64,000 nt of DNA from Cucumis sativus (taxonomy: Eukaryota > Streptophyta > Magnoliopsida > Cucurbitales > Cucurbitaceae), in contig NC_026659.2 of NCBI RefSeq assembly GCF_000004075.3, forward strand, positions 29,716,272 to 29,780,271. Reading direction: 5' to 3'. A program made the translations under genes and the position numbers. The notes beneath the pieces were generated by a model. That model was given only the letters and a program-made list of their open reading frames with translations. It did not search any database and had not been told where the DNA came from. Shown one piece after another: positions 1-64,000 of this stretch. Numbering within the stretch: position 1 is the first letter of the stretch; the number at the start of each line of letters is the position of its first letter.

Positions 1-138
1 CAAAAAAAAAAGGAAAAAAAAAAGGCTAATTTCTCAATCAAATTGCTCCCACAAATTTAGACCGGAAAAAAGCACCAATTTCATTTAATCAACTCGAATC
101 AATTCGATTAAACAGCAAAAGAACGTAGCCCTAGATTC

Positions 139-159
139 TATATATATATATATATATAT
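139..159. repeat. (TA)n microsatellite
   Basis: About ten TA units lie inside intron 1 of the CREG-like gene. Confidence 0.85.
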
Positions 160-220
160 CAAGAAAGAACGAACTAAAATGAATCAGAAACAGTGGGTGA
201 CTCATAGATGAAGATCATAC

Positions 221-402
221 CTCAAGATTCCCCATGAATTCTGAGAAACCAACCAACGAGCAGTGGACGCAGCATTATCCGGGTCGGGTTTTGAAACGAA
301 GATCAACCGACCCAGAACAAAATTCTGCAATCCCACAAAAGAAAATGCCAAATACACAAAAAACAGATAGTGAAACAGACCACAGAAGATACCACTTGCC
401 AT
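221..402 (-). CDS. CREG-like protein, first exon (partial gene)
   Basis: This is the start of a minus-strand gene that continues beyond the left edge. The ATG is at 402 and the exon runs 60 codons plus 2 bases to a good donor (CTTGAG|GTATG) at 221/220, so 1-220 is intron 1. The peptide opens with a long hydrophobic stretch (residues 1-31), a likely signal peptide or anchor. It then reads KPDPDNAASTARWLVSQNSW, which I recognise from memory as the N-terminal motif of plant CREG1-like proteins, a secreted family with a pyridoxamine 5'-phosphate oxidase fold. The catalytic or ligand role of these proteins in plants is not settled. The gene marks the left border of the protease cluster. The motif match is strong, but only one exon is visible. 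Confidence 0.72.
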
Positions 403-1889
403 CTTCAGGTAAAAAGAATAAGAAATCGTATTAAACGGGTGTGGATTGGGAAAAACGAAGATGATGATAAAGCAAAGAACCCAAATCCCAAATTGAATTT
501 ATAGTCGAAACCCAATTATCAGCTAGCGGATTTGAGGTCATATCAAGATCAAACTCTGATCGAGCGATCGAGCAAAGATGAGTGTAGAAAGCATATAGAC
601 TAAGTTGGACTGTTTGGGGGGGAGATGCTGAATTTTCGGGCCCCGTAGCGTAGATTACTAAAGTTTAATTATACGACACTTAATCCTTGATTTAGAAGTT
701 GGTTTAAAATGTAATTTACTTTTATCATCTTGAGGATTTGTATCTATTCAACACTTTATCATCACTCAATCCTTCCAAATTTCCATCATCTCTCAATTTG
801 AATTCAATTTAGTCTATAAATTTTAAAATGTTACAATTTTATCGTTCACATTCAAAATTTGATATCAATTTAGTTCTTAGATTTCAATATTTACATGGCT
901 ATAATTTTCATTTTTCATTAAATATTTTTTTTGTTGTCGGTTAATAAATTTAAAATAATTAAATGAATTATAATTAATTAAATTTAATTATTTTTATCGC
1001 TTTTGAAATTAAAGTTAAGAGTTTTACTCCATAATTACTTTAAATTAATTAATTTAATAAAAAAATAAGTTAATTAAAATGTAAAATATTGAATTATAGG
1101 AATCAAACTCAAACAAAACTCAAATTTTAAAATAGATTTGTAACATTTTGATAGTTAGTGTTAAATTGAAAACAAAAACAAAAACATAAAAACTAAATGT
1201 ATAATATTTTGAAACTTATAAGACGAAATAAAAACTAGATCAAAATCGAGGGACTAAAAAAGTATTTTTTTTTTCATTAGTTTTAGTTAAAATATCATTT
1301 GATTCAAGTTTGTTTGATCTTTGTTAGGGGTAGTTTCAAATGTCTAATTTTAATTAGTTCATTTTCAAAAAAATAATATTAAATTTAGTTTCTAATGTTA
1401 AAATTTATCAAAATTAGTTTAATAATAATTATAATTTTTTTTACAAGGGAATTATAATTAGTAAATATGTTCTCAACATTTAGAGTGAAATTGTAACTAA
1501 ATTTAAGAGAAATAAAGGGAGGGATTACATATAATATATTTTTGAAAGTACATAGATTAAAATTAGAAATTTGAAAATACTTATAAAATCGAAAAAATCT
1601 CAAAGTACATAGACCAAAATGATATTCAAAGTACAAAAATCAAAATGATATTCTAATTAACTCGACTCATAAATTTAGTTGGTATATTTTTTTGTGGGTA
1701 GAAAATATTGATGCTAGACAAACATATATTCAATAACTATTCACATCGATAATATTTTTATAAGTAGAAAAATTAGAAAATTTGTTTAGATTAGTAATGA
1801 AGTTTTTTCTTTTTTTCTTTTACTATTAGATAAAAAAAAATAATTACAGATTCAAATGTAATGGACGTAGAGAATTTATGTGAATTAAT
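403..1889. other. Spacer with the CREG-like promoter
   Basis: Positions 403 to about 620 should hold the 5' leader and promoter of the CREG-like gene and are less AT-rich than what follows. From about 660 to 1890 the DNA is very AT-rich, with many in-frame stops on both strands. I see no gene, RNA or clear transposon end there. Confidence 0.5.
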
Positions 1890-3772
1890 GTAAATAACAT
1901 AAATGTGAAGTATTGAAGAAAAGATTGAAAAGATTGTAGCATGTAAAAGAAAAGCAAAATAAAACTTGTATTTACATTCTTAATTAATAAAATAATTGTA
2001 TATAGGATCCTAACTTTGAGAAAAGAACATAAAAATGCAGAAAATTTAATATAATAAAAGTGGTTATATTCCTTGAAACAATGCATCTTTTCATATAGGA
2101 AAGTAAATTGAATGATATGTGAAAACAACAAAATAAAAACTGTTGGATATATTATTTATACTTACATTAACAAATTCAAAGTAGTGGTTAATTTACTTAA
2201 AATAGCACAATTTTGGCTAAATAAGTTAACAAAATCTCAGTAAGTGAATAATCTCATATATATATATATAAACGTATTTTATCTATCTTTAATGGTAGAA
2301 TATTTATTTACACATATGTTAATTATTTATAACCCACTACACTATTATTATATTTTACTTAAATGAGAGAGATTTTATTTCTCTTTTACAAGAATATCTC
2401 TCAACTAAATTTAGGTAATTTTTATTTTAAAAAAGGTATGGTTTTATAAAAAAAAAAAAAAAAAAACAAACAAACAAACAAAGAAAATAAATGTAATTTA
2501 TTTACCCCACACAAGGAAAGAGTAGTTTTTAACAAATTCCAAGCAAAATTTCTCTTTAAAAAACCCTAAAATTCTTCTCCTTCCATGTCAATACAATTTC
2601 TAAACTTTTTTTTAGCAATGGCGTTCAAGTCTCTCCAACTGCTCTTCCTTATTCTCGCTTCCATTGCATCTCATGTAATCTCCAAACACAATTCAATTTT
2701 ATCTCCTCGACGTCTGTATGGATGTCGTAAAGACGACAATGTAGAAGGAATCCATAGCATTAAAAAATACCTTCAACGTTATGGTTACTTATCACACAAC
2801 ACGAGTACTGATTCCAATATCATTGAACTTAACAGTAACAAGTTCGACGATTCCCTAGAATCTGCCATTAGATTATACCAGAAATGGTCTCACCTCAATG
2901 TAAGTGGGATTATCGACCAAGAAACATTAGATCAAATGTTCCAACCACGCTGTGGAGTACCAGATGTCTTCAAATTTAACTCAAGTAAGAATCTTGAGGA
3001 TGATCTTGAAATGTCATCTCATTACGCTTTATTCCCAAACAACGAAAAATGGCCAGATTACAAACGTCACCTAACCTACATGTTTACCAACAATTTTCCA
3101 ATTGACTTTGTGCCATCAATGACTGAGGCTATGGCTCGATGGGCAGCCCAGTCACTATTCACATTCTCAGAAGCTTCGGATGCCCAAAGTGCTGACATTA
3201 ATATCAGCTTTCAGGTAAAGGATCATGCAGATGGGTTTGCTTTTGATGGACCTGGAGGAGTTGTGGGTCATGCTTTTGCACCAACTGATGGGAGATTGCA
3301 CTTAGATGGCGATGATACTTGGTCGGCAGGGTTGGAAGAGAAGAAGGTTAATGTGATGAATGCGGCACTTCATGAGCTTGGGCATGTTCTTGGTCTTGCC
3401 CATAGCACCCTTCCACAAGCTGTCATGTGGCCCTATATTGAATCCAATGCTTTAAAGAACTTGAATGATGATGATATTGCTGGAATTCATGCTTTGTACC
3501 CTTAAAAACACTCGTCTTTAGTTAGATACACATCTTGGACTGTGTTCCTATTTAATATATGCAACTCACTAAAGAGATTTATTTTTCTAAGAAAATACAA
3601 TTTCTTTTAATATTTTGTTTCCTTTGTTAATGGAATTTGGATTGTAATTGAGTATTACTCTATCTCGTGCAGTTTTAAAATTAACACAGCTAAAAGTATG
3701 CTTTTTTCATATTTATCTTTCTCTCTGTGTCATGTGAAAGGCCACATTATTGTAGCGGGATGAAAATATAGT
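1890..3772 (+). repeat. Inverted segmental duplication, left copy
   Basis: This block, holding the first MMP gene with its upstream and downstream flanks, matches the reverse complement of about 48968-50925. The upstream match covers the stretch around the word for TTAATTAAGAATGTAAA. The downstream match ends near the shared GGCCACATTATTGTAGC(G)GG at about 3745 (reverse complement near 48990). The edges were placed by eye and may be off by tens of bases. Confidence 0.75.
2618..3505 (+). CDS. Matrix metalloproteinase, clade A copy 1
   Basis: This 295-residue secreted zinc endopeptidase (M10A, plant MMP) should cleave extracellular proteins in the apoplast after loss of its propeptide. Residues 1-22 form a signal peptide. 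The propeptide has the PG-binding-like repeat (about 33-108) and an intact cysteine switch PRCGVPD at 110-116. Structural-zinc ligands are His203, Asp205, His218 and His228. The active site HELGHVLGLAHS is at 252-263 and the Met-turn Met270. An upstream in-frame ATG at 2585 is rejected because the paralogues have untranslated leader there and start at the equivalent of 2618. There is no intron and no GPI-type tail. By hand count it differs from the gene at 49240-50127 at about 24 of 295 residues. Cys36 in the propeptide is an extra cysteine shared by clade A. Confidence 0.93.
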   Translation: MAFKSLQLLFLILASIASHVISKHNSILSPRRLYGCRKDDNVEGIHSIKKYLQRYGYLSHNTSTDSNIIELNSNKFDDSLESAIRLYQKWSHLNVSGIIDQETLDQMFQPRCGVPDVFKFNSSKNLEDDLEMSSHYALFPNNEKWPDYKRHLTYMFTNNFPIDFVPSMTEAMARWAAQSLFTFSEASDAQSADINISFQVKDHADGFAFDGPGGVVGHAFAPTDGRLHLDGDDTWSAGLEEKKVNVMNAALHELGHVLGLAHSTLPQAVMWPYIESNALKNLNDDDIAGIHALYP

Positions 3773-4079
3773 ACTGTATTGTATTAAAGCGGAGCAATTG
3801 AGTTATGTTCATATATATATATATTGTCACTTTTTAACAAGTTTTTTATTCAAAATTTTAAAAGTTGGGTTCAATATATACATAATTTTTCAACTTTATG
3901 TTGTTGTCTCACTTTTATCATTTTTCTTTATTCTAAATTTAGTGTTTTAGTAATGTAGCGTTAAAAACTAGTTGAACCATTATCCTTTTGTGAGTTTGAA
4001 AACAATTATGTAAAACTGCTATAAACAAAACCAAAATTTTCAAATATCTATTGGATTAAAATTAGTTAACTCTTCTATC
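3506..4079. other. 3' flank of clade A copy 1 and spacer
   Basis: Up to about 3772 this is duplicated 3' flank, with probable polyadenylation region. The rest, to about 4080, is AT-rich with no recognisable gene. Confidence 0.5.
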
Positions 4080-4400
4080 ACAGTATGGAGCTCATATGAC
4101 TTGAAGAAATGATAGAACTTTCAACGACAAAAAGAAATCCCCTACAAAACTTTGGGAAGATAACAAAGTTGTCATCAGATTATGAACGACTAGATCTAAA
4201 AGTTTCTCTAGCTATTCTGTTGACACTATAGCCTTGAATATCAATGCCTTTGTCTAATTTTATTAGGTATTTGGACTTATCTTTAACCCTTTTTGTTTCT
4301 TTCATGCTTTTATGTAATTATCTTCTTTATATCATTGAAGCGGGATGATGAGAATGTTAATGGTGCATCTACTGATCCAATCGTTTTTTTTTATAAAAAA
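4080..4400 (+). mobile_element. LINE 3' fragment
   Basis: This is a 5'-truncated LINE piece. It shares with the other copies in this window the terminal series 'cttgaatatcaatgcctttg', then 'ATGATGAGAATG...GGTGCATCTACTGATCC', followed by a T/A-rich end. No intact reading frame remains. It lies in plus orientation between clade A copy 1 and the truncated clade B copy. Confidence 0.6.
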
Positions 4401-4429
4401 GTTAATTTTTTCAACAAAATACTTAGTAA

Positions 4430-5354
4430 CATTTTTTTTTGTCAATACTGATTATGGCATTACTATACAATATATATTTCTCTAGAAAGATCTCTATCAA
4501 CTTAGTTAATATTAAAGGTTACCATATCTAATTTTTTTAATGAAAAAAAAGGTTACCAACTTTAATTATTTTCTTTTACAAAAAAAATAATTATTTTCTC
4601 CCATTCACAGAATGGTTAGAGAAAATACTCTCTTAGCTTTCTGCATAATACAAACAAATTATTATCATATTTAGATTTGGTGTAAAACACAGGGACTAAA
4701 ATATAAAAGTTACCAACTTTAATTATTTTCTTTTCCGAAAAAAAATATTTTTTTCTTCTAATTTATTACAGAATGATTAGAAAAAATCTTCTCATGGCTC
4801 TCTACTTAATACAAATTCTTACCATAGTTTTACATTTGGTGTAAATAAGGAAATAAAATATAAACGTACAGATAACCAAATAATTAATTGGTTAAATATT
4901 TACAAAAATAATTCAAGACTGTTTAATATATTTAAATTATTTATCAAAGATTTATATTTATTTCACTTGATTTTATTTAAAATCAGCTCAGGATTATCAT
5001 TTAACTAAAAGTATTTGTGTAGTAAAAAACTGAAAATTTCCAATTATTGAATAATTAATTATATTGAATTTTCACTAAAGGAAAAAGGTGGGTTTTCCAA
5101 TTATTCAAAATATGAGAATATTTAGAATGGAAGAATTTACAACGGCTCATAACAAAATTTTACTATATGATGTTTACTTTCCATTCTCTTCAATTTATGT
5201 AAATTTTCCTTCAAAATATGGCCAAGCAAAAGCAATAGCTTCACTTCTTGTCTTTGTTTTTTCATGCAATTTTGTCTTTATAAAGGTTCCCAAAGTCTAA
5301 ACTCATCTTCACACTTCACATACTAATTTTCCTTTTCATATTTCTAGCTTGACA
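4430..5354 (+). promoter_or_regulatory. Duplicated upstream block, clade B copy 1
   Basis: This non-coding block recurs upstream of the clade B genes at about 10080-10893 and, shortened, at 16200-16660. Shared words include 'AACTTAGTTAATAT' and 'ACAGAATGATTAGA' with ATTATTTTCTTTTCC tracts. A TATAAA box at 5279-5284 lies about 70 bases before the ATG at 5355; the other two copies read TTTAAAAA at that place. The block gives the truncated gene a complete-looking promoter. Confidence 0.6.
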
Positions 5355-5564
5355 ATGGCTTCTAAGTTATGTCTCCAACTCTTCCTACTTTTGGCCTTCG
5401 TTACACCTCATTTGACCTTGGCTCGTCTTCTTCACAACCACAAACCTTCTCCATTTCTATTTCCCAAGCATCTTATAGGGAGTAGTAAAAACGATAGCAT
5501 CGTGGAAGGAATTCATAAAGTCAAGGCTTACCTTCAACGTTTTACTTTTTTAGAAGTGAAGTAA
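5355..5564 (+). pseudogene. Truncated MMP, clade B (propeptide fragment only)
   Basis: The first 62 or so codons match the clade B genes at 10894 and 16661 almost exactly: the signal peptide MASKLCLQLFLLLAFVTPHL, then the start of the propeptide up to KVKAYLQRF. Homology stops near 5541 and the frame closes after a short unrelated tail, giving a 69-residue peptide. No cysteine switch, zinc site or Met-turn is present, so it cannot be a protease. The frame and promoter are clean, so a short secreted peptide is possible, but a 3'-truncated pseudogene is the simpler reading. About 0.4 kb of unrelated AT-rich DNA and then a solo LTR follow. Confidence 0.85.
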
Positions 5565-5974
5565 TTTTTTTAGAAGTTTTACTTTAGCTTTGTAAATGAT
5601 CAAATTCTCGCGTACTAAGAAAAAAAAAGTAGTAATATATATTGTAGGAGAAAGCAACGATCATTTGCATAATATTATCGTAGTTTTCTTTATGATCTCC
5701 TTTTAGTTTTGTTTAACAAAATCAAATAATTCCATTCACTTAATAAGCTACTAGATTTAATTTACGTTTTTATATTTTCTACGAAAGTAGTAATAAATTA
5801 TTTCTTAATTATATTTTTAAATTTAAGATTATGTTTAATAAATTGATAATACAACCATTATGTCTCAATCATGTTATGTTTTCTTTATTCTAAATTTAGT
5901 ATTATAGAAATTTATTAGACACCACATTTTGAAAGTTTAATGAAATAATAGAATATATAATTATATCGACTTCA
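5565..5974. other. Spacer
   Basis: AT-rich DNA between the truncated MMP and the solo LTR. It has no homology to the missing MMP 3' part and no gene. Confidence 0.45.
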
Positions 5975-8007
5975 TCTGAAAGGGATAAGAACCCAAACAC
6001 AGCAGAAAGATTAACCGAACTATAAACTCAAATATTTAATTAGAAACTTAAAAGAATCAAATACGTTGAAAAAATTAATATAGAAACTAATTTTTATGGC
6101 TAAACATGTTTCAAATTACATAGAATTATAAAGAAGAGTAAGAAAAAGCACTTACTCTGGTTGACGACTCTGAATCTGCCAATCATCAAATTGGGGCACT
6201 ACCACTTATAAACCTTCATATTATTTGAGCTAGAGATCTTAGTTCGTAGGAACAAAAAAAATATGGAAAGGAAACTTTAGTTTTACACTGATAATCTTTG
6301 AGAGAATTGGCAGAGTAGAATAAACTAATCTCCACAATCATGGATTAACCACCCACGTTTCCCATTTAATTTAATTAATTAAAAATAAAAATAAATAAAT
6401 AATTTAATCTAAATTAAATAGCTTGATAATTAATTAAATCATATTTAATTAATATTTTATTTAAATATATTTAAAGAAATATATCTCTAGTTTTAATTCA
6501 ATCAATTAAATTAAATTAAATTAAATTAAGGGTTTAGGGTTAATTAAATTAAATAAACCAAATTATTAATTAATTCTTCAATTAATTAATTTTTAAATTA
6601 AATATCTTATATTTAATTTAATCTAAATTTATTCAAATATAAATTTCTTTTATAACTTAGAGTTTTAATATGTATAAGATATACTCTTAACGTATGAATT
6701 TAATTCACATTAAATTAACATTTGAATTCATTTTATTCTCTCATAAATTAATTTTGAATCATCTCTAAATATATATTTTATGTTATAATGTATCATCATA
6801 CATTATATTAATTTCCTAAGCAAATTTGAAATGATCATACATTATATTAATTTCCTAAGCAAATTTGAAATGATCATACATTATATTAATTTTCTAAGCA
6901 AATTTGAACATTTCAAATTATAACCAATATAAATAAATCTCATTACCCTTTAAGAGTTAGGAATATGACAATAGACCTACAGATTAGAAGTTGCAAAGAT
7001 ACGACGAGACTAAGTGACTAAACTCATTAACTATATTAATCAATATTCATTAACTGTGTGTACACTCCACTAAAGACTCACAATTGAACTGATTCTCTCA
7101 TTGTAGTAGATATATTTATGTGTCCACGGATATAGATCAATAACAGTAAGTTAGTTCTTTCACAAGTGTTCGTAAGTACACCAGCTAGGTCAAAGTATCG
7201 TTTTACCCCTGTAGGGTTACTTCTAGTCCTTAAATACTAGTTCCTCTAACGAACAACTTGTTTATGGTCCAACCATTAAACATAAAACCCTATCGTGTCA
7301 TAGAGAGGGTAGGATATTTTGTTCAAGTCCCAAAGACACCATTTAAGGAAATACTCATTTACTTACCCTAAAATCAGGAAGGAGTGAGTTTCATATTGTG
7401 TGATTATATTTCCAAGTCCCCACTCGATCTTGTCCCCAAAATGATAAGCATATTGAGTTGGCAAACTGGCTACTTTCACCCGTACAAATCAAATTACAAT
7501 TTCTCGTAAACAAAAGTTCATAATACACTCAAGATTAAGACTAAAGTTACCTTAGGTCATCCTAATAAAATAAAAACCAACTAACTAGTAAATGGAGTTA
7601 CATCTAATAGTTACTACTATTTTGTGGTCCGGTCTCTTATGCAAACTTATTGCATAGGATATTCTCACTAACAATGTCACCTACACTATTGCGTTGGATA
7701 ACTGCATTTGTATCAAATACAAAGTGAGCCGTATCCATAGTGTTACCAGAATGTTGTACCCAACCTTATCCCTATACTATCATTTAAGATGTATCTCAAA
7801 TATTTGACCCATGTATGTTTCTACATATTACTATTCAAAACTTATAAAACAACTTAGGAGGTTAGTTTATTAGATTTAGGTTATTAAGACAAAACTAATT
7901 ATATAATCAATAACCCTTATTGAAATGATAATAACTATAACACTCTATTAATAATGGTCAAGTATTTATATTTACTATCTACGGGTTTTAAGACATAAAA
8001 TCCAACA
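5975..8007 (-). mobile_element. Large solo LTR (candidate)
   Basis: Read on the minus strand, this 2.03 kb block starts TGTTGGATTTTATGTC and ends CTTATCCCTTTCA, so it has the TG...CA ends of an LTR. It is flanked by similar five-base words (tcatc before, ttatc after), as expected for an aged target duplication. No second LTR, primer-binding site or coding domain is seen beside it, so it looks like a solo LTR left by recombination. The family is not certain; the start resembles Copia-type LTRs. It is an old fossil. Confidence 0.55.
6796..6909. repeat. 39-bp tandem repeat, about 3 copies
   Basis: The unit starts TCATACATTATATTAATTT and ends GCAAATTTGAAATGA. It is repeated at 6796, 6835 and 6874, the last copy slightly short. 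It lies within the solo LTR. Confidence 0.9.
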
Positions 8008-8236
8008 TTATCAACATAAAATATGTAAATATTATCGGAACCATACATTATTCCTCGTGCGTTAGAAAAAAAATATATGTAAAACTACTATAAACAAAAA
8101 AAAAAAAAAATTCAAATACCCATTTGATTAAAATTATCCTAGGATATTCTTAGATTTTAAAATTCAATAAATATGTACAAATATAAGATATAGATAATTT
8201 TCTCAACAATAATCGATAACATTTTGTCAATACTTA

Positions 8237-9989
8237 GGGTGCATTTGGGGGAAGGGTTGAGTTATGGAGGGTTAGAGTTATGATAAACCTAGTGTTATGA
8301 TAAACCTAAGATTATGATAAAATGTGTTTTGGAAAAGGGTTAAGGAAAAAGTGTTACGATAAGATGTGTTTGAGGGAAGGGTTAGGTGGGTAGGGTTATA
8401 GTAGTGTTATAATAAGATATGTTTGGGGAAGGGTTACGTGGGTAGTGTTATGAAATTTTTTATTTTTTATTTTTTTAAAATTTATATTATAGATCCAATA
8501 CACAAATTTCTATACTTAATTTATTCAATCATCTTAGTTTTCATAAAATAATTTGACTAAATTTCTTTAAATACAACGCTCATTTTCAACATTTTTTTTA
8601 GTAATCCTTACTTGCAGATAAATTTTTTTATAAAAAAAATCATATTCTAAATTTAATACATAAATTTTGTATATTTAATTTATCAAATTGTCATAGTTTT
8701 CGTAAAATAATTTACCTTGATTTCTTTAAATTCAATGCTCATTTTCAACCTTTGTGCAATTCTTTTTTAAAAAACCATATTCTAGATCAATTACACGAAT
8801 TTCGTATATTTAATTTACCAAATCGTCCTAGTTTTCGTAAAAAAATTCCTTAATTTCTTTAAATACGACGTTCATTTTCAATCTTTTTTAAGTAGTCGTT
8901 AGGTGCAAATAATTTTCTTTTTTTAATTCATATTCTAAATTCAATAGCACAAATTTCATTTATTTATTTTACCAAATTGTCCGAGATTTTGTAAAATAAG
9001 TTGTCTTGATTTATTTAACTACAACGTTCATTTTCAACATTTTGTAAGCAACGTTACGTTTCAATAAATTGGTTTTTATGAATGTGACATATGATCCATA
9101 AACATGTAAATTAAAGCAAATAACTATCCAAGTTACGAAGTCCTGAAAATAGAAAAGAACAATCAAGGCTTTTACCAACCCTAGTTTTGTTTTCTCGTGA
9201 AAAATTACAATAAATCTAGTTTTAGGTTTCTGTTCAATTTATTTTAGACTACTTTTAAAATACCAACTTTAATTTTTATTGTTTTTAACGGTGGTTTATA
9301 TACTTTCAAAATATTTATTTTAGTCATTCTGCAATAATGATTAGGTAAAAAATCATGAATCTACCATCTCTATAACAAAAGATTTGTTATGTTAATCTAA
9401 CAAAACTTAATTTAATAACCAAAATAACATTATGAAAGTGACGAAATATAGACCAATCACCTCTAGGTTTGTTGAAGTTACGACCCTCACTAATTTTTAA
9501 TTTAATCAAATAGTTTTTATAGTTCGTTAATTGTTGTAATCAATTTATGATAATTTGTTAAAATTGTACCATTTTTTTATTGAATTTATATTCTTTAGAT
9601 ATTTAAGCAAATTAACAAAATACAATAAAGTTGAGATTGATATCAAAATCTTAATTTCACATTAATTCTAACATAAAGTTGATTGAAGGTAATTAAATTA
9701 AAATTTTAATCGTGTAATTTACAATAAATTATCTAATTCAAGAGTAAAGGAAGAAATTAAAATTTTAATAATTTATATAGAAACTATAAATGAGAAAAAA
9801 AATAGTATTTAAAATAAATGAATTAATTATAAATGAAGAAGTGTTGAGAAAGGGTTGGAGAAGAATTAAGAAAGGGTTGAGGAGAGGGGTTAGGGGTAAA
9901 ATTAGGGTTATGATAATCCTTCCCCCAAACAAGGGTTCGGTTACCATAACCCAACCCTTCATAACCCAACCGCTCCCCCAAACATTCCC
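8237..9989. mobile_element. Harbinger-type non-autonomous DNA transposon (1.75 kb)
   Basis: The left end reads GGGTGCATTTGGGGGAAGGG. The right end, reverse complemented, reads GGGAATGTTTGGGGGAGCGG. Both ends are flanked by TTA (8234-8236 and 9990-9992), the target duplication typical of PIF/Harbinger elements. Sub-terminal stretches repeat GGGTTATGATAA-type words in opposite orientation at the two ends. No transposase frame is present. The interior holds about four diverged tandem units (separate entry). It lies between the solo LTR and the promoter block of the gene at 10894. Confidence 0.75.
8478..9055. repeat. About 150-bp tandem repeats inside the Harbinger-type element, 4 units
   Basis: Each unit runs from 'tattctaaattcaatacacaaattt' type sequence through 'ccaaatcgtcctagttttcg' to 'caacgttcattttcaac'. 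Units start near 8478, 8640, 8776 and 8926. The same unit reappears in the related element at 24812-25985. Confidence 0.7.
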
Positions 9990-10079
9990 TTAGTGTTAAG
10001 CTACGGTGAGGTTAAATTAACGATAAATATGTACTCTTACCGAAATTAAGTTAATTTAAAAACTAAATGTGTATTTATG

Positions 10080-10893
10080 TGGGGGACATAAGATATATTA
10101 TATTACTCTAAAAAAAATCTCTATTAACTTAGTTAATATAAGAGGTTAACAACATCTAATTTTTTAATGGGAAAACAATGTAACTTTAATTATTTTCTTT
10201 TCCAAAACAAATAATTATTTTCTTTTCCAAAACAAATAATTATTTTCTCCCATTTACAAAATGATTAGAGAAAATATTCTCATAGCTTTCTAATTAATAC
10301 ATACAAATTATTAGCATATTTAAAGATTTTGAAATTAAATATAAAAGCTACCAACTTTAATTATTTTCTTTTCCAAAACAAAATAATTATTTTCTTCTAA
10401 TTTATTACAGAATGATTAGAGAAAATCTTCTCATGGCTCACTGCTTAATTCAGATTCTTACCATAATTTTAGATTTGGTGTAAATCAGAGATAAAATATA
10501 ACGTACTAATAATCAAAATAATTAATTGGTTAAATATTTACAAAATTAATTCAAGACTGTTTAGTATTTAAAAATTCCCCTTTAAATTATTTATCAGAGA
10601 TTTATATTTATTTCACTTGACTTAATTTTATTTAAATACTCAGGATTATCATTTAATTACAAATATTTCTGTAATAAAAAGCTGGAACTTTCAAATTACT
10701 GAATAATTAATTATATTGAATTTTCATTAAAGAAAAGGCTGGATTTTCCAGTTATTCAAAATATGGCCAAGAAAAAGCAATATCTTCACTCTTTGTTTTT
10801 TCATGCAATTTTATCTTTAAAAAGGTTCTCAAAGTCTGAACTCATCTTCACACTTCACGTACTGATTTTCCTTTTCATATTTCTAGCCTGACA
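10080..10893 (+). promoter_or_regulatory. Duplicated upstream block, clade B copy 2
   Basis: Homologous to 4430-5354 and to 16200-16660. A TTTAAAAA word near 10816 sits where the truncated copy has TATAAA. The leader words 'CACACTTCACGTACTGATTTTCC' (broken here) and 'TTTCTAGCCTGACAATGG' lead into the ATG. Confidence 0.6.
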
Positions 10894-11805
10894 ATGGCTT
10901 CTAAGCTATGTCTCCAACTCTGCCTACTTTTGGCCTTCATTACACCTCATTTGACCTCGGCTCGTCATCTTCACAACCGCAAACCTTCTCCATTTCTATT
11001 TCCCAAGCATCTCATAGGAAGTAGTAAAAACGATAGCATCGTGGAAGGAATTCATAAAGTCAAGGCTTACCTTCAACGTTACGGTTACTTAAGCAATGAA
11101 AATGAAAAAAAATTGAGTACAGATGCATTCGATGACGACTTGGAATCCGCCATTAAATCGTACCAAAAATTCTCCAACCTTAAGGTAAGCGGAGTCTTAG
11201 ACAGGGAGACCCTACAACAAATGTCGAGGCCTCGATGTGGGGTGAGAGACACTTATGTATCAGTAGGACAACAAGAACATGAGAATAAGAATACTAATAT
11301 TGAAATTGGTGGTTCACATTACACGTTCTACTACAACCACGTAACATGGCCAGCTGAGAGGAGGCACTTGTCGTACGGATTTATCCATGATTTCCCACCG
11401 CAGCACGTCGACACAGTGCGTCGAGCTTTCCAGACATGGGAAGATAATACGAAATTTTCGTTCTTCCTATCCCCGAGAGTACAAACAGCAGACATATTGG
11501 TAAGTTTTGAGAGAGGGGAACATGGAGATCATGAACCGTTTGATGGAGAAGGGGGAATATTGGCACACTCGTTGGGAGCGGTCGATGGGAGAGTGCACTT
11601 TGACGCAGATGATCGGTGGGAAGGGGATCCTATGGAACGGTATGACCTTGAGACTCTTGCATTGCATGAGATTGGACATGCGCTTGGGCTCGGCCATAGC
11701 AGTTCCTCATTGGCCATCATGTGGGCTTATATGTACAAAGGTTTCCCCAAGACTCGCTTGACTATTGACGATATTGAAGGCATTCGTGCTTTATATGGCT
11801 CTTAA
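10894..11805 (+). CDS. Matrix metalloproteinase, clade B
   Basis: A 303-residue, intronless plant MMP. The signal peptide is residues 1-23 (cleavage likely after TSA). Propeptide helices lie around 46-112, with cysteine switch PRCGVRD at 113-119, where Arg replaces the usual Pro of PRCGxPD. The zinc/calcium loop EHGDHEPFDGEGGILAH is at 209-225. The active site HEIGHALGLGHS is at 258-269, with Met-turn Met276, and the protein ends in a short ALYGS. It is about as long as typical plant MMPs without a GPI tail, so it should act as a soluble apoplastic endopeptidase. Its nearest relative is the gene at 16661, with which it shares promoter and 3' flank; the fragment at 5355 is a third sister. Confidence 0.93.
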   Translation: MASKLCLQLCLLLAFITPHLTSARHLHNRKPSPFLFPKHLIGSSKNDSIVEGIHKVKAYLQRYGYLSNENEKKLSTDAFDDDLESAIKSYQKFSNLKVSGVLDRETLQQMSRPRCGVRDTYVSVGQQEHENKNTNIEIGGSHYTFYYNHVTWPAERRHLSYGFIHDFPPQHVDTVRRAFQTWEDNTKFSFFLSPRVQTADILVSFERGEHGDHEPFDGEGGILAHSLGAVDGRVHFDADDRWEGDPMERYDLETLALHEIGHALGLGHSSSSLAIMWAYMYKGFPKTRLTIDDIEGIRALYGS

Positions 11806-12780
11806 TTAGCTTTCAAATTCAACCATTGTTTTTTATCCTTTTCCTTTCTTTTTATTTCATTTTTAAATAAACGATGTTATGTGTTTGCTTTTGTTCAACA
11901 CATCACAAATTTCTTTTTTTTCTTCTATTCGAAAAATATAGTTTTGGATATTTCCAAATGTTTCCATTATAATATATAAAAATCCAAAGAACACAAAAAA
12001 TTATATAATCTAATTAATAGACATGTTTAATTATTTAAAAATTATAAGATGTTTGTTTACTAAGTTTAGTTTATTTTATTGAAATTTTTGTTTTTATAAT
12101 TCTTTCAAAAATATTCCTTGAAATCACTATATTTTATCGAATGAAACTTTTAAATTTTTTATTGTGATTGTGTATTTGTCAAGTGAACCTGATATGGGCC
12201 AAGGTTACTTAAGACCTATTGAGCATTGACTATGAAATGTTTAAAATCACCTAAAATTACCCAAAAATCTATTTTAATCCTTTAAAATCAATATTGATAA
12301 TGTAAAAATTACATTAACCGTGTAAAAACATATATTAAACTAATTTTAAATGTATTTTGAAGTGATTTTTAACTTGACAATTGGAATAGAGACTTTTAAT
12401 TTACACGATCATGACCATGAATTTTAGATTAAAAGCCATTTTATATCTCACAACTTTCATGAATAATGTAAATAATATAGTTTTGGTTTAATTTTAGTTA
12501 GTAACTATTTAGATTTTTTTTGTACCTTAATTTAAAATTTAAAACCACAAACAATCTTGATCTTCTCATGTTGATCATTTCTCCTTTTTTATGTTTTATA
12601 AAACATTTGGCTCCTTTATAAGTTTAATTTATCAAGGAACCCTTGTTTCTGTTAATTTTTTTTTAACAGTCTCCCTACAATATGAAAGTTTAGTGCCTTA
12701 TTATGTCTTGGCACGACGTACTACTAGTTGAAATCCGGAAACAACTTACAAAACTTGCAAAACAAAGTCAAACCAATGTC
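11806..12780. other. 3' flank of clade B gene; empty-site reference
   Basis: This flank aligns with the one after the gene at 16661 (17582-18650, continued at 19686-19880). At 12623-12631 it carries TTTAATTTA undivided. The other copy has a Mutator-type element at this point, flanked by two copies of this 9-mer. I see no gene here. Confidence 0.65.
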
Positions 12781-13386
12781 ACGTTTTCTCTGAGATAAAA
12801 CAACAATGTTGATTTAATTTGTCTCTTGATCGAAATTACACTGAAAATCGATTGGAATGCTCACACCCTTCTAGATTGTGCTTGAAATTAAAAACATGTA
12901 AAGCCACGCTGTAAACGTCCTATAAACCCTCAAAATTGCTTATTTTCTTCTTTGATTCTTGCTTGGAAGTTTTCAAGCAATTCTTGGTATTGGATATGAA
13001 GTGGGATTTAAAATAGGATAGCAATGATCGCTGGTGGAATTAGATAAAATGGTGGGCGCGAAGAGGAGTTATCAATGGCGATGACAGAAAAGAGAGTCAA
13101 CAATTGGCGATTGGGTTTCTTCTGTTATAAGCTCCAACTCGGTGAAAGAGACTAAAAAGAGAGATACTCCTCAAACCTTACTTTGGTTCAAGAATCAAGG
13201 TGATGGCCATCTTTGAATTCGTCCATGAATTTGAGTTCTTGTTTCTGTTTTTTTTGTTCTATGCGAATATATAGCATTGAGTTAATTATTCTTGTTGAGT
13301 TTTGTTGGTGAACTACCTTATGTAAGAGAGCTTCAATTTCTGCACTTGTTAAAGAAATGAAACAAATCAGTTACGATTACATTTTG
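12781..13386. other. Spacer
   Basis: I see no gene. The base composition around 13000-13180 is more mixed than the surroundings and may derive from an old transposon or gene leader, but I cannot assign it. Confidence 0.35.
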
Positions 13387-14116
13387 TTAGAACATGAAGT
13401 TAATAAAATAATAACTAACAAAAGTCTAATAAAAGTCTTAGCCTTAAGAAGAAAATATACTGAATAAATCCATGTAGATGTAGTATAAAAAACAATGTTC
13501 ATATTTCTTGAATTTACTTTCTAAAGGAATGTTGAATAAAAGATTTTTTACCTTTGAAGAATGGATGTAGGCTATGTGCTGAGCCACTATAAATGTCATC
13601 TTGTTCACTTTTCTCATCCCTTCATCTTACTTAAGAAACCCTTCTTTCTTTTTGCTTTCTCTCTCCGTGAACCATGCAAAGATAAAAAGAAATACAATGA
13701 AATGAAAGTGACAACTTGCAAGGAGTTGAAAAGGTGAGAGAAAAGTAGAGGGTAAAAAGGTAACTCTACATTTAATTTTCTAAAAAATTACACTTATCTC
13801 ATCGGACTGATTTTACAAAGAAAGAGAAACTTTTTGTTTCTACTTTTTCAAGAACTGGTACCAAAGCCCGTTAGAAGGAAAGAAAGAAAATGACCACTAT
13901 GAAGTATGAAATTGAAAATTTTGATGGAAATGGAAATTTTACCTTGTGAACAAAGAGAATTACTACAATCTTGTGTTCACACAAAATCTTGAAAGCTCTA
14001 GAAGACCCAAAAGACCTCCCTGCAACTTTGGCCAAATCAAAAAGAGAAACAATGGAAGAAGTAGCTTACAGTACACTGGCTATGAATATTATTGATAATG
14101 TGTTGAGACAGGTAAT
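13387..14116 (+). mobile_element. Copia-type retrotransposon fragment (LTR, PBS and gag start)
   Basis: A probable LTR (TGTTAGA... at 13387 to ...TTTTCA near 13852) is followed by TGGTACCAAAGCC at about 13858. That resembles the TGGTATCAGAGC initiator-Met-tRNA primer-binding site of plant Copia elements. After it comes a relic of the Copia gag N-terminus, recognisable by 'YEIENFDGNGNF' and 'EEVAYSTLAMNIIDNVLRQV' words. The element is broken and incomplete; protease, integrase and RT are absent. A CACTA end adjoins its right side. Confidence 0.6.
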
Positions 14117-14344
14117 CACTACAAGAAATTTTGCCTTTGTCGACGACAAGCATACCGACGCCTCTAAATGTCGTTGGCAAAAGTAAGATTCTCCAACGAA
14201 TTTTTTAATCGTCGATAATAAATGGAATCACATATGGTCAAAATTAGAGTGTTGGCGTAGATAGGTTTTTGCCGACAACTTATTTTTGCAGCGTCGTCAT
14301 AGGTAGACATATGCCAATGGTTTATTATTACCATCGACTTAGTG
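14117..14344. mobile_element. CACTA-type transposon remnant
   Basis: The left end reads CACTACAAGAAATTTTGCC, the classic plant En/Spm-CACTA terminus, followed by repeated GTCGACGACAA / CGTCGGCAAAA sub-terminal words. A TAGTG at 14340-14344 may be the other end, but the TIR match beyond five bases is poor, so the right border is uncertain. It is nested against the Copia gag relic. Confidence 0.5.
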
Positions 14345-15189
14345 ATTGATATGTAAACTTAACAACTTAGATTTGCTGTTGAAGGAAGAAGATGAGGGTC
14401 GTGAGACTTTTGCATGCAATACAGAAACACCGAGGGAAAGCTTTTCTTTTTCGTATATTCTTATGTGAGAAAAGTTAGAGATATAATATACGTATGCGAG
14501 AGAGTTGAAAACTTTTTTACTTTTATTAATAGTAGAGAACAAGACCTAGCACACAAAGGGTGAACCAGTATAGTATAAATTGATGAGTAACATTCTCTCT
14601 TCCCTTGAATTTGATTTACTGTCATTCTTATTCTTATTGTTTGGAAGTTTAGAATGGATAATACATTCGATAATTGATACACCTAATAGCCCACAAGTGA
14701 TATATGACCTAATACATTCAATATACTTGATACACACTCAATACACTTGACACACCTAGTATACATATTCATATACGTAAATGTTAAAAATGACAATATT
14801 AAATGTTTTTAATTTAATGAAAATTAAGTAACTATGCTTAACGACATTCGGATAAATAAAACAATTCGAAATTTTTATAAATAAGTGAAAATTTATTTAC
14901 TTTAGGGCAAAAAAAATGTGATAATTTCAAGGAGGCATTTGTGGCAAAAAGTGAGATATTATAGTCCTAGGATATATAGTTAGATTTTGTGTTTGTGGAG
15001 TAATTATTTTAGATTATGTTATAATATTATGTGTTTGTGGTTTATATTTTTACAAATAAATAATATATTTTTCTTTTTCCAATCCTTTAACATTAAATAT
15101 TCACAATCTTTTATCATAAATCCAAATATTCACAATCTTTTATCATAAATCCATACGTTGTATATAAAAGTGAGATATTATAGTCTTAG
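14345..15189. other. Spacer with short repeats
   Basis: It contains a run of TACACTTGATACAC-like words at about 14672-14770. A 28-29 bp direct duplication ('AATATTCACAATCTTTTATC...') lies at about 15094 and 15123. A repeated 'AAAGTGAGATATTATAGTC' at about 14947 and 15166 may mark the ends of a small MITE. No gene is visible. Confidence 0.45.
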
Positions 15190-15315
15190 GTTATTCTTCC
15201 TATATTAATGAAAGCGGGGATGATGATGGTGCTAAGGAGGTGTCCACCTAGTGGAGATGTCCGGGTGCACCTACTGACCTAACGTATCTTTTTCAAAAAA
15301 CAAAAGAAAAAAAGT
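15190..15315 (+). mobile_element. LINE 3' tail
   Basis: This is only the last part of a LINE: 'ATTAATGAAAGCGGGGATGA', then GGTGTCCACCTAGTGGAGAT and GGGTGCACCTACTGACC, then an A-rich end. It is the cleanest copy of the shared 3' terminus in this window. Confidence 0.65.
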
Positions 15316-16199
15316 GTGTATCAAATGTGTACCAAGTGCACGCCACATGTATCAGAACCGTTTTGGCTTTAGAATCGGTTTAAAACATTAAACCGAACCG
15401 AACCACATAAGAAGCAGTTTCAACATAACACAAACTGTATCAAACTGCATGCAATCGATTTCGGTATGGTTTCAATTCGGCTTGGTTTGATTTGTCAAAT
15501 CAGTTTGATTTTCAAGTATTTTATGAACAACCCTAATATTGAGTGTGTCAAGTACATTCGATGGTGTGTTAAGATATATAAGTTGTATGAGGTGTGTTAA
15601 AAGGAAAATTAGGGTTTATGGATTATCAGTATTTTCCATTAGTATTTTTCTTTTTGGTATTTTCCATTCATGAGTTTTTTTAGAGGTTTCTTTCAGGTCT
15701 ATATATATTCCTATGTAAAACATCATTATGTATTTTGAATTATTATGATTTATTCAATAATATATAAATTTCACAAGGTGTATTAGAAGTTTTTTAGTCG
15801 TAGGACTCACGACCTTCTTGGACTAAATAAAGAGTGAAGTTCACACTCTACACTTTTAACTTCTTGGTCCAAACATCCCATAAAGTTTTTCAATCGATTT
15901 TTGTTTAAAATTTCATTCATATATTAGGTTGAACGAATCGAAGAAAAAAAAAAGACTCACACACATTTTTTGGTTTTTTCAAAATTTTCTTTTGATATTA
16001 ATTCTTGAGTGTTGGCTAACTGTCCACATCTATTAATCTTGAGGATGATCTTAGAATATTTGCGTATGCCAAAGAAAATCATTGAAAAATAAACAAAACA
16101 TTAAAACCCTAAATAGTCAAAATCAAATTCTTTTAGAGGTATAATTTTATTATCTATTTGGCCAATAGGTTTCATAAAAATGTTTATACTAAAAATATA
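15316..16199. other. Spacer, partly LTR-like
   Basis: No gene. At about 15600-15780 a TATATATATTCC word followed by TTATTCAATAATA resembles the transcribed end of a plant LTR, but I find no termini. At 15350-15500 there are GGTTTCGGT/AACCGAACC-like simple words. Confidence 0.35.
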
Positions 16200-16660
16200 A
16201 AAAAAGGTTATTTCCAAATTAAAGTATAAGATATATATTCTCTAAAAAATCTCATCAACTTAGTTAATATCATAGGTTACCATCATGATTTTTTTTAATG
16301 GAGAAAAAAACTTTATACCAACGTTAGTTATTTTCTTTCCAAAACAAATAATTATTTTTCATCCCATTAATTACAGAATCATTAGAGAAAATATTCTCAT
16401 GGCTTTCTACTTAATACAAACAAATTATTAGCATATTTAGATTTGGTGTAACACAGGAAATAAAATATAAAGTTACCATCTTTAATTATTTTCTTTTCGA
16501 TAACCAAAAATTTTATTTTTTCTCATTTAGTACAGAATGATTAGAGAAAATCTTCCCATGTCTCTCTTCCATTTTATCTTTAAAAAGGTTCCCAAAGTCT
16601 ACACTCCATCTTCACGATTCACATACTAATTATTTGCCTTTTCATATTTCTAGCTTGACA
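16200..16660 (+). promoter_or_regulatory. Duplicated upstream block, clade B copy 3
   Basis: A shortened copy of the block at 4430-5354 and 10080-10893. TTTAAAAA near 16580 replaces a TATA box, and 'TTTCTAGCTTGACAATGG' leads into the ATG at 16661. Confidence 0.55.
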
Positions 16661-17581
16661 ATGGCTGCTAAGTTATGTCTCCAACTCTTCCTACTTTTGG
16701 CCTTCGTTACACCTCATTTGACATCGGCTCGTCCTCTTCACAACCATAAATCATCTCGACTTCTATTTCCCGAGCATCTCATAGGAAGTAGTAAAAACGA
16801 TAGCATCGTGGAAGGAATTCATAAAGTCAAGGCTTACCTTCAACGTTACGGTTATTTCAGCAATGAAAATGAAAACAATTTGAGCACAGATGCATTCGAC
16901 GACGACTTAGAATCCGCCATTAAATCATACCAAAAATTCTCCAACCTTAAGGTAAGTGGAGTCTTAGACAGGGAGACACTACAACAAATGTCGAGGCCTC
17001 GATGTGGGGTGGCAGACAATTTCCAATCAGTAGCACAACAAGATGGTGAGAATAATAATACTACTGTTCAAATTGGTGGTTCACATTTCATGTTCTTCCC
17101 CGGCAAGGGAAAATGGCCATATAGAAAGTGGCACTTGACCTATGGATTTGTCCATAATTACCCAATGAAGCACGCCGCTGCAGTGGTTCGAGCTTTCGAT
17201 AAATGGGCAGCTAATTCGAAATTTACATTCTCCCTTGCCTGGAGAATACAAACAGCAGACATTTTATTAAGTTTTGAGAGAGGGGATCATGGAGATGGGA
17301 AACCGTTTGATGGAGAAGGGGGAATATTGGGACACGCGTTTGGGCCGATCGATGGGAGAGTGCATTTTGACGCAGATGAGCAGTGGGCCGAAATAGGTTC
17401 GCTTACGAACGAAAACTTTGATTTCGAGTCTGTGGCATTGCATGAGATAGGACATGCACTTGGTCTCGGCCATAGCATTTTTCCATCTGCCGTCATGTGG
17501 GCTAATATGGAGACTGGTGTCAACAAGACTGAATTGACTATTGATGATATTGAAGGCGTTCATGCTTTAAATGACCCTTAA
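16661..17581 (+). CDS. Matrix metalloproteinase, clade B
   Basis: A 306-residue intronless secreted MMP. The ATG at 16661 matches the starts of the two sister copies; an in-frame extension upstream to 16634 would begin at TTG and is rejected. The signal peptide is residues 1-23. The cysteine switch PRCGVAD is at 113-119 (Ala for Pro). The metal loop DHGDGKPFDGEGGILGH is at 209-224, active site HEIGHALGLGHS at 261-272 and Met-turn Met279. The C-terminus ends HALNDP, with Asn-Asp in place of the usual Tyr. Its catalytic residues are more canonical than those of the 10894 gene, which has His for Gly in the HGDG word. It should be an active apoplastic endopeptidase. Confidence 0.93.
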   Translation: MAAKLCLQLFLLLAFVTPHLTSARPLHNHKSSRLLFPEHLIGSSKNDSIVEGIHKVKAYLQRYGYFSNENENNLSTDAFDDDLESAIKSYQKFSNLKVSGVLDRETLQQMSRPRCGVADNFQSVAQQDGENNNTTVQIGGSHFMFFPGKGKWPYRKWHLTYGFVHNYPMKHAAAVVRAFDKWAANSKFTFSLAWRIQTADILLSFERGDHGDGKPFDGEGGILGHAFGPIDGRVHFDADEQWAEIGSLTNENFDFESVALHEIGHALGLGHSIFPSAVMWANMETGVNKTELTIDDIEGVHALNDP

Positions 17582-18650
17582 AAGTAACTTTCAAATTAAA
17601 CATTTGTTTTATTTATTTAAATTAATGATATTATCTTTGCTTTTTGTTTGTTAATTTTTCTTGATTCTACCGCTACTAGCTGAACACCTCCTAGCACATT
17701 CGTCACTCCCACTTTGTTAAGATAAAAAAGATAGTAGAGAAAAAGTTATACATTCGTCACCACCACAGAGATAGAACTTTAAATAAGTCCAATAATGTGT
17801 TAAAGTTATACAAAAGATATTGAGATTCAAAGTAATAGAACTAGAGCAATACTTAGGAAAAAGCTTCGGTATGCTAATCCAAAAATCAGAGTTAGCTTGT
17901 ATCCAACCATGTAACCCAAAGAGTGACAACAATGGTGTTGAATGTGAGTCTTTTTCTTTTTTTTTTGTAAGTAATTAAATGTTTAACAATTATTTGCAAA
18001 CAATAGAACGTTTCCTTACTAATGTAAATTTATTTTTTATTTTTTCTAAAAAATATCCATCGAACTTGCCATATTTTATCAAAAATATCCATACGATGTA
18101 TTGAGCTTTGGTTGTGAGCATGCATATTTGTCAAGTTAGTTTCAAATCTTTGATGATGGTATGGGGTTAATTGAGGCAAGAAGCTCATTTAGGTCAAGGA
18201 TACACCAGACATGTTTAGAAGTGGTTATAAAATGTTTAAAAATATTTTTTGTCATTTTGATACACTAATATCTATTTTAATCAATTAAAATTAATTTGAT
18301 AAATGCAAAAATTACATCAAATGTGAAATGAAATATTAAACTAAACTAATGAATGTATTTTAGTGATTGACAAAAGTGTTTTTGAATTTAATTCAAACCA
18401 ACATTTTACACTCTTTGCAGTTGGAGTAGAGGGTTTTAGGCGGTCACCATTAATTTAGATTAAAATCCATTTTATCTCTAAACCTTTCATATATGGTAAA
18501 TAACATAGTTTTGGTTTAATTTTACTTAGTACCTATATTTAGTGTTTTTTGTACCTTAATTTAAAATTTAGAACCATAAATGAGAAGAATATTGATCATT
18601 TCTATCTTTTGTTCTTTCTAAAATATTTGGTTCCTTAATAGTTTAATCTA
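17582..18650. other. 3' flank of clade B gene
   Basis: It aligns with 11806-12622 downstream of the sister gene. It ends in TTTAATCTA (18642-18650), the left target duplication of the next element. No gene. Confidence 0.55.
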
Positions 18651-19685
18651 GGGTACTTGTGAAAATGACAAAATATGTTATAATAATTAAGTCTATAGAA
18701 CACACTTTATTATTTGCGAAAATGGCAAAAATGAAGCCAAACCCACATATAAAGAAGTAAAATGTCACAAATACCCTCGTTACTAATATATGTTTGATAC
18801 ACCTAATACACATGATACTCTTGATACACCCGATACATTTGATTGGTACACTTGATGCACTTGATACACTCGATGCATTTTGATACACACCTGAAACATT
18901 ACTAATATATGTTTGAGACACTGCAAATACATTTAGTATTCTTACTTATACAATTGATTGATTAAATGCACTTAATAAGCTTGAAATCCTACTTATACAC
19001 TTAATATACTATTGATATACACTTGCAAACTTGATTCATATACTTGATAATGATTCACTTTACTGATATGTTTTAACAATATATTGTTGATATACTTGAT
19101 AATGATACACTGAGTTATATCATTCATAAACTTAATAATACTCTAATGAACTGCATCAAATTTTTAAAAAACAAAAATCACGTAGTAAGTATATTAACCA
19201 ACTAATACATATAATATAAGTATATCAGAACATTGATATACGAAACTGAGACAAAGTAAAACAAAAAAATTAATGTAAAAAATAAAACAAAATCATTTGA
19301 AATTAAATTCAACTCAAAATACACATCGAAGAAAAAAAAACCACAAATGAAGTTAAATTAATTCGATCAACAAACATTATATTATATTTTTTATTGCAAT
19401 TACTGTACTATTGATATGTTAAAATTAAGATTAAGACAGAAACTAGTATAAATAATTTTTTTAGTATAAGAATAAAAAAATAATTAGGGCCTTACAAAGT
19501 GAAAGAATAAATAAATAATGAGTAGAATATTAAAAAGAGAAAGAGAAATAAGTTGTTGAAGGGTAGTTTAGAAATAATAAATTTAAGATGGAGAAGTGAA
19601 AATTTTGCCATATTTACAAAATTTTAAAAGAACGTGCTATAATTCCTATATTATATTATCAAAATGTCATCCTATGCAATTTTCC
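18651..19685. mobile_element. Mutator-type (MULE) non-autonomous transposon, 1.03 kb
   Basis: The element is bounded by TTTAATCTA (18642-18650) and TTTAATTTA (19686-19694), a 9-bp target duplication with one difference. The undisturbed site is present at 12623-12631 in the paralogous flank. The ends are similar in inverted orientation: the left GGGTACTTGTGAAAATGACA, and the right, reverse complemented, GGAAAATTGCATAGGATGAC. Both continue into words containing AAAATGGCAAA or AATATGGCAAA. No transposase is encoded. The centre contains a TACACTTGA minisatellite. The 9-bp duplication and long AT-rich TIR-like ends fit MULEs. Confidence 0.75.
18785..19110. repeat. Short minisatellite, about 10-bp units (TGATACACTT-like)
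   Basis: Many imperfect copies of TGATACACTT / GATACACCTGATACA are packed here, with spacing of about 9-12 bases that drifts rightward. A smaller patch of the same words is at 14672-14770. Confidence 0.7.
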
Positions 19686-20120
19686 TTTAATTTATCGAGG
19701 AACAACTCTCTTTTCTAATAAAAAAAATTATTAATCTACCTATGGAAAAAATCTCATAAAATTTCTAAAAAATTTAATCACTCAAACACAAAAATATATT
19801 ACTAAAAGTTCAGTATTGCATTATGTTGGAACGATCGTACTACCAGGTGAAAGTTAGAAACAACTTACAAAACTTATAGAACAAAAACTTGTGAAAGGAT
19901 GAGTCATTAATCACACTATCTTTAAGATATTTTGCAACTTTGTCGGGCGTGCAAGCAAGTTGTTTCCTTCCCAAGTTGATGCCCATTGGCCCCCGCATCC
20001 ATTTGGTTTGCCTTGCCCCCTTGGAGGTCGAGGTTGAAGCCAACGAATTCCTTGAGAAGTGACTGATCCATGTTGACCCTCTGTATTATGGACCATCCCG
20101 TAGGGGTCCAAATCCATATT
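19686..20120. other. Duplicated flank and GC-richer unknown block
   Basis: Positions 19686-19880 resume homology with 12623-12780. Positions 19905-20115 stand out as GC-richer (for example CATTGGCCCCCGCATCC). On the minus strand an open frame with many Trp, Gly and Pro residues (19911-20117) and an overlapping one (19840-20043) are present, but I recognise no domain. It is most likely a fragment of an unidentified element or gene. Confidence 0.4.
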
Positions 20121-20722
20121 TTGAGTGTTATATATTCAAATAGAAAAAGAAATTAGATCCTTAGTTAATCTTATAGGGATGGGAAAGTCCCCCAAAACTC
20201 AATTATAAATAGAGTATCACAGCCTTACAAAATTACAAAAGGTAAACTCGTAGTCATCACATCCTTGTGATAAGCACCACATTGAATATAGAATTATAAA
20301 TTCACTATTTTGACGGCATATTGATAAGTTCACTGGGTTGAATTTTGTCTTAAACATAATTTTAATTAACCACATGAAACTCGTTTTTCCACAAATGAAA
20401 AGAAAAAAAAATTATAAGACAATAATAGAAAAAAAAGCTTTTAATTACTCTAAAAACCATCCACTTAATTACGTAATTAATTACCCATATCTCTTAATTA
20501 TCTTCTCCACTCCAATATAGAATTATAAGAGAAAGCATGATTTTTGCAACTACTCAATTACATATACCATGCGTATATAGCGTAGTAAACTCACCCTACT
20601 TTTGCCTTTTCTCTCTCTTCATTATTCAACATTAATGCAATTTTACTTATAAACAAAGCCCCCAAGATTCAAGCCAATCTTCCCCCACATCAACCCTAAA
20701 TTGTTTCCATACTATTTTCCCA
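20121..20722 (+). promoter_or_regulatory. Upstream region of the clade C gene, TATA box at 20648
   Basis: AT-rich upstream DNA ends in TATAAA at 20648-20653, about 70 bases before the ATG at 20723, with a CA-rich leader between. It lacks the repeat block seen upstream of clade B. Confidence 0.55.
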
Positions 20723-21610
20723 ATGGCTCTTCAATTCTCTCTTCAACTTTTCCTCCTTATTGCCTCCATTGCGCCTCATGTGATCACTGCACGTGTTCGT
20801 CACACCCACATATCCTCCCATCTTCAAGGAAGTCGTATAGGTAACAACATTGAAGGAATCCACAACGTCAAACTTTACCTCAAACGTTATGGTTACTTAA
20901 CCAATGTAGAGAGTACCAATTCTAACAACACATTCGACGTTCTCCTAGAGTCGGCTATTAAAACCTTCCAAAAATACCATAGCCTCAACGTGAGTGGTGT
21001 TATAGATGAGGAGACATTAACTCTGATGTCTCTACCACGATGCGGGATTCCAGATATCATGCACAATATTAATGTCATGGATAACAACGTTCAAATGAAT
21101 AGTAGCAGTTTTCATTCTCATTTCACATTCTTTCCGGATAACCTGAAATGGCCGGTATCAAAATACAACCTGAGGTACACATTTCTCGATGATTTTCCAA
21201 ACGACTTCAAAGAACCGGTGATGAACGCAATGGAACAATGGGCGTTGTTTAGCTTGTTCAGATTCTCAGAAGCCGTAGAAGCTCAAGAGGCTGACATCAC
21301 ATTTAACTTCGTGAGAGGGAACCATGGAGATGGCTATCCATTCGATGGAAAAGGAGGGGTTTTGGCACATGCTTTTGGGCCATTGGATGGGAGGGTGCAC
21401 TTTGATTGGGATGAGGATTGGGCAGATGGTTCCGTTGGTGGTTTCATAAATGTGGGGATGGTTGCTTTGCATGAGCTCGGGCATGTGCTCGGCCTTGCTC
21501 ACAGCACCATCAGAGACGCCATTATGTGGCCCTACATGGAAGCCGGTGAACAAACTAGGGGCTTACAGTTTGATGATATTGAAGGCATCCAAACTTTATA
21601 TGCTCCATGA
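20723..21610 (+). CDS. Matrix metalloproteinase, clade C
   Basis: A 295-residue intronless plant MMP and the only member of its clade here. The signal peptide is about residues 1-23. The fully canonical cysteine switch PRCGIPD is at 105-111. The metal loop NHGDGYPFDGKGGVLAH begins at residue 200. The active site HELGHVLGLAHS is at 250-261 and Met-turn Met268. The catalytic domain is closest to clade A (identical active-site dodecamer), while the short signal and linker resemble clade B. All catalytic and switch residues are intact, so a normal latent secreted protease is expected. Confidence 0.93.
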   Translation: MALQFSLQLFLLIASIAPHVITARVRHTHISSHLQGSRIGNNIEGIHNVKLYLKRYGYLTNVESTNSNNTFDVLLESAIKTFQKYHSLNVSGVIDEETLTLMSLPRCGIPDIMHNINVMDNNVQMNSSSFHSHFTFFPDNLKWPVSKYNLRYTFLDDFPNDFKEPVMNAMEQWALFSLFRFSEAVEAQEADITFNFVRGNHGDGYPFDGKGGVLAHAFGPLDGRVHFDWDEDWADGSVGGFINVGMVALHELGHVLGLAHSTIRDAIMWPYMEAGEQTRGLQFDDIEGIQTLYAP

Positions 21611-22074
21611 AATTCAACTCAATCCATCAATTTAGACTTAATTTGTTTTTAAATTCAGAGACTAAAGTATTCGTTCCCAGACTTTGTAGATCAAATTAAA
21701 TAGACTCTAACCTCATTATAATTTAATGACAAAAAATGCATGAGATTAATGTGTTCATTTTTCTTTCTCCCACATTCTCAAAATTTAGTTTTGTTTTCAA
21801 TTATATTTACCATTTCGTTCAATGCACAAGCCCAAGTTAATGCCGGTTAATATAGATGGGAGGGATTCTGGGATACACTTCCATTTAGCGATGATTGGGC
21901 TCACATATAACATTATCCCAATTATCACTTCCTACGATGGGCTTTTGCTCATTTCCAAACTTGAATCCCACGTCCAATGACTAATGAGGCCTTCCACATT
22001 TGACCCTTGAATCAATACAAAATGTTCTGACATGTCCTCTGATAACATTGTCTCCTTTGGTAGACATGGAGCCC
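21611..22074. other. Spacer
   Basis: 3' flank of the clade C gene. It becomes less AT-rich from 21830, which may belong to the LINE that follows, but I cannot show a reading frame there. Confidence 0.4.
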
Positions 22075-22985
22075 GCAGGGAATAATAGTTTATATTCAAC
22101 CTAGTATTGGAACATTCATCCGAGTACAGCCCTTAGAGACCGTGAAATCCAACAATGGAATGAGATAAAACAACATCTCAGCATTCCTAGCAGCAACCTT
22201 GGCTATGATAAACCTATATGGAATCTATCTTCGGGTGGAAATTTCAATGTGACTTCTGTTAAAAATTCCATACATTTTATGGACCTGAGAGATGAAATCA
22301 ACATCCGCCTACTTGTTTTAAAAAACATTTGGAAATCCAACCTCACAAAAAGTGCAAGTTCTTCCTATGGTCTCTTCTCCGTATATAATTGTCTAAACAC
22401 TATTGAGAAACTTAAAAAAAAAGGCTTCCAACCTGTAATCTAAACCCAAATTGATGTGTCCTTTGCAAAAGTGAAGCTGAAGACTCCGATAACTTATTTA
22501 CTACTTGTGTTGTTGCCTCTTCAATTTGGGATAAAATTTTCCATTGACAAATTGGAGAAATCACCACATCTACAGTCTCTCTCTGCAAAGATCTTAGTAG
22601 CATAAATCAAATAAACAAAAAGGAGACTATCATATTCACTACCATTGCAGCCTCTCTCTCTTTAGATCATTTGGCTCGAAAGAAATTATAGAATCTTCAA
22701 CGGGCATGAAAGAACGGAGCAAGAAATTATATGGGAAAACATCAAACCCCTCACTAGTTTTTGGTGCACCAAAAGTTAAATTTTTTTAAAATTACAATGT
22801 TTGTACTATCGCTTTAAATATCAATGCTTTTGTTTAATGTTGGGTCTGTTTGGACTCTTCTCTAGCCCTTTTTTATTGTTCTTTGCTTCCTATTGATTGA
22901 TTATTAATGAAACAGTGATAATGAGAATAATGAGGAGGTGTCCGAGTGCACTTATTGACTTTTGTATTTTTTTTTTTTTAAAAAT
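22075..22985 (+). mobile_element. LINE, 5'-truncated, RT C-terminal and zf-RVT part
   Basis: Conceptual words such as ALRDREIQQWNEIKQHLSIP, then KPIWNLSSGGNFNVTSVKNS, LKNIWKSN and C(V)LCKSEAE...D show the region after the reverse transcriptase and the zinc-binding reverse transcriptase (zf-RVT) domain. The frame shifts and stops several times, so it is dead. After 22800 comes the family 3' end ('ATGAGGAGGTGTCCGAGTGC') and an A/T-rich tail. Confidence 0.75.
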
Positions 22986-23778
22986 ACTCAACCTGGTATT
23001 TAGTGGATAATCATAATTAGTTTTATAGTTTATAAATATATTTTCAAACACATTGAAAAATGGTCTTAAATTGGAATTTAATTTTTTAAATATATGTTAC
23101 TAATTACCACAGATATGAAAACATGAAATACAATCATGTTTCTCTTAAATGTATATAGTACTAATAAAAGAAAAATAGTAGGGTGTACCTTAAGCAAAAA
23201 CTTTCATTAGGTGTCTTTTATTGATTAAGGAAGTATACTATCCAAAATTTATTTCAACAAATATATATACCTAAACCAAAAGTGTGAAATAAGGATATAC
23301 AGTTAGAATGATAAATCTAGAAATAAATATCTATTAACTTTTTTTTTCTCAAAGTTGTAAGTGCATTGTGAAGGAAAATCAAATTCCTTTACAAATAAAC
23401 ATCAAATCAACCTAGTAATGTCTAAATGTCAGATTCAATTCACAAGGTTAAGTTAGTTTAGAAATGTTGTATATAGAGAAAAGATTAATTTCTATAAATA
23501 TGTAAATCTATGTGAAGTATATTATAACACTTTACTATACAAAGATTATCACCCTAATTATAATACCACAAATAATATATTCCAATATAGGATCATTAGA
23601 GAAAGCTGAGTTTGCATGCCTTATTTTAAAACAACTCACCCTTGGTTATATATTCATATATCTTCATTGTTCAACTTTATTTAAAAAGACCCTAAAAAGT
23701 TCAAACCATTATTGTATATATATATCTTCACTAATCGATCCAATCTTAATTTGTGTCTAGTTTTTCTTACTTTGATCA
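22986..23778 (+). promoter_or_regulatory. Spacer and promoter of clade D gene 1
   Basis: Positions 22986-23460 are AT-rich with nothing recognisable. From about 23465 the sequence matches 27830-28078 upstream of the second clade D gene (shared 'GGATCATTAGAGAAAGCTGAG' type words), so this is the conserved promoter. TTTAAAAAGACCC near 23680 is the likely TATA position. Confidence 0.5.
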
Positions 23779-24720
23779 ATGGACTTCAAATCATCATCTG
23801 ATCTCCAAATCTTCCTACTTCTTCTTCTTGCCTCCATAGCTTTTCCTTTTATTTGGGCACGTGATCTTCATGATATCAAAAAATCCCAACTTCTATTTCC
23901 TCAACATCTTCTAGGAAGTAGTAAAGGTCACAACATAGAAGGAATCCATACCATCAAAATGCACCTCCAACGTTATGGTTACTTAAGCAAAAACTATAAC
24001 ATTATCGATACGAACGGTGCTTATAATAACGCCTTCGACGACCACCTAGAATCCGCCATAAAAAAATATCAAATGTTCTTCAAGCTTCCCAAGAGTGGAG
24101 TCTTAGACATGGAGACATTACACCAAATGTCACAAGCACGATGTTCGGTTCCCGACATATTCGAGAACAACGAGAACGAGACGAGCGTGACAACAAGTAA
24201 TCTCCATATAGGAAGTAAGTACACATTTTTTCCAGGGAGAGTGAAATGGCCAGATTCTCTTAATTACCGACTAACATACGCACTCGTTAACAATTTCCCG
24301 GAAGAGTTTAAGGAGTCGGTGAGAACGGCATTTGAGATATGGTACGGACGCAGTCGCTTCAATTTCACAGAAGTCAGTGAGAACGAAGGGGGGAATATAA
24401 GAATAAGCTTCGAGAGAGGAGTCCATGGCGATTATCATCCTTTCACTAAGAATTCAAAAACTTTGGCACATACGTTTGCACCAATCGATGGGAGATTTCA
24501 CTTCAATGCTGATAAACCTTTTTCAGTTGATGTTACATATAATGCGTATCATTTGAGGACTGTGGCATTGCATGAGCTTGGACATGCATTTGGGTTGGCT
24601 CATAGCCCAAGTGAAGATGCCATTATGTTTCCCACTATACCTACTAATCTTGAAAAGGATTTAGATATGGATGATATTGAAGGATTGTGGGAATTATATG
24701 ATGGATTTGGTGTTGCTTAA
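23779..24720 (+). CDS. MMP-like protein, clade D, variant cysteine switch
   Basis: A 313-residue secreted MMP homologue with signal peptide about 1-27. The cysteine switch reads ARCSVPD (120-126): the cysteine is kept but Pro and Gly of PRCG are replaced by Ala and Ser. The calcium loop, normally HGDGxPFDGxGG, reads HGDYHPFTKNSK before TLAH. The Asp-Gly and Gly-Gly residues are therefore gone, although the zinc-binding His and Asp remain. The active site HELGHAFGLAHS (265-276) and Met-turn Met283 (MFP) are intact. The C-terminus extends slightly (LYDGFGVA). It could be a protease with altered latency and metal stability. The frame is fully open and conserved with the gene at 28079, so it is not simply decayed. 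Confidence 0.9.
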   Translation: MDFKSSSDLQIFLLLLLASIAFPFIWARDLHDIKKSQLLFPQHLLGSSKGHNIEGIHTIKMHLQRYGYLSKNYNIIDTNGAYNNAFDDHLESAIKKYQMFFKLPKSGVLDMETLHQMSQARCSVPDIFENNENETSVTTSNLHIGSKYTFFPGRVKWPDSLNYRLTYALVNNFPEEFKESVRTAFEIWYGRSRFNFTEVSENEGGNIRISFERGVHGDYHPFTKNSKTLAHTFAPIDGRFHFNADKPFSVDVTYNAYHLRTVALHELGHAFGLAHSPSEDAIMFPTIPTNLEKDLDMDDIEGLWELYDGFGVA

Positions 24721-24811
24721 TTATTAATTTACTATAAACCTGTTTGTGTGTTGTTTTTAAAGTTGGACACAATTCGAATATATATATGGATGTTTTCATT
24801 TTTCTTATCTT

Positions 24812-25985
24812 TTGGTGTTGGGGAAAGGTTTATTATTAATAATGTTATAATAGTATGTGTTTAAAAAGGGATTATAAATGATTGTGTTATGATATCGTGG
24901 GTGGTTTGTGAGAAGGATTATAATAATTAGTGTTATCATAATATTTGTTTGAGGTAAGGATTATGAAAATGATTTATTATTATTATTTTTAAAAAATGTG
25001 TATTCTAAATCTAATACACAAATATTCGTATATTTAATTTATCAAATTGTAATATTTTGTAAAACAAGTTTCATTAGTTTTCTGAAATACGATCATTTTC
25101 AACGTTTTTTATGTAAACGTTTCGTGCCAATAAATTATTAATTTTTTAAATTCGTATTCTAACTCCAATACACAAATTATATATATTTAATTTACCAAAT
25201 CATCATAGTTTTCTTAAAACAATTTTTAGTATTTTCTTCAGGGACGACGTTTATTTTCAACATTTTTTAACGTTGGGTCGTTACATATGGTGCGGATAAA
25301 TTATACTTTTGTTTTTAAATTGATATCTTAAATGCAATACACAAATTGCGTATATTTAACGATTGATTGAAACTAATGAGTGACAACATAATTTCATTCA
25401 AATGAAACGATGTACGAAGAACAAAATAGTTTCTAGGAAGAGAGTTATAAATTGAAGTCAATTACATGGCAATGCACGAGCAAAAATTATTATTATTATT
25501 TTAAATTATTGTTTTTGTAAAACAATTTGTAATAATTTTTTAAAATACGACGTCTATTTTCAACATCTTTACGTAATCGTTATCTCCTAATAAATTATTA
25601 TTTTTTTTTAAAATTCATATTTTAACTCAAATACACAAATATTGTATATTTAATTTACCAAATCGTCCTAGTTTTTGTAATGCATGAGGAAAAAAAAAGA
25701 TCTTGGGATGGGATGTAGTCACACCAAATTTTCTAACTCAAGAGTAAAAGAAGAAATGAACTTTTAAATTCATGTGAATGTACTAAATTTATAACTTATA
25801 AACAAACTATGTTTTTTAAATAAAAAGATTAAAATTAACAAAATTGACGAAGGGTTATGAAGGATTGAGAAAAGATTGAGGAAAGATTGAGGAAGCTATG
25901 TTATGAAGAGTTATGATAACCCTTCCCCATTAAGGATATATAACTCTTTCGGCTCCATAATCATTTCTCTCCTCCAAACACACCC
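24812..25985. mobile_element. Harbinger-type element, second copy
   Basis: The right end, reverse complemented, is GGGTGTGTTTGGAGGAG, followed on the plus strand by TTA (25986-25988). The left end near 24812 (TTGGTGTTGGGGAAAGG) is degraded and its exact base is uncertain. The interior repeats the same 'AATACACAAAT...CAACGTTTTT' units as the element at 8237-9989, and GTTATGATAACCCTTCCCC sub-terminal words are shared. It begins about 90 bases after the stop of the clade D gene. Positions about 25355-25500 do not match the other copy. Confidence 0.6.
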
Positions 25986-26084
25986 TTATTGTTGTAATAT
26001 ACGATCGATCCTCCTTCGGTTTGAATTTGTTCGGTTTTATTTGAAAAGAAAGAAAGAAGAAAAACAAGCATCCATAAATGTTGA

Positions 26085-26790
26085 TATCTTCAACAAGCTG
26101 CCTTGTAAGGCTAAGATCCCCAAAAATGCAGATTCTTCTTTTGTACTCTCATTTATAGGTATTTAAATACTGTCGATGTTAATTCAAAGAAAACTTCCTG
26201 CCCTTAACCTTAATCCAAATCGGTGCTCCTTATGCTGCCAACATTTTTGAAGACCTGGACCACATTTTCATGGGTTGTAGATTTGTCAGAGTTAGGGTTG
26301 AAGATAGAAAGTCTCTTATCATGGAAGCTTCAACATCACAACGTTTCCTCTCTATGTTTTGAGTTGTATGTTATAAAACAACAAAACAAAAAAGGCATCA
26401 TTAAATTCAATACCATCTCGGCTATGTTATAGAAGGTTTGGTTGGAAAGAAATGCACCTATCTTTAAAGAAAAATTGTTGGATCCATTAACATTTGGGAG
26501 GAGATATATGCCCTTTCAGGTTTTTGGGCTACTAGATCCCCTTTATTTACCAACGATAGCACTAGCTTTATTGCTATCAATCTTCATGCTTTCTAATTGT
26601 TTGTACTTGCTTGGGGATTGTCTATAGCCCTTTTTATTTTGTTTGGGTTGTTTCCTTACTTCTAGTGTATTTCTTTCTATATATTAATGAAGCTAGTGTG
26701 GATGATGAGGGTCCTAAGGTGGTGTCCACCTAGTGGAGATGTCGAGATGCATCTACTATCCCATCATATCATTTTTCGAATAAAAAGAAA
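26085..26790 (+). mobile_element. LINE 3' fragment
   Basis: The words KLPCKAKIPKNADSSF, LPALNLNPNRCSLCCQHFED and LDHIFMGC mark the zf-RVT domain, followed by VWLERNAPIF. The standard 3' end GGTGTCCACCTAGTGGAGATG comes at about 26720 and an A-rich tail follows. The frame is broken. It sits about 100 bases after the Harbinger-type element. Confidence 0.75.
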
Positions 26791-28078
26791 AAGAAAATAT
26801 AATAGCGGTTAGAAAATATATCTTGGATGTTTTTCTTTTAGAGGGTGTTTAGACGCCCGATGAAATTGAAATACAATGTAATGTAATTCAAATTTCTATT
26901 TGGATTGACGCTTTGAGTCCAAAGTCACTTTTTCTTTGTACATCTATGTTGATCGCACATCTTGTCTCATACATACTACCCTACCTAACTTAAAACATGA
27001 CAGGTCGATATTAGATTCAAACTAAACTTTAAAAGTAGAAAAATAAATTGAATTATGTACAAGTTATAATAAAATTTTAGATTATATCAATGATATCTAG
27101 TGATAGACTGTCTATTAATAGTAAAACAAATGTTTAATATCACTATCTATCAATACAACTGTGAGTAAAATCTGAAAAATTTTGATACACGTTGAAAAAT
27201 ATTTTGTCAATTTTTTTTTAAAAAATAGCTCCATTAAATCAAAAGCATAAGAATTTTGATATTGTTTCCATCGAAAATCAAACAAATCGTACCTGAAAAG
27301 AAGCACACTCCCAAATAATATTTTGTTTTCCCTTTTAACTTCACAATCAATCACAGACATCTCATTAATCAGTTCAAAAACGGATGACCATAACATATTC
27401 ATAACCAACAAATGCATTAAAATTTTATACAAATCCAGTTTTGTTCTTGGTCCCAAAAAAAAGAATGTTGTAGTGGTTGAACGTCATATATACTACAGAA
27501 AGAGTCAAATTTGTAGTGATATAGCTAAGAGAAGTTAGAAAGGATTAGTAGTCCGAACCACTATAATTTTACCAGGTCAAGTTCTTCATTACTATATATA
27601 CTACTATATTTAACAAATACTAATTTGTTATAATTTGTTCTTGAAGAAGTCAGAAGTGTTCATTGGGAAAGAAAAATTAATTAAATATTCATTTCATAAA
27701 TAAACATGGAAACAACCAAGTAATTATCTCAAATGTGTGTTAGGTTTAATCTAATTATTAACTTTTCCAAAGAAAGATCATATCCATATTATAAAGAAAT
27801 TAGTTTACGAATGTTCCACATACAGAGGGAGAATATTGATTTCTATAAACATATAAATCTATATAAAGTATATAACACCTTACCACAAAGATCATCGCCC
27901 TAATTACAATACCAAAAAATATACTCCAATTTAGAATCATTAAAGAAAGCTGAGATTGCATACATTACATCATCTCTTGTTCATACATTTCCATTTTAAA
28001 ATGTCCCAAAGTTCAGTTTCAAACTATATATTATATATATCTTCAAAGAATATCTTTAATTTTCATAAATTTGATTCA
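26791..28078 (+). promoter_or_regulatory. Spacer and promoter of clade D gene 2
   Basis: Positions 26791-27800 are AT-rich with no supportable gene; open frames around 27115-27538 overlap on both strands and look random. Positions 27830-28078 match the promoter of the clade D gene at 23779. Confidence 0.45.
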
Positions 28079-29020
28079 ATGGATTTCAAATCATTACATC
28101 TCCAACTATTCCTACTTCTTCTTACCTTCTTATTATTATTTCACCCTATTTCATCACGTGATCTCAATCACATCCATGGACCATCTCAATTTCTATTTCC
28201 CAAATATCTCATAGGAAGTCGTAAGGGTCACAACCTTGAAGGAACCCACACCATCAAAACGTACCTCCAACGTTACGGTTACTTAAGCAAAAGCTACAAC
28301 ATTATTGATACCAACGGCGTTTATAATAATGCCTACGATGAGCAGCTAGAATCCTCCATCAAAAAATATCAAAAGTTCTTCCAGCTTAACCAGAGTGGCA
28401 TTTTAGACACAGAGACGTTACGCCAAATGTCACAGTCAAGATGTTCAGTTCCCGACTTTTTCGAGAGCGATGACAACGAAACGAGCATGACAACGAGTAA
28501 TCTCCACATGGGAAGTAGGTTCAAATTTTTTCCGGGGAGACCGAAATGGCCGGATTCGAAGAATTACAGTCTTACATTCTCGTTCATTAATAATTTCCCA
28601 GGAATATTTAAGGGGGAAGTGGGGGACGCGTTTTTGGCATGGTACGAACGAAGCCGATTTTTCTTCACAGAAGTTCCCGAGGGCGAAGAGTCTGATATAA
28701 AAATAAGCTTTGAAGTAGGAGACCATGGAGATGGGCATCCTTTTCGAGTAGGAGTTTTGGCACATGCATTTACACCAACAGATGGAAGACTTCACTTCAA
28801 TGGAGATGAACCATTTTCATCTGAAGTTGCAGAGGGTAAGTATCATGTGAGAAGTGTGGCACTGCACGAGCTTGGACATTCACTTGGGTTGGCGCATACA
28901 GAAATTTTAGATGCCATTATGTATCCCACCCTACCTCCTAATTTTGCTAAGAGTATAAATAGCGATGATGTTAATGGACTTTGGGCATTGTATGATAATT
29001 TTCATATTGGTGGTCCATAA
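28079..29020 (+). CDS. MMP-like protein, clade D, variant cysteine switch
   Basis: A 313-residue sister of the protein at 23779. The ATG at 28079 is chosen because MDFKS matches the sister; an upstream in-frame extension begins at TTG. The signal peptide is about 1-27. The switch reads SRCSVPD (120-126). The calcium loop is shortened: HGDGHPF is followed directly by RVGVLAH, two residues fewer than PFDGxGGxLAH. The active site HELGHSLGLAHT (263-274) has Thr in place of the usual Ser after the third His. Met-turn is Met281 (MYP). Coding capacity is intact. Secreted localisation is likely; protease activity is probable but less certain than for the other clades. Confidence 0.9.
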   Translation: MDFKSLHLQLFLLLLTFLLLFHPISSRDLNHIHGPSQFLFPKYLIGSRKGHNLEGTHTIKTYLQRYGYLSKSYNIIDTNGVYNNAYDEQLESSIKKYQKFFQLNQSGILDTETLRQMSQSRCSVPDFFESDDNETSMTTSNLHMGSRFKFFPGRPKWPDSKNYSLTFSFINNFPGIFKGEVGDAFLAWYERSRFFFTEVPEGEESDIKISFEVGDHGDGHPFRVGVLAHAFTPTDGRLHFNGDEPFSSEVAEGKYHVRSVALHELGHSLGLAHTEILDAIMYPTLPPNFAKSINSDDVNGLWALYDNFHIGGP

Positions 29021-29449
29021 TTTCGATATCCACAACATCTTGGAGGGGTTCTTTTCTTTGTAATAAGGATATTTTTATTTTTTCCCTTTTATCTTATGTT
29101 TTTAAATTTCTTAGTGTTGCAATGTACAAGTACAACCCTCTATAATAATTTGTGGATTGATGTTTTCTTTTTCTCCTCCTCATCTTAATCTTCCATTTAC
29201 ACAATATGCATAGTTTTTTTACGTATTCCACCGTCTCCTCCCGTGAATTACAAACTTAACTTTCAATTCAACTTATTAAAGTTGAACACAATAACTAATT
29301 TAATTTTGATAAAGCCACTTATTCCAATTTAATTATATTAATTGCAATAGTTAATTTAAAAAAAAAATTGTATTATTGATTAATAGAAAGTAATAATTAG
29401 AAAAAAAATAGTAAAGATTTAATAATATTATTGATGAATATTGTGTTTT
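29021..29449. other. Spacer
   Basis: 3' flank of the clade D gene, AT-rich, no gene seen. Confidence 0.4.
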
Positions 29450-30025
29450 CTGAGTCTGTTAACAAGGATCTCAATTTCGTGCTTCGTGAAAAATAGTTTT
29501 TTCTTGATGCAATGTCCATCAAGATATCATTTTATCTTAAATCCAAAATTATAATTTTTTTTCTTGATAGACAATGCCCATCAATATATAATTTTTCTTA
29601 ATGGACCTTGTCCATGATATTCTTTTGGTCTTTGTCCATCAAGAGACCGAAGACCCATCCAGAAAATTATAAACTCATCAAGAAACCCAAAACAAATATT
29701 TTTTTTTTTATGATGGCAATTGCAAATAAGAAAAATTCATCCCTTGATGAGCCTCGTTGTAGTCAGTCAACTAATATATTATTCTTGATTGTTGTGGACT
29801 ATCAACAAAATTAAGGAAACTTTGTCCATCAAGAAAAGTAAGAATCTACATTTTTTTTAATGTTTTTTCGTATTTCTTCAACAAAATAAGGAAAATTTTC
29901 TTGACCTACATGACCGTCAAGATAAACATTGTATCAAAAAAATTATTTTTCTTGATGGTACCTTGCCATGATCATCAAGAAATCAAAATTTGTGTGCATA
30001 AATAAAGATCAAATTTGTAGTAGTG
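29450..30025. mobile_element. CACTA-type element end with sub-terminal repeats
   Basis: The right end reads ...AAATTTGTAGTAGTG (ends 30025); reverse complemented it is CACTACTACAAATTT, a CACTA terminus. Upstream, the words CTTGATGG, GTCCATCAAGA and GCCATGATCATCAAG recur many times in both orientations, as in CACTA sub-terminal regions. No matching left terminus was found, so the start is approximate and the element may be truncated. No transposase is seen. Confidence 0.6.
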
Positions 30026-30794
30026 ACTTTGTAAATGCTCTCACAAAAACTAATATCTTTCCCTCTCAAATGTAGACCACAGTACTTGAATATTAAAATA
30101 TTAAAGCTTAGGCTCCCACCCAGTACAAAATAGGCCTTTTATGTCAGCTTAAAACAGCCATTTTATATGTTCAATGTCAATTTGCAACCAACATTGAAGT
30201 TCATGTTTTAGAAGGTCTATAATGTTAGTTATTTTCAATGTAGATTTAAAATTTTCATTCCTATCATGTTCAATGTCATTTCTTAACCCTAAAACTGACA
30301 TTTTATATTGTCTTCCATTCAACTTTTACCCAATCTTTTAAAAATAATTTTGCAGTCCATTTTTTTGTTGATGAAAAAGTTAACATTGACATTTAATGTA
30401 TTCGTTTTGTGTCAGAAATGTCTGTCATTGTAGTTTTTAAAAAAATAATAAAAAAACTATTTGTCCTGCTCTAATACATGTGTGTTTGCTCTCTGCTCTT
30501 TGCATAGCAAACAATGATATCTCTTCCACCTATTAATTAACCAAACTCAAACCTAAATTTTATAACATACTTCCAAAGAGCACTAGAATAAAGAATATGA
30601 ACTTTGGGATGATGAGGGCACTATAAAAGTACTCACTTAGTCAACACAACATCTCTAACCTCCATTTACTTGGCGTGAGAAAATTTTGGCCCATGCCTTT
30701 TCCACCTACCCTACCAATGTTGGGGAAGTATTTTAGAAGTCGAACTCGCAATTTCTTAGAATAAGATTCTTCTCTTTCTGAAGTAGTCTTCGCT
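30026..30794. other. Spacer with possible small elements
   Basis: At 30122-30437 words such as CAATGTCA/TAATGTTAG recur between 'GTACAAAATAGGCC' and 'GTCATTGTAGTTTTT', which could be a worn CACTA-like element. At 30604 'GGGATGATGAGGGCACTATA' resembles a LINE 3' tail. Neither is firm. Confidence 0.35.
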
Positions 30795-31023
30795 TTTGAG
30801 AGACTTCATTTTGATACTGATGAAGCTTGGTTCATTGGGTGCTGTTTCTGGTTATTTTGGTGCGGAAATTGTGGCTTTGCATGAGATTGAACATATTCTT
30901 GACCTTCAACGTAGCACTGTTGAAGGAGCTATGTTATGTTTCTGATTATACCTAATAGAGAGATACCAAGGGTTTGCATGATGATGAAAGTATTGCTAGA
31001 ATCCAAAGCCTCCATAGAGTGAC
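30795..31023 (+). pseudogene. MMP catalytic-domain remnant, clade E
   Basis: The words RLHFDTDEAW, then after a frameshift LGAVSGYF, IVALHEIEHILDLQRSTVEGAM, are followed by KGLHDDE-, I-A-I-type remnants and a final stop at 31023. They match the C-terminal third of the gene at 31768-32730. The zinc site is destroyed (HEIEHILDLQR instead of HEIGHILGLQH), and there is a frameshift and a stop. The 5' two thirds are missing. It lies tail to tail with its closest relative. (The longest motif quoted is broken in the DNA frame as described.). Confidence 0.8.
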
Positions 31024-31767
31024 TTATTAAAATTTAATTTTAGCGACTTAATTAGAGAAACTTCTTCAAAATTTTAGTGTTTTGGACTTGAAGTAATCTT
31101 AAGTTATAAAAAGAATTAGAATAATATTCTAACTTCTTGGCCAAAGGGATGAGGTCGAGCAGGTCACCAAACCCTTGATCCAAACTCCCCTCTTTTTCAT
31201 ATTTAATTAGACCCTAGGGTGTGGTTTTCTTGTTCTAGTTTCGCCATTTTCTTGATTTGATAGTTTGTAAACTCTATCATCAAGTCAAGTATACATTTTT
31301 ACCCCAAAATCACTCATAATGATTTATATGTAATTTACATATATTATAACGAAGGAGAGCGATTAAGGTGCAACTTAGGCTGCAACTAATTCTACATGCT
31401 TCCTTCCTTTCGTGCATACAAATAAACTAAAAGAAATCATTAGAGAAGGTTAAAAAAGTGTTGCTTGGCATGTTATTATTGGGCGCAGCCTTGAGAGATA
31501 TAATGTACGATAGATAATGGGTAATGTTTGACTGCGTCCAAATATTTTCCTGAACATTAAAACTTTAGTCGTTCCTTAACAAATAAAATATACTTAATTT
31601 CACTATTATATATTCACAATATTAATTTGGATAGAACTAATACAACAAACCTAAACATTATTCAACAACAATAAGACATTGTACATGTACTTTTCATAAT
31701 AATTAACTTAAATTCTAACTAAAACCAATAGAAGTATACACAAATATCTTTTAGTGTATCAATTGTA
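31024..31767. other. Convergent spacer between the pseudogene and clade E gene 1
   Basis: AT-rich. It contains the 3' flanks of both convergent copies. No gene or clear element. Confidence 0.4.
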
Positions 31768-32730
31768 TCAAACTCGATAAAGAGCCTTAATTCCAGCAAT
31801 ATCATCTCCATGCAAACCCTTAGTAACTCCCTCTGGTATACTTGGAAACATAATAGCCTCTTCAATAGTGCTATGTTGAAGCCCGAGAATATGTCCAATC
31901 TCATGCAAAGCTACAGTTTCCACATCAAAATAACCTGAAATAGCACCCACAGACCAAGCGTCATCACCATCAAAATGAAGCCTTCCATCCGTTGGTGCAT
32001 AAGCATGAGCTAAAACTCCTCCCACACCGTCAAATGGAGCGTTGTCTCCATGTTCGCCTCTTTCAAAGCTTATTTTGATATCAGCTTTTCTATAATCTGC
32101 AACATGTGAAAATTTGAAATGGGTATTCAAACTCCATTTTGAGAAAGCTCTTGACACTGGTTTTATTGCATCAATTGGGTAGTTTGGAAGAAATCCATAG
32201 CTTAAGTGGAGCTTTGAAGATGGCCATTTCAGGTTTCCTTCAAAGAAGGTAAAGTGAGAGACTTTGTGGAAATGAGTATGGCCATTATTTGTGAAATTTT
32301 GGTTTCTTTTTTTGGTTTTTTTGTTTTTGATTACATCTTGAACTCCACATCTAGGCATGGCTATTTGAGCAATGGTGTTGGAGTCCAAGATTCCTGAGGG
32401 CGCAAGATTGTGGTTTGTTTGGTATGTTTTAAGGGCAGATTCCAAGATATGATCAAAAGTGTCATCAAAGATGGGGTTGGAGTGTTTTTGGATATTGGTA
32501 GTAATGTAACCAAAACGTTGAAGGTATTTTTTTATTTGATGAATGCCTTGTTTTGTATCACCTAAATGACATCCTTGGAGATTCTTGAGAAACATTAAGG
32601 AATTGGATGAGTTCATGTTTTGAGAACTATGTTTCAAGATAATTGGAGATGATGTATTTGGATTAGGGAAGAGGGAAAGAAATAAAAGGGTGAAAGGGAA
32701 GATAATTTGAAGAGCTTTGGGAGAGGCCAT
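31768..32730 (-). CDS. Matrix metalloproteinase, clade E, intronless
   Basis: A 320-residue secreted MMP. The signal peptide is residues 1-27. A longer linker follows, then GCHLGDTKQGIH (53-64) at the start of the propeptide with an extra cysteine (Cys54). The cysteine switch PRCGVQD is at 126-132. A basic insert (KNKKTKKRNQ, about 135-144) precedes the catalytic domain and could be a protease-sensitive activation site. The metal loop is EHGDNAPFDGVGGVLAH, active site HEIGHILGLQHS 276-287 and Met-turn Met294 (MFP). There is no intron at HLSYG|FLP, where its two sister genes have one. Transcription should start from the TATAAATA at 32794-32787. Confidence 0.93.
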   Translation of the reverse strand: MASPKALQIIFPFTLLFLSLFPNPNTSSPIILKHSSQNMNSSNSLMFLKNLQGCHLGDTKQGIHQIKKYLQRFGYITTNIQKHSNPIFDDTFDHILESALKTYQTNHNLAPSGILDSNTIAQIAMPRCGVQDVIKNKKTKKRNQNFTNNGHTHFHKVSHFTFFEGNLKWPSSKLHLSYGFLPNYPIDAIKPVSRAFSKWSLNTHFKFSHVADYRKADIKISFERGEHGDNAPFDGVGGVLAHAYAPTDGRLHFDGDDAWSVGAISGYFDVETVALHEIGHILGLQHSTIEEAIMFPSIPEGVTKGLHGDDIAGIKALYRV

Positions 32731-32786
32731 TTTCTCTTTAAGAGATATTAGTTATTTTGGTGCAAAATACTTGAGATTTTCAAGCC

Positions 32787-32794
32787 TATTTATA
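32787..32794 (-). promoter_or_regulatory. TATA box of clade E gene 1
   Basis: TATAAATA on the minus strand, about 57 bases upstream of the ATG at 32730. The same box at similar spacing precedes both sister genes. Confidence 0.7.
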
Positions 32795-33884
32795 GGGTTT
32801 GATTAAAGCGCAACTTACCTTCTTCTCCGGCACATAAAAATATTTTTTTAGTAATTATCTTATTTATACATAAATAAAAAAACAGTCACATGACAACTTG
32901 TAATTGAAGACTCGAAAGGCTTGACTTAATGATAATTGACACGACTTTCAATCTTAAGAGGTGAATGCTAGGTTCAATTTTCCATTCCCACAACTGTTGT
33001 AGTAACTTTTTTTTATTGGATGCACCCAATTTCTTTTCTATTTGATCATAATAAACAAAATGAGCAATATGTGGATGCACCTAGATTGCACTAACAAAAA
33101 GAAGTTAAATTAATACATAGAGAAAGTAAAAAGAATTTATGACGTGACAAACTATATAATTTTGAATAATTTAGTAAAAATACTAAATGATAAATGTAAT
33201 CTAAGATGAACCTAAATGCAATTTAGGAGTAGGTTTTGAAATGGTTGAAATTATTTCAACATTTTTGCTTTACTTTTATCATTCAAAATCAATTTAAGAT
33301 TTGATTTTAAGCTTTTAAGTATATATTTCTTTGATACTATTAAGAGTAATTTAGAAAGATTTAAAAGAAGCATTTACGAGTGATTTCAATACTTTTTAGA
33401 ACCACTCCGAAAACATGCATGCAAATTAAGAAAATGATGTGAAGTGAATAAGAGAAGAAGTGCACGTTTCTTTGATTTTTAAACAGTAAAAACACGTAGC
33501 TTTTAATGACGAAAATTAAAAGATAAATATTGGTTGAATTTAATTAGTTAGTAGAAACGGAGGGATTTTGAGTTAGGCCATTTTTGTTTTTTCTTTTCTT
33601 TATTTGCTTCATTTAGAAAGTCCTAAGTGATTACGTGCAAGTTTAGTTCAAACAATGGATAATATTGATGGCCATGTGTGTGCCATGCAAAAGAGGGAAC
33701 TGCAACTCTCCTTCCATTTTCTCACCTGTCATTTTAAACCCTAATGTTAGAACATTTCATTTAATTTAATGATCGACCAGACAAGGAAGGATAATTAGTT
33801 TAGATTTTACGAATGGATCAAAGCGTGAATTATATGGATAAATATTTTTTATGGAAATCGTTTTACACTTTTTTGAAAAGGAAA
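32795..33884. other. Spacer
   Basis: Upstream region of clade E gene 1 and AT-rich DNA. No gene or clear element seen. Confidence 0.4.
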
Positions 33885-34060
33885 CAATGAGTCGATCGAT
33901 CTGGTGAACACTCGCTTAACACCCTCTTATCATCATCATTTCATTAATAATATAAGAGTACAAACAATAGAAGCAAGGGATAATACCTATGGAAAATAAA
34001 GGGCTAGAGATAAGTCTAGTACAAAATATTATTAAAAAGCGGAAATATTAATGGCAATTG
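33885..34060 (-). mobile_element. LINE 3' tail (minus strand)
   Basis: The reverse complement carries the family end: 'AGGGTGTTAAGCGAGTGTTC' and ATTAATGAAATGATGATGA, preceded by the GACTTATCTCTAGCCC word. Only the tail remains. Confidence 0.55.
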
Positions 34061-34429
34061 TTGAAACACCGTAGTTTGTAAAGAGTGGAGAATTGCTAGC
34101 CCATAAACCCGAAAGTATACCGATGTCTTCCCAATAAGATTAATGGTCGACTTATATTTGTCTTACACTTAAACTTCAATTGGACTTTTATCTTAATTAC
34201 TTATGCTTGGGTAGAATTCATACATGTGTTTGACGTGTTGAGTTTGGAGTTCATATATCAAAGGTATCTGATGCAAACTTTTTCTGACATAAATAAAATG
34301 TTTTTATTGCAATTATTATTTTAGTTTGAAAACACATTTTTATTCAATAGTGACGATACAAAGTATTAAAAAAAAACAAAAATAAACTCTACATTACACT
34401 TTGTTTAATTTTATTATTGTTTTATTAAA

Positions 34430-34525
34430 AAACGATATATGAGTTAGTAGGAACACTCGAACAACTTCACTAGGTGGACACCCGTTAACACCCTCAACAT
34501 TTTCGCTTCATTATTGTTTTAAAGT
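34430..34525 (-). mobile_element. LINE 3' tail (minus strand), very short
   Basis: The reverse complement contains AATGAAGCGAAAATGTTGAG, then GGTGTTAACGGGTGTCCACC and TAGTGAAGTTGTTCGAGTG, which is the common LINE 3' end. Confidence 0.5.
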
Positions 34526-34699
34526 ATACATTGTTTGGGGGAAATGAGGGATTTTAAGGTTTAAAATAAAAACACTTGTACCGTCAATAACTACTCTTTT
34601 TCAAAATTTTTGTATATAAGTTTATTTTATTTTCTATATACTAAAAGCTTCTTTTTATTAATGTCAAATTACTAAGAAAAGAAAAAAACTAATAAAATA

Positions 34700-35400
34700 T
34701 TAGGAACCAATACACTAAAATAATCTAAGATCCCTAAAAAATACAAGTTTTTCTTATGGACTGCCATACACAAAGGGATATTCCTCACAATCGAGTCGAT
34801 CCAACATAGGTTTAAAAATATTTGACTCAACCCAAATTGATGCATTATGTGTAAAAGTAATAATGAGACCACGTACCATCTTTTCCTTTGTTGTCCCTTT
34901 GTTCTATCTTTTTGGAACAATGTAAAGGTACATACTAGATGAACAAACAATGGAAACAGCCTAACAGACCTCTGCAAGCATAATTGCTCTATAAATACTA
35001 AATCTCAAAGGGGTGTGATCCTCTTTAATCTCCTGGTGGCCACTACATGCATATAACTTGGTTGGAACGGAACAAAAGGCTCTTCAACAACAACTATGAC
35101 TCTATTGTTAGCTTATGGGAGAATATCTGCAATCTCATCGATACATGGTTTTAAAAAACAAGCTCTTCAAAAGTTATTCTTCTCTATCTATTATATTGCT
35201 TTAAATATTAATGCTTTTTGTTAGCTCTTTTCATGGGGCTTATCTCTAATCCGCTTGTATTGGATCTGAAATTTTGCATCCCCTATGCTTTATTAAATAT
35301 ATTTTTCGGATGATGAGGGCATAAAAATGGTGCTCAATTAGTGGGGATGTTTGGGTGCACCTATTGACCCTACAAGTATCATTTTCTAAAAAAACAATGA
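34700..35400 (+). mobile_element. LINE, 5'-truncated, zf-RVT part
   Basis: The words SKIPKKYKFFLWTAIHKG, then RFKNI, NPN-CIMCKSNNETTYHLFL and WLERNKRLFNN show the zf-RVT region and the following linker. The tail GGATGATGAGGGCATAAAAA with TGTTTGGGTGCACCTATTG ends at about 35390 in A-rich DNA. The frame has stops. Confidence 0.75.
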
Positions 35401-38400
35401 TCATCATATAAATTGATCATTACTTGAGATGATAATTGCCAGAGTTTGTGATCATTTGTTGGATGTGATTGTTGATGGCAGTGGTTGAAGGTAGCTCTAT
35501 CAATAATTGGTGTGGTTGACCAACGATGGTGTTCCAACAAAATTGATCGACAAAGGTGGCTAGAGTTAACTAACGGAAGGAGACGACAGCCATGACAATA
35601 TAGTTAGAGAGCATTTTAGAAAATTTTAAAATTTATATAAATTAGGAAGAGATTTAATCACATTAACCACTAAATTAGAGTATATATAAAGAAGTTGATA
35701 TATATTAAATGTTTATCTTAAAAATATGTCTTCTAAAGTTGATACTAAATTTTTTATCCTAAATCAATTTATTTCACAGACACATTGTTTCATAAACTAT
35801 GTTGAGGGACGATTATTAAAGCATTCCATTTTTTTTCTTTCCAAATAACCATCTTTCAAAATTATACACACACCCTAAATCTCCCTATATAAAGGGAGAG
35901 ATGGAGAAGGCAAAGAAACTACTTTAGTGGAAGAGCATCTTAGTAACCTTTACAGAGCTGTGTCTTCCCCAGCCAGAAACCTGCAGTTTGCAAATGTGTG
36001 GAGTTATAGTACTATACCCACACTCACCTTAATTAAAATGACAAGATATGTCTCCTCTCTCTCTATATATATACACATACACATGCATATGTGACAAGAC
36101 ACATGTCTCTTGGAGTTGTAGTTCAATATAGGAGGGCAACGAAGACCATTAAAAATTTCAAAAATCACTAGTGAAATATGGAAAAGAAGAAGTTATTTAT
36201 ATTAAATAACTTCATGTTATTCTAACTTATAATTATGGAAAATTTTTCATCACAATTGTTTTTATAGAAAAAAGCAGTTCATAGTAACTCTTTTTTACTT
36301 ATTATAGATGAGACTAATTATGACACCACCTTTTAAATTTGCTATTTTTACAATTTAAAAAATATATTGACATAACTCTATTATCATAAACTTTTTTTGC
36401 TATTTTTGCGAACGCTTCTATAATTATATGTGAATCTTTCATTTTTTTTTTCAATTATAGAATATTTAACGCATTATCTCAAATTTTAGAGATAAAATAG
36501 AAAAATGAGTTAATTAAATAATTTACAAAATAATAAAAACATTTTTCACTAATAAATCAAGATAGACTTGAATACATCTATCACTAACAATCAGAGGTTG
36601 TTTGACCCCTTGATTTGGCATTACGTAAGCCCATGTTTGATCCATGGTGTAAAATGATAAACTTAAAAAAAATGGGATAAACGATGGTATTTGATGTTTT
36701 TCCCAATCTTTTTACGCATAAAAATAAAAAAAATGAAAAAACTCTCTATCTTTCTTGTGTTGTGAATCCCACAAAAAATCTACCTTAATGTTTATTTCTT
36801 TATTTAAAATAAATATTTGATTAATAACAATTAACTAATTAAGATTCCCTTTCTTTTTCTCTTTTTAATTTTAGTTCTCAAAACTAAAACTACTAATTTC
36901 ACCTCCATTTTAAAATGTTTTTTAAAATTATTATTATAATTTTTAGATAACATGTCAAATAAATTAAAGATTAAAATAATTTGAATTGGTTTAACTCAAC
37001 AAAACCAATCTTATAAAAGTTTGTTTATAAATTAACGAAATTTCTTAATGTTTTAAGCCAATAAGTAAGAATTTCATTGATAAACCAAGATATTTGTAAA
37101 TATTTTTAACAGTTTTAACATGCATTCAAAATGATTTTTTATTTTTATTTTTTGATTTAATAGTGTGTGTTTGAACTTTAATTATAAACTTTTATATCAT
37201 ATTAGATAATACAAGGTTTTATCTCAAAATCAATTAACTTTGAGAGAAATAGTCCATATATCTTTTTTTTAAAATTTTCAACCTGGGGTAACCCCGATAA
37301 ATTAACAAAATAAAATGGTTAGTCAAATATAAGGTTAGGTGAAATATAGCATTGTTATTTTCCTTTGAAATGTGAACTCACTCTCACACCCATAAACGAG
37401 AACTTCTGGCTTTGTTGGACCTACACGTCCATCATCTTTCACACACTTAAAAAGGAAAAAACTTTGAAAAATAGAAAAGTTTTCAAAACACAATTATTTT
37501 GACAAGTAATTATGAATATATTGATGGACACGACTAGTAAAATTTAATACTTTTCTCGACATTGAAATTCATACATATATACTTTCTAAATTTTTTTAAA
37601 AAATAACATTTTTCTTTCTTATTTATTTTAAATGAAAGAAATTGAAATTGGTACTCAAATATGCAATATAATCACCAAATTGCAACATAAACTAAAGTTT
37701 ATTATATTATAATTTAACTTTATGTAGCATGGCATATATATCCTCTTTAATTAATAGAAATGCTTCTTAATTAATTACTGAATATATTATTGAACTATAT
37801 GAAATAATGTTTCTAATAACATAATCTAATTTAAATAATGATAATGAGACTATGGAAATTAGGGCTAATGACTTTATTCTTGACTTTCCACTTTCCACCT
37901 TCTTCCAACATTTTTCTTTTCTTTGCTGGTACTAATCGTTCTCCTTCCATAATTTGTTAGAGCTTGTTTTTTCTTTTCTTAAAAGAAAAACCAAAAAATT
38001 AACTAAAATGCATAGCACCTATGAAAACAATAATTAAGTATAGCAAAGCTCATTAATGGTAGACCATAACCATATATATGTGAAAAGATCCTAGTAAGAT
38101 ATGATCTATCACTCATATATACTCATGAACTAGATATAAATTTTGCAACTTTACCCTATAAATTAATACTTTAGACTTGATTCCTCTGTTTACAAATGGT
38201 TTTTAAAAAATTAGTCTATTTTTGTTTCCAAAGAGTGAAATAGAAGATTAATACACTAGTTAGACGACCAATGGAGTCTAGTTGCAATCAGTAGCCGATT
38301 CAGAAAATTAATTTATATAATATATATAATCAAGACTTGGTTTTAAAGTTGACAATATTATCACACATGATTTATTTCCCCCAAAATAATACTGCTACAA

Positions 38401-38919
38401 AGTATAGATGTGATTAATTAGCAAATTTATTTAAATCATTTATAATTCAATGTTGAAAATAATTAAAACATATATATTTCTTGAAACAGAGGAAATTACA
38501 TTTTAAATAAATTAATTACAGAGATAGTTACAAATTTAACAATTAGATTCAAAATAATTAATTATATAGTAACATTTTAAAAAATTTACAAATATAACAA
38601 AAATTGTCAAATTCTATCAATAATAGAAGGTGAGAAGTTTATCACCGATAGGCTATGTTGTACGAGTCTATAAACCATAGCTTTGCTATATTTACAACTT
38701 TTTTTAAACGTTATTATATTCTTAATTATTATTTCTTCGTAATTACCTTTAATTATACGATTATTTTACATTTGTTAAAACTCTTAACTAATACTTGCAA
38801 ACAATACATAAATATAATTCAATTTAATAATCAATGACAGATATCAGACATTGAACCAAATTTTATAATATAAATAAATAACTGAACTTATAGATGAAGA
38901 AATACAGAGAGTTGGAATT
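35401..38919. other. Long AT-rich spacer
   Basis: This is 3.5 kb without a gene. It includes a mixed CT/TA/CA microsatellite at about 36052-36095. A MITE-like piece at about 38570-38700 has 'ACAAATATAACAAAAATTGTC' and CTATCAATAATAG-type palindromes. A fragment at about 38291 (AGTAGCCGATTCAGAAAAT) resembles the end of the hAT-type MITE at 42163. Nothing else could be identified. Confidence 0.45.
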
Positions 38920-39987
38920 TTAAAGAATGTTATTATACAAAGCCTTAATCCCTGCAATATCATCAACATGCAAACCCTTGGAAGCTCCTACGGGGACTTG
39001 TGGCCACATGATAGCCCCTTCAGTGGAGCTATGTTGAAGGCCAAGAAGATGTCCAATCTCATGCAATGCCACCGTCTCCAAATCAAAAGAATCTGAAACA
39101 ACACCATTCGCCCAAGACTCATCGGCATCGAGGTGGAACCGGCCATCCGACGGCGAAAAAGCATGAGCTACCACTCCTCCAACACCATCAAATGGATACC
39201 CATCTCCATGATCACCAGTTTCAAACCCTATTGTTATGTCTGAAGTTTGGTTGTCCAAAGCTTGGGAGAAAGTGAAGTGAGAGTTCGCCGCCCAAGTAGC
39301 AAAAGCTCGAGCTACCGGACTCACCGTTTCTGATGGAGTTCCTGGAAGAAAACCTGTTGAGAATATGAATATAAAAGATTATGCTCATATTAATACAATT
39401 GAACTTACTATAATCCACTAGCTCAAGCTTTTAAAATGATTATTATCGGCTGATAATTTACCATAAGTGAGATGAGATTTTGTAGCAGGCCACTTAGGGT
39501 TTCCGTCAAAGAAAGCGAAGTGAGAAACACTATGAAAGTGGCCAACTATTCCATGTTCAAGTTGCTTTCTTTTCTTGCTTGATCTCATCCAAGTATTGCC
39601 ATGGATGATATCTGCAACTCCGCATCGAGGCTTCGACATTTGAGCTATCGTCATAGCATCAAGAGTCCCTGTGACTTTGAGATTGTAATTCTTTTGGTAT
39701 GTTTTAATGGCAGTCTCTAGCAGCTCGTCAAACTCATCGTCATTATTTTCAGAATGAATTTGAGCATCCTCATTCAAGTAGCCAAATTGGTGAAGGTATT
39801 TCTTCAGTTGGTGGATGCCTTCAACTTTGTCACCCTTTTGGGATCCATAAAGTTGGTTCAGAAACACAAATTGTGATGATGCTTTTCCATGGGAGTGAGA
39901 ATGGTTTGATTGAGAAGATGATATTAAAGGGAAGAAAGTAAGAAGGAGAAGAGTGAAAGTGAAGAATGATAATTCTTCCAAGGCCAT
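38920..39987 (-). CDS. Matrix metalloproteinase, clade E, two exons
   Basis: Exon 1 is 39987-39462 and exon 2 is 39353-38920, joined across a 108-bp intron (39461-39354) with GT at 39461 and AG at 39354. Splicing falls in the Gly codon of SHLTYG|FLPGTP and gives 319 residues. The signal peptide is about 1-25. The propeptide switch PRCGVAD is at 120-126, followed by a basic stretch (RSSKKRKQ, 135-142). The metal loop is DHGDGYPFDGVGGVVAH, active site HEIGHLLGLQHS 273-284 and Met-turn in IMWP. The paralogue at 31768 reads straight through the junction, which confirms the splice. TATAAATA lies 92-85 bases upstream of the ATG. The expected product is a soluble secreted protease. Confidence 0.9.
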
Positions 39988-40071
39988 AACTCACTTCTCC
40001 AAATATATTGTTGGTTATTGTAATGGTTCGTTATTACAAATATGGTGGTCTTTGAAGAAAAGTTGTCCCCT

Positions 40072-40079
40072 TATTTATA
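40072..40079 (-). promoter_or_regulatory. TATA box of clade E gene 2
   Basis: TATAAATA on the minus strand, about 85 bases upstream of the ATG at 39987. Confidence 0.65.
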
Positions 40080-42162
40080 GCTTTTTTGGAAAGAGAGACC
40101 ATGGAAAATATTGAAAAGGAAGATCGATGTCCATTTGATAATACCTACTTTTTAGAAGGGATTATTGAAAATATAATTAATTTTTTAAAGGTATTATTGA
40201 ATTAATTAATATACAAATTAGTAAAAAAATCGAACCTCTAACTTTGAGGTTAACACACTGTGTTAGTTTAGTCAGGTTCATTTTCGTTAAATTTAGACTA
40301 TGAAACCTACAATAACCATCATCATTTCTTAACCAAAACCAAAAAAGATGTTTCTAAAACTACCTTTTTATTTAAGTTGTAAGGCAAAGTATAAGCAGTT
40401 TCTATAAATTTAATTTTTAAAAAAACGAAAACCCAAATTGTTAGGAACAAAGTTTGAATTAATGAGTTTTTAACTCTCAAAATAACTTCTATTTAGTCTA
40501 AACTGTTATATTCCTTAAAACTTTTCAATAGAATCAAGTTTATTTATCTAAATCAGTACTTTTCATATATTCAAAATAAATGTAATGTTTATTATTATAA
40601 GGTATAGAAATATAATCTTGAATTGACAATTCAACAACTACAAGTTTTTGAAGAGCTGATCTCTTGGAAAAAAGTGTATTCATTTTGGGTAAAACGTTTC
40701 TTTTTCTATATATATATAAGCATCTTTAACAAATTTATAATTTAATATTTGTTTAATATATATAGTTTCATTTCTTTGCATGATTGTAGATTATCAAAAG
40801 TACTTTTCTAACAAAAACATCCATTTATATAAAAAGTAGTGAAATATTAGATTCATTTAGAAACCATTTTTAAAGGTTCTAAAAGAAATAATTTATCCAA
40901 AAATAATTTTACCCATAGATTCTATCACTAATATATATATTTTATTATATTTATTCTTTAAAAATATTACAATAAATTATTTATTTATTAACCCTAAAAA
41001 TTATTCTCATCCCAAATACTCTTTTTTTCCTTAACATAATACAACAAAAAAAAAAATGATATTTAAATTAAAGTTGTGAGATTTATTGTACGAGATCAAC
41101 TAAGGGTGCACAAGCATAACTCCATCTCTCCAACAGAAAATACAGTATTATTCTTGAGGTACATTCGTATATGTCAACTACTTCGGGATGGTCCAAGATA
41201 TACACCTTGTAATCCTAATCCTAATTCTAGTTATTCCAATAGTTTTTGGGTTGATAGACACAATTCCTTGCTAGAAAAAGAAAGTCATATTAAAGATAGG
41301 GTTAGTTAATTTGAAGTCAGCAGATAACGAGAAACATTGGAGAAAATTGAGTGTAAAATGAGAAATTAGAAATTGAAAGTTAGGCTGGAAAATATATTAT
41401 TATGAGACTATAAGTCTGTAGAAGTGTTAGAGAATTCAAAAATGTTACATAAAATTAACGTCAAACGTGATGATGGTTTAAATTTGGGAGGTGGGTGTAA
41501 CAGTAAATAAAACGTTTTTATATTATTATTTCACCATCCAATATTGTCCAAGTAATTGGGCTGTATATACTGCCAACGTGTATTTTCTTTCTGCCACGTA
41601 TGCATCAGTCAACTTTTCTCTCTTTTATTTCTTAGACAACAAACTCTAAAAGCTTCCTTTTCAAACTTTTCTGCTTGATTGCACGTGACTTGTTTCTTCT
41701 TCCACACAATAAATGAGAGATGATAACTATTAATAAAGGTTATATGATATGATATCAGGTTGTAGTATGTCCGGTAACACATTCAGCTTTCTATGTGAGT
41801 TGGAATTGTTTTCCATGTTATAATTTGTACAAGTTTGAATCTACATCTCTTTAGAATGTTTCATTTTTATCTTTCAACTTTAAATTTTGTTTAGAAAAAG
41901 ATTCCTGGAATGAGAGTCGTGTATGTGTCACTGTAGCAAAGTAGTTATTGAATAAAGTTGAACTAGATTACTTTAATTTAGGTAAATTAATTTTACATCT
42001 TTTTTAGATTAAAAAACAATCAGTAACAACAGTCTTAATTAATCTTCTGTATTGTTGTTAAATAACATCATATATGCTTGCCAACCAATTTTTACAAGTG
42101 ATCACGACCTATATGGTTTCCTTCCTTCCTTTATTTGAGGTGAAATCAACTTTATTGTGACC
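40080..42162. other. Spacer
   Basis: AT-rich. A 77-codon open frame at 41076-41309 has no recognisable domain or paralogue in the window and is not called. CACGTG at about 41684 is a G-box-like word, but no gene is near it. Confidence 0.4.
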
Positions 42163-42333
42163 AGGGATAGATTCATTAAGGACCCACGAGGAACGTGTCT
42201 CCCTCATATTATCGGGTGAATATTATTGAAACATAAGTGAAACGTCATGATATTTTCTTAAAACATTTTTTAGTGTATTTATTATATAGTGTCCAATGTC
42301 CTCTCTATATAAAATCTCTGAATCCGCCACTAA
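42163..42333. mobile_element. Short hAT-type MITE
   Basis: This 171-bp element is bounded by TTGTGACC (42155-42162) and TCGTGACC (42334-42341), an 8-bp target duplication with one difference. The ends are imperfect inverted repeats: left AGGGATAGATTCA and right, reverse complemented, AGTGGCGGATTCA. The 8-bp duplication fits hAT. Confidence 0.6.
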
Positions 42334-42341
42334 TCGTGACC

Positions 42342-44779
42342 CACATTTATATTCTAGCTGTAATACACCCGAGAAGAATATGGATGACAATTAGTTATGT
42401 GTGAACTTGTAGGTTAGTCGTTTTATTTAAAAGAAAAATCTTAGAAAGACTATTAATAATTGTAATTTGTTCAAATATATTTAGAGAATAAAAAGGAGAG
42501 TGCTTCCAGTTTAGAAGTCATTCTCATTGAAAATGACTTCGGGTTTGGCGGCTTTTGGTTGTTGATACATCATGTTAATAAAGATCAGAACTGCCTTGCT
42601 TTTCCAAAAATGTTTGGTTAATAATTTGGACTAATGAGTCCTCATCATATATTATAATTATTTTGTCATAGTTTTCTTGGACTTAACTATTCCTTTTTCC
42701 CAACTTCATTGGAAAGTTGGAAAATTTTGTTGCAATTAACCACTAACCTTTATGAAAATATTTATGGAAGCCAAAATGATTGATACCTAATTAGTTTGAC
42801 AACATTTTTCAAAACATATATACATCTCTTATTAATGCAAAAATATTGCTCTCACACAACACACAAATTAAGAAAAATGAATTAATTTTTTTGGAAAAAA
42901 ATAGTAGAGGATAGCTCTTTATATAGTTAGGAGTTGGAGAAATTGCATAGCTCCTTAGATTTTGTTATTAAATATAATTAAATCTAAATTATTAATTATT
43001 TAATTAATATTTGGAAAATCAAATAAAATAACTCCTTGGAATTTACATAAATAAAAAGAAAATGAAAAGCATTTACATCCTACACCAAAATATGCTTTGT
43101 GCTTGAGTTATAATTTTGGTTATCTAATTTGGGCTTGTACTAAAAATTTTAAAAAATAACAATTGATGACCATTTTAGTAATAATAACTAAGGATGTAGT
43201 AACATTTAAAAAAATTTACAAATATAGCAAAATATGTCAAATTCTATCAATGATATAAGTCTATCATCGATAAATCATGTTGCAAATATTGGTCTATCAC
43301 TGATAGATCATACGAAGTCTATCAGCGATACAAGTCTGTCACTATTTTACAAAATATTACACTTTAAGAGGAGAATCTCAAATATAATTTACAAATAATT
43401 TTTCAAAATTTTCTATTTTTGAAAACAAAAATCCAAATATTGTCGTTCTCCTTAAAATAACATTTTGAAGGCATTCATTTACACTTTTTTTAGGACGTTT
43501 TTAAAAATAACAAAAGAAATTAAAATATTTACAAGTTATAACAAAAGTTTGGATTCTATTACTGATAGTCTTCTATCACTATAGCATATATCAATAACTA
43601 TAAATGATAGAATTTATTATAGGTTGTAAATATTATGTAAAAACTACTATTTTAAAAAATTTTCCCATTTTTTAAAGAATCCATTTATATAAATAAAAAA
43701 ATAAAATAATTAACTATTAATTATTGAAAAAGAGAATTTACATTAATAAAAGAAATGTGAGAGACACTTTGAACTTGACTTAAACTTTTGGTTATTTATT
43801 TTAGGTTTAGATTAAAATTTTGAACCATAAATAATTTGTCAATTCTTCTATTTTTAAATTTTTCTTATTTAAAATAAATCTTTTGAATTGAAAAAACAAT
43901 CAATTAAATATTAGTTATTTGTTGGGTATAGAGGTAGTATTTAATTATCAATTCTTTAGTTAAGAGCAATAATTAATTATAAATACAATAAAATGAAATG
44001 AAAATGCCAATAACAATAAAACCAAAGTTGTAACTATGTAAATCTGACTTTTAAAAAGGACAAAGTAGAGAAAAAACAAACGTTTAACTTTCATAATATA
44101 GATTAAATGGATAATAATTAAAGATCGGATTGTTAACATAAAATAAATCGTAATTAAAATAGGTCGAGATTTATTATAATATTGAAGAAGGAGGAAAAAA
44201 ACGGAAGAGATTTATTATAATATTGAAGAAGGAGGAAAAAAATGGAAGTGAATAACACACAAAGATTTTACGTTAAAATCGATTAAATAAATAAAAGTTA
44301 AAACCACAGAGAAGGATAGAAGATACTTCTTTTTTCTTATAGAGCAATTGACAAGTTCTCTTGTAAGAAGAAACCTTCCATATTTTATCTTTCATACATT
44401 TTGGCTTAGTTGTGTTAAAATTTGTTGGGATGGTTTAATTTTGCACTTATGAGTCTCGTTTTATTTTTTCTTTAAAAAATAATACGACTTGGGTCAATAA
44501 ATACATCCAAGCATACCATCTAAGAAATTAAACTTGATCACCGTTCTACTTATAGATTAATTATTGCTGATCCAAATTGTCATACAGATTCGTCGTAAAA
44601 GATGATCTAATGACTTCAGTTAAATTTAAATTTTAAGCTCTATTACTGTCCTAAACAAAATTGAAAAAGTAAGATTTTATTTGGCATAAAATTAAAATGT
44701 GTACTCAATAGATCAATTAACTATAATTATAAATAATGAACAAGAAATAAATGAGAGATGACCAATAACACAAGTGAAG
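42342..44779. other. AT-rich spacer with MITE-like pieces
   Basis: At about 43195-43345 and 43490-43645 two related stretches carry 'TTTACAAATATAGCAAAAT' and several CTATCACTGATAGAT-type palindromes, a dispersed repeat also seen at 38.6 kb. No gene. Confidence 0.45.
44166..44247. repeat. 41-bp direct duplication
   Basis: GAGATTTATTATAATATTGA... through GGAGGAAAAAAACGGAA occurs twice in tandem with a single base change. Confidence 0.9.
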
Positions 44780-44975
44780 GAAACGAACTAGATAATAGGT
44801 GCTTATGGAAAACCATCTCTTGATTGGTGTAACTCGTCTTCCACTTTCTTGGGGATTCTGCAAATTCAACAATTTCTTGATTGTTTGCAGAATCATCTCT
44901 TGATTGGTGTAATTAGTCTTCCACTTTCTTTTGAACCAGGAAACGAACTAGATAATAGGTGCTTTTGGAAAATCC
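44780..44975. repeat. Local duplication, about 158-bp period
   Basis: GGAAACGAACTAGATAATAG (44780 and 44938) and CATCTCTTGATTGGTGTAA (about 44814 and 44892) each occur twice, leaving an interleaved local repeat. Confidence 0.7.
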
Positions 44976-45029
44976 ATTGCAGGCTTTCTTATAAAACACC
45001 CAATTACCACGAAAATTTATTGATATGGA

Positions 45030-45480
45030 AGTATTACAAGATGTAGCAAAGTCTAGAGATAAGTCCCAATACAAAAATTCCTTATCTTGTTAAAGCAATA
45101 ATATTCACGGAGATAGTGCTTGGCTTATAGTCTTTGAATTGAATGTGTCTATTTGACAAATAAACCAACTAACGTGCATATGCTCTCCCAAGAGTTTGTG
45201 TGGTGCTTTTATGTATGTTGTTGAAAATTTTATTGTTTCGCTCCAACCCAACTGTTCATAGAAGAGCCACCACTGCATTGAAGATGATAATATTCTTCCT
45301 ATTTGTGTGTCTGAGGTCACAAATTGACAGGCATAGAGACTTTGCATTTTTGTTCTCGATGATCTGTCCAGTCTCCTTTTGTATTATATCCCCAAGGGTT
45401 GCCGTTTTTTCCACAGTGAAGGAAGAGATGATTCATATATCTTCAATTTTTGAGAGGCACAAACCAGTTTGGGTTTAGGC
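45030..45480 (-). mobile_element. LINE 3' fragment (minus strand)
   Basis: On the minus strand the words WSERNNKIFNNIH and an upstream cysteine-rich patch resemble the zf-RVT to C-terminal region of the other LINE pieces. The word TTTGTATTGGGACTTATCTC (about 45059-45078) matches the family 3' part. The actual 3' end is missing or worn. Confidence 0.55.
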
Positions 45481-46410
45481 ATGTGTTTGGAAACTTTTTC
45501 TGGATGATATCCATGGTGTTGATACGTTCATAAATGATAAACATAAAAAGGATTTGCATTTTTTTTGGAATTATAGATTTTCACAGGTTTTTGTACCTAG
45601 AGGAATCAATTGATCTGTAATTAGTCTTCCACTTATTTCAAGATATCTTAACCTATATTGATGTAAAGCTCTAAGAATGCTAGAAATACAAAATATATAT
45701 ATGTGTGTGTATGTATATGTATATGTGTGTGTTTTCTCTTTTTCATTGATTAACTAATGATTGTATATGTATAAAGTTTAAGTGGTTTTAACTTTCACAC
45801 CATTATTAATTTGAACACCTCAATATATAATTTTTGTATGTATATAATACAAACACAATTAAAATAATATGTATCTCTATTTGAGAGTATGAGGTTTTAT
45901 CGGCAATGATATTTTCAAAAAAGTGGAATAATTCTTAATATCATCATCTTAATGCTCTCTCATGATGGTGCCTCTTCAGATTGTGTTCACCGATCTTGAT
46001 TAAATCTCAAATTCTTTTGATTGAACCACATTTATAATTAGGCTTTATGATTTTGATGCTATATTTGGTTGTACGAGGTTTACCATCTCAAAACCAATTT
46101 GGACAATGAATGAAGTGACACACCTATCTCATAAGAAGCGTGAGCCATTAGTTTTTCCAACGTTAAATTCTCTATCTCTATAAAATCTCTTTTGAAAAAC
46201 CACATTGTGTTGGATTAAATTATCCCGAGGGCGTGGGTTTCAATTAAACCACTTTTATCACATATACTATAAGCTTACTATAGTTGATAAACACATTTGA
46301 TTGAAAACTGAAACAATAATTTGAATTACGTTGGTAGAAAGAAACAAGAACCTTGGTAAAACACGAAAAAACAAATAAACAGAAGAATAATAGGCGTACA
46401 CTAATCAAGA
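45481..46410. other. Spacer with a dispersed repeat
   Basis: Positions 45732-46060 are repeated in direct orientation at 58380-58715 (shared TTTTCTCTTTTTCATTGATT and CAAAAAAGTGGAATAATTCT). A (TG)n(TA)n microsatellite lies at about 45697-45731. No gene is visible. Confidence 0.55.
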
Positions 46411-47693
46411 TCAATTAGCATTGTATAATGCATTAATGCCTGCAATGTCATCGGCATCCAAACCCTTGGTAGATCCTTCCATGATGCTTGGCCACATAAT
46501 AGCCCTTTCGATGGAGCTGTGATAGAGGCCGAGAAGGTGTCCGATCTCATGTAAAGCTATGGTCTCCAAGTCAAACGAATCAGCAATAGCACCGACGGCC
46601 CATGACTCGGCTGCGTCGAAATGTAATCTCCCATCTCTTGGTGCAAAACCATGAGCTATAACTCCTCGAACGCCATCGAAGGAATGGCCATCTCCATGGT
46701 CGCCAGTTTCAAAACTTATTTTGATGTCGGCTTTTTTGTATCGAGATGTTTGGGAGAAGTTGAAGTGAGTGTTTGCACCCCATGTCTTAAATGCTCGACC
46801 TATCGTAGCTACTGCCTTCGATGGGGTTCCCGGAAGAAATCCTGTTAAGAATGTGAATAAAAGATTTAGAATAAGTTTAAATTCAACAATCAAATTAACG
46901 TGCTATCAAAATAGAAAATCTAGCTTGTTATAATCCAACTTTAATGATAATTATTTATACCATCGTAAATTTGTGACATAAAAATTTTTAGTAAATTTTG
47001 AAAATTTTGATAACGAATTGTTTTTTTCACAGAAAAAAAGTCAGTTTAAGTTTTATTGCAGACTTTTCTCTCTCCTAATTTGTCTTTATTTTTCTGTCAT
47101 AAAAAGTCCAAATTGTTGTAATATAGATGAAAAATGCACGCAAAATTATATATGGATAGAAGATAAAATGTACCATAAGTGAGATGGGATTTGGAAGCAG
47201 GCCATTTAGGGTTTCCATCAAAGAAAGCATAGTGAGAAACACTATGAAAATGACCATTTATTTTTCTATGTTGATTCACCATTTTCTTCCCCGATTTCAT
47301 CCTCGTCTTTCCGTCGACAATATCGGCAAACCCACATCGAGGTCTCGACATAAGATCTAGCGTCTTGGCATTGATAGTACCTGTGGCCTTGAGATTGTAG
47401 TTGAGTTGATAAGTTTTAATGGCGGACTCTAAAACACCATCGAACTCATCATCATCAAAAGATTTAGAATAATTTTGAACATAGTTATTCAAATAGCCAA
47501 AATGTTGAAGATATTCCTTCACTTGGTGAATTCCTTCTACTTTGTCACCTTTCTTGCATCCATTGAGGTTCTTTAGAAACACCAATCCATTGGAAAGATG
47601 ACTCTTTGGATGAGAAGATGATATCAAAGGGAAGAGGACAATTACAAGAAAAAAAGAGGTCGTTAAGAATGATAATAATGTTTCGAATGCCAT
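46411..47693 (-). CDS. Matrix metalloproteinase, clade E, two exons
   Basis: Exon 1 is 47693-47174 and exon 2 is 46841-46411, separated by a 332-bp intron (47173-46842) at the same Gly codon as in the gene at 38920-39987. The spliced protein has 316 residues. The signal peptide is about 1-26; GCKKGDKVEGIH brings an extra propeptide cysteine (Cys46). The switch PRCGFAD is at 118-124, followed by a basic stretch (RMKSGKKM). The metal loop reads DHGDGHSFDGVRGVIAH, so one Gly of the GG pair is Arg, and HFDAAESW replaces the usual HFDADESW. The active site HEIGHLLGLYHS is 271-282 and Met-turn Met289. Zinc residues are intact, but calcium binding may be weaker. Confidence 0.88.
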
Positions 47694-47791
47694 GGCTCTC
47701 TCTTCAGTAAAGGCTATTGTTGTGTTAATAAGTACTATAAAATGAATTATTATACTACAAGTTTGGTGGAGATTGTGAGAAAGGATTGACC

Positions 47792-47799
47792 TATTTATA
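47792..47799 (-). promoter_or_regulatory. TATA box of clade E gene 3
   Basis: TATAAATA on the minus strand, about 99 bases upstream of the ATG at 47693. Confidence 0.65.
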
Positions 47800-48967
47800 G
47801 GAATGAAGTTGAGAAGTTATGAACAATAATTTTTTTTATTTTTTATTTTTTTATTTTAAAGGATTACTAAGTTTGGGAAGAGAGAATTAATTCCAAGATT
47901 GAACCTTAAGCTAGAAAAACGAAAGTCTAGAAGACAGAACAAAAGAATAAACAAAATTTTGGTGCATTGCATTCAACTTCTTTTGTTTTCGTTTTATATA
48001 ATAACATTTTAAGAAAATAGTAAATACTTGTTCTTTGTAAACTTCATCAATGAAATAAGATCTGTAATGTACTTTAAGTTTATGATTAATAACATGTGGT
48101 AATTTCCTAATTTTGAAACTAAAAAAAGATTACAGATGTAGTAACTAAATAATAAGGAAAATAAAATGTAAAATGTCTACAAAGTGATTTTCTAAAGTAG
48201 AATTTGTTTGGAACATTAGTAAAGAAAAGGATATAAAGAGAAAATATTTATTAGGCTTTTTCTAAGGAAAGTAATATCTTCTAATTTTGAATATATTTAT
48301 ATATATATTAGAATTTTGAAAGCATTATTGAAGGTTGAGTTGGTGAAAGCGAAGAGTGCAAAATATAAGAATTATAATATATTAAAACAAAATGATTTAG
48401 TCATTTTGTTTACGTAACTGTCTAATGATCGTTTCCCTAATTTATAGTTAGTCTAATCGTTGTTCCAATTTTACTAAATAATCTACACATTTATATTGTT
48501 CATTCTAATTTCTAGTTGAAAAGCCGCCTCAACCAACTAATTTAATTTACATAAACTATGTCATCATACATCATAATATTCCTCTTTTGTCATCATAATT
48601 AATTCGCGTTAGGATGAAAGGTTTTTAGGTCGATCACGAATTAAGAGCAACCAAGTCCGGTTGAGTTGAGATGTGTCCCTCAATTCAAGCTTACAGACAA
48701 ACAAATAGCAAACTCAAAAAAATGTACGGCTCTTCGATCCTTTCTAGCTATCATAAATATGACTTATCAAAATGCACGGCTCTCCTTTCATACCATTAAA
48801 AGCATTGTGTGTGGTTCAAGCTAGTTTTGAAACCTAAGACAAGTACTTTTTTATCGTTTCAAAATAACTCTCTCGAATGTGCCACCTGTTGAGCATAGAA
48901 AAATATGGTTCAAATGTTTATTTTCTTTGAAATATATTGGTCTGCTTTCTAGCATTGTTATTATATA
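47800..48967. other. Spacer
   Basis: AT-rich. Around 48600-48890 the composition is more mixed ('AAATGCACGGCTCTCCTTTC', with CGGCTCTTCGATCC nearby), suggesting a small unidentified repeat. No gene. Confidence 0.35.
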
Positions 48968-50925
48968 TGAACTATATTTTCATCCGGCTACAATAATGTG
49001 GCCTTTCACATGACACGGGGAGAAAAAAGATAAATATGGAAAAATCATACATTTAGCTGTGTTAATTTTAAAAGTGCATAAAATAGAGTAATACTCACTT
49101 ACAATCCAAACCCCATTAACAAAGGAAACAAAATATTAAAAGAAATTGTATTTTCTTAGAAAAAGAAATCTCTTTAATAAGTTGCATATATTAAATAGAA
49201 ACACAATCCAAGATGCATGTCTAACTAAATGCGGTGTTTTTAAGGGTACAAAGCATGAAGTCCGGCAATATCATCATCATTCAAGTTCTTTAAAGCATTG
49301 GAATCAATATAGGGCCACATGACAGCTTGTGGAAGGGTGCTATGGGCAAGACCAAGAACATGTCCAAGCTCATGAAGTGCCACATTCATCACATTAAACT
49401 TGTTTTCTTCCAACCCTGCCGACCAACTATCGTCGCCATCTAAGTGCAATCTCCCATCAGTTGGTGCAAAAGCATGACCCACAACTCCTCCAGGTCCATC
49501 AAAAGCAGACCCATCTGCATGATCCTTTACCTGAAAGCTGATATTAATGTCAGCACTTTGGGCATCCGAAGCTTCTGAGAATGTGAATAGTGACTGGGCT
49601 GCCCATCGAGCCATAGCCTCAGTCACCGATGGCACAAAGTCGACTGGAAAATTGTTGGTAAACATGTAGGTTAGGTGGCGTTTGTAATCTGGCCATTTTT
49701 TGTTGTTTGGGAATAAAACGTAATGAGATGACATTTCAAGATCATCCTCAAGATTCTTACTTGAGTTAAATTTGAAGACATCTCGTATTCCACATCGTTG
49801 TTGGAACATTTGATCTAATGTTTCTTGGTCTAGAATCCCACTTACGTTGAGGTGAGACCATTTCTGGTATAATCTAATAGCAGATTCTAGGGAGTCGTCG
49901 AACTTGTTGCTGTTGAGTTCAATGATATTGGAATCAGTACTCGTGTTGTGTGATAAGTAACCATAACGTTGAAGGTATTTTTTAATGTTGTGGATTCCTT
50001 CTACGTTGTCGCCTTTACGACATCCATTGAGACGTCGAGGAGATAGAATTTGGTTGTTTATGGAGATTACGTGAGATGCAATCGAAGCGAGAACAAGGAA
50101 GAGCAGTTGGAGGGACTTGACCATCATTGCTAAGAAAAGTTTAGAAATTGTATTGATGTGGAAGGAAAGGAATTTTAGGGTTTTTTTAAGAGAAATTTTG
50201 CATGAAGAAGAAAAGGAAAAAAATTGAGCATTGCATGAAAATTGGAATTTGTTAAAACCTACTCTTTCCTTCCTTGGGATAAATAAATTACGTTTATTTT
50301 CTTTGTTTTTTTTTTTCTCTTTTTTTGGAAAGAAACCATACCTTTTTTTAAACAAAAACTTACCTTTTCTGTTAAATTTAGTTGAGAGATATTCTTTGTA
50401 AAAGAGATATAAAATATCTCATTTAATGAAAATATAACAATAGTGGGTTATAAATGATTAGGATATGTGTAAATTAAATAAATATTCTACCTTTTTTCCA
50501 CCATGAACTTATAAATTAAGATAGATAAAATACGTTGTTTTTTATATATAAGGTTATTCATTTATTGAGATTTTGTTTACTTATTTAGCCAAATTGTGCT
50601 ATATTAAGTAAATTAACCATATTTTGAATTTGTTAATGTATTGATAGATATAATGTATCCATCAAATTTTATTTTAATGTTTTCACACATCATTGAAGTT
50701 ACTTTCCTATACGAAAAGATGCACTTTTCAAGGAATATAACCACTTTTATTAGATTACATTTTCTTTTCTTTTATCAAAGTTAGGATTCTATATGGAATT
50801 CTTTTATTAATTAAGAATGTAAACACAACTTTTATTTTGTTTTTCTTTTATACAATAATAATGCTAGAATGTTTTGAATATGTTATAAAATACTTCACAT
50901 TTATGTTATTTACGTTACTAAGAAG
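48968..50925 (-). repeat. Inverted segmental duplication, right copy
   Basis: Reverse-complement partner of 1890-3772, holding the gene at 49240-50127 with promoter and 3' flank. Confidence 0.75.
49240..50127 (-). CDS. Matrix metalloproteinase, clade A copy 2
   Basis: A 295-residue intronless MMP starting MMVKSLQLLF; ATG at 50127, with a second ATG immediately after at 50124. The longer upstream open frame to 50355 would start at TTG and is leader in the paralogues. The signal peptide is 1-22, with propeptide Cys36. The cysteine switch is QRCGIRD (110-116): Gln replaces the first Pro and Arg the second. Metal-loop zinc ligands are at 203, 205, 218 and 228, active site HELGHVLGLAHS 252-263 and Met-turn Met270. 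It is closest to the plus-strand gene at 2618, not to its same-strand neighbours, as judged by sequence and by the shared TTAAAAA (not TATAAA) promoter word. Confidence 0.93.
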   Translation of the reverse strand: MMVKSLQLLFLVLASIASHVISINNQILSPRRLNGCRKGDNVEGIHNIKKYLQRYGYLSHNTSTDSNIIELNSNKFDDSLESAIRLYQKWSHLNVSGILDQETLDQMFQQRCGIRDVFKFNSSKNLEDDLEMSSHYVLFPNNKKWPDYKRHLTYMFTNNFPVDFVPSVTEAMARWAAQSLFTFSEASDAQSADINISFQVKDHADGSAFDGPGGVVGHAFAPTDGRLHLDGDDSWSAGLEENKFNVMNVALHELGHVLGLAHSTLPQAVMWPYIDSNALKNLNDDDIAGLHALYP

Positions 50926-51899
50926 CTTTAATTCCAATATTATCATTTCAGGTCATTCAAGAAAAGAAGAAAATGAAAACTATAGAAATATAGTGAAGAA
51001 TGTTAAAAATATTAGGCCGGCGAAGAGACAACTTAACCGATCAAACAAATTGTCGAGGAATGCAAAAGATTAGAATATTGCTTGTGACCGATTGATTTGT
51101 CCCTTGTTTTGATTTGCAACTCTCTCATTGAGTAAATGGATATTGCACTATATTAGTTTTGTGGATATTCCATGATAGGAAAGGTTAATGATAGACTTCA
51201 CATTTTATTTGATTTTGTTCTATTCATATACAAAAGTGTTGGACCACAGGTTGAATATTGCAAATTGTGTCCCTTTATATTCTTAAATAGTAGTGACTCT
51301 CAATGGATGTTAAAGTTTATTAAAGATAAACCATAATCGTGAAAAACTTCACAATCACATTACCTCTTCATATTTTAGTTATGTGCCTTTTATGTTCTCA
51401 TTGAGAAATTAGTATTATACATGTTGAATCATTGCAAATTAGTATTAATTTGTGCATTCTATTGAGAAAAAGTTTTGTTAATATAAATGTTGAAGTTTAT
51501 CGTTGATAGAAGTTATCGACGATAAACTTCATAATAAGGTTTATAACTTATAGAAACTATCTGCTAAATTTAAAACTCCATTATGACATTACTTTATATT
51601 ATTACTTAATAAAGTCACTATCTTCAAGCAGAATAATTCTTATCAACAACATAATGTCACATCATTGAAAAAATAGTGAAACTGTGCAACTTCTACTATT
51701 GTGACCAACATGACGACAATAACTACATTTTGAGCGACTTTTCTTCTCATCAATCATTTTTTTTATTTGTTTTTGCGGTCCTGTTCGAGGCTTGCAAACT
51801 AGAGGTATTGTTACACTTGTGACATTGATTAATAATAATTATGAATTTACTACAAAAAAAAAAAAACAAAAAGGATATATAGTTATCATCCTAGTCATA

Positions 51900-52150
51900 T
51901 GGGTAGAAGAGGAAAGCAGATCAGAAGTCTGTTGAAGTTCCTCAGAGGAACTTGAGATCAGGTAGTGACTTTCGCCGTTTCCAATCGAACCCCATTGAGG
52001 TAGGTGAAGCTGCCAAAGAGAAACCGTTGTGCAACACTTGTGGAATGCGCCACTTGCATCGTTGTTTATTTGGGACTAGGATTTGCTTCAAGTGTAGGCA
52101 AGAGGGGCATACAACTTATCATTGTCCTTTGAGATATACTGGGGTTGGGT
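51900..52150 (+). mobile_element. Gypsy-type gag fragment (zinc knuckle)
   Basis: The translated words RSGSDFRRFQSNP, CNTCGMRH...C and CFKCRQEGHTTYHCP form the CCHC zinc knuckle of a Ty3/Gypsy gag. It is a short broken fossil with no LTR or pol around it. It is part of the tandem duplication, so the insertion predates that event. Confidence 0.75.
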
Positions 52151-53802
52151 AAAGCAATCATAGGTGGAGATTGACACAACGGGGCAATGTTTTTGCCACC
52201 ACCAAAGGGTAATACGAGAGACAAACCGACGAGGGACAAGAAGGATGCGTGACTGTCATATGAGGACTTAGTTTTCTTAAAAGAATTTGCTTCCACTTAT
52301 GGTTTTAATATTTTTTATGTGATTGAATTGAGTTTATGGATAGTTATTTTGTAAACAGTACTTTTAGAATTTTATTTGTTTGAAATAGGGTCTGCACAAC
52401 GTTTTCCTTGATCGTTATGATTTCAAATAAATTTTACCATATTTTGTGTCAATCAATGTGTTTTGTTTAATTAAAATAATGACTTCTATTTAGATAGAAA
52501 AGTTGGGCGTTCGTTACACTAAAACAAATGTAATTGTTAGATTCGTTGAAAAAATCATCGAAATAGACTGCAATTCTGACCATCCTGCCAAAAAATATTA
52601 AAACTATATGTCACTATATATTAAAGTTGTAAATAAGATTGGGTATATATGTATACTAAATCACATAACAAACCAATTATATCTTACCAAATATATTAAA
52701 GTATATATTAATCATTTAAAATATATGTAAAATAATAGTATGTATGTATGATGTACTCACGGAATATTATAGATACATTGAGAATGTGTCATTACTAATA
52801 TTTTAGTAATATTTACTATATAAAAATCGTGTGGTTTACTTATATTTAAAATATCAATGTTTATATGACTAACAACTTAATATTACGATATGATAAACAA
52901 AATAACAAAAAAAAAAAAAAACATTAACGAACGAAAAGATTCGGACGTCTTACTGTATATCATTGTATATGTGATATTGTATATATGTGTAAGCAATATA
53001 ATGAAATTAACTGTTGACAATAAAAAGTGAAATAAATGAGTAAGCAATATCTAAGTAAAGTACGATGTAATGAACCGACGAATGTTTGCGAGGAATTGAG
53101 AAAGACAACTAACCGGAAATTTGAGGAAAACAAAATTTCAAGATAAATTGAAGACCAAAGTTGAAGAACGATATTGAAAACATTAGAATTGATGGAAGAA
53201 AAGACCTAAATTGAATTACGAAGAAATCAAAGTCGTCCTCGGCATCAACACCGAAATAAATTTCACATATTCTTAACCTAGTGATGAAAATAATGATATA
53301 AAGTTATATTTAATTATTTAATTATTCTATATTATTTCATTTTATATTAAATTAACCAACTATTTCCAAATAATTTTCATAATTAATAAGTCATACATTA
53401 ATTAATAGAATAAATAAGAAGTTATCGTTTATAATATAAATTGAATATAATGTATATAAGAAAAAAATTTGAATTTAATTTTAAAAAATTTATATAATTA
53501 ATAATTATGATAAGGTTATAATGTTATAATTGTCCAAAAAAAATATACGAAAACCTAATAAAGAAATAAATCTTAATTCAGAACATTGGTGAAATTTACT
53601 AGTATACTTAGTTCTTTTATCTTTCGTTCTAAAAAGTGCTTAAAATAGAGTTATACTCAATGAAAATCCAAACTTCATTAACAAAGGAAACAAAATATTA
53701 AAGGAAATTGTAATTTTTTAGAAAAAGAAATCTCTTTAGTGAGTTGCCTGTATTAAATAGGAACACAGTCCAAGATGTGTATCTAAGTAAAGACGAGTGT
53801 TT
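52151..53802. other. Spacer within tandem copy 1
   Basis: AT-rich sequence matching 60076-61719. It ends with the 3' flank of the MMP gene. No gene. Confidence 0.5.
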
Positions 53803-54684
53803 TTAAGGGTACAAAGCATGAAGTCCCGCAATATCATCATCATTCAAGTTCTTTAAAGCATTGGATTCAATATAAGGCCACATGACAGCTTGTGGAAGGG
53901 TGCTATGGGCAAGACCAAGAACATGCCCAAGCTCATGAAGTGCCGCATTCATCACATTAACCTTCTTCTCTTCCAACCCTGCCGACCAACTATCGTCGCC
54001 ATCTAAGTGTAATCTTCCATCAATTGGTGCAAAAGCATGACCCACAACTCCTCCAGGTCCATCAAAAGGCATCCCATCTGCATGATCCTTTATTTGAAAG
54101 CTTATATTAATGTCAGCACTTTGGGCATCCGAAGCTTCTGAGAATGTGAATAGTGAATGGGCTGCCCATCGAGCCATAGCCTCAGTCACTGATGGCACAA
54201 AGTTAATTGGGAAATTGTTGGTAAATACGTAGGTTAGGTGGCGTTTGTAATCTGGCCATTTTAGGTTGCCTGGAAATAAAGCGTAATGAGATGACATTTC
54301 AAGATCATCCTCAAGATTCTTACTTGAGTTAAATTTGAAGACATCTCGTACGCCACATCGTGGTTGGAACATTTGATCTAATGTTTCTTGGTCTAGAATC
54401 CCACTTACGTTGAGGTGAGACCATTTCTGATATAATTTAATGGCAGATTCTAGGGAGTCGTCGAACTTGTTGCTGTTGAGTTCAATGATATGGGAATCAG
54501 TGTTGTGTGATAAGTAACCATAACGTTGAAGGTATTTTTTAATGTTGTGGATTCCTTCTACGTTGTCGCCTTTACGACATCCATAGAGACGTTGAGGAGA
54601 TAGAATTGGGTTGTGTTTGGAGGTTACGTGAGATGCAATGGTGACAAGAACAAGGAAGAGCAATCCGAGAGACTTGAACGTCAT
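53803..54684 (-). CDS. Matrix metalloproteinase, clade A copy 3
   Basis: A 293-residue intronless MMP starting MTFKSLGLLF at 54684. The signal peptide is 1-22. It lacks the two residues found in sisters at NTSTDS, giving NTDS. The cysteine switch PRCGVRD is at 108-114. The metal loop is KDHADGMPFDGPGGVVGH, active site HELGHVLGLAHS 250-261 and Met-turn Met268. A TATAAAA box at 54746-54740 lies about 60 bases upstream. It is the sister of the gene at 61720-62607 through the 4-kb tandem duplication. A secreted, activatable endopeptidase is expected. Confidence 0.93.
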   Translation of the reverse strand: MTFKSLGLLFLVLVTIASHVTSKHNPILSPQRLYGCRKGDNVEGIHNIKKYLQRYGYLSHNTDSHIIELNSNKFDDSLESAIKLYQKWSHLNVSGILDQETLDQMFQPRCGVRDVFKFNSSKNLEDDLEMSSHYALFPGNLKWPDYKRHLTYVFTNNFPINFVPSVTEAMARWAAHSLFTFSEASDAQSADINISFQIKDHADGMPFDGPGGVVGHAFAPIDGRLHLDGDDSWSAGLEEKKVNVMNAALHELGHVLGLAHSTLPQAVMWPYIESNALKNLNDDDIAGLHALYP

Positions 54685-54739
54685 TGCTAAGAAAAGTTTA
54701 GAAATTGTATTGATGTGGAAAGAAAAGAATTTTAGGGTT

Positions 54740-54746
54740 TTTTATA
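54740..54746 (-). promoter_or_regulatory. TATA box of clade A copy 3
   Basis: TATAAAA on the minus strand. The same word lies at the matching place in copy 4, while copies 1 and 2 read TTAAAAA or TTTAAAAA. Confidence 0.6.
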
Positions 54747-55230
54747 GAGAAAATTTGCATGAAGAAGAAAAAGGAAAAAAAATTGAGCATTGCATGTAAA
54801 TTGGAATTCGTTAAAACCTACTCTTTGCTTTTGTGAGATAAATAAATTACTTTTATTTTCTTTGTTTTTTTTCTTTTTTCTTTTTTTTTCGAGAAAAACC
54901 ATACCTTTTTTTAAACAAAATTTTACCTTTTCTGTTAAATTTATTTGAGAGATATTCTTGTAAAAGAGAAATAAAATCTCTCATTGAATGAAAATATAAC
55001 AATAGTGGGTTATAAATAATTAAGTACATGTAAATTAAATAAATATTCTACCATTTTTTTCACCATGAACCTATAAATTGAGATTTTTTGTTTACTTATT
55101 TAGCCAAATTGTGCTATTTTAAGTAAATTAACCATATTTTGAATTTGTTAATGTATTTATAGATGATACATGCATCAATTTTTATTTTAATGTTTTCATA
55201 TATCATTGAAGATATTTTCCTCTTGGAAAG

Positions 55231-56652
55231 TAATGGTATTAATGGTGTTAATTTGTGCATAAACCAACCTAAATTGTTTCAAACTATTCCACGTCAAGGT
55301 CATGAATCATGGATCATGAATGTTCGAATTAAATCACTTAGTTACTTTGTGAATTAGGTATTTATTTAGTTCTTTAACTAATTTATTATTAGAGTTAGAT
55401 AATGATATTTCTTTTTTTCTTTTGTTAGGTGATGGTTGTGTGGAGAAAACATTGGAACAACACATATATGTGGGATAATTTTGGTATTGCTACAATTTAA
55501 ACATCTTTTTTTATCCTATCAAAGTTTTGGAATTATATATATGAAGTCATTTTATTTGAATTAACAATTTACTTGTTCTAGTAGTTAAAGACTTTGTTCG
55601 AACTTAGGATTGATTATTTTAAACTTTTGAATGTATATAATGTTCTTTTTTTTGTATGTTATAAATTTAAATATTTGGATTGTAATTATATATGATTGTG
55701 GATTTGGATGAATGTGAACTATACCTTCTTAGTATGGCAAATTACGATATAAATATCTATATGATTATAATTTGATTTTACAATAATAATATTGGACAGG
55801 TGTTATTAGATAAATTATAGTTATGTTTGTATTATTACAAAAAATGCTATAGAGGGTCAATCAACGATAAAGTTTGTGGGTAAAAATTTGGTATTTATAA
55901 CTTTTATTTTCCATTACAATAAATAATGTTAATAAAAATAAAAGACGTTCAATAACATATCTAGTCTATTTATTGTTATAACATTTTTTTATGATACTTT
56001 TTCAATATAATGAAACGTTTCCATAACAGTGAATTAAAGCTATAATATATCAATTTTTTATATTGTTATTAATAGGTCTACAAAAATCCATATTAAAAGT
56101 CAAAGACTTTTTGCTATGACAACCTTCATAAAACGCTAAAAAAATGGTTTATAGCATTTTTTTCATTGTTATTTAAATAGCCATTGAATTGTTTTGATAA
56201 CATTTTTCTGAACACAATAAAAAAAGCTACACAAAGTTTTTTATAACTTTTTCCAATATTATTAAAACACTATTGAAACATTTTGATAATGCTTTTTAAA
56301 TGTTATTGAAATCGCTATTGAAACGTTTTGATAACGTTTTCTGAACGCAATACAAAACGTTATAAAAGGTCTTTTATAGCATTTTTCCAATGTTATTGAA
56401 AACGCTATTGAATCATTTTGATAACGATTTTTCCAACGCAATAAAAAAACTCCATACAAATTTCAATAGGTTTTTTTTCACATTATAAAAAGCATTTATA
56501 GCATCATATATGTGTTATCAATAGAGATATATTATATCGTTTTGCACAACGTGTAAAAATGCTATGAAAAGTCATGGACTTTCAATAACATCGACTACGA
56601 CAGCATTTCGAAAACGCTATTAAAAATCAACAATAGTGTTTTTGTATGCTAT
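55231..56652. mobile_element. Insertion with CACTA-like repeat-rich end
   Basis: The paralogous flank at 50690-50930 aligns with 55190-55230 and again from about 56653 (AACCACTTTTATT), so about 1.42 kb was inserted here. Its right part (55831-56649) has ends resembling each other in inverted orientation (TTACAAAAAATGCTATAG and, reversed, ATACAAAAACACTATTG). It is filled with TTTTGATAACG, GAACGCAATA and AACGCTATTGAA words at irregular 50-90 bp spacing, as in CACTA sub-terminal regions. The left part (55231-55830) has no recognised domain. No transposase frame is seen. Confidence 0.6.
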
Positions 56653-57690
56653 CTAACCACTTTTATTCTATTACATTTTCTGTTCTTTTCTCGAAGTTAG
56701 GATCATATATGGAATTCTTTTATTAATTAAGAATGTAAACACGAGTTTTTTTTTTTTTTTCTTACACAATAATGCTAGAATGTGTTGAATATGTTATTCA
56801 ATACTTCACATTTATGTTATTTACGTTACTTATGATTTTGTTCATAAACTTATTAAAGAATTTATGTTTACCTAAACTCTTTCCGTTTATTATTGGCGCA
56901 TTTGAATCTGTAACATAATTTTTTCTCTAATAATAAAATGTTATATCCCTCTGTCGATAGATGTAGGTAACAACAAAGATGAAAATATTCATTCATATGG
57001 CAATATATTCATAAATTTACTAATTATCCATATATCTTTGATGTATTTCATAAATGCTCGTAGAATATAAAAAGATGTATCCTTTTAATCTAATATGAAT
57101 AAGTACTAACAACAAATATTCATACGTTAAATTGAGAGTATAGTAAAAGGGATGACACAGGGGATATAACATTTTACTCTTCCACTTTAATATAGCAAAA
57201 TGCCATTTTAATATAGACTCGAGGGATATAACATTTTAATATAGCAAAATGTTTTGAAAATTGCAATTATGGCAAATCTTAAGTACAACGCTAGGTAAAA
57301 GACCAAAATGCCCCAACAACAAGGAGAAGAAGATCCATTTCACTCTTCCATTCCTTCGTATTCTGATTTCAAAATAGACTTTCTACGATTTCTTCATCTT
57401 CCACTTCTGGTGCCTTCACACTTCCACCACTTTACGCTTTCCTTCCATCTTCCACTTTCATTTGGTCTTCTAATACCTTCGTTTCATTGTCCACCTTATT
57501 TTCGATTTCTCTACTTCATCATCTATAAAACTTCTTTGCTTTTCGTTTGAAATCGTAAGTTATTTTCGTTTTCCATTTGGTCAGAATCTGTTTGAAATAA
57601 ATTTTCTTCTTTTTCTGTCTTCTATTTCTATTTTTCTTTTAAATTTATTTCTTCATTTTCGGTTTGGCTATGCTTTGTTTGTTTTTTAGT
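56653..57690. other. Flank and spacer
   Basis: Positions 56653-56840 match the promoter-distal flank of the gene at 49240. At 57160-57290 GGGATATAACATTTTA occurs twice, followed by a TIR-like AATATAGCAAAATG...ATGGCAAAT similar to the MULE ends at 18651-19685. The 80-codon frame at 57308-57550 is Phe/Ser/His-rich with no recognised domain and is not called. Confidence 0.4.
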
Positions 57691-58345
57691 TTATGTGTTG
57701 TTACTTACGGTTAAGGTCTATAAGTGATATGTTTATATCTCTGATAGACTTGAGGGATGTTTTGTTTGTTTGCATTAGGATGTTAGTAGATGATTTAGTT
57801 TAATGTACATTTTTATGTGTTGTTGTTTAGGTTCAATCAGTGACATGTTTCTATCAACTTGAAAGATGTTTAACTTGTTTGTCTTGAATTGTTAATGGAA
57901 GTTTTAGTTTAATGTGCATCTTTTATCCGTTGTTGCATAGGGTCTACCGGTGATATGTTTTAATCCATGATAGAGATTTAGGAGATGTTTAGCTTGTTTG
58001 ACTTGGAATATGTTTGTGTTGTGATTGTTATTAGATGTTTTAGTTTAATGTCAATTTTTTTTATCTCTTGTTGCTTAAGGTCTATCGGTGATATATTTCA
58101 ATCGTTGATAGACTTGGAAGTGCTTAATTGTTTGACTTAGAAAGTTAGTAGAAAGCTCTAGTTTAATGTGCATTTTTTGTGTGGGATGTTGCTTATGGTC
58201 TATCAGTGATATGTTTCTATCACTGATTAATAGATTTGGAGGATGTTGAACTTGTTTATATTAGGATGTTTAACTTGCTTCTTCAAAATGCTAATTTGTT
58301 TCCAGTTTGTGTGTTGTTTCTTAGGGTTATGGCCTATCAGTGATA
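57690..58345. repeat. Minisatellite, about 120-bp units, 6 diverged copies
   Basis: The anchor GTTGTTGCTTAGGGTCTATC...GTGATATGTTT recurs near 57693, 57815, 57926, 58062, 58182 and 58308. Each is followed by GATAGACTTG, GGATGTTTAACTTGTTTG and TTTAGTTTAATGTGCAT. Spacing is 111-136 bases. Confidence 0.8.
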
Positions 58346-58927
58346 TGCTTGTATGAGTGATAGTATATATATGTGGGTATTTTCTCTTTTTCATTGATTA
58401 ACTAATAATTGTTTAAATTAAAACCACTTGAACTTAATATTTCACACCTTTATCAGTTTGAACACTTCAATGTATAATTATCCTTGTATGTATGTAATAC
58501 AACCACAATTAAAATAATATTTAATTATCTCTATTTGAGAGTATAAGGTTTTATCTGCAATGGTTTTTTCAAAAAAGTGGAATAATTCTTTACATCATCG
58601 TCTTATGCTCCTTCAAGATGGTGTCTCTTCGAATTGCGTTCACCAATCTTGATCACATCTCAATTTCATTTGATTGAAACAAATTTCTATTTAGGCTTTG
58701 TGGGTTTTAACGTTATGCATTATGGGCTTTAATGTTATAGTTGATAGTATAAGGTATATTATCACAAGAACAAACAAGAATAATGACAAAATAGAAGGTT
58801 CACTTTGAACAAATAACAAAAATATTTTTAAATGGACAAAATTGTAAAACAAAATAATTTGAAAAAAAAAAGGCGCAACATTGTCTTAAATGCTCCTAAC
58901 TAACTAAAAACTTTGAATCGTAAATAC
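58346..58927. other. Dispersed repeat copy and spacer
   Basis: Positions 58380-58715 are the second copy of the repeat at 45732-46060. The rest is AT-rich spacer before tandem copy 2. Confidence 0.55.
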
Positions 58928-59824
58928 AATATTAGGCCAGCGAAGAGACAACTTAACCGATCAAAGAAATTGTTGAACAATGCAAAAGACTATAATATTG
59001 CTAGTGACCGATTGATTTGTCCCTTGTTTTTTATTTGCAACTCTCTCATTGAGTAAATGGATATTGCATTATATTAGTTTAGTGGATATTCCATGATAGG
59101 AAAAGTTAATGATAGACTTCACATTTTATTTGATTTTGTTCTATTCATATAGAAAAGTGTTAGACCACAGGTTGAATATTGCAAATTGTGTCCCTTTATA
59201 TTCTTAAATAGTAGCAACTCTTCAATGGATGTTAAAGTTTATTAAAGATAAACCATAACGGTGAAAAACTTCACAGTCACATTACCTCCTCATATTTTAG
59301 TTATGTCCCTTTTGTGTTCCCATTGAGAAATTAGTATTATACATGTTAATCATTGCAAATTAGTATTAATTTGTGCATTCTATTGAGAAAAAGTTTTGTT
59401 AATATAAATGTTGAAGTCTATCGTTGATAGAAGTTATCGACGATAAACTTCATAATAAGGTTTATAACTGATAGAAACTATCTGCTAAATTTAAAACTCC
59501 ATTATGACGTTACTTTATATTATTACCTAATAAAGTCACTATCTTCAAGCAGAATAATTCTTATCAACAACATAATGTCACATCATTGAAAAAATAGTGG
59601 AACTGTGCAACTTCTACTACTGTGACAAAAATGACGACAATAACTACATTTTGAGTGACTTTTCTTCTCATCAATCTTTTTTTTTTATTTGTTTTTGCGG
59701 TCCTGCTCAAGACTTGCAAACTAGAGGTATTGTTACACTTGTGACATTGATTAATCATAATTATTAATTTACTACAAAAAAAAAAAAGAAAAAACAAAAA
59801 AGATGTATAGTTATCATCCTAGTC

Positions 59825-60075
59825 ATATGGGTAGAAGAGGAAAGCAGATCAGAAGTCTGTTGAAGTTCCTCAGAGGAACTTGAGATCAGGTAGTGACTTT
59901 CGCCGTTTCCAATCAAACCCCGTTGAGGTTGGTGAAGCTGCCAAAGAGAAACCATGTGCAACACTTGTGGAATGCGCCACTTGGATCGTTGTTTATTTGG
60001 GACTAGGATTTGCTTCAAGTGTAGGCAAGAGGGGCATACAACTTATCATTGTCCTTTGAGATATACTAAGGTTGG
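59825..60075 (+). mobile_element. Gypsy-type gag fragment, duplicated copy
   Basis: The second copy of the CCHC zinc-knuckle fragment at 51900-52150, carried by the tandem duplication. A broken fossil. Confidence 0.75.
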
Positions 60076-61719
60076 GCAAAGCAGTCACAGGTGGAGAGTG
60101 ACACAACAGGGCAATGTTTTTGCCACCACCAAAGGGTAATACGAGAGACAAACCGACGAGTGACAAGAAGGACGCGTGACTGTCAGATGGGGACTTAGTT
60201 TTCTTTAAACAATTTGCTTCCACTTATGGTTTTAATTTTTTTTTATGTGATTGAACTGAATTTATAGATAGCTATTTTGTAAACAGTACTTTTAGAATTT
60301 TATTTGTTTGAAATTGGGCTCGAACAACGTTTTCCTTGATCGTTATGATTTCAAATAAATTTCACCATATTTTGTGTCAATCAATGTGTTTTGTTTAATT
60401 AAAATAATGACTTCGACTTAGATAGAAAAGTTGGGTTATTACACTAAAACGAATGTAATTATTAGATTCATTGAAAAAATCATCAAAATAGTCTGCAATT
60501 CTCTTGCCATTCTGCCAAAAAAATATTAAAACTATATGTCACTATATATTAAAGTTGTAAATAAGATTGGATATATATGTATACTAAATCACATAACAAA
60601 CCAATTATATCTTACAAATATATTAAAGTATATATTCATCATTTAAAATATTAATAGATACATTGAGAATGTGTCATTTACTAATGTTTTAGTAATATTT
60701 ACTATATAAACATATAATTTTATGTAGTTTATTACTTGTAGTTTACAGTATATTTAAAATATAAATGTTTATATGACTAACAACTTAATATTAATATATG
60801 ATAAACAAAATAACAGCAAAAAAAAACATTAACGAATGAAAAAATTCGGACGTCTTACTGTATATCATTGAATATGTGATATTGTATATATCAAGTGGTA
60901 TATATGTGTAAGGAATATAATGGAATAAACTGTTAGCAATAAAAAGTGAAATATATGTGTAAGCAATATCTAGGTAAAGTACGATGTAATGAACTTACGA
61001 ATGTTTGCGAGGAATTAAGAAAGACAACTAACCGAAAGTTTGAAGAAAACAAAATTTTGAGATAAAGTGAAGACCAAAGTTGAAGATCGATATTGAAAAC
61101 ACCAAAATTGATGGAAGAAAATACATAAATTGAATTATGAAGAAGTTGAAGTCGTCGTCGACATCGACACCAGAATAAATTTCACATATTCTTAACGTGG
61201 TGATGAAAATAATGATATAAAGTTATATTTAATTATTAATTTATTCTATATTAGAAAAGATTTCATTTTATATTAAATTAATAAACTATTTCCAAATAAT
61301 TTTCATAATTAAGTTACGTTAATTAATGGCATAAATAAGGAAGTTATCATTTAAAACATAAATTGAATATAATGTAAATAAGAAAATAATTTGAATTTAA
61401 TTTCGAAAACTTTATATAATTAATGATTATGATAAGATTATAATTGTCCAAAAAAAGCATTTGAAAACCTAATAAAGAAATAAATCTTAATTTAGAACAT
61501 CGTTCAAATTTACTAGTATACTGAGTTGTTTTATCTTTCGTTCTAAATGGTGCATAAAATAGAGTAATACTCGTATGAAAATCCAAACTTCATTAACAAA
61601 GGAAACAAAATATTTTAAAAGAAATTGTAATTATTTAGAAAGAGAAATTTCTTCAGTGAGTTGTCTATATTAAATAGGAACACAGTTCAAGATGAGTATC
61701 CAAGTAAATATGAGTGTTT
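60076..61719. other. Spacer within tandem copy 2
   Basis: AT-rich sequence matching 52151-53802 with small indels. No gene. Confidence 0.5.
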
Positions 61720-62607
61720 TTAAGGATACAAAGCATGAAGTCCGGCAATATCATCATCATTCAAGTTCTTTAAAGCATTGGATTCAATATACGGCCACAT
61801 GACAGCTTGTGGAAGGGTGCTATGGGCAAGACCAAGAACATGTCCAAGCTCATGAAGTGCCGCATTCATCACATTAACCTTTTTTTCTTCCAACCCTGCC
61901 GACCAACTATCGTCGCCATCTAAGTGCAATCTCCCATCAGTTGGTGCAAAAGCATGACCCACAATTCCTCCAGGTCCATCAAAAGGCAATCCATCTGCAT
62001 GATCCTTTATCTGAAAGCTTATATTAATGTCAGCACTTTGGGCATCCGAAGCTTCTGAGAATGTGAATAGTGACTGGCCTGCCCATCGAGCCATAGCCTC
62101 AGTCACTGATGGCACAAAGTCAATTGGGAAATTGTTGGTAAATACATAGGTTAGGTGGCGTTTGTAATCTGGCCATTGTGGGTTGCCTGGGAATAAAGCG
62201 TAATGAGATGACATTTCAAGATCATCCTCAAGATTCTTACTTGAGTTAAATTTGAAGACATCTCGTACTCCACATCGTGGTTTGAACATTTGATCTAATG
62301 TTTCTTGGTCTAGAACCCCACTTACGTTGAGGTGAGTCCATTTCTGATATAATTTAATGGCAGATTCTAGGGAATCGTCGAACTTGTTGCTATTGAGTTC
62401 AATGATATGGGAATCAATACTCATGTTGTGTGATAAGTAACCATAACGTTGAAGGTATTTTTTAATGTTACGTATTCCTTCTACGTTGTCGCCTTTACGA
62501 CATCCATAGAGACGTTGAGGAGATAGAATTGGGTTGTGTTTGGAGATTACGTGAGATGCAATGGAGACGAAAACAAGAAAGAGCAGTTGGAGAGACTTGA
62601 AAGCCAT
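61720..62607 (-). CDS. Matrix metalloproteinase, clade A copy 4
   Basis: A 295-residue intronless MMP starting MAFKSLQLLF at 62607. The in-frame upstream ATG at 62712 is in sequence that is leader or promoter in the paralogues, and downstream of it lies the TATA word, so it is rejected. The signal peptide is 1-22; propeptide Cys36. The cysteine switch PRCGVRD is at 110-116 after a Lys. The metal loop is KDHADGLPFDGPGGIVGH, active site HELGHVLGLAHS 252-263 and Met-turn Met270. All functional residues are intact. It is the last MMP of the cluster within the window. Confidence 0.93.
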   Translation of the reverse strand: MAFKSLQLLFLVFVSIASHVISKHNPILSPQRLYGCRKGDNVEGIRNIKKYLQRYGYLSHNMSIDSHIIELNSNKFDDSLESAIKLYQKWTHLNVSGVLDQETLDQMFKPRCGVRDVFKFNSSKNLEDDLEMSSHYALFPGNPQWPDYKRHLTYVFTNNFPIDFVPSVTEAMARWAGQSLFTFSEASDAQSADINISFQIKDHADGLPFDGPGGIVGHAFAPTDGRLHLDGDDSWSAGLEEKKVNVMNAALHELGHVLGLAHSTLPQAVMWPYIESNALKNLNDDDIAGLHALYP

Positions 62608-62663
62608 TGGTAAGAAAAGTTTACAAATTGTATTAACGTGGAAGGAAAAGAACTTTAGGGTTT

Positions 62664-62670
62664 TTTTATA
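62664..62670 (-). promoter_or_regulatory. TATA box of clade A copy 4
   Basis: TATAAAA on the minus strand, about 57 bases upstream of the ATG at 62607. Confidence 0.6.
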
Positions 62671-62972
62671 GAGAACTTTTGCATGAAGAAGAAAAGGAAA
62701 TAAATTGAGCATTGCATGGAAATTGAAATTCGTTAAAACCTACTCTTTCCTTTATGGGATAAATAAATTACGTTTATTTTCTTTGTTTTTTTTTTCTTTT
62801 TTTGGTTAAAAACCATACCCTTTTTTAAAAAACAAAATCCAACCTTTTATGTTAAATTTAGTTGAGAGATATTCTTGTAGAAGAGAAATAAAATCTCTCA
62901 TTTAATAAAAAATAATAATAGTGGGTTATAAATAATTAAGATACATGTAAATTAAATAAATATTCTACCATT

Positions 62973-64000
62973 TTTAACAATGGCCATTCATCTGCATGTG
63001 TGAATATCCCACCAACGGATGTGATACCCACATTCGGTCTCTTTTGCTCAAGCACTACTGCCACACGCACGATCGCCCTCCATTCAATCGACGACACGTC
63101 ATCGTTGTCTCTGTTCAATCGCCATTGTTGCTGTACCTTTGGCACCGTCGTCATCTATAAGGCAACGCTCCAAAAAAGTTAGGACTTTTCACATTTGAAA
63201 CTACTTGGTGAAGAGTTTCCTTAATGTAAGAACAAAGACTCTTCTTCCTTTCTTCTACATCATTTTCCAACTCCAGTCGCTTAGGGTTCTTCATCTACCA
63301 ACGATTTGAGGTTAGTCTTCTTCTTCCTTTCTTCTACATCATTTTCCAACTTCTGTTATTAATAGGCTTGTTAATTGGAATTTGTATATTGTTCTGGTGC
63401 CATTCAATTTATTTATAGTTTCGGTATTCCAATGGGAAGTTTCTTCTTTCTGCAAAGCATACACGAAGAACTATTAGCACGGAGTATATTATCTCAATGG
63501 ATGCTGAAAAGATTTCGAGATCAAGTAGCTCTTACATTGGAAAACTAAGGTGAGACCGCACTTGACAACTATGAAATTTATCGTTTGCATACTTTGTTGT
63601 CTATGTTAATATAATTACAACACTGCAAAATTTCACACTTCTTAGGTCACAAATTATGATTTCAATTATATGTAGTATACACATTAGTCTATGAGAATGA
63701 CATTATGATATAAAACTTAGGTCTATACTTGAGGTAATATTCTGGTTGTCCAGGCTGTCGGTTGGAATTGAGGTAATGTATTATGTCAATTAGGGCTGGC
63801 TTAAGTCGTCATTTTAGTTATATTCAAATACCTACTTCAATTTTTAACAAGAAAAGAGGTTTCGATGGGTGTACTTATTCCTTTAAATGATTAGTTAAGA
63901 AAAAATCATCTTATAGCATTGGGTTCGTAAACTCTCTCCGACGTATATATTATATTTGAGATCACAATATGTTTTAATTTTACTTGTTGAATGAATTTGG
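62973..64000. other. Right flank, unassigned; possible leader of another gene
   Basis: This sequence is not part of the tandem unit and is less AT-rich at 62985-63560. CTTCCTTTCTTCTACATCAT plus TTTTCCAACT occurs twice (about 63244 and 63322). A possible short first coding exon is ATG 63497 to AG|GTGAGA at 63549/63550 ([18 protein letters not shown]), pointing right and out of the window. No domain is recognised, so it is only a possibility. Confidence 0.3.

Follow-up and report, generated by a model that had tools for sequence, protein, structure and literature searches.

A tandem array of MMP genes in cucumber, with an intron position shared by three genes and a pair diverged in its catalytic part

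Introduction

According to two published accounts, Arabidopsis has five MMP genes genome-wide, as an earlier note on the locus analysed here had stated, and tomato likewise has five (PMC5568438, PMC4465618). The At-MMPs and Sl-MMPs share a propeptide, a zinc site and a Met-turn with the cucumber proteins described below, which are presumably also made as preproenzymes and which mostly have the exact cysteine switch. They differ in number, with five per genome versus 14 in a single cucumber array in which three genes carry a predicted intron, and, according to these papers, At2-MMP and Sl3-MMP have a hydrophobic C-terminal tail that is absent from the array proteins (PMC5568438, PMC4465618). 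Sugar beet, like cucumber, has tandem-duplicated MMP genes, one of them with a single intron, but these number two rather than 14, and the intron-bearing copy has lost its first 220 bases (PMC4672520). In cucumber cotyledons, Cs1-MMP has been linked to senescence and to cell death (PMC4465618). This protein is a plant MMP and probably comes from the same species as the array. Cs1-MMP was reportedly described by Delorme in 2000, and gene g7 (320 aa) is a tentative candidate, among the 20 in the genome, for encoding it. Outside plants, human MMP-8, MMP-3 and MMP-1 and bacterial karilysin have the predicted fold of the g3 catalytic domain, with 36-42% identity among the 50 matches listed. Many human MMPs have TIMP partners and hemopexin domains, neither of which is known in plants. 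Among the open-licence papers searched, no published description of the present array was found.

Results and Discussion

Gene content of the array

The earlier note placed twelve intact and two broken MMP genes in 60 kb inside the window, the 64,000-nucleotide stretch of cucumber DNA that was analysed, and re-annotation together with Pfam domain searches recovered the same set (Table 1). Ten of the intact genes were single open reading frames and two (g8 and g9) consisted of two exons. Peptidase_M10 was matched above the Pfam cut-off in all twelve (g8 and g9 exon by exon), with E-values of 1e-32 to 3e-45 that excluded chance as the source of the matches, and the propeptide family PG_binding_1 was likewise matched in all twelve (again exon by exon for g8 and g9). 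Pfam detected no hemopexin domain in the window genes. The broken gene pB was found to be an inverted copy of the 3' part of g7 (81% over 202 columns). A profile search of 134 kb revealed no further convincing MMP fragments; four other weak profile matches, with E-values of 1.1 to 3.2, were attributed to chance. Within the window, Rfam gave no match and a bacterial-code scan no tRNA.

Two further intact genes, g13 (C5:29781336) and g14 (about C5:29784683), were located beyond the right edge of the window, so that the array comprises 14 genes in about 67 kb. Genome-wide, at least 20 MMP matches were found, 14 of them in this one stretch, and a relocated gene of the array type (C5r) lies 7.7 Mb away. 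Taken as a whole, the locus is, with high probability, best explained as a long-standing tandem array that grew by local duplication and whose genes encode presumably secreted plant MMPs of family M10A.

Table 1. MMP genes, broken copies and introns in the window (positions counted from its first letter)
Feature	Position	Strand	Description
g1	2618..3505	+	MMP, 295 aa; alternative ATG 2585 possible; lineage of g10-g13, inverted
pA	5355..5552	+	broken MMP of g2/g3 lineage; truncated after the first 66 residues; DNA similarity extends from about 5210
g2	10894..11805	+	MMP, 303 aa; strong divergence from g3 in the catalytic domain
g3	16661..17581	+	MMP, 306 aa
g4	20723..21610	+	MMP, 295 aa; single-member lineage
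g5	23779..24720	+	MMP, 313 aa; switch ARCSVPD; loop altered before structural-zinc histidine
g6	28079..29020	+	MMP, 313 aa; switch SRCSVPD; alternative ATG 28001 possible
pB	30801..31002	+	broken MMP; region around the zinc site split over at least two frames; additional weak fragments from 30659
g7	31768..32730	-	MMP, 320 aa; intronless sister of intron-bearing genes
g8	38920..39987	-	MMP, 319 aa; exons 39987-39462 and 39353-38920
g8 intron	39354..39461	-	108 bases, GT..AG, phase 1; predicted from sequence
g9	46411..47693	-	MMP, 316 aa; exons 47693-47174 and 46841-46411
g9 intron	46842..47173	-	332 bases; position and phase as g8 intron; predicted from sequence
g10	49240..50127	-	MMP, 295 aa; switch QRCGIRD; 98% alike in DNA to g13 (outside the window) over 2.57 kb
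g11	53803..54684	-	MMP, 293 aa
g12	61720..62607	-	MMP, 295 aa; alternative ATG 62712 possible; shares a 4.1 kb block with g11 (90.5% alike)

Protein anatomy and proposed enzyme action

The genes had been described as complete, each with signal peptide, cysteine switch and zinc site. The zinc site stood: the motif HExxHxxGxxH and the Met-turn were kept in all 14 array genes. The switch had to be qualified, since the exact form PRCGxxD occurred in nine of the twelve window genes (10 of 14 in the array), with QRCG in g10 and g13 and RCS in g5 (ARCS) and g6 (SRCS); the RC and the D were invariant across the 14 genes. The signal peptide is putative, a hydrophobic N-terminal stretch having been recognized by hydropathy in all 14 proteins. 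The predicted structure of the g3 catalytic domain (pLDDT 80.1) matched solved MMP catalytic domains (E 1e-14); the model of whole g2 was poor (pLDDT 57.6) and was left out.

By this anatomy, each gene would encode a preproenzyme that is exported from the cell by means of its signal peptide. As long as the propeptide is in place, its switch cysteine would hold the catalytic zinc; after propeptide removal, the HExGHxxGLxH zinc site with its Met-turn would cut proteins. A hydrophobic C-terminal tail was present in three other MMPs of the genome and absent from the array proteins, which are therefore probably diffusible in the apoplast. A role of the array MMPs in defence or development is plausible by analogy with other plants, and they may act in cell death or senescence.

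Lineages and duplication history

In the phylogenetic tree, a branch with a support of 85/84, which is not strong, separated the 14 array genes and C5r from the C1 pair. The array genes fell into six lineages, each with a member in the window, where at least five subclades had been proposed. This grouping, with pairs and blocks following position, agrees with the expectation that copies form locus-specific groups and supports the earlier proposal that a family of (probably) secreted proteases expanded locally. The duplicated blocks, 86-98% identical, reached past the coding parts. The lineage of g1, g10-g13 and the relocated copy multiplied recently, partly via inverted copying. In this group, a gene conversion scan gave permutation p-values of 0.02-0.05 in 4 of 15 pairs, which was taken as no clear evidence; gene conversion may nevertheless have occurred, since dS was lower in the 3' part for g1 versus g10 and for g1 versus g11 (p 0.006 each).

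Repeated or misjoined contigs could mimic such an array, and the g10 and g13 blocks were indeed 98.0% identical over 2571 columns. However, while the g10 and g13 proteins were 99.3% identical, the other closest array proteins differed by about 6-7%. The DNA likeness of aligned copies (63-98%) and the lack of N bases in the window argue against artificial repeats, as does the likely source assembly, a long-read assembly of an inbred line (PMC6582320). An assembly artefact is therefore considered extremely improbable, and was rejected on sequence divergence, not on reads.

Selection in the array and in the g2/g3 pair

Selection across the array was mainly purifying, and the six lineages have mostly been kept by it. 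Whole-gene omega was 0.28-0.67 in seven of the eight pairs tested; the value of 0.67, for g10 versus g12, was not significantly below 1 (p 0.21). Site models (M1a/M2a and M8a/M8) gave no significant positive selection in any of four sets.

The g2 and g3 genes showed a different pattern within the coding sequence. Their prodomains were nearly identical, and their catalytic domains differed at 72 of 167 positions with the metal ligands kept. Between the prodomain and the linker plus catalytic part, dN was 0.027 and 0.281 and dS 0.151 and 0.220, respectively. Pairwise omega was 0.38 for the N-terminal part with the prodomain and 1.37 for the linker plus catalytic part, for a whole-gene value of 0.98. 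Gene conversion as the cause of the like prodomains was not supported, as the two parts showed no significant difference in dS (p 0.44). Single-branch omega values for the catalytic part of g2 or g3 ranged from about 3 to the limit of the search, near 2981. The outgroups were too distant to assign the silent changes to one branch or the other, so these values were considered unreliable and joint values were relied on. The joint omega of the two branches in the linker plus catalytic part was 1.18-1.39, above a background of 0.19-0.27 (p 6e-6 to 9e-10 versus one ratio), and about 0.1-0.3 in the prodomain. By itself, the joint catalytic value was not significantly above 1 (p 0.19 to 0.60), so that relaxed constraint may account for it.

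Neutral birth and death, in which copies are created and broken by unequal crossing-over to no particular benefit and fast copies are heading for loss, is a tentative but real possibility. Two broken copies, near-identical recent blocks, one strayed copy and the whole-gene omega of g2/g3 are consistent with it. The retained zinc site in every intact copy and the low whole-gene omega of most pairs speak against it, and decay should also have freed the prodomain, where the joint g2/g3 omega stayed low.

Alternatively, selection favouring diverse proteolysis in the apoplast, for example against pathogen proteins or inhibitors, may have kept and enlarged the array, a reading for which g2/g3 and g5 are the clearest cases and which we consider somewhat unlikely. 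In addition to the contrast between the two parts of g2/g3 and their raised joint omega, it is favoured by the unchanged zinc-site segment of this pair amid many changed loop positions, by the g2 branch tested against omega 1 (p 0.004 to 0.08, with the caution on single-branch values) and by branch-site tests of g2/g3 (2dlnL 7.13, p 0.008, equalled in 0 of 95 null simulations) and g5 (p 9.6e-5, with branch lengths fixed and without simulation). Against it stand the site models, the lowering of the joint g2/g3 omega to 1.18-1.23 in gap-filtered alignments, and the position of most g5 sites in the loop of least sure alignment. The pairs were moreover chosen after viewing the omega table, and three of the eight branch-site tests run gave p > 0.3; the g2/g3 p-value would fail correction for that number of tests. 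The suggestion in the earlier note of selection on apoplastic proteolysis thus draws slight, post hoc support from the g2/g3 and g5 branch signals and none from the site models. A more specific scenario, an arms-race locus in which pathogen inhibitors or substrates impose positive selection that remakes the catalytic surfaces of g2 and g3 but leaves the zinc site and the prodomain unchanged, combined with de novo intron gain in g8, g9 and g14, is unlikely.

In the reading of the array favoured here, g2 and g3 would be diverging in enzyme specificity with the activation part kept. With 14 probably diffusible MMPs in one array and a pair differing almost only outside the prodomain, the locus offers a direct starting point for study.

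The predicted intron shared by g8, g9 and g14

In g8, g9 and g14 the intron lies at one common phase-1 position and is bounded by GT..AG in all three, whereas the remaining 17 MMP genes of the genome each form a single open frame; 10 of the 12 window genes and 11 of the 14 array genes are thus intronless, a state that is usual for plant MMP genes but does not define the protein. DNA searches, which skip very common words, found no other genomic copy of the g9 and g14 introns; the search with the g8 intron covered the 134 kb region. The intron probably entered once, in the ancestor of g8, g9 and g14, and would be spliced out.

Intron gains are generally rare, which favours the opposite history of an intron ancestral to plant MMPs and lost elsewhere. 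The published intron of one sugar beet MMP also speaks for it, but from the reported exon sizes that intron appears to be placed elsewhere (PMC4672520). An ancestral intron would require at least four losses on the tree versus one gain, and plant MMP genes are called intronless in five species (PMC4465618); this history is accordingly judged very unlikely. With a single gain, an intron common to three neighbours with intronless sisters adjoining provides a small, well-bracketed case for intron origin. The intron clade itself had a support of 99/95 and, together with g7, an omega of 0.25.

Extent and Content of the MMP Array

Ten matrix metalloproteinase (MMP) genes in the window (29716272-29780271 of contig C5) were single open frames, while two, g8 and g9, consisted of two exons. 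Together with two broken copies, pA and pB, they made up the cluster of twelve intact and two broken genes claimed in the earlier note, which was real and part of a larger array: g13 and g14 lay directly right of the window's edge, giving 14 genes with a distance of ~67 kb from g1 to g14. A Pfam search of the genome (226.6 Mb, 88 contigs) yielded at least 20 MMP matches, 14 of them in the array. The six MMPs outside it were a pair on contig C1 (C1a and C1b), C3a on contig C3, and C5p, C5q, and C5r, which were located on the array's own contig but far from the array. Protein searches with g7, g5, and g11 as queries revealed no MMP gene beyond these, and a profile search of 134 kb detected no additional convincing MMP fragment, its four other matches being weak (E 1.1 to 3.2). 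The family itself is known, and the array is unusually large; a predicted intron shared by three genes and the catalytic divergence of g2 and g3 raise the finding above that.

Positions of broken copies and selected MMP genes
Feature	Position	Strand	Basis
Broken MMP copy pA	window 5355-5552	+	sequence comparison, profile search
Broken MMP copy pB	window 30801-31002	+	sequence comparison, profile search
g5	window 23779-24720	+	
C5r	C5:22009593-22010477		
C3a	C3:6621892-6622380	-	

The array was flanked on the left by a CREG-like gene, about 1 kb beyond the window, and on the right by an ABC transporter (window position about 74.8 kb). Three non-MMP frames inside the array were compared with Pfam; two had no family and one showed a weak zinc-knuckle match below the cut-off. 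Since only these three were searched, the array may contain other genes. Two frames at the left edge of the window had no Pfam family. A repeated non-MMP element, itself composed of tandem copies, was common to window positions 8402-9077 and 24928-25680.

Lineages and Arrangement

A tree of the 20 MMP genes of this genome was built from 321 of 420 columns, with good support for 9 of its 17 inner branches. Array genes fell into six lineages, where at least five subclades had been claimed: g7; g8, g9, and g14; g2 and g3; g4; g5 and g6; and g1, g10-g13, and C5r. By DNA, pA was placed with g2 and g3. Consistent with the expected grouping by locus, the array and C5r formed one group (branch support 85/84), which the C1 pair adjoined. 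Silent divergence (NG86) was 0.01 to 0.19 within the g1 lineage and 0.18 (C1 pair) to 2.0 in other compared pairs; the g1 lineage is thus young and most others look older.

Genes g1-g6, pA, and pB were on the + strand and g7-g14 on the - strand. The left-end gene g1, which grouped with g10-g13 at the right end, matched g10 in inverted orientation (86.3% over 1978 columns), and pB, adjoining the strand turning point, was an inverted remnant resembling g7 (81% over 202 columns). Through these two links only, the layout looks like an inverted duplication. Duplicated blocks were also found for g10/g13 (98.0% identity over 2571 columns) and g11/g12 (90.5% over 4123 columns). A possible retroelement remnant (window 51907-52149 and ~59.8-60.2 kb) lay within the latter block; its zinc-knuckle match, for which only 51907-52149 was searched, was weak and below the cut-off. 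C5r, 7.7 Mb from the array, most likely strayed out of it, because its protein was 94% alike to that of g11 and the C5r locus had about 3 kb of DNA, broken into pieces, in common with the array.

A Predicted Intron Common to Three Genes

Introns predicted from sequence in g8, g9, and g14 (108, 332, and 546 bases, respectively; AT-rich, with GT..AG ends) shared one position, phase 1, in the Gly of LTYG|F. The three introns were too divergent to align well. Their genes formed a single clade (99/95) with intronless g7 as sister (84/85), and the genome's other 17 MMP genes were single open frames. One intron gain would account for this pattern, while an ancestral intron would require at least four losses. 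Because both exons continued in frame and omega (dN/dS) was 0.25 for the intron clade plus g7, these are not simply broken genes. Plant MMP genes have been called intronless (PMC5568438, PMC4465618), with cucumber named among the species in one of these papers. Since a sugar beet MMP with a single intron has been published (PMC4672520), the intron described here is not the first in plant MMPs.

Divergence of g2 and g3 and Selection Across the Array

Selection models were run with a purpose-written script, not a standard package. Whole-gene pairwise omega was 0.28-0.67 in seven of eight pairs, among which g10/g12 was not significantly below 1; g2/g3 was the exception (0.98). Between g2 and g3, dN was 0.027 in the prodomain and 0.281 in the linker plus catalytic part, with dS values of 0.151 and 0.220, respectively. 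With the N-terminus assigned to the prodomain side, the two parts differed in amino-acid-changing differences (p 7.5e-12) and not in silent ones (p 0.44). In the catalytic domain 72 of 167 positions differed, three being gaps; scored by simple majority of relatives, 32 were derived in g2, 21 in g3, and 19 were unclear. The segment LHEIGHALGLGHS contained no difference. Some differences occurred, without concentration, in the loop after the Met-turn, which shapes the specificity pocket in MMPs. Joint omega of the g2 and g3 branches (1.18-1.39) was far over background, though not significantly above 1. For this pair, picked after inspection of the data, a branch-site test of 184 codons gave a 2dlnL of 7.13 (p 0.0076); none of the 95 simulations under the null came up to this value. 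Function appears to have diverged in this one pair, possibly under positive selection.

As proposed, dN/dS was tested along branches, with branch lengths fixed up to a scale here and in the site models. Five of eight branch-site tests gave p <0.05 (g2, 0.0046; g3, 0.040; g2+g3, 0.0099; g5+g6, 0.0052; and g5, 9.6e-5, with several sites in an altered loop where alignment is unsure), the three others being those of the g2 prodomain, g6, and g7; site models for four gene sets indicated no positive selection (p 0.065 or more). The g5 loop, which lies between two structural-zinc ligands, reads HGDYHPFTKNSKTLAH, most relatives being close to HGDGxPFDGxGGxLAH.

Protein Features and Possible Function

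All 14 array genes kept the zinc motif and Met-turn. The cysteine switch was PRCGxxD in ten, QRCG in g10 and g13, and RCS in g5 and g6. Hydrophobic C-tails were present in C5p, C5q, and C3a (hydropathy 1.85-3.13), whereas none was found in the array, C5r, or the C1 pair (at most 1.12), which would fit a contrast between membrane-held and diffusible enzymes. In other plants, MMPs have roles in immunity and senescence (PMC8042752, PMC5568438, PMC4465618): immunity to two fungi was more severely impaired in Arabidopsis triple mutants (PMC8042752, PMC5568438), and cucumber Cs1-MMP is reported to be tied to cotyledon senescence and cell death (as cited in PMC4465618). By analogy, the array would most likely be a source of diffusible proteases for such roles.

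C3a (268 aa) combined a signal-like N-terminus with a catalytic domain and had no propeptide or switch, neither of which was found within the surrounding 9 kb. In the LxGC motif of the array propeptides, eight of 14 genes had Cys, and g2, g3, g4, g5, g6, and g8 had Ser. The genes with Ser occupied window positions 10894-29020 (g2-g6) and 38920-39987 (g8). An extra propeptide cysteine has been described in At2-MMP (PMC5568438); that the LxGC cysteine is the same residue is our guess.
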